IMG/VR virus record: IMGVR_UViG_3300004804_000042
Location: 1 to 20,192 of that record
DNA: 20,192 nucleotides
Strand: one strand, 5' to 3'
DNA from: a virus
The notes beneath the pieces are model-generated. The model was given only the letters and a program-made list of their open reading frames with translations. It had not been told where the DNA came from and searched no databases. Position 1 is the stretch's first letter; each line of letters starts with the position of its first letter. The position numbers and the translations under genes were made by a program. Below are positions 1 to 20,192 of this stretch, in pieces.

Positions 1-203
1 CGTTTGGTAAGGAGCCTTGGAACAAGGGGTTGGAAAGAGAGAATAACCCTTTGACAGGCAAACCTTGGGGTGGAGATCGAGAATCTGCCCGTACCTTACA
101 GACTGGCATGAAAGGGTGGAACAATGGTGTAAAAAACACCTACGCAAAAGAATGTCCTGGAGAAGGATGGGTGTCAGGTTGGTTACCGAGGAGTAAAAAG
201 TAA
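1..203 (+). CDS. HNH-type homing endonuclease relative, C-terminal part (5' truncated by window edge)
   Basis: A reading frame with codons starting at position 3 is open from the window edge to a TAA at 201-203, giving about 66 residues. It contains PWNKGL near its start, and near its end GWNNG followed eleven residues later by CPGEGWV, then GW and a basic tail. The same WNNG...CPGEG module occurs in the complete HNH protein at 5021-5539, with roughly half of about 33 aligned positions identical. I therefore read this as the DNA-binding tail of a homing endonuclease; the catalytic HNH part would lie upstream of the window. The stop overlaps the portal start (TAATG), so the two may be translationally coupled. 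The family link comes from intra-window similarity and recalled motif patterns (NUMOD-like WNKG/WNNG modules), not from a search. It could also be a decayed remnant if the N-terminus is missing. Confidence 0.65.
   Translation, partial: FGKEPWNKGLERENNPLTGKPWGGDRESARTLQTGMKGWNNGVKNTYAKECPGEGWVSGWLPRSKK
188..193 (+). promoter_or_regulatory. Shine-Dalgarno site of portal gene
   Basis: GAGGAG lies 9 nt before the portal ATG at 203. It sits inside the last codons of the preceding frame, so portal translation initiates within the upstream gene. It supports the chosen start. Confidence 0.65.
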
Positions 204-1603
204 TGGCACAACGTTTTAGGACACCTCCAGTTCCTCAGGGCGAAATTGCAAAATATACAAACGATCCATATAATTTAGCGTCCATTTACATGTTCGGGAG
301 TTCGTCTCCCTTCACTGGACAAGGCAACACTATCGTCAGGAGCCAAGATGATCTCCTTATCCAGAAGGGGGGCAATCGCGCCCTTTCAGTGTATCAACGT
401 TTATTGTTTGATGAACAATTACAAGGGTGCTTTTCAAAACTTCTCCAAGAAGTAACTTCACGCCCATGGTATATTGAGCCCTATAGCGATAAGCCTGGAG
501 ACATGGCGGTCCGCGACTTTGTAGTCGAGGTTATTGAAGAGATGCCCCTAGATGACATTTACAAAGGAATTGCTGAATGTCTAATAGTTGGTTTCTCCGT
601 TGGCGAGGTAATGTGGAAGAAGACGGGTAGAGGCGTTATTCCTTATGACATTCGCATGCGTGATCAGCGTCGCTTTGTGTTTCAAGAAGAAGAAGGAGCA
701 CAAACCGGTTTTACGATGCGCTGCCTCACTTTCAACCGCATGTTTGAGGGAGTGGAGTTGCCACAGCGCAAGTTTATTGTGAGTCGATATTTCGTTTCAC
801 ACAATGGCGATCCCTACGGTTCATCTTTAGGTCGTATTCTTTATCCCTTGATCAAGTTTCGTCGTCGCGCTATTGAGTCTTATGTTCTGTATGGGGATCG
901 TTATGCAACTCCTACGGCTGTAGCCAAAGCCCCCCTTAGTGCTAGTACACAAGAACTCGACACACTCTACGATCATCTCTCTAATTTATCGCAAGAAACT
1001 GCGATGATTTTGCCTGAGGGGTATGAGTTGGAGTTTGTGGAACCGCATGGCTCTCCCGACGTATTCAAAAATCTCATAGACTACATTGATAAAGAAATCA
1101 GTGTGTTGATTTGCGGTGAGAATGAAGCAGGGCAAGCTGAAGCTGGATCCAGAGCGTCTTCGCAGGTAGCCAATGTGGTTCGTGTTGTGAAAGCTTCTGA
1201 ACTATCAGAGATGATTTCACAAAATCTAACTCAGACGTTGATTCGTTGGATTGTGGATCTAAACTTCGGTACCGACGTGGCAGCTCCTATGCTTACACGG
1301 GAGTTCCGTATTGAAGAATCGCCTCTTCAAATGACTGATGTGGCTTTAATGATTCAATCTGGATTTACACCGAAAAAAGAATGGATCGAGCGTCACTTTA
1401 GAGTGGAGCTTGAGAGTAAGAAGGATGATACGCCACCACCTCAGGAAAACACTACTACATACAACCCTGATGAAGACCAAGATCTCTTTGGTTCTGTTTT
1501 TGGTGCGGATAATCAAACTAACCAACAGCCTGAAAAACCTTTTGGCGATGAAGAGATCACCGAAGACACTGCAGCGGATGACGCTGACAGTGGAGTAGGG
1601 TAA
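203..1603 (+). CDS. Portal protein, DUF935 / Mu gp29-like
   Basis: The 466-residue product looks like the DUF935 (phage Mu gp29) portal family, which forms the dodecameric ring at the capsid vertex through which DNA is packaged and to which the tail attaches. Visible family features, in order: a segment with SRPWYIEPYS near residues 86-95; a region with GFSVGEVMWKK (about 129-139) followed by the RRFVF strand; the DPYGSSLGRILYPLIKFRRRAIESY helix region (about 202-226); ILPEGYELEFVEP (about 272-284); and a late helical part with SSQVANVVRVVKASELSEMI. The C-terminal 60 or so residues are acidic and Asn/Gln/Asp-rich, probably disordered. Length is typical of the family. The next gene is the Mu-type protease/scaffold, the usual partner of this portal type. 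The stop codon lies inside the GGGTAAAAC motif at 1598-1606. Confidence 0.87.
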   Translation: MAQRFRTPPVPQGEIAKYTNDPYNLASIYMFGSSSPFTGQGNTIVRSQDDLLIQKGGNRALSVYQRLLFDEQLQGCFSKLLQEVTSRPWYIEPYSDKPGDMAVRDFVVEVIEEMPLDDIYKGIAECLIVGFSVGEVMWKKTGRGVIPYDIRMRDQRRFVFQEEEGAQTGFTMRCLTFNRMFEGVELPQRKFIVSRYFVSHNGDPYGSSLGRILYPLIKFRRRAIESYVLYGDRYATPTAVAKAPLSASTQELDTLYDHLSNLSQETAMILPEGYELEFVEPHGSPDVFKNLIDYIDKEISVLICGENEAGQAEAGSRASSQVANVVRVVKASELSEMISQNLTQTLIRWIVDLNFGTDVAAPMLTREFRIEESPLQMTDVALMIQSGFTPKKEWIERHFRVELESKKDDTPPPQENTTTYNPDEDQDLFGSVFGADNQTNQQPEKPFGDEEITEDTAADDADSGVG

Positions 1604-1606
1604 AAC
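1598..1606 (+). promoter_or_regulatory. Recurrent motif GGGTAAAAC (putative phage promoter element) before protease/scaffold gene
   Basis: GGGTAAAAC overlaps the portal stop codon and ends 25 nt before the GTG start at 1632. The same nonamer recurs in three other gaps (7725, 16970, 18080) at 31-38 nt from the next start, with looser copies at 5006 and 5553. A promoter role is inferred from position only. Confidence 0.45.
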
Positions 1607-1631
1607 TAAGCACCAGGTCACTTTAAGTACT

Positions 1632-4265
1632 GTGTTCACAAAGAAGATCCATGTGTTTAAGGCCGGTGATCAGACCTCTGCACAGGGCGTCCAAAGGAGG
1701 TTCACTCCTAAGGAACTCAAACAAGTCGTCAACAACTATGACCCGTCTATCCACGAAGCACCTTTAGTTCTTGGCCACCAGGGAGATAACGATAGTTTGC
1801 CCTCTTTTGGTTGGATTAAGGGTTTCGAGAGCGATGGTCAGAATCTGTATGCCGAAGTGGCATTCACAGACGTTGCCAAAGATCTCGTCAAAGACGGCCA
1901 CTACCGTAAGGTTTCCATTTCCTTCTATTCACCCGATTCGCAAATAAATCCACATAAGGGTGAGTGGAGTGCTCGTCATTTGGCGTTGCTCGGAGCTTCA
2001 CCTCCGGCTGTGAAAGGTCTTGAACCTTTCTCTTTTGCGGAGTGGGGAGAATGCTACGACTTTGCCGTTGCTTTGTCTCCTGCTGACATCTTTGATGATG
2101 AACTTGGACCGACGATGATCGTCGATAAAAGTCCGCTCGAAATGTTGAAAGAGAAGCTTGAAGAAGTTCGCAAAGACGTCACAGCTGCTGTGTCTGACTT
2201 GCAAGACTCTCAACAAGAACAAAAATCACAACAGACTGACCAAGTCGCGGCCTCTGACGGGGCGGCAGATGAAGCCAGTCCAGACAACCCCAGTCAACAA
2301 TTTGCCGAGCGGAAACGCGAAGGCACTGAAATTGCTCAGCAAACGGCTGAACTTGAAGACAATCTCCCCGAGGACCAATTTATGGAAGATAAGAACATCA
2401 GCCGTAAGCGCACGTCCGGTGCCAACGGCCAAGTCATGCAGGTTGTAGAAAACGTCTACAAAGAGCCTCGCAAAGAGCGGAAAGCCGCTGCTGATCGTTC
2501 AGCGGAGGCCAAGCGCCAGATCAAAGAAGGAGAGTTCGGCAAGGCTCACGAGACAGAGGAGCTCGAAAAAGATGAGGATGCCAAACTGTCGAATGACCAC
2601 AAAGAGCTGCACCCCAATCAGCGCATCCTGGATAAAAACAAAAACGGCAAGCTCGAAGCCGAAGATTTCCGTCATTTGCAAAAGCATGGGCCTCTGAGCA
2701 AAGGCGAGCACCCCGATGACAAAGCAGACCACGCTGAACTTGAATACGACGAAGTCTCCTATAAGACCAACCCCTCACCTGGCGTGGTGAAGTTCGGTAA
2801 AAAGTCTGAGTCGGATGATGATGATGACACAGGACGTTTTGAGACAGCTCGCTCTGCTAAAAATGGTTACGAAGACCGCATGCAAACGGGCAAAGCTGGC
2901 GCCGGTAGCGACACGGGACGTTTCAAAACTGCTCAAAGCGGAATGCAAGACGCTGACCGTTTGAACACAGCTGAAAATGGCGAGCAAGAAACCGACCGTA
3001 AAAAAACAGCGAAACAAACAGAAATGGCTAGTGATGGTCCTGAGCGCTGGGCCGGCCAATCCGACAACTATGAGCGGGTGACTAACATGGATCAATACGA
3101 TGTAGATGCTAAGTCTTACGGTGTGAATGCACCGAAAACTGCTTCAGGTTCTAACCCAGCTGGTCGTGAAGATTCCGACACCAAAGTCCCCACGGAGACT
3201 GAAGAGACTCCTGACAACGAAGTGTTCGCTGTTAGCACCATCAACGTCATGTCTGACGGTAGCATGCGCGTTCTTCGCCAAAAGAGTTCTGACGGTCGCA
3301 AAACAGTGAAAGGCGGAGCTATCGATCACGCCGAGCCTGAAGCGGCTGAAACTACTGGTCCTATGGGCGTTACAGCTCACGCTGAGGGCGATGATGAAGA
3401 CGAACCCGGTAACATCAAACAGGGCAAAGTGAAGCTGAACAAAGGCCAACTGGTTCCCGGTGAATACGAAGGTGGTGTGGCTCAAGTTGTTGGTCCCGAT
3501 GGTGCTTTCGCTGAAGTTCCTCGCGGTGAGAAGAAATCAACTGACAAACATCTTACACCGGGTGCATTCGATAAAATTGACGAAGCAGATCAAACCGTTG
3601 GTCCTGATGGTGCTTTCGCTGAAGATAATCTGAGTGGTACCTTCCAAGGCGGTCCCAACCAAAAGACCAAAAAGTCAGGTGGGGTGTTCTCGGAGGAGCA
3701 CGGTGAGAAGAAACCATACACCAAAACTGGTTTCGGTTCCACATACGATGAGGATGGCGATGACGAAGAGGGCGATGACTTCAATGAACTCTCCACAGAT
3801 CATTGCGGTATGGGCTCACAAAGTCAGTCACGCTCAATGGGTTTCCCAGAGCAGATGTACGAGGAACTTCAGTCGCTGAAGGACAAGTACGCTGAGCTTG
3901 AGCGTCGTCACCAAGAAACCAAGATGAATGCCCGTCGTGAGAAGATGGCTAGCGCCATCGGACATCTTTACACAGAAGGTCGTCTCACTGACGGTATCAT
4001 GCCCGAAGAAGACCTCATCTCATACTGCGAAGGACTGGAGTTTGGTACACTGGAGTTTAGTGAAGGCGAAACTGCTGCTACTAAACTGCTGGCACTTCTG
4101 AGCAAACTGCCTCCCATGGTCTCCTATGGTGAGATGGTTCCTTCCGGCACTTTCCAATACTCGGAAGAAGATCTTGACCCTCACAGTAAAGCACTGAAGA
4201 TGGTCGAAGCTTCTGAAGGCAAAATGGATTATGTCGAGGCTCTAAAGAAAGCGATGTATTCCTGA
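1632..4265 (+). CDS. Prohead protease fused to scaffold protein (Mu gpI/gpZ-like) with long acidic repetitive linker
   Basis: 877 residues. Residues 1-145 resemble the Mu gpI-type prohead serine protease: PLVLGHQGDND carries a candidate catalytic His (H49), then FGWIKGFESDGQNLYAEVAFTD, RKVSISFYS with candidate Ser (S95 or S97), and LALLGASPPAVKGLEPF, the typical alanine/proline closing strand. Residues about 150-730 are acidic, low complexity and repetitive, with an EF-hand-like loop (334-345), five 14-residue repeats (399-467), a repeated VGPDGAFAE and two Asp/Glu runs (about 394-398 and 707-717). A coiled coil follows (about 741-780), then a compact C-terminus (about 780-877), together resembling a scaffold. 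Protease-scaffold fusions are known in the Mu family, where the protease frees the scaffold during maturation; this one is much longer than the usual 350-450 residues. The start is GTG with no clear SD; an in-frame TAG at 1596 leaves no better upstream start. It sits between portal and minor head protein, the expected place. Confidence 0.78.
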   Translation: MFTKKIHVFKAGDQTSAQGVQRRFTPKELKQVVNNYDPSIHEAPLVLGHQGDNDSLPSFGWIKGFESDGQNLYAEVAFTDVAKDLVKDGHYRKVSISFYSPDSQINPHKGEWSARHLALLGASPPAVKGLEPFSFAEWGECYDFAVALSPADIFDDELGPTMIVDKSPLEMLKEKLEEVRKDVTAAVSDLQDSQQEQKSQQTDQVAASDGAADEASPDNPSQQFAERKREGTEIAQQTAELEDNLPEDQFMEDKNISRKRTSGANGQVMQVVENVYKEPRKERKAAADRSAEAKRQIKEGEFGKAHETEELEKDEDAKLSNDHKELHPNQRILDKNKNGKLEAEDFRHLQKHGPLSKGEHPDDKADHAELEYDEVSYKTNPSPGVVKFGKKSESDDDDDTGRFETARSAKNGYEDRMQTGKAGAGSDTGRFKTAQSGMQDADRLNTAENGEQETDRKKTAKQTEMASDGPERWAGQSDNYERVTNMDQYDVDAKSYGVNAPKTASGSNPAGREDSDTKVPTETEETPDNEVFAVSTINVMSDGSMRVLRQKSSDGRKTVKGGAIDHAEPEAAETTGPMGVTAHAEGDDEDEPGNIKQGKVKLNKGQLVPGEYEGGVAQVVGPDGAFAEVPRGEKKSTDKHLTPGAFDKIDEADQTVGPDGAFAEDNLSGTFQGGPNQKTKKSGGVFSEEHGEKKPYTKTGFGSTYDEDGDDEEGDDFNELSTDHCGMGSQSQSRSMGFPEQMYEELQSLKDKYAELERRHQETKMNARREKMASAIGHLYTEGRLTDGIMPEEDLISYCEGLEFGTLEFSEGETAATKLLALLSKLPPMVSYGEMVPSGTFQYSEEDLDPHSKALKMVEASEGKMDYVEALKKAMYS
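2631..2666 (+). other. EF-hand-like calcium-binding loop encoded in scaffold linker
   Basis: Residues 334-345 of the protease/scaffold read DKNKNGKLEAED and are followed by F. Asp at position 1, Asn at 3 and 5, Gly at 6, Leu at 8, Glu at 9 and Asp at 12 fit the canonical EF-hand/dockerin loop pattern. Flanking residues (RIL before, FRHLQKHG after) could form the short helices. Only one copy is visible, so it may be a lone or degenerate site. Calcium binding is inferred from the pattern. Confidence 0.5.
2826..3032 (+). repeat. Five tandem ~14-residue repeats in scaffold linker
   Basis: Residues 399-467 split into units of 14, 14, 14, 13 and 14 residues that align on [D/G]-R-[F/M/L/K]-x-T-[A/G]: DTGRFETARSAKNG, YEDRMQTGKAGAGS, DTGRFKTAQSGMQD, ADRLNTAENGEQE, TDRKKTAKQTEMAS. 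The DNA copies have diverged, so the array is old or held by selection on the protein. Function is unknown; a flexible spacer or interaction repeat is likely. Confidence 0.7.
3489..3624 (+). repeat. Direct repeat encoding VGPDGAFAE, 108-bp spacing
   Basis: Two 28-bp copies, at 3489-3516 and 3597-3624, differ by a single C/T change and encode VGPDGAFAE twice, 36 residues apart, in the acidic linker of the protease/scaffold. A related PGAF occurs between them. The near identity at DNA level suggests a fairly recent in-frame duplication. Confidence 0.7.
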
Positions 4266-4272
4266 GATAGCG

Positions 4273-5004
4273 ATGGACCTCCTTTCAACCGTAGGACTAG
4301 CTACTAAACGAAGGGAGGACTATTTCTCACAAGCTAAAGCATTGGCCAAAAAGCATAAGACCCGAGAAAGTCTTGAAGAAATGATGGCCAAAGATGCTAA
4401 AGTTATCGTCAAAGGATTGCGAGATAAGCAAATGAGGTGGGAGGAATATGAGCGGACGATGCTCGATAAAACCCTCACCTCTGCACTTGCAGCAGTTTAT
4501 CTTGGTGCTGGAGACAGCAAACCAGACGATAAGATGGAGAAAGCGTGGCCCACTATCGTGGGAGACATGTTACTGCCACTTGTGAAGTTCCTCTCAGAAA
4601 CACAAGAATACATCGATGATGGCACATTACGCCTTGGCGATAAAACAATGGACTTCGTCGACTATGACTTTGATAACGAACTTCTGGAAACCAACCCAGC
4701 AGAGCAAGGCGCCATAGAAGCCGCAAAGATGGTTGCAGTTGGTCGCACTTGGACTTCTTTACTCGGGCGAGTTATACGTTATATTGCAAACCCCACTTAT
4801 TCTTTCTTCAATCTTGGTAGCTATATGAAGCACCAAGAACAAGGCTACAAAGAAATGCGTAGGATTGGGTTGCAAGATAAAAAAACTTGCCAAGATTGTA
4901 CTCATTACCACGGATTAGGGTGGCAACCTATGGGTACTCTCCCTATGCCCGGAAGAGGATGCCAATGCTTTGATCATTGCCGGTGTTCAATTGAATACCG
5001 ATAA
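4273..5004 (+). CDS. Minor head / head morphogenesis protein, SPP1 gp7 / Mu gpF-like
   Basis: The 243-residue product is mainly helical and charged at the N-terminus and ends in a cysteine cluster: C206 and C209 (CQDC), then C230, C232, C236 and C238 in GCQCFDHCRCSIEYR. A C-x2-C followed by a CxC-type ending with an aromatic tail is what I recall for the C-terminus of the SPP1 gp7 / Mu gpF minor head family, which binds the portal and is ejected or helps DNA entry. The four or more Cys suggest a bound metal. Position just after the protease/scaffold and before the capsid genes agrees with that role. The gene starts 7 nt after the previous stop with only a weak GAG upstream, so it is probably translated by coupling. 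The N-terminal 200 residues show no motif I recognise. Confidence 0.65.
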   Translation: MDLLSTVGLATKRREDYFSQAKALAKKHKTRESLEEMMAKDAKVIVKGLRDKQMRWEEYERTMLDKTLTSALAAVYLGAGDSKPDDKMEKAWPTIVGDMLLPLVKFLSETQEYIDDGTLRLGDKTMDFVDYDFDNELLETNPAEQGAIEAAKMVAVGRTWTSLLGRVIRYIANPTYSFFNLGSYMKHQEQGYKEMRRIGLQDKKTCQDCTHYHGLGWQPMGTLPMPGRGCQCFDHCRCSIEYR

Positions 5005-5005
5005 C

Positions 5006-5014
5006 GGGTAAAAT
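5006..5014 (+). promoter_or_regulatory. GGGTAAAAT motif before HNH gene
   Basis: A variant of the recurrent motif (T instead of C at the end), two bases after the minor-head stop codon. It ends 6 nt before the HNH start at 5021, closer than the four exact copies, so it may act as a weak ribosome binding site rather than a promoter here. Confidence 0.35.
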
Positions 5015-5020
5015 ACAAGT

Positions 5021-5539
5021 ATGAAAATCCACTATCACACACACCACATCGTTCCAACACACGCTGGCGGAACTGACGACCCGAGCAATCTTGTCAGAGT
5101 GAATGTTGCAATGCACGCATTCATGCATCGACTTCGATACATAGAGATTGGAGACGAGTGGGATAGGATCGCATATGAAGGGCTCACTGGACAAATAACA
5201 TCAGCTCAAGCTACTGCTGAAGCCAGGAAAGAGTTCATTCGTCAAAACCCCAACCATCATTCAAACGCAGGGAAGAAAGGCGCAGCAACTCGAAATGCAC
5301 TTGGTGTCTCTGACAAAGCTCGCGAAAAAGCCCGCGAAACTGCAAGAGCCACAGGCAAAATGCCATGGTGGAACAACGGACTAAACAACAAAAGGTCTCA
5401 TACGTGCCCCGGTGAGGGGTATGTCTTAGGCAAACTACCTCACGGAAAGCATAACAGAACCTTTGTGGAATGTCCCCATTGCGGAATGTCTTGTGCTCTC
5501 CCTAATCTATCTCGTCACATTCTGGCGAGACACACTTGA
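5021..5539 (+). CDS. HNH homing endonuclease with WNNG module and C-terminal C2H2 zinc finger
   Basis: 172 residues. The HNH nuclease core is at the very N-terminus: H8-H9 (HTHHIVP), then GGTDDPSNLV with N23, then H32 and H36 (MHAFMHR), the metal and catalytic residues of the family. A basic helical part follows (about 85-112, rich in Lys/Arg/Ala). Next comes PWWNNG at 116-120 and CPGEGYVLG from C129, a module shared with the truncated frame at 1-203. The C-terminus has C151-x2-C154 and H166-x4-H171, a C2H2-type zinc finger, probably for target binding. Such free-standing endonucleases cut DNA lacking the gene and so spread between related phages. It is inserted between minor head and decoration genes with short gaps on both sides and disrupts neither neighbour. 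The ATG has no strong SD. Confidence 0.88.
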   Translation: MKIHYHTHHIVPTHAGGTDDPSNLVRVNVAMHAFMHRLRYIEIGDEWDRIAYEGLTGQITSAQATAEARKEFIRQNPNHHSNAGKKGAATRNALGVSDKAREKARETARATGKMPWWNNGLNNKRSHTCPGEGYVLGKLPHGKHNRTFVECPHCGMSCALPNLSRHILARHT

Positions 5540-5552
5540 AGTCCACTTATTT

Positions 5553-5562
5553 AGGATAAAAT
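5553..5562 (+). promoter_or_regulatory. AGGATAAAAT motif / Shine-Dalgarno of decoration gene
   Basis: AGGA at 5553-5556 lies 7 nt before the ATG at 5564 and is a normal SD. With the following TAAAAT it also matches the recurrent GG[G/A]TAAAA[C/T] motif, so the site may serve as ribosome binding site, promoter element, or both. Confidence 0.45.
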
Positions 5563-5563
5563 C

Positions 5564-6025
5564 ATGGCAACAAACGCTGCACCTATTTATTCAAAACAGT
5601 ACATCCGTTATGCCGAGACTTGGGAGGCCGCCGTTGACACCCAAAGCGGTGCTGTCGGCACTGTCGAAATCGGCGAACTCCGCGCTGTCTCCTACGCTAC
5701 TTGGGCTGGCCCCAACGTCGCCGCTGCCGGCGATGCTTTCACCGTCGCCCCCACAACCATCGTCGGCATCAACCAAGCTTACATGCCTTCAGCTCTCGCC
5801 CAACCTTACACAGCTCGTCAACTGACAGTTGCTACTAGCGGTCTGCTGCTCGTTGAAGTTGACCCTGCTTCTGCTGCTATCAGCTTGAACTCAGTGCTCC
5901 ATATCAATACGCTCGGCCAAGCAACTGCTGCTGGCACTGCTGTGACACTCGATGGCACCACACCTCTGATCCGTGAGAATATCGCAATCGGCGGTCGCAA
6001 GCTTGTGCTGGTTTCCTTCGCCTAA
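5564..6025 (+). CDS. Probable head decoration / capsid cement protein (DUF2190-like)
   Basis: 153 residues, Ala/Thr/Val-rich and predicted mostly beta strand, with no signal peptide or membrane segment. The second half (VATSGLLLVEVDP, SVLHINTLGQATAAGTAV, IAIGGRKLVLVSFA) resembles the small beta-tulip-like cement proteins (DUF2190 or lambda gpD type) that bind the outside of the capsid and stabilise it. Its place immediately before the major capsid gene is where cement proteins are usually found. Codon use is rich in C-ending codons, like the major capsid gene and unlike the tail genes, which suits a high-copy virion protein. The family call is by general resemblance and position; no residue-level motif decides it. 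An alternative is a minor capsid or small structural protein of other type. Confidence 0.55.
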   Translation: MATNAAPIYSKQYIRYAETWEAAVDTQSGAVGTVEIGELRAVSYATWAGPNVAAAGDAFTVAPTTIVGINQAYMPSALAQPYTARQLTVATSGLLLVEVDPASAAISLNSVLHINTLGQATAAGTAVTLDGTTPLIRENIAIGGRKLVLVSFA

Positions 6026-6152
6026 TAGCTAGGTTGTTAGCCGGGGTTTGGGCGCTCGTAGTTGTTAGGCAGATAGCCTAGAGAGACGCGATATAAGTCC
6101 CAACCCTGGTTGCAACCATTTGAAGACAATTTAATTTCGGAGACTCCTCCCC
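6026..6152 (+). promoter_or_regulatory. Non-coding leader of major capsid gene with direct repeat, small hairpins and 12-bp palindrome
   Basis: This is the longest non-coding gap in the window. It holds a near-exact direct repeat, GTTGTTAGCC (6033-6042) and GTTGTTAGGC (6061-6070); a small hairpin TAGGC-AGATA-GCCTA (6066-6080); a perfect palindrome TGGTTGCAACCA (6107-6118); and an AT-rich ATATAAG (6091-6097) that could be a -10-like element. GGAG at 6139-6142 is the probable SD, 10 nt before the ATG. It has no T-run, so it is unlikely to be a terminator. The recurrent GGGTAAAAC motif is absent. Confidence 0.5.
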
Positions 6153-7205
6153 ATGATGAACCTCTCGCAAACCTATGCGGGTGTTGATCCTATTTTGACA
6201 ACACTGGCACAAGGTTTCATGCTGCCGGCGACCAACATCGCCAACTTCATTGCTCCCGTTGTGGACACCCCTACTCGTGCTGGCCGCATTCTGCGTTTCG
6301 GCAAAGAACAGTTCGCCATCAACGACTTCCGTCGTGCGTATGGCACCAATATTCCCTTCGTTCAATCACGTTACGACTCGGAGCCTTATGCTCTCGAGCA
6401 AGAAGTGGTTGCTTGGGAACTGCCCGAAGAAGTCATTGAGAACGCCGGCGAAGGTCCTGCTCAGGTTGACCTGCGTGCGATCGAAACTCGCAACGCCATG
6501 TCTCGTCTGATGAACGCTTACGAGTACACAGTGTCTCAAGCTGTGACCGTGACCGGCACATATAACCCTTACGAGCACAACACTGGCGCTGGTGCCCAGA
6601 ATGGTCTTGGTTTCACAAGCTGGACCACTTTCAACACCGCTTACGGAACTGCTTCTGGTCCTGCTGCTTGGTCTTCGCTGACCTCCAACCCGATCGAAGA
6701 CGTTCTGACACTGAAGCGTTCAGTGGCTAACCAGATCGGTATCCGTCCGAACTCAATGGTTGTTGGTACTGCTGTGTTTGACCAGCTGCTGACCAACCAG
6801 GCAATCCTTGAGCGCATCAAGTATACCAGCGCCGATTCGATCGATACGGACGTGCTGGCTCGCTACTTCGGTCTTGAGCGCGGTCTGCGTGTGGCTGAGG
6901 GTCGTTATTTGGCCACTGATGGCACTCTGCAGCCTGTGTTCCCTGAGAATGGCATCCTGCTGTTCTACAGCCCGAACGGCCCTTCTGACTCCGTTATGCC
7001 CGCTGGCGGCGCTAATGCTGCTACTCCCGCATTCGCTTACACCTATCAGCTGACTGGCACCCCTGCTGTACGTCCCGAGTACTACATCCGTGAGCGTCGC
7101 GTGGTTCGTGCTGAGATCACTGTTGAGCGTGTGATTAACCTGGTGGGTCTTGGCGCCACCGGTCTTATCGGTTCCGGCGCTATGGTCACCGACATTCTGT
7201 CCTGA
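6153..7205 (+). CDS. Major capsid protein (HK97-fold type)
   Basis: 350 residues. The order of segments fits phage major capsid proteins of the Mu/lambda-E-like HK97-fold groups: an N-terminal part with LPATNIANFIAPVVDTPTRAGRILRFGKE (about 23-51); PAQVDLRAIETRNAMSRLMNAYEYTVSQAV (about 102-131), the long spine-like helix; then PNSMVVGTAVFDQL and ILERIKYTSADSIDTDVLARYFGL (about 198-246), very typical of the family; and VRPEYYIRERRVVRAEITVERVINLV near the end, the final P-domain strand. It assembles the icosahedral shell around the scaffold. Two ATGs occur in tandem at 6153 and 6156, so translation may begin at either; the SD GGAG at 6139 favours neither strongly. Codons are markedly G/C-ending, consistent with high expression. 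Confidence 0.87.
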   Translation: MMNLSQTYAGVDPILTTLAQGFMLPATNIANFIAPVVDTPTRAGRILRFGKEQFAINDFRRAYGTNIPFVQSRYDSEPYALEQEVVAWELPEEVIENAGEGPAQVDLRAIETRNAMSRLMNAYEYTVSQAVTVTGTYNPYEHNTGAGAQNGLGFTSWTTFNTAYGTASGPAAWSSLTSNPIEDVLTLKRSVANQIGIRPNSMVVGTAVFDQLLTNQAILERIKYTSADSIDTDVLARYFGLERGLRVAEGRYLATDGTLQPVFPENGILLFYSPNGPSDSVMPAGGANAATPAFAYTYQLTGTPAVRPEYYIRERRVVRAEITVERVINLVGLGATGLIGSGAMVTDILS

Positions 7206-7216
7206 TTACGGACACT

Positions 7217-7224
7217 AAGGAGGT
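7217..7224 (+). promoter_or_regulatory. Strong Shine-Dalgarno of tail tube gene
   Basis: AAGGAGGT is a near-full complement of the 16S rRNA 3' end and lies 6 nt before the ATG at 7231. It is the strongest ribosome binding site in the window, as expected for a tube protein made in many copies. Confidence 0.85.
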
Positions 7225-7230
7225 GTTACC

Positions 7231-7674
7231 ATGGCAATTTTACGACCGTTAACAAAGGCGCAGTACGAGGTTTCGTTCAGCGCACTTGGTGGACCGACTT
7301 TTACAGCGGTGTTCACCAAATTTAGTGGAGTCAAAGATCAAGCTGAAGAAAGCAAGTATGCTAATGGCACAGGTAACCGCATCTATCACGTCGTTGGCCC
7401 CCGCACGGCTGAAGACGTTACACTGACAGCACCGTATGACCCCACCATCTTCAAGACTCTTGAAGAGTTTTGGTTGGCTTACAACTGTCAGCCTATCACA
7501 ATCACGGTAACTCCCAAAGATTGTGCAGGTACTGGATCTGCCGCCACAGGCGGTCAATACATCCTGTATGATTGCATTTTCCGCTCGATCACCACAGCTG
7601 ATGTGGATCGTGAAAGTGGCAACGTGCAAACGATTGAAACTTCTTTCGTAGTCCAGTATTGGGAACGCACCTGA
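7231..7674 (+). CDS. Tail tube protein (T4 gp19-like)
   Basis: 147 residues. The pattern of SFSALGGPTFTAVFTKFSGVKDQAEESKYANGTGNRIYHVVGPRTAEDVTLTAPYDP, a helix with FKTLEEFWLAY, ITITVTPKDC, then YILYDCIFRSITTADVDRESGNVQTIETSFVVQYW resembles the gp19-like tube proteins of contractile tails: an early 'FSGV...E...Y..G' strand, 'VTL' after the loop, and the closing 'D.ES.NVQTIE.SF.V' strand. The tube would be the inner conduit for DNA, surrounded by a sheath not encoded in this window. Length is close to T4 gp19 (163 residues). It follows the capsid gene directly, without head completion genes between them, and ends 17 nt before an intrinsic terminator. Confidence 0.68.
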   Translation: MAILRPLTKAQYEVSFSALGGPTFTAVFTKFSGVKDQAEESKYANGTGNRIYHVVGPRTAEDVTLTAPYDPTIFKTLEEFWLAYNCQPITITVTPKDCAGTGSAATGGQYILYDCIFRSITTADVDRESGNVQTIETSFVVQYWERT

Positions 7675-7691
7675 TATTTTACTACTCAACT

Positions 7692-7716
7692 GCCCCGGCT
7701 TCGGTCGGGGCTTTTT
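7692..7716 (+). terminator. Intrinsic terminator after tail tube gene
   Basis: Positions 7692-7711 fold into an 8-bp stem, GCCCCGGC with GTCGGGGC (one G-U pair), closed by a TTCG loop of the extra-stable cUUCGg type, followed by five T at 7712-7716. This is a textbook rho-independent terminator and should separate the capsid/tube transcript from the tail genes. Confidence 0.92.
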
Positions 7717-7724
7717 AGTATGTA

Positions 7725-7733
7725 GGGTAAAAC
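7725..7733 (+). promoter_or_regulatory. GGGTAAAAC motif (putative promoter) just after terminator
   Basis: TAGGGTAAAAC begins 8 nt after the T-run of the terminator and lies 38 nt before the next ATG. A terminator that is followed by a new gene cluster needs a new promoter, which makes this copy the best argument that the motif is a promoter element. No clear -35 hexamer is seen, because the terminator occupies that place. Confidence 0.55.
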
Positions 7734-7762
7734 CTCTCCAAGAAGGCAATCCGTAGGGATTC

Positions 7763-8299
7763 ATGAAGACAACTTTTTCGAGCGGAGTGATCGTCACAAG
7801 TGCGTGGCTGAACGGCGCTCAAAACATTTATTTCGATGGGCAAACAAACTTAGATTGGCACTATCCTGCTCTTGGCTTGAGCTCTTTAGTGACTACTGGT
7901 ACTGATGGTCTTGACGGACGTTATCTTACTTTCGGTACAGACCAGCCCAACATTTCAGCCGCAGGTTTGTATATTAGCGGCCAGTCAGTAACTGGTACAA
8001 AAGTCATATCTGGTGTTTGGAACTTCGGTTATGATCCTGCAGTTGTTGGTAACCCGACAAATACCGTAACAAATGCTCCGAAAAGCTACACCACAAATAG
8101 CAAATATGAAGCGGGAGGCGTAACGCCCCCTACAAAATTGGCCGCGATGAACAACGCGGATATTGTCACCACGGAAATGCTGGTTGACCAACTTACATAC
8201 CTACTAGATAATCTTGAAATTGATAACGGAGTGTACTATTCGTCAGCTGGTAGCTGCGACAACTACGCCACTGGCAGCTCCACTATTTGCCCACTGTAA
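7763..8299 (+). CDS. Small tail fibre-like structural protein
   Basis: 178 residues. It opens with TTFSSGVIVTSAWLNGAQNIYFDGQ, a pattern (F-x-x-G-x-x-V-T-x-x-W-L-N) that I recall at the start of many phage tail fibre and appendage proteins. The rest is Gly/Ser/Thr-rich and beta-like (GLYISGQSVTGTKVISGVWNFGYDP), with a short helical stretch TTEMLVDQLTYLLDNLEIDNGVYY and two Cys near the end. It is the first gene after the terminator and leads the tail/baseplate cluster. A likely SD, AGGGA at 7755-7759, stands close to the ATG. No enzymatic motif is seen. It may be a short fibre or an adaptor that attaches one to the baseplate; the exact role is not visible. Confidence 0.6.
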   Translation: MKTTFSSGVIVTSAWLNGAQNIYFDGQTNLDWHYPALGLSSLVTTGTDGLDGRYLTFGTDQPNISAAGLYISGQSVTGTKVISGVWNFGYDPAVVGNPTNTVTNAPKSYTTNSKYEAGGVTPPTKLAAMNNADIVTTEMLVDQLTYLLDNLEIDNGVYYSSAGSCDNYATGSSTICPL

Positions 8300-8314
8300 T
8301 TTGAGGTTTTTCTA

Positions 8315-11137
8315 GTGGCAAGATACTCACCTTTACCAGCTGTATCCTTAGACCCCCGTACTGAAGCACAGCTTGTGCAACAGGCCTCTCAACGGGTTTA
8401 TGAGGCTTCTAATCACACGCTCAATGACTTTTCTGCAGGTAACCCCTTAGCCGCTTTACTCGAAGGAATGAGTTTTGCACAAGGAGAATTTCTTTATTGG
8501 GCTAACCAACTTCCAGAGTCGGTACTGGTCAACTGGATTGGCCCTTTCTTGGGAGCAATGCGGCGTCTTGGGACACCCGCAACTGCTCAACTTTTGTTCA
8601 CTATTCCCCCTAATAATCAGGTAGTAACTATTCCGGCGGGTTCCACTTTTACAACGAATCCTGCACTAACAGGCGGGGAGTCCTTTGAGTACATTCTGGC
8701 TGATGCTGTATCAATAGCGGCGGGTGATTCTTACGCCAGAGCTGCTGTTTACTCTCAGTATGTCGGAAGCTTATATAACTGTCCCGCAAATGCCATAACT
8801 GGTGCTTCAGCTAATAACGTACAAGGTCTCACTGTAACCAACCCTCTTCCGGCAGTGGGTGGTAGTGACGTTGAGACTTATCAGGATGTTCAAGAGCGTT
8901 TCTTCACCCTGATTCGTAGGAAAAACCCGGTTAGCGAACAAGATTGGCAAGATTTCTTCACTGATTTTTACGGGGTGGGCACACTAACCTCGGTGCAGCC
9001 TAATCGCCCCAGTCAAGGTGCTTACAACTATCTAACAGACTATCTTCTCCCCAACGGTCAAGTTTCCTTTTTCGTTCTGGGTCCCGGCGGTGTTGAACTA
9101 ACTCCCACTCAACTAGAGCGTGGACAGAATGTTGTGAACTTCATGGTTCCTGTAGAGAATCGTGGACACCTCTACCCGATAACCCTGAGTCAAGTTCAGT
9201 ACAATATAACTCTGTCAGTAGACGCCAATGGCGCATTTGGCGTTAACCCCAGAGACTCTTCGCTAAACTTTCGAGATCGTCTTTTTCTAGTTCTTCAACC
9301 GGGCAGCGTGTTCCCCAATACCATTGACCCAACAGTCAGTGATATTGATGCAGCATTTTATAACTCGTTCACAGCAACTACGCAATTTGTAGACCCGCAT
9401 ATTGAGGCTAGCGCTGCCTATAACACTCCCCCCGGACTCAGCGCAGACAACGCCACTTACACTGAAGTGTACTCTTTTGGACCCACCGAATATTTGTTAA
9501 ATCAGCATGATTTGGTGAAAACAACTCTACCCACTCCGCAATACTATCCCGTTCAGACTTCATTTACTCCTTATTCGACTAACAAAGCAGAACAGACAGT
9601 ATACGGAAACTTGGCTTTACAACAAATTCAGTACTTAGTGCCAGGTAATTACTACCAAGGCCAAGTCGCATATTGGGATCCCGCAACAGGCGGAGACGGG
9701 CATTTACACGTCATTCTACAAAATGTTTCAGTTTTATCCACTCAAGATATCGCCAGTTTGATCACGGCGGGTCGTATTTCGCCTGCAATGTCCTACAGTC
9801 CGTGGGTAGTGGGCAACTCGTATGTTGCTACAGTTGGAACTGCCTACTCACCACAAATTATTCAGTACGATTACTTGGCATCGGAGTTCATACCAACTTC
9901 AACTATACCACAAAATACTCGTCCTGGGACTTTCGTTTGGGTAGTGGCTCAGAACTTTACTCTTCAGCCCGCAACTGATTCTCTTGTCAGTGCCCAAGGG
10001 CAGGCAACCATTAGTCCCTCCGTTACGGTCCCTCAAGAGCTCATACCGGGTACCTACTATGTGGCAGGAACTTGGGTATTCACACCTCAAGTCGGGTCTG
10101 GACCCGATCCCACCGCTGATCCCTACTTCAACTATGTTGATACACGTTTAGGTGTAGTGAATAAGTATGCATATGTTGTTTCTAGTTTCACCTATCAGCC
10201 TAACACTCCAACGGAGACCATAAGCACTTATTTCGATACCCTGGTTTACCAAGGCATCATCAATGAAATCGTAGTGCAAAACGCAGATGTAGGTCTCCCT
10301 ATCTATAAGTATAAGCCACGATTTCCAGCAACCACATATTTGGAGTATCGCACAGACACTCTGGCCAACCCTGATTATTACATTGCTGCTTCTTATTTCA
10401 CCCCTAACAGCACTAATTCTCAAACCCTGCAAAACGAACGTCTGATATTCCCGCTTTATATCAACGAAACCCAGAAAACCGAGTTTTTGACATACTTGCA
10501 GGGCACCGCAGCAATTTCACCCACCAGAATGTTTCGTTTTTGGAAAGGCGACCGCACTTTCTTTCGTCAAGGGGTTACGGTTCTTTCATACACCGCCACT
10601 ACAAACGTCACCCCTTTGTTTGATTTCTCAGTTTACCTTGAGAACGGCGTATTTGTATTGACTGACACACTGCCCTCAGTGAACTTTACCGTGGAGCAGT
10701 ACGTACCGTACTTCAGTCCAGCATATGTCACCTACAGTGAAGATACTATTATTGCCGAAGATGGTCGCGACCTTTATAGGGTGATGCGTGCCTTTACTCC
10801 CACTCAAACTGTCGTAAACTGGACAAACACCACAGTTGTTAATACGACACGGAACGAAGAATACGCTGGCAATCTGCTTCGGTACGTCAATGCATACACT
10901 TGCGAGCAGCCGGTGTTATCTCAATTGGGCAAAGCAATTTCGGGCATCAAGTTGGGGATTACACAAGTCACGATCGTTCCAAAAAATAAAGGTCGTTTTA
11001 CCAACGATAATGAGAAACTTGTGTATGTGTGGGAGAACACTGCCACTCTCGGAGAAACTCCGCAACTTTCTTACTATCCTGGCACATCCTATGGTTACAC
11101 TCCGCCTACGTACGGCATAGGGACGTTAAATCTATGA
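8315..11137 (+). CDS. Baseplate J-like wedge protein (T4 gp6 family) with long C-terminal extension
   Basis: 940 residues, GTG start with GAGG 8 nt upstream (8303-8306). The first 300 residues look like the baseplate J/gp47 family: a helical N-terminus (TEAQLVQQASQRVYEA), GTPATAQLLFTIPPNNQVVTIPAGSTFTTN (about 87-116), then VTNPLPAVGGSDVETYQDVQERFFTLIRRKNPVSEQDWQDFF (about 172-213), where the GG-x-D-x-E and RxNPVxxxDW signatures sit. Members form the inner wedge ring of contractile-tail baseplates. The remaining 640 residues are beta-rich, with phrases such as VPGNYYQGQVAYWDP and IPGTYYVAGTWVFTP that recur loosely; T4 gp6 is about 660 residues, so the extension is large. I cannot assign the C-terminal part; it may carry wedge-wedge or fibre contacts. 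The stop overlaps the next start (ATGA). Confidence 0.8.
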   Translation: MARYSPLPAVSLDPRTEAQLVQQASQRVYEASNHTLNDFSAGNPLAALLEGMSFAQGEFLYWANQLPESVLVNWIGPFLGAMRRLGTPATAQLLFTIPPNNQVVTIPAGSTFTTNPALTGGESFEYILADAVSIAAGDSYARAAVYSQYVGSLYNCPANAITGASANNVQGLTVTNPLPAVGGSDVETYQDVQERFFTLIRRKNPVSEQDWQDFFTDFYGVGTLTSVQPNRPSQGAYNYLTDYLLPNGQVSFFVLGPGGVELTPTQLERGQNVVNFMVPVENRGHLYPITLSQVQYNITLSVDANGAFGVNPRDSSLNFRDRLFLVLQPGSVFPNTIDPTVSDIDAAFYNSFTATTQFVDPHIEASAAYNTPPGLSADNATYTEVYSFGPTEYLLNQHDLVKTTLPTPQYYPVQTSFTPYSTNKAEQTVYGNLALQQIQYLVPGNYYQGQVAYWDPATGGDGHLHVILQNVSVLSTQDIASLITAGRISPAMSYSPWVVGNSYVATVGTAYSPQIIQYDYLASEFIPTSTIPQNTRPGTFVWVVAQNFTLQPATDSLVSAQGQATISPSVTVPQELIPGTYYVAGTWVFTPQVGSGPDPTADPYFNYVDTRLGVVNKYAYVVSSFTYQPNTPTETISTYFDTLVYQGIINEIVVQNADVGLPIYKYKPRFPATTYLEYRTDTLANPDYYIAASYFTPNSTNSQTLQNERLIFPLYINETQKTEFLTYLQGTAAISPTRMFRFWKGDRTFFRQGVTVLSYTATTNVTPLFDFSVYLENGVFVLTDTLPSVNFTVEQYVPYFSPAYVTYSEDTIIAEDGRDLYRVMRAFTPTQTVVNWTNTTVVNTTRNEEYAGNLLRYVNAYTCEQPVLSQLGKAISGIKLGITQVTIVPKNKGRFTNDNEKLVYVWENTATLGETPQLSYYPGTSYGYTPPTYGIGTLNL

Positions 11138-12417
11138 GCCAACAACTTATCTCTACAACTGGCGGTTCTCAAACACTAGAAACCACAACAACACAAAGTT
11201 TGTTTAATGTTCTTTCGCCACAATACATTAAGACTAAAAAATTAGAGTCACGTCCAACTGAGTGGATTGCTGAGGGTCGTCCAATTTACCGCAGACTTCC
11301 AGCAGTCAGCGAAACTTATCAAATCGATTTCTTCAACGTTGTCCCCCTAGCAAATTCCACTGGGAGAGATTTAGCTCATGAAAATGTGGGTTTTGTGTAT
11401 GTACCGTGGGGTGAAGGTATAAATGGTCCGACTTCGACGGAAGTTATTTCGTCTGATGACCATTCTACTATGCTTATTAAAGCGGGAAATATTGTATGGC
11501 AATATGGTACAAATCCTGTTCGTCCCACTATTATCAACCTTCAGGAGATAGGTATTGAATCTGGGAGTTATACCGTAGCTTACCGTTTAATCTATGATAA
11601 CTCTCCCACCGAGAATCTCTATTCCGTGGAAAACTTTGCTCTAACTGGTCTACCTCTCGCTATCACGTCTAGCACAGATAACGTTGTGGGCTGGCGTTAC
11701 CCGGCTGAGAATGCCTTTTTAAATACCTCGGGCACTTTCTGGAAGAACCAAGACTCTCTATTTCCAGCATACGCGCAACCTTCAAGTTCGTATATTCAAT
11801 GGGCGTCCACTTTGGCTTCCGCCTACTCTCAAATCTCTCTCCGTTGTCCCACAGACACCGCCTTCACTGGTAATGCCAATTTGTACTATGTGACGGACGG
11901 AGTTGATTCTTTCGTCGGAACTGCTTCAATTGGAAAAGACGAAACTGGGCAATTTTTTCAGTTTGATGTGCCTGACGCAACATTTCAAACTGGTTGGAAA
12001 GTGGAATGGTCGAGCCCGGATATGGCCATTGAAAGTGTCACTGTTACAGGATCTGTGACTCGTCTCACAACACCCACGGAGGCATCAACTCAATGTGTTT
12101 TGGTGATCTATCCTGAAGACTCTCTGCCAACCACATTCATCAATTCACTGGGAGTGGAAACGCCGGCAACGTACTGTCTATTGGCTAATATCGACATCAA
12201 TAATAAGTACAAACTAACTGATATTCGAGATAAACGGTACATCGTTCACCGAGACTACACACCAGTCACTGATTGGTTGACTTTGCCCTTCGACCAAGAC
12301 TTGATCGATCTGTATGAAGTTGTAAAAGAGTATGAGGTGACATGGATGGGCCCCCAAACTTGCATGAAACAAGAATATGCTGCTTTAACAAAGAGTGACA
12401 TCGTGATCGAGGCCTAA
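11134..12417 (+). CDS. Uncharacterised tail/baseplate structural protein
   Basis: The ATG at 11134 overlaps the stop of the baseplate J-like gene (ATGA), giving 427 residues; the frame is open further upstream but that would overlap the J-like gene by more than 100 bp. The start MSQQLISTTGGSQTLETTTTQSLFNVLSPQYIKTKKL is Ser/Thr/Gln-rich, and the body is beta-rich with many aromatic residues. Near the end are NKYKLTDIRDKRYIVHRDYTPVTDWLTLPFD and an acidic C-terminus. I do not recognise a family. Its place between a gp6-like and a very large protein suits a baseplate wedge or fibre-connector part. The gp6-gp7-gp8 order of T4 suggests a wedge analogue, but nothing in the sequence proves it. No signal peptide, membrane span or enzymatic motif is visible. 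Confidence 0.75.
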   Translation: MSQQLISTTGGSQTLETTTTQSLFNVLSPQYIKTKKLESRPTEWIAEGRPIYRRLPAVSETYQIDFFNVVPLANSTGRDLAHENVGFVYVPWGEGINGPTSTEVISSDDHSTMLIKAGNIVWQYGTNPVRPTIINLQEIGIESGSYTVAYRLIYDNSPTENLYSVENFALTGLPLAITSSTDNVVGWRYPAENAFLNTSGTFWKNQDSLFPAYAQPSSSYIQWASTLASAYSQISLRCPTDTAFTGNANLYYVTDGVDSFVGTASIGKDETGQFFQFDVPDATFQTGWKVEWSSPDMAIESVTVTGSVTRLTTPTEASTQCVLVIYPEDSLPTTFINSLGVETPATYCLLANIDINNKYKLTDIRDKRYIVHRDYTPVTDWLTLPFDQDLIDLYEVVKEYEVTWMGPQTCMKQEYAALTKSDIVIEA

Positions 12418-12418
12418 C

Positions 12419-15400
12419 ATGACGCAATACGCACCCGTATTTAATACGACCGAGTTCGAACAGCGTGGTTACACTTCGCCATGGTTTTCTCCCGATCAGC
12501 AAAGTTCAGTTCAAGCTACTGAGAATAGGGTCAATGACCAACTAGACTGGCTGGCACAGTTTTTGGGTTGGAATGGGGGGAACTATTGGTTTAATCTAGC
12601 CTCTACAGTCTCCCAGAAACGCCAACTTTTGAGCGGGTCTTATGGTGTATACAACTCGTTCGTTGTTGCACGAATACTTTCAATAAGGAACTGGGATGAA
12701 ACAATCGTTATCGAACCCATTGAAAACCTTACATCAGGACTCAAAGTATTTCTTGATTACGATGAGTACACCATACAAAGTGTTGTCACTGAGAACGACA
12801 CTCAGGTAATATCTCTCGGATCTTTACCGCAGAGTTTCTATGATCAAATCGCCGCCAATGTTCAATTAAAGATTGACGTTCCCACTAAACGATCTGCGCC
12901 ATTCTATCGTCCAACAGTGGGTGTGGCTGGGGACAACTCTTTCGTATGCTCAGCGTCTGGAACTTCCCTTACGCTTTCCCCTAACTGGGACCTTCAGCAC
13001 GCATTCCCCTACAGTTTCCCAACACTTTTCGCCGGGTCTATCTATTACTTTGACCAACCTATTTTTCTTTCATACACTTCAACAATAAATGTTGATATTG
13101 CTCCGCAGTACGATAGTACTGTAGAAAGATGGTTTCTCACTATTCCCAAGACGCTGGTCACAGATGCATCAGGTCTCACGGTTTTCTTAGTGTGGGGCTA
13201 TTCCGACTCTACCTCTGCAGTCAATGCCACTCTTGCCGTAAAGATAGAACCCTGGCGAGATCCTTCTGATTGGGGCGATTCCAATATATTGAAAAACTTC
13301 TTAGGGACATGGGGCAATAAGGGTGGCCCTCTTCCCTTCAACTTTGTCTTTGACAGTCTAAGTCTTCATGGGTTCAACGAAGTCAACTCTCTGGGTCTTT
13401 CCACGTTTTCCCGCGTGTTGGGTTTCGACGACCTGGTGACGGATATTTACGATCAAAGAACCACAGTAGACGTGGAACCTCCGTCAAACCCGAAACTGGG
13501 GCAATCTTGGTGGAATACCGCGACTGGCGCGTTCGCTGTGTGGTATGGGCAAGGTCAAGACTGTTACGGGTGGGTCGAAGTCTCTTATAGAAATCCCCCC
13601 AATGTTGGGACAACTGTCTCTGTGTTTTATGCAAATGTGGCAGCATTCATAGCAAATGCTAACACTTTGCCTGTGGGAACTGTTGTTGAAATACTAGATA
13701 TAACGGGCCTATCTGTTGCTGAGAATGTTTTAGGTATCCAAGGCACTCTAACAACACCTGGAACACTTATTTTGTACCGATCAGACTCATCTGTGTATTG
13801 GACTCCCTCAGAGTTCGGGTATTTAACCTTATCTGATTGGTCAAACGTGGCTTCTTTGCTTCCCGCAGGGGTGCCGGTAGTTCTACAAGATGCCACTGGA
13901 CTAGGCACTCAATCTACTTTATACTCGCTCACTAACTTGGATATTGTCATCACTGAGAGTTACGAACTGAAACTCTTGAAAGTTTATAACAATACTACTT
14001 GGGAGGTGTTACCAGACTCTGTATTGAAATACATAGCCAACTCTTCTTTATCGGGCACCTTGAGAAACGGCGCCATGTGGTGGGACTATGCTAGTACACC
14101 TGTGTCGACTCGTGCCGCTAGCGTCTATGTTACGTCACCCTCTGGCATTGTGTCTTTATCCGTGTTAAATCCTGGTATTGGCCTTACTAACGGATTCTAT
14201 CCCGCCACATCTTTAGTGCTTCAAAGTGCTTCGGGTGGTGGTGGTGCGAGCGCAGATATAACTGTGACGGGGAATACCATTACGCTTGCTCTTATCAACA
14301 ATCCTGGTAGTTTTTACCAACAAGGCGACGTTCTATGTCCAGACAGTTCTCTATATCCTGGGTTAGTGGGATCTTATTTTGTTGTAGATCAAGTTTCAGC
14401 AAGCACATGGGTTTCGATTAATAGTAATGTCCCCTCTGCTTCTCCTAATGCTCCTCTAAATACCGCCGTGCTTCTGTTTTACTGCGACGGCGCACTGTTG
14501 CAGAATGGGATAGTTTACTCTACCGCTGACTATAAGATAATGTATAGTGGAGACTCAACTACAGCGAAATACACTTTTACTTACACTCCACTTAATCTCA
14601 CAGGAAAAACTCAATTTCCGACTATTACAATGTCGGACAACTTGACAACCGCATATGTCAAAGATATCACTGACCAAGTGTTTAGTGGTATCACCTATTA
14701 CATGTCTCCTAACGTGTACGATGCAGAATCGCCCCTTCGGTTGTGGAAGGGAGAGGCGCTACAGGTAGTGGAAACCCAAGCCCACCTTGCAGAAAACAAC
14801 TTTATCAATCCCCTTCGCGCTGACATCAATAACGGTCCTGGTCCAGAAAACTGGGAGCGGTACTTTGTCCGTATGCCCCTTGATTATGGAAGAAACGCAA
14901 CAATCTGGCAGAAGGTCGCACTGACTCTTCAAGACTTTGCCTATTGGGGTTCAAGTATAGATCCCGATCCAATGGAATGCCCGGATAGTTTGAGTGAACC
15001 TGTCATCTATGATGAACTGTTTCTATACTCCGATACAGTTCCCGATTACGCCTATGTTTATTCGGAACCGTACCTTTACTCGAACATTGCTTACTTCGAT
15101 AATGTTGAGAGCGGTCCTTACGCCAACTCAGGTATATTTCCCACTCAAGAACTACAGTTCGATGAGTTCACCGAAGCCCAGCTAACTGAATACGCACCCT
15201 TGCATAATCGCCAGGCAGACGTGGTTTCGGCAGTTGGCAAAGGATACGGAGATTGGATTGGAGAGTATGTCAACATCAACCCTTGCGTTCCCCTAACAGG
15301 GTTCCTGGAGATGGATTTGCTGAATGGAGGCGTTAGCCCTATTCCCGCACCAATCTGGGACGCCTCGATTTACAAAATCCCACCAACATGCGATCATGAC

Positions 15401-15562
15401 ATCAAAACTTACTCGGTCGACGCCAACCACTACAAACTCGGATACGCCTACTTCGTTGCTGACGCCTCCGTCGCCGAAGACGGATTCTTCGACGTCCAGC
15501 AAAAGTCAGCTTGGCGACGATCAGCCCCAGGACAAAAGTCCCTCTATCTCGCCGCCGGTTGA
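12419..15562 (+). CDS. Very large baseplate wedge/fibre-like protein
   Basis: 1047 residues; ATG one base after the previous TAA, with GAGG at 12409-12412 as SD. The N-terminus (about 1-350) is mixed and beta-rich. Around residue 360 is PKLGQSWWNTATGAFAVWYGQG...YGWVEV, a small module also seen in the fibre-like protein at 18113. Residues about 570-640 read as a Gly-rich beta repeat (NPGIGLTNGFYPATSLVLQ..., GGGGASADITVTGNTITLALINNPGSFYQQGDVL) of a type common in phage appendage proteins. A second compact part begins near residue 760 (SPNVYDAESPLRLWKGEALQVV) and a Tyr/Asp-rich stretch lies near 865-900. Size and place after a gp6-like gene recall T4 gp7 (about 1030 residues), but that is a positional guess. 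The last 57 or so codons are strongly C-ending and overlap the next gene. Confidence 0.75.
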   Translation: MTQYAPVFNTTEFEQRGYTSPWFSPDQQSSVQATENRVNDQLDWLAQFLGWNGGNYWFNLASTVSQKRQLLSGSYGVYNSFVVARILSIRNWDETIVIEPIENLTSGLKVFLDYDEYTIQSVVTENDTQVISLGSLPQSFYDQIAANVQLKIDVPTKRSAPFYRPTVGVAGDNSFVCSASGTSLTLSPNWDLQHAFPYSFPTLFAGSIYYFDQPIFLSYTSTINVDIAPQYDSTVERWFLTIPKTLVTDASGLTVFLVWGYSDSTSAVNATLAVKIEPWRDPSDWGDSNILKNFLGTWGNKGGPLPFNFVFDSLSLHGFNEVNSLGLSTFSRVLGFDDLVTDIYDQRTTVDVEPPSNPKLGQSWWNTATGAFAVWYGQGQDCYGWVEVSYRNPPNVGTTVSVFYANVAAFIANANTLPVGTVVEILDITGLSVAENVLGIQGTLTTPGTLILYRSDSSVYWTPSEFGYLTLSDWSNVASLLPAGVPVVLQDATGLGTQSTLYSLTNLDIVITESYELKLLKVYNNTTWEVLPDSVLKYIANSSLSGTLRNGAMWWDYASTPVSTRAASVYVTSPSGIVSLSVLNPGIGLTNGFYPATSLVLQSASGGGGASADITVTGNTITLALINNPGSFYQQGDVLCPDSSLYPGLVGSYFVVDQVSASTWVSINSNVPSASPNAPLNTAVLLFYCDGALLQNGIVYSTADYKIMYSGDSTTAKYTFTYTPLNLTGKTQFPTITMSDNLTTAYVKDITDQVFSGITYYMSPNVYDAESPLRLWKGEALQVVETQAHLAENNFINPLRADINNGPGPENWERYFVRMPLDYGRNATIWQKVALTLQDFAYWGSSIDPDPMECPDSLSEPVIYDELFLYSDTVPDYAYVYSEPYLYSNIAYFDNVESGPYANSGIFPTQELQFDEFTEAQLTEYAPLHNRQADVVSAVGKGYGDWIGEYVNINPCVPLTGFLEMDLLNGGVSPIPAPIWDASIYKIPPTCDHDIKTYSVDANHYKLGYAYFVADASVAEDGFFDVQQKSAWRRSAPGQKSLYLAAG
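13482..13590 (+). other. GxxWWN/D...VWY...GW module within large baseplate/fibre-like protein
   Basis: The encoded segment PSNPKLGQSWWNT...AFAVWYG...YGWVEV parallels GSLWYDSTNSNLNIWYVDLNGGQWISV in the protein at 18113 (about 18274-18357). It looks like a small shuffled beta module shared by appendage proteins of this phage. Confidence 0.45.
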
Positions 15563-15704
15563 AGTGATTATTGAGAAAAACCCCGAACCTATCGCTCCGA
15601 TCACCCAAAGGGCGCCTCACCAAAACCCCGCACCAGTAAAACCACCCGAGAAAGTTCAACATCGCAACATTCCTCGATTCGTTCGCGACTCTGACAAACA
15701 ATGA
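15396..15704 (+). CDS. Pro/Ser/Thr-rich small protein overlapping the large baseplate gene (start uncertain)
   Basis: The frame is certain to be open to a TGA at 15702-15704 that overlaps the next gene start as ATGA, a coupling arrangement that supports its translation. The downstream 46 residues are Pro/Lys/Glu-rich (EKNPEPIAPITQ, NPAPVKPPEK, NIPRFVRDSDKQ) and look disordered. Three starts are possible: GTG at 15564, just after the stop of the large gene; ATG at 15396 (102 residues, with a Ser/Thr/Pro-rich beginning); or ATG at 15324. I favour 15396 because from about that point the overlapping gene changes to C-ending codons, which in this frame are the second base of Ser/Thr/Pro codons. 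The short GTG form is the conservative alternative. Function is unknown; a flexible linker peptide of the baseplate hub is possible. Confidence 0.5.
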   Translation: MTSKLTRSTPTTTNSDTPTSLLTPPSPKTDSSTSSKSQLGDDQPQDKSPSISPPVEVIIEKNPEPIAPITQRAPHQNPAPVKPPEKVQHRNIPRFVRDSDKQ

Positions 15705-16495
15705 TTCCCCCCCTTAAATCTTCGGACTTTGTACAAAAAATCTCGATGCTTTTGGCAGCAAATGAGTCCAACAGAAAGTTGGCGGGTTTGCCCCATGGTA
15801 CTTTGCGGGGGGTTGTCACTTCTGTAGATGATCCGCTTAATCGCGGTAGAGTGCGGGTAATCTTCGATGACATGAACCCGGACATCCCACAAATCACAGG
15901 TGCCGGTGAAATATCGGGGCGAAGAATTGGAGAGGAACCAAATGCTTCCCATTGGATAGATGTTTCGCCTGCTTTCTCCGGTCGTCAACCGCCAGGTTTA
16001 GTTGGTAAGCGAGTGAACATCTCCCCGTCAAACGGTCAGTACCAATACGCTATCCTTCAAGACGTATTGTTCGATCCAGAGATTCACGCGACGGACGCCA
16101 AAAATAAACCAGAGATGCCGAACAATAGTTCGATGACTCGGCTCCCCATTTATCCCGCAGGTAGTCTTCCACCCGCTTCGTCAGAGAACCATGGTTGTAT
16201 GGTGATTGAGTCGGGTGGCCCGATGAACTCCGACTGGCTTTGCGTTTGTCTTAGTCGGGGCGGTAGCTTTATTTGGGTGCGTCATGTTGATCTTCAACAC
16301 GGTCATGCAGGTCAGAACGATGGTGGTCAAGGGAGCGACAGTCACGGTGACTCGGAACAGCCTGTTGACGAGCAAACAGTGTGGGACTTTGTCTTTCCAA
16401 CTTCGGCATCGGCTATGCCAAAAAACTCCTCGTTCGGCACATCTCCTCGTTCAAACCCTTATGGTGGGCAAGCCACCTGGAACTCTCCCCCCTAA
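15701..16495 (+). CDS. gp5-like baseplate hub/spike protein with OB-fold domain
   Basis: 264 residues, start coupled to the previous stop (ATGA). After a helical leader, residues about 33-130 show the OB-fold pattern of gp5/VgrG-type spike proteins: GTLRGVVTSVDDPLNRGRVRVIFDDMNPD, then SHWIDVSPAF, PPGLVGKRVNISPSNGQYQYAILQDVLFDP. This domain joins the spike to the end of the tail tube. The lysozyme domain of T4 gp5 is not present. The second half has GCMVIESGGPMNSDWLCVCLSRGGSFIWVRH and a His/Gly/Asp-rich stretch (DLQHGHAGQNDGGQGSDSHGDSEQ, about 197-222) that could bind metal, followed by a Ser/Pro/Asn-rich tail. It therefore probably serves as hub/spike base, with a separate puncturing tip or lysozyme elsewhere. 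The neighbouring order agrees with a baseplate cluster. Confidence 0.68.
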   Translation: MIPPLKSSDFVQKISMLLAANESNRKLAGLPHGTLRGVVTSVDDPLNRGRVRVIFDDMNPDIPQITGAGEISGRRIGEEPNASHWIDVSPAFSGRQPPGLVGKRVNISPSNGQYQYAILQDVLFDPEIHATDAKNKPEMPNNSSMTRLPIYPAGSLPPASSENHGCMVIESGGPMNSDWLCVCLSRGGSFIWVRHVDLQHGHAGQNDGGQGSDSHGDSEQPVDEQTVWDFVFPTSASAMPKNSSFGTSPRSNPYGGQATWNSPP

Positions 16496-16501
16496 ATAAC
16501 C

Positions 16502-16963
16502 ATGGCAATTCGTCGCCCTTCCTTCAGTTCTCCAACTTGGTTAGTCCAAGACTTCGCTTATTCCTCAATAGATACTGAGGAGTTTAGGTATCTTCAAGTG
16601 AAGTGGGACGGCGAAGCATACGCTCGTACCAACGAAACTTTCGACTATTCCACACCACCTTATGCTGTTGCTGAACAAAAGGGAGGTAACATTGTGGCTC
16701 AGATTGACTACAGCGTAGTCGGAAATATTGTCACAATTGAGGATTGGATGACAACTTGGAGGGACGAATGGCCTTTGCGGGTTGGCGTTAATAATCTGAC
16801 AAACTGCCTCTACCCCTATAATAAAAATTGGGTTGTGCGGGTTAGGAAAGATACAGAGGCTTATGCGTTTTTTGTCTCAGAATATTTCTATCCCTTCACA
16901 AATGAAGTGGGTTCCGAAACATACCTGTATTTCTGCGCCGAACCGCCTGAAAGAATGGTTTGA
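16502..16963 (+). CDS. Uncharacterised small structural protein
   Basis: 153 residues starting at an ATG 6 nt after the previous stop, with no SD, so translation is probably coupled. The second codon is Ala, as in several other genes of the window. The sequence is rich in Trp, Tyr and Phe: IEDWMTTWRDEWPLRVGV in the middle, CLYPYNKNWVVRVRKD, and AYAFFVSEYFYPFTNEV near the end, which suggests a compact alpha/beta fold rather than a fibre. I do not recognise the family. Its position between the gp5-like protein and the SWM-like/DUF1320 protein suggests a tail or connector component. No membrane span or catalytic motif is seen. Confidence 0.75.
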   Translation: MAIRRPSFSSPTWLVQDFAYSSIDTEEFRYLQVKWDGEAYARTNETFDYSTPPYAVAEQKGGNIVAQIDYSVVGNIVTIEDWMTTWRDEWPLRVGVNNLTNCLYPYNKNWVVRVRKDTEAYAFFVSEYFYPFTNEVGSETYLYFCAEPPERMV

Positions 16964-16969
16964 TTGGCG

Positions 16970-16978
16970 GGGTAAAAC
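16970..16978 (+). promoter_or_regulatory. GGGTAAAAC motif before SWM-like/DUF1320 gene
   Basis: An exact copy of the recurrent nonamer, in the 37-nt gap 7 nt after the previous stop and 31 nt before the GTG at 17001. The spacing matches the copies at 1598, 7725 and 18080. Confidence 0.5.
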
Positions 16979-17000
16979 CGATTAACTAAGACGCAGAAGA

Positions 17001-18080
17001 GTGGCAATTCCCAAGGTCAGTAACATTTCGGTCACGAATCCGACGACAGTAATGCTGACGTTTGATGGGCCCTTGGACACTCAAGTCGGTGTCCCAGTGA
17101 TGTCATTCACTGTGAACTATGGACAGATTGGCATAAGTGTAGTGAATTACGCTTCAACGACAATGATTTCGTTGGGGCTCGATGGGGCACTGTCGCCTTG
17201 GGACGAGGTGTTTGTTTCCTATGAGCCACCGCTAGACCTAAGACAATGTTTGAGGGGTCCGGTACCACCGACAGCCAATGATACAGTGTTGAAGCGGAAT
17301 GCTGTGAGGGCATTCTACCGTGTTCCGGCCATAAATGAAACATCGCCGGATGAAACAACTGATGGTTCGCACTCTCAATCAAACTTGGGAGCAACTATCG
17401 GAGGATACGGATTTCCATATCAGACTCGCAGTGGCGTGATGACTCCGGGTCATTCTGACCCCCGTAGCGCATCGCCCGACGACTTCATCACAGCCTACGG
17501 ACTAAAAGAAGCTATTCAACTCACAAATATTGATAATGCTTCAGCGACCACAGTGAATGTGGCAAAATTGCGCATGGCGATCCAGGACGCCAACTCACTC
17601 ATCGACTCCTACATTGAGCAGTCAGGTAAAGCAGGGCAGGTACTTATTACTTCAAATAGGAGACGCACTGCACTTATTATTGCTCGTTATTATCTAGACA
17701 CTGTACGTCGTCGCGAAGATGTACTACGTGACTTCGAATCTTGCCTAAAACAGATTCAAGCAGAAATGGCAATGACGGCCATACGCGCCGGAAATGGGGA
17801 TTCCGCTATTGATACCCCTCGCGGGATCATGAGGAGTTGGAGAATACCACAGCGTTATAACAGTGTCTCAGGGAAAGGTTTAAGCGGGTGGACCACTGAT
17901 ACAGCGGGCGATCAAGCACCAGACTATCGCGTAGGATACGGTGCAATCAATCAAAATGATAACAACCCCAACTGGATTACGGGTGATAACTATGCTGAAC
18001 TCACTGGCGGCACTCCGTCCATAATGGAACCAACAGACGGAGGTGGGTACACTTGGGATAACCAAGGGTTTGGACCTTAG
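17001..18080 (+). CDS. Fusion of SWM-repeat-like beta domain with DUF1320 (Mu gp36-type) head-tail connector domain
   Basis: 359 residues, GTG start. Residues about 5-77 (VSNISVTNPTTVMLTFDGPLDT, then VMSFTVNYGQIGISVVNY, TTMISLGLDGALSPWDEVFVSYEPP) follow the pattern of the SWM repeat known from the SwmB motility protein of Synechococcus and other secreted proteins, a beta-sandwich of about 75 residues. A Gly/Ser/Thr-rich linker follows (about 110-158). Residues about 160-257 (PDDFITAYGLKEAIQL, LRMAIQDANSLIDSYIEQSG, NRRRTALIIARYYLDTVRRREDVLRDFESCLKQIQAEMA) match the helical DUF1320 family, whose member Mu gp36 belongs to the head-tail joining module. The last 100 residues are Gly/Asn/Asp-rich and probably flexible. 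Normally DUF1320 genes lie next to the capsid gene; here it lies after the baseplate genes. Both assignments rest on recalled patterns. Confidence 0.65.
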   Translation: MAIPKVSNISVTNPTTVMLTFDGPLDTQVGVPVMSFTVNYGQIGISVVNYASTTMISLGLDGALSPWDEVFVSYEPPLDLRQCLRGPVPPTANDTVLKRNAVRAFYRVPAINETSPDETTDGSHSQSNLGATIGGYGFPYQTRSGVMTPGHSDPRSASPDDFITAYGLKEAIQLTNIDNASATTVNVAKLRMAIQDANSLIDSYIEQSGKAGQVLITSNRRRTALIIARYYLDTVRRREDVLRDFESCLKQIQAEMAMTAIRAGNGDSAIDTPRGIMRSWRIPQRYNSVSGKGLSGWTTDTAGDQAPDYRVGYGAINQNDNNPNWITGDNYAELTGGTPSIMEPTDGGGYTWDNQGFGP

Positions 18081-18088
18081 GGTAAAAC
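18080..18088 (+). promoter_or_regulatory. GGGTAAAAC motif before fibre genes
   Basis: An exact copy of the nonamer. Its first G is the last base of the preceding TAG stop. It lies 33 nt before the ATG at 18113. TATACG at 18094-18099 follows it but is too close to the start to be a usual -10 box. Confidence 0.5.
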
Positions 18089-18112
18089 TCACTATACGTA
18101 GGTCGACAACGC

Positions 18113-18583
18113 ATGGCGTACAGTTTCCCCCCGAACCCTACATTGGGGCAAGTTTACACAGCAAATGGCAAAACTTGGAAGTGGTCGGGAGTACAATGGT
18201 CCGCTACAACTTTACCAACTCCTACTGGTTCTCCTGTTTATGTTTCTGCTTCTCCGCCCCCTAAACCAGTTTCGGGTAGTTTGTGGTACGATTCCACAAA
18301 CTCAAACCTAAACATTTGGTATGTTGATTTGAACGGGGGGCAATGGATTTCTGTCGTCCCGTATCCACAAGATAATATCACTCAGAACGGGGGAGTGTTC
18401 GAGGGCGCAATCTACGCACAATATGAAATACCGAACAATCCCGCTGCCTTCGTAACGCAGGGGTGGGTCCAGTCAAATCTTTCTTCCTACCTATCCGCAA
18501 ACGGGTACATGAGAAGCGGAAATGGAATGACAATTGACCCTACTGGTTTAGTGACTACTATTGATGCCGGACTCATTATTTAA
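18113..18583 (+). CDS. Small tail fibre / appendage protein
   Basis: 156 residues. The opening MAYSFPPNPTLGQVYTANGKTWKWSGVQWSA is a motif I recall as common in fibre and appendage proteins of cyanophages: a short Pro-Asn-Pro strand, GQxYTxxGKTWKWxGxxW. Then comes GSLWYDSTNSNLNIWYVDLNGGQWISVVP (about 55-83), a related W/Y-rich beta module also found in the large protein at 12419. The C-terminal part is Asn/Gln/Tyr-rich, with a helix-like FVTQGWVQSNLSSYLSANGYM and a final GLVTTIDAGLII. It probably belongs to, or connects to, the long fibre encoded directly downstream. No enzymatic function is seen. Confidence 0.68.
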   Translation: MAYSFPPNPTLGQVYTANGKTWKWSGVQWSATTLPTPTGSPVYVSASPPPKPVSGSLWYDSTNSNLNIWYVDLNGGQWISVVPYPQDNITQNGGVFEGAIYAQYEIPNNPAAFVTQGWVQSNLSSYLSANGYMRSGNGMTIDPTGLVTTIDAGLII

Positions 18584-18591
18584 CTCCCGCC

Positions 18592-20192
18592 ATGACCGTT
18601 CAAATCCTTAACACCCGGAGTTCTGATCCCGGGTACCTCCCTGAATCACTTTTAGAAGGTCAAATCTTTTTCAACCTGGTTGACCGGGTTATGCTGGTGG
18701 GAGATGGGTCAGACACCCAAACTCTGATCGACGGATCAACCACACCGTGTCCTCTTGGGGATGGATGGTTTGAGGTTGCCCTAACGATTCCCGAGTTAGA
18801 CGATTATTTCCTCATCAGCCCACAGCACTATGGCGATATTCCTACAGATGGCCAGTTTTTGCAGTGGGATTCCACTCTAAATCATTCAATCTGGAACGAC
18901 ATTCCTCTTTCTGGTGGTTCATCATACCAAACAACAAACTCCGCTGTTGCTGTTGCGCCTGGCGCAACTACCTCTGATAAGATCGCCAACGTCTTAGGCG
19001 TCACCCCCATCGAAGGCGATACTGTTATTGTCTCGGGTGTTTCCGGCGACACTTACCAAGGTTTCTACGTCTTCTCCGGCAGCGTCTGGAACTTTGCTGC
19101 TCTTTACGCATCTCCTACTGCAACCAACGTCTCTTTCGACAACACTGGCACAACTCTCTCTGCAACTGAGGTTCAGTCCGCTCTAGTTGAGTTAGACACA
19201 GACGTTGTTGCGGCACAAGCAACTGCCGACGCAGCATTGCCTAAGTCCGGTGGCACAATGACCGGACCGATTGTTTTTGATCCTGGTCAAAGTATTCCCA
19301 TCTCAGGAATCCCCAACGCTTCAACATCTACCAAAGGTATTGTTCAAGTTGGGTCCAACATTGATGTTTCTGCCGGTGTCATCAGCATCCCTGAGGCAAC
19401 CAACAGTTCGCTCGGTGTTGTTCAGGCGGGTGCGAATGTTGACGTGACTGCTGGTGTCATCAGTATCCTGAATAGCACAACCTCGCAACCGGGCGTTGTG
19501 CAACTCAATGATACCACATCCAGCACTTCGGTCACTGAGGCGCTTACTGCTAATCAAGGGCGTAACCTGCAGCAGCAGATTAATGCTTTGGTTATCTCAA
19601 ACAATATCACATTAGGCGGTACAATAGACGGTTCTACCGGACTTGTGGTGACAACCACTCCTGAAGGGGTTCTTGCGGGACTGGTTGCGGGTTCACCGTT
19701 GCCTTCACCGTCATCTACCAACGCAGAGATTTTTGTTATCGTCTCAGTCACTGGGACAATGACTCCTCCAGGTGGTTCACCTACGCTCGTTCACATTGGC
19801 GATTGGTGGTTGTCTAATGGCACCTCCTGGGTTCTTCTCGATGTTGGTTATCAATACCCTTACGCTTCAACTACACAGCAAGGTGTGGTTTACTTGGCGA
19901 CGAACGCAGAGGCGCAGGCAGGTGTAAACACCACCAATGCCCTCGTACCCTCCGCTCTGCAAAGCAAACTGTCCGATAGCGTTTCGCTCACCAGCAGCAT
20001 AACCATCGCATCAAGCACTGCTGCTAAGACGGCTTACGACAAAGGTGTTGCTGCTCAATCAACTGCTAACCAAGCGGTTCTTGATGCTGCTGCTGCTCAG
20101 GCAGATGCTACACAAGCACTATCTGACGCTGCTGCTGCTCAATCAACTGCTAACCAAGCAGTTCTTGATGCCGCCGCCGCACAGTCCACTGC
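18592..20192 (+). CDS. Long tail fibre protein (5' part; runs off window end)
   Basis: From the ATG at 18592 the frame stays open to the last base, giving 533 complete codons. The N-terminus, QILNTRSSDPGYLPESLLEGQIFFNLVDRVMLVGDGSD, is the virion-anchoring pattern of many tail fibres (xLxxGExxxNxxDxxxxxxDG). Then come LPKSGGTMTGPIVFDPG (from about residue 217), a standard fibre repeat motif; three 26-residue collar-like repeats and a fourth distant one (ATxxxxGVVxL, about 243-305 and 425-433); a GDWWLSNGTSWVLLDV strand; and an Ala-rich heptad stretch of 14-residue units from about residue 485 to the edge, a trimeric coiled-coil shaft. The distal receptor-binding end lies beyond the window. The start lies 8 nt after the previous stop and has no SD, so coupling is likely. 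Confidence 0.85.
   Translation, partial: MTVQILNTRSSDPGYLPESLLEGQIFFNLVDRVMLVGDGSDTQTLIDGSTTPCPLGDGWFEVALTIPELDDYFLISPQHYGDIPTDGQFLQWDSTLNHSIWNDIPLSGGSSYQTTNSAVAVAPGATTSDKIANVLGVTPIEGDTVIVSGVSGDTYQGFYVFSGSVWNFAALYASPTATNVSFDNTGTTLSATEVQSALVELDTDVVAAQATADAALPKSGGTMTGPIVFDPGQSIPISGIPNASTSTKGIVQVGSNIDVSAGVISIPEATNSSLGVVQAGANVDVTAGVISILNSTTSQPGVVQLNDTTSSTSVTEALTANQGRNLQQQINALVISNNITLGGTIDGSTGLVVTTTPEGVLAGLVAGSPLPSPSSTNAEIFVIVSVTGTMTPPGGSPTLVHIGDWWLSNGTSWVLLDVGYQYPYASTTQQGVVYLATNAEAQAGVNTTNALVPSALQSKLSDSVSLTSSITIASSTAAKTAYDKGVAAQSTANQAVLDAAAAQADATQALSDAAAAQSTANQAVLDAAAAQST
19318..19551 (+). repeat. Three 26-residue tail-fibre repeats
   Basis: Units of 78 bp align at the Gly codons 19336, 19414 and 19492: ASTSTKGIVQVGSNIDVSAGVISI, ATNSSLGVVQAGANVDVTAGVISI, and STTSQPGVVQLND, which diverges after that point. 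A fourth related unit, ASTTQQGVVYLATNAEAQAG, lies apart at about 19864-19923. These match the pattern of collar/fibre repeats in other phages. Confidence 0.7.
20044..20192 (+). repeat. Tandem 42-bp / 14-residue coiled-coil repeats in fibre shaft
   Basis: Units begin at 20044, 20086, 20128 and 20170 and read GVAAQSTANQAVLD, AAAAQADATQALSD, AAAAQSTANQAVLD, AAAAQSTA... Units 1 and 3 are almost identical in DNA over about 35 bp, 84 bp apart. The array continues past the window end. Each unit is two heptads of an Ala-rich coiled coil. Confidence 0.85.

Follow-up and report, generated by a model that had tools for sequence, protein, structure and literature searches.

A near-strict octamer without a -35 box as the probable late promoter of S-CBWM1-like cyanophages, and a phage SigB/SigF-like sigma factor as its probable reader

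Introduction

What is the role of a short sequence that recurs at the gene boundaries of a phage morphogenesis region, and which protein reads it? The window, as we call the whole stretch of DNA analyzed here, is a 20,192-base fragment from a virus record. Its genes include those for a Mu-like portal, a head maturation protease, a capsid protein, a tail tube and baseplate J, and by its proteins it groups with Synechococcus phage S-CBWM1. The major capsid protein (MCP) is 67% identical to that of S-CBWM1 and 39% identical to those of the next isolates (the S-TIM5 group), and the only relative of a 1047-aa tail protein among known phages is found in S-CBWM1.

A phage late promoter read by a phage sigma factor is a known kind of system. 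In T4 and the T4-like cyanophages, the late promoters carry the box TATAAATA, and gp55 reads this box together with gp33 and the gp45 clamp; T4 gp55 and gp33 form a split sigma factor (PMC2988020). The original prediction for the window was that a nonamer, GGRTAAAAY, may act as a phage promoter of a different kind and would divide the region into six transcription units. In this study, we focused on this motif, on its distribution among the relatives of the window and on its possible reader.

Materials and Methods

The complete genome and annotation of S-CBWM1, an Aokuangvirus of 139 kb, were used together with 80 related fragments taken from IMG/VR. S-CBWM1, the window and these relatives make up 1.36 Mb of clade DNA. 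The long relatives include G009 and G012; the MCP of each is 93% identical to that of the window. Site statistics were obtained from 154 non-redundant GGGTAAAA sites. Footprinting was based on blastn alignments of the window with its relatives at about 68-72% identity. Virion and lysis genes of S-CBWM1 were compared with 22 of its replication, nucleotide, regulatory or photosynthesis genes.

Results

Motif sites in the window

GGRTAAAAY matches the window seven times, while dinucleotide shuffles average 0.62 matches and none of 100 reached seven. As predicted, GGGTAAAAC occurs exactly at 1598, 7725, 16970 and 18080, always on the plus strand. The next start codons follow these four sites at 34, 38, 31 and 33 nt, which agrees with the proposed spacing of 31-38 nt. 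At 5006 the variant GGGTAAAAT is indeed present on the plus strand, but its start codon lies 15 nt downstream and thus outside that range. Apart from these five sites, no GGGTAAAA was found in the window when both strands were searched. The closely packed genes lack the motif, as had been stated. The seventh match to GGRTAAAAY lies at 9731 on the minus strand, inside a gene. The features are listed in Table 1.

Table 1. Putative promoter boxes and associated features of the window
Feature	Position	Strand	Remarks
Putative GGGTAAAA promoter box, unit A (head maturation protease, next head gene)	1598..1605	+	Exact match; predicted start A1612
Putative GGGTAAAA promoter box, unit B (HNH, decoration, MCP, tube)	5006..5013	+	Predicted start ~5021, which is the first base of the HNH start codon (leaderless)
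Conserved ribosome-binding leader of the decoration gene (TTTAGGATAAAATCATG), no promoter box	5546..5566	+	Mistaken for a motif variant
Intrinsic terminator GCCCCGGC-TTCG-GTCGGGGC-TTTTT, closes unit B	7692..7716	+	Hairpin kept in relatives
Putative GGGTAAAA promoter box, unit C (7763 gene, baseplate J, tail genes to 16963)	7725..7732	+	Predicted start ~A7740
Putative GGGTAAAA promoter box, unit D (17001-18080, Phage_Mu_Gp36 / head-tail adaptor-like)	16970..16977	+	Predicted start A16984
Putative GGGTAAAA promoter box, unit E (18113 gene, then fibre genes)	18080..18087	+	Predicted start A18094

The sixth proposed site is not a member of this group. The string concerned, GGATAAAAT, lies at 5554, only 10 nt before its ATG, and was rejected as a promoter; it belongs to the conserved 'TTTAGGATAAAATCATGG' leader of the decoration gene. 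In the relatives L074 and L039, this leader string stands downstream of a separate, real GGGTAAAA. In the clade, GGATAAAA occurs six times on the coding strand and five times on the other, which is no preference, versus 114 and 3 for GGGTAAAA. Because GGATAAAA is strand-even and the leader string is conserved below a true GGGTAAAA, the 5554 site was set aside. Relatives that have no HNH gene carry the octamer immediately upstream of the decoration gene; in the window, the HNH gene is evidently inserted between the putative 5006 promoter and the decoration-MCP-tube genes. We therefore count five units rather than six, since the 5554 string is part of a ribosome-binding leader and the HNH insertion has come to separate the 5006 box from the decoration-MCP genes.

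The HNH gene (window 5021-5539) precedes the decoration gene as an insertion in about one quarter of the relatives examined, and its ATG usually coincides with motif position 16, adjoining the predicted first transcribed base. Given this position of the ATG beside the predicted start, the HNH gene is predicted to take over the promoter of the capsid operon as a leaderless gene. A short ORF at window positions 30-203 has an end (MKGWNNGVKNTYAKECPGEGWVSGWLPRSKK) that resembles the C-terminal part of the HNH protein. It is likely the tail of a second homing-type gene located just before the portal gene.

Enrichment and strand bias across the clade

The 1.36 Mb of clade DNA contains 362 copies of GGGTAAAA on the coding strand and three on the other. 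In S-CBWM1, GGGTAAAAY occurs 28 times in forward and once in reverse orientation, and 29 of the 33 forward copies of GGGTAAAA lie outside coding sequence. The motif is thus not equally common inside genes or on the opposite strand; equal abundance there would have spoken against the original prediction. When the whole genome was counted and upstream regions were searched for motifs, the strongly strand-biased GGGTAAAA was the most enriched octamer of S-CBWM1 by a wide margin at 15-50 nt before annotated starts (23/33 sites, p ~2e-22). It was likewise the top upstream octamer in the long window relatives G005, G009, G012 and G013. No such bias was seen in T4, S-PM2, P-SSM2, S-N03, S-TIM5, P-SS2, S-CBS2, S-CRES3 and a Microcystis phage, which carry 0-6 copies of GGGTAAAAY per strand.

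Among 24 single-base variants of the core, only AGGTAAAA (16:3) and GGGCAAAA (16:5) clearly favour the coding strand. The GGGTAAAA core is near-strict, and the other single-base variants are close to strand-even.

Anatomy of the site

The 154 sites share the consensus (A/C)GGGTAAAA(C/T)(C/T)A, followed by free bases, a pyrimidine at position 14, and adenine at 15 (66%) and 16 (45%). The ninth base of the motif is C in 81 sites and T in 40. Adenine occupies position 15 in 102 of the 154 sites, against a mean of 29% in the later columns (p ~2e-20); in columns 17-68 its maximum is 41%. Taken together, 136 sites have A at 15 or 16, which is a fixed 6-7 bases downstream of the motif. The position of this adenine peak follows the motif rather than the start codon. 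Such a peak at a fixed distance from the motif is the mark of a transcription start. Counted from the first G of the motif, the first start codons are most frequent at 30-40 nt, and with a start at 15 or 16 this gives a predicted leader of about 15-25 nt. At four sites, including the HNH gene at window 5021, the ATG of a long ORF falls exactly at 15 or 16, so their messages would be leaderless. At one site of S-CBWM1, a tRNA gene follows at 39 nt (19573 to 19612).

No -35 element was detected upstream of the 154 sites, where all columns from -49 to -1 have at most 0.09 bits. At the right distance, GTTTAA is present in 0% and TAGGC in 0.6% of these sites. The -35 words of the SigA and SigB types and the -32 word of SigF, TTGAC included, are not enriched upstream.

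In S-CBWM1, a near-identical block, GAAAGATT(ATT/GCG)CACTGTCCCA, stands directly before GGGTAAAAC at three loci (L085, 26637-26670; L086, 15862-15895; L087, 26614-26646). It is perhaps a repeat or an activator site.

Conservation and classes of genes served

None of the 16 distinct relatives has a change in the octamer at 1598, while the bases on either side of it vary freely. At 7725 it is unchanged in 21 of 21 distinct relatives, with the terminator hairpin upstream, and at 5006 it is kept in all distinct relatives except L065. In S-CBWM1, the octamer stands 12-110 nt before the start in nine of 21 virion or lysis genes and in none of the 22 comparison genes (p 0.0005). When whole motif-led units are considered, they hold 18 of the 21 virion or lysis genes versus two of the 22 others (p 3.6e-7). 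Hairpins resembling intrinsic terminators were found within 70 nt upstream of 18 of the 154 sites versus 19 of 386 gene starts without the motif. The bias of the units toward virion and lysis genes, together with the upstream terminators, is the pattern of a late promoter.

Candidate readers

S-CBWM1 encodes two sigma factors, gp045 and gp055. The best NCBIfam match of gp045 (241 aa) is the SigB/SigF/SigG model (2.8e-14), which covers residues 17-154, that is, regions 2 and 3, at 53 bits and thus below the cut-off of 234. All 13 of 13 members of the gp045 family match this model best. In HMM searches no region 4 was found above the cut-off, only weak partial matches, and a diverged region 4 can escape HMMs. 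The AlphaFold model of gp045 was recognized by Foldseek as a sigma-70 fold with an unreliable domain arrangement (TM 0.29); in place of region 4 it has three helices, the last one long, at moderate confidence (mean pLDDT 66). When the gp045 profile was compared with the PDB, the top match (8vd6, a repeat protein) was discarded as a spurious short helix match; the closest non-spurious structure was 8x6g, a SigB-type structure (Staphylococcus aureus sigB complex).

Orthologues of gp045 with 51-57% identity are present in 11 IMG/VR records, including G009 and G012, and all 11 carry the motif, with copies mainly on one strand. Elsewhere among phage records, gp045 has only matches of at most 34% identity. 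The gp045 gene of S-CBWM1 has no motif directly upstream; an octamer at 110001 follows right after the gene. Since the window is a 20 kb fragment that holds no sigma gene, the link between motif and gp045 runs through the relatives. The other factor, gp055 (204 aa), is a sigma-70 protein (TIGR02937, 4.6e-15) with region 2 and a weak region 4, and its orthologues in G009 and G012 are 48-52% identical.

In Bacillus and Streptomyces, the -10 boxes of SigB read GGGTAT or GGG(A/T)A(A/T) (PMC8346170, PMC9847131), and SigF of Synechocystis needs GGTAA at -12 in its type 3 promoters (PMC2758279). The first bases of GGGTAAAA fit these boxes of the SigB/SigF family.

Structured leaders and other observations

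No Rfam family matches the window. The gap before the capsid gene (window 6037-6152) contains a conserved structured RNA with two covarying stems, which has no Rfam match at the gathering score. In its stems 93% of cells are paired and 59 cells have changes on both sides of the pair, far above shuffles and slid controls; stretches of the GTAAG type and TTGAAG are invariant. This clade-specific RNA occurs once per genome before the MCP gene in the window, G005, G009 and G012, and is not convincing in S-CBWM1 or S-TIM5. It possibly controls translation or stability in capsid synthesis. The leader of the decoration gene (L006:9324-9404, L068:9346-9427 and 20 other loci) has a 5-bp hairpin that starts some 8 nt downstream of the predicted start of transcription; two of its pairs are fully compensated (G-C to A-U) in nine of 20 sequences. 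The decoration and MCP leaders share TTGAAGTC, and TTGAAG(T/A)C is common to both.

In four records (L090, L092, L093 and L097, from G017, G018, G019 and G023), the capsid gene lies in two or three pieces within a stretch of 1-3 kb; this arrangement points to introns or inserted homing elements in it.

Discussion

We infer from comparative sequence data that GGGTAAAA is a promoter in vivo, that its timing is late and that gp045 reads it. The first of these is very probable in our judgment, and the late class is highly likely. That gp045 is the reader is probable, and the same holds for the explanation as a whole, a -35-less late promoter of the S-CBWM1-like clade that would be read by the phage-encoded, SigB/SigF-like gp045 family. 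The central claim of the original prediction, a phage promoter unlike that of T4 that splits the window into units, is thus supported by the strand ratio of 362:3, the placement before morphogenesis genes, the conservation, the initiator adenine and the clade-specific sigma factor.

In the proposed mechanism, GGGTAAAA would be a self-sufficient 'composite -10' element that works without a -35 box. The host RNA polymerase core, carrying a phage sigma factor of the S-CBWM1 gp045 family, would read the box and start at the adenine 6-7 bases downstream, leaving a short leader or, in a few cases, none. With regions 2 and 3 and no recognizable region 4, gp045 would choose promoters by the -10 box alone. 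If the sigma factor lacks region 4, this would account for the missing -35 box, as in T4. There is about an even chance that a sigma factor of the stress type (SigB/SigF-like) was cut back to regions 2-3 in this lineage and that, as a result, the late genes are selected by an invariant composite -10 box of eight bases alone, in parallel to and separately from T4 gp55.

Four other explanations deserve attention. If the promoter is real, it might be read by the gp055 family, a sigma-70 protein that has orthologues in G009 and G012 and distant relatives among the sigma factors of other cyanophages, for example S-N03. However, relatives of gp055 occur in T4-like cyanophages, and S-N03, S-PM2 and P-SSM2 have only 0-2 copies of GGGTAAAAY per strand, which is no enrichment. 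The affinity of this family is not to SigB/SigF first, so it does not predict the match to GGGTAA, and gp055 of S-CBWM1 sits in a unit led by the motif at 99643, as would be expected of a gene switched on by the system and less of one that starts it. We consider gp055 an unlikely reader. A host group 3 sigma factor of the SigF type would also account for the GGTAA, which Synechocystis SigF requires at -12 (PMC2758279). SigF promoters, however, also need TAGGC at -32, which is nearly absent from the sites, and the other cyanophages tested do not use the octamer, which makes this explanation improbable.

The narrow distance between motif and start codons would suit an RNA signal, either a nuclease cleavage site or a translation element of the leader. 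Against this stand the conserved A, whose spacing is constant from the motif but not from the start codon, the genes whose ATG falls exactly at this A, the site followed by a tRNA gene and the terminators that often precede the motif; an RNA signal is therefore very improbable. Least credible of all is an ordinary host SigA-type promoter whose -10 box happens to read TAAAAT. This hexamer is contained in GGGTAAAAT, and some cyanobacterial promoters have no -35 box. Yet the -10 boxes of SigA end in a fixed T, and the sites do not follow TANNNT, as the ninth base is more often C than T. In addition, the upstream GGG is strictly required, and the octamer is missing from control phages that infect the same hosts.

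The gp045-read late promoter, as we propose it, has likenesses to several known systems. With the late system of T4 it shares a -10-only box without a -35 element, present in many copies before virion genes, and a phage sigma factor without usable region 4, for gp045 as judged by failed HMM matches. It differs from T4 in the box, GGGTAAAA, and in the SigB/SigF-like type of the sigma factor. The T4-type box TATAAATA has no copy on either strand of S-CBWM1. The gp55 family (phrog_234) is absent from S-CBWM1, G009 and G012, while it was found in T4, S-PM2, P-SSM2 and S-N03 at E <1e-60. The profile of the gp45 clamp, PF02916, matches T4 only and misses even S-PM2, so its power is low.

The SigB promoters of Bacillus and Streptomyces (GTTTAA-N12-15-GGGTAT) have the GGGTA core in common with the clade box, and SigB/SigF/SigG is the best match of gp045; unlike them, the clade sites have no GTTTAA at -35, and the core is extended to a nearly invariant GGGTAAAA. 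Synechocystis type 3 promoters (TAGGC at -32, GGTAA at -12) belong to a cyanobacterial group 3 sigma system and share GGTAA at the -10 position, but the clade sites lack TAGGC and their reader is probably a phage protein. The cyanosiphoviruses P-SS2 and S-CBS2 encode a group 3 type sigma factor, to which no promoter was assigned (PMC2784084). This factor is about 30% identical to gp045 over regions 2-3, and that of P-SS2 also has no region 4 match by HMM. Unlike the clade, both genomes carry only one or two copies of GGGTAAAAY, without enrichment.

The S-TIM5 sister lineage has an octamer, GTTTAAAG, that is similarly placed before starts, although both its sequence and the diverged sigma factor differ from those of the clade. 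In S-TIM5 (JQ245707) and L130-L138, 36 copies of GTTTAAAG were counted, of which 29 have an ORF start downstream, in most cases at a distance of 27-48 nt. From this placement, GTTTAAAG is probably the late promoter of the S-TIM5 lineage, with its own sigma factor at about 110708-111091.

In the open-access literature searched, which did not include the S-CBWM1 genome paper, we found no account of the late switch of these non-T4 cyanomyoviruses. The combination of this box, this sigma type and a -35-less group 3 promoter was likewise not described in the open-access literature searched. Among the matches listed for the octamer string, all were unrelated and mostly primer sequences, and nothing was found on an S-TIM5 promoter.

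If our explanation is correct, this clade would use a different late switch from the textbook system of phage T4. With a single pattern search, one could then mark out the late genes and the limits of operons in hundreds of environmental fragments of the clade. The box and its reader would provide a clear-cut way to test the minimum that a sigma factor needs for promoter choice, as well as a short, tight pair of promoter and sigma factor for Synechococcus. Together with GTTTAAAG in S-TIM5, the findings would suggest that sister lineages have changed the box, and that box and sigma factor may evolve together.
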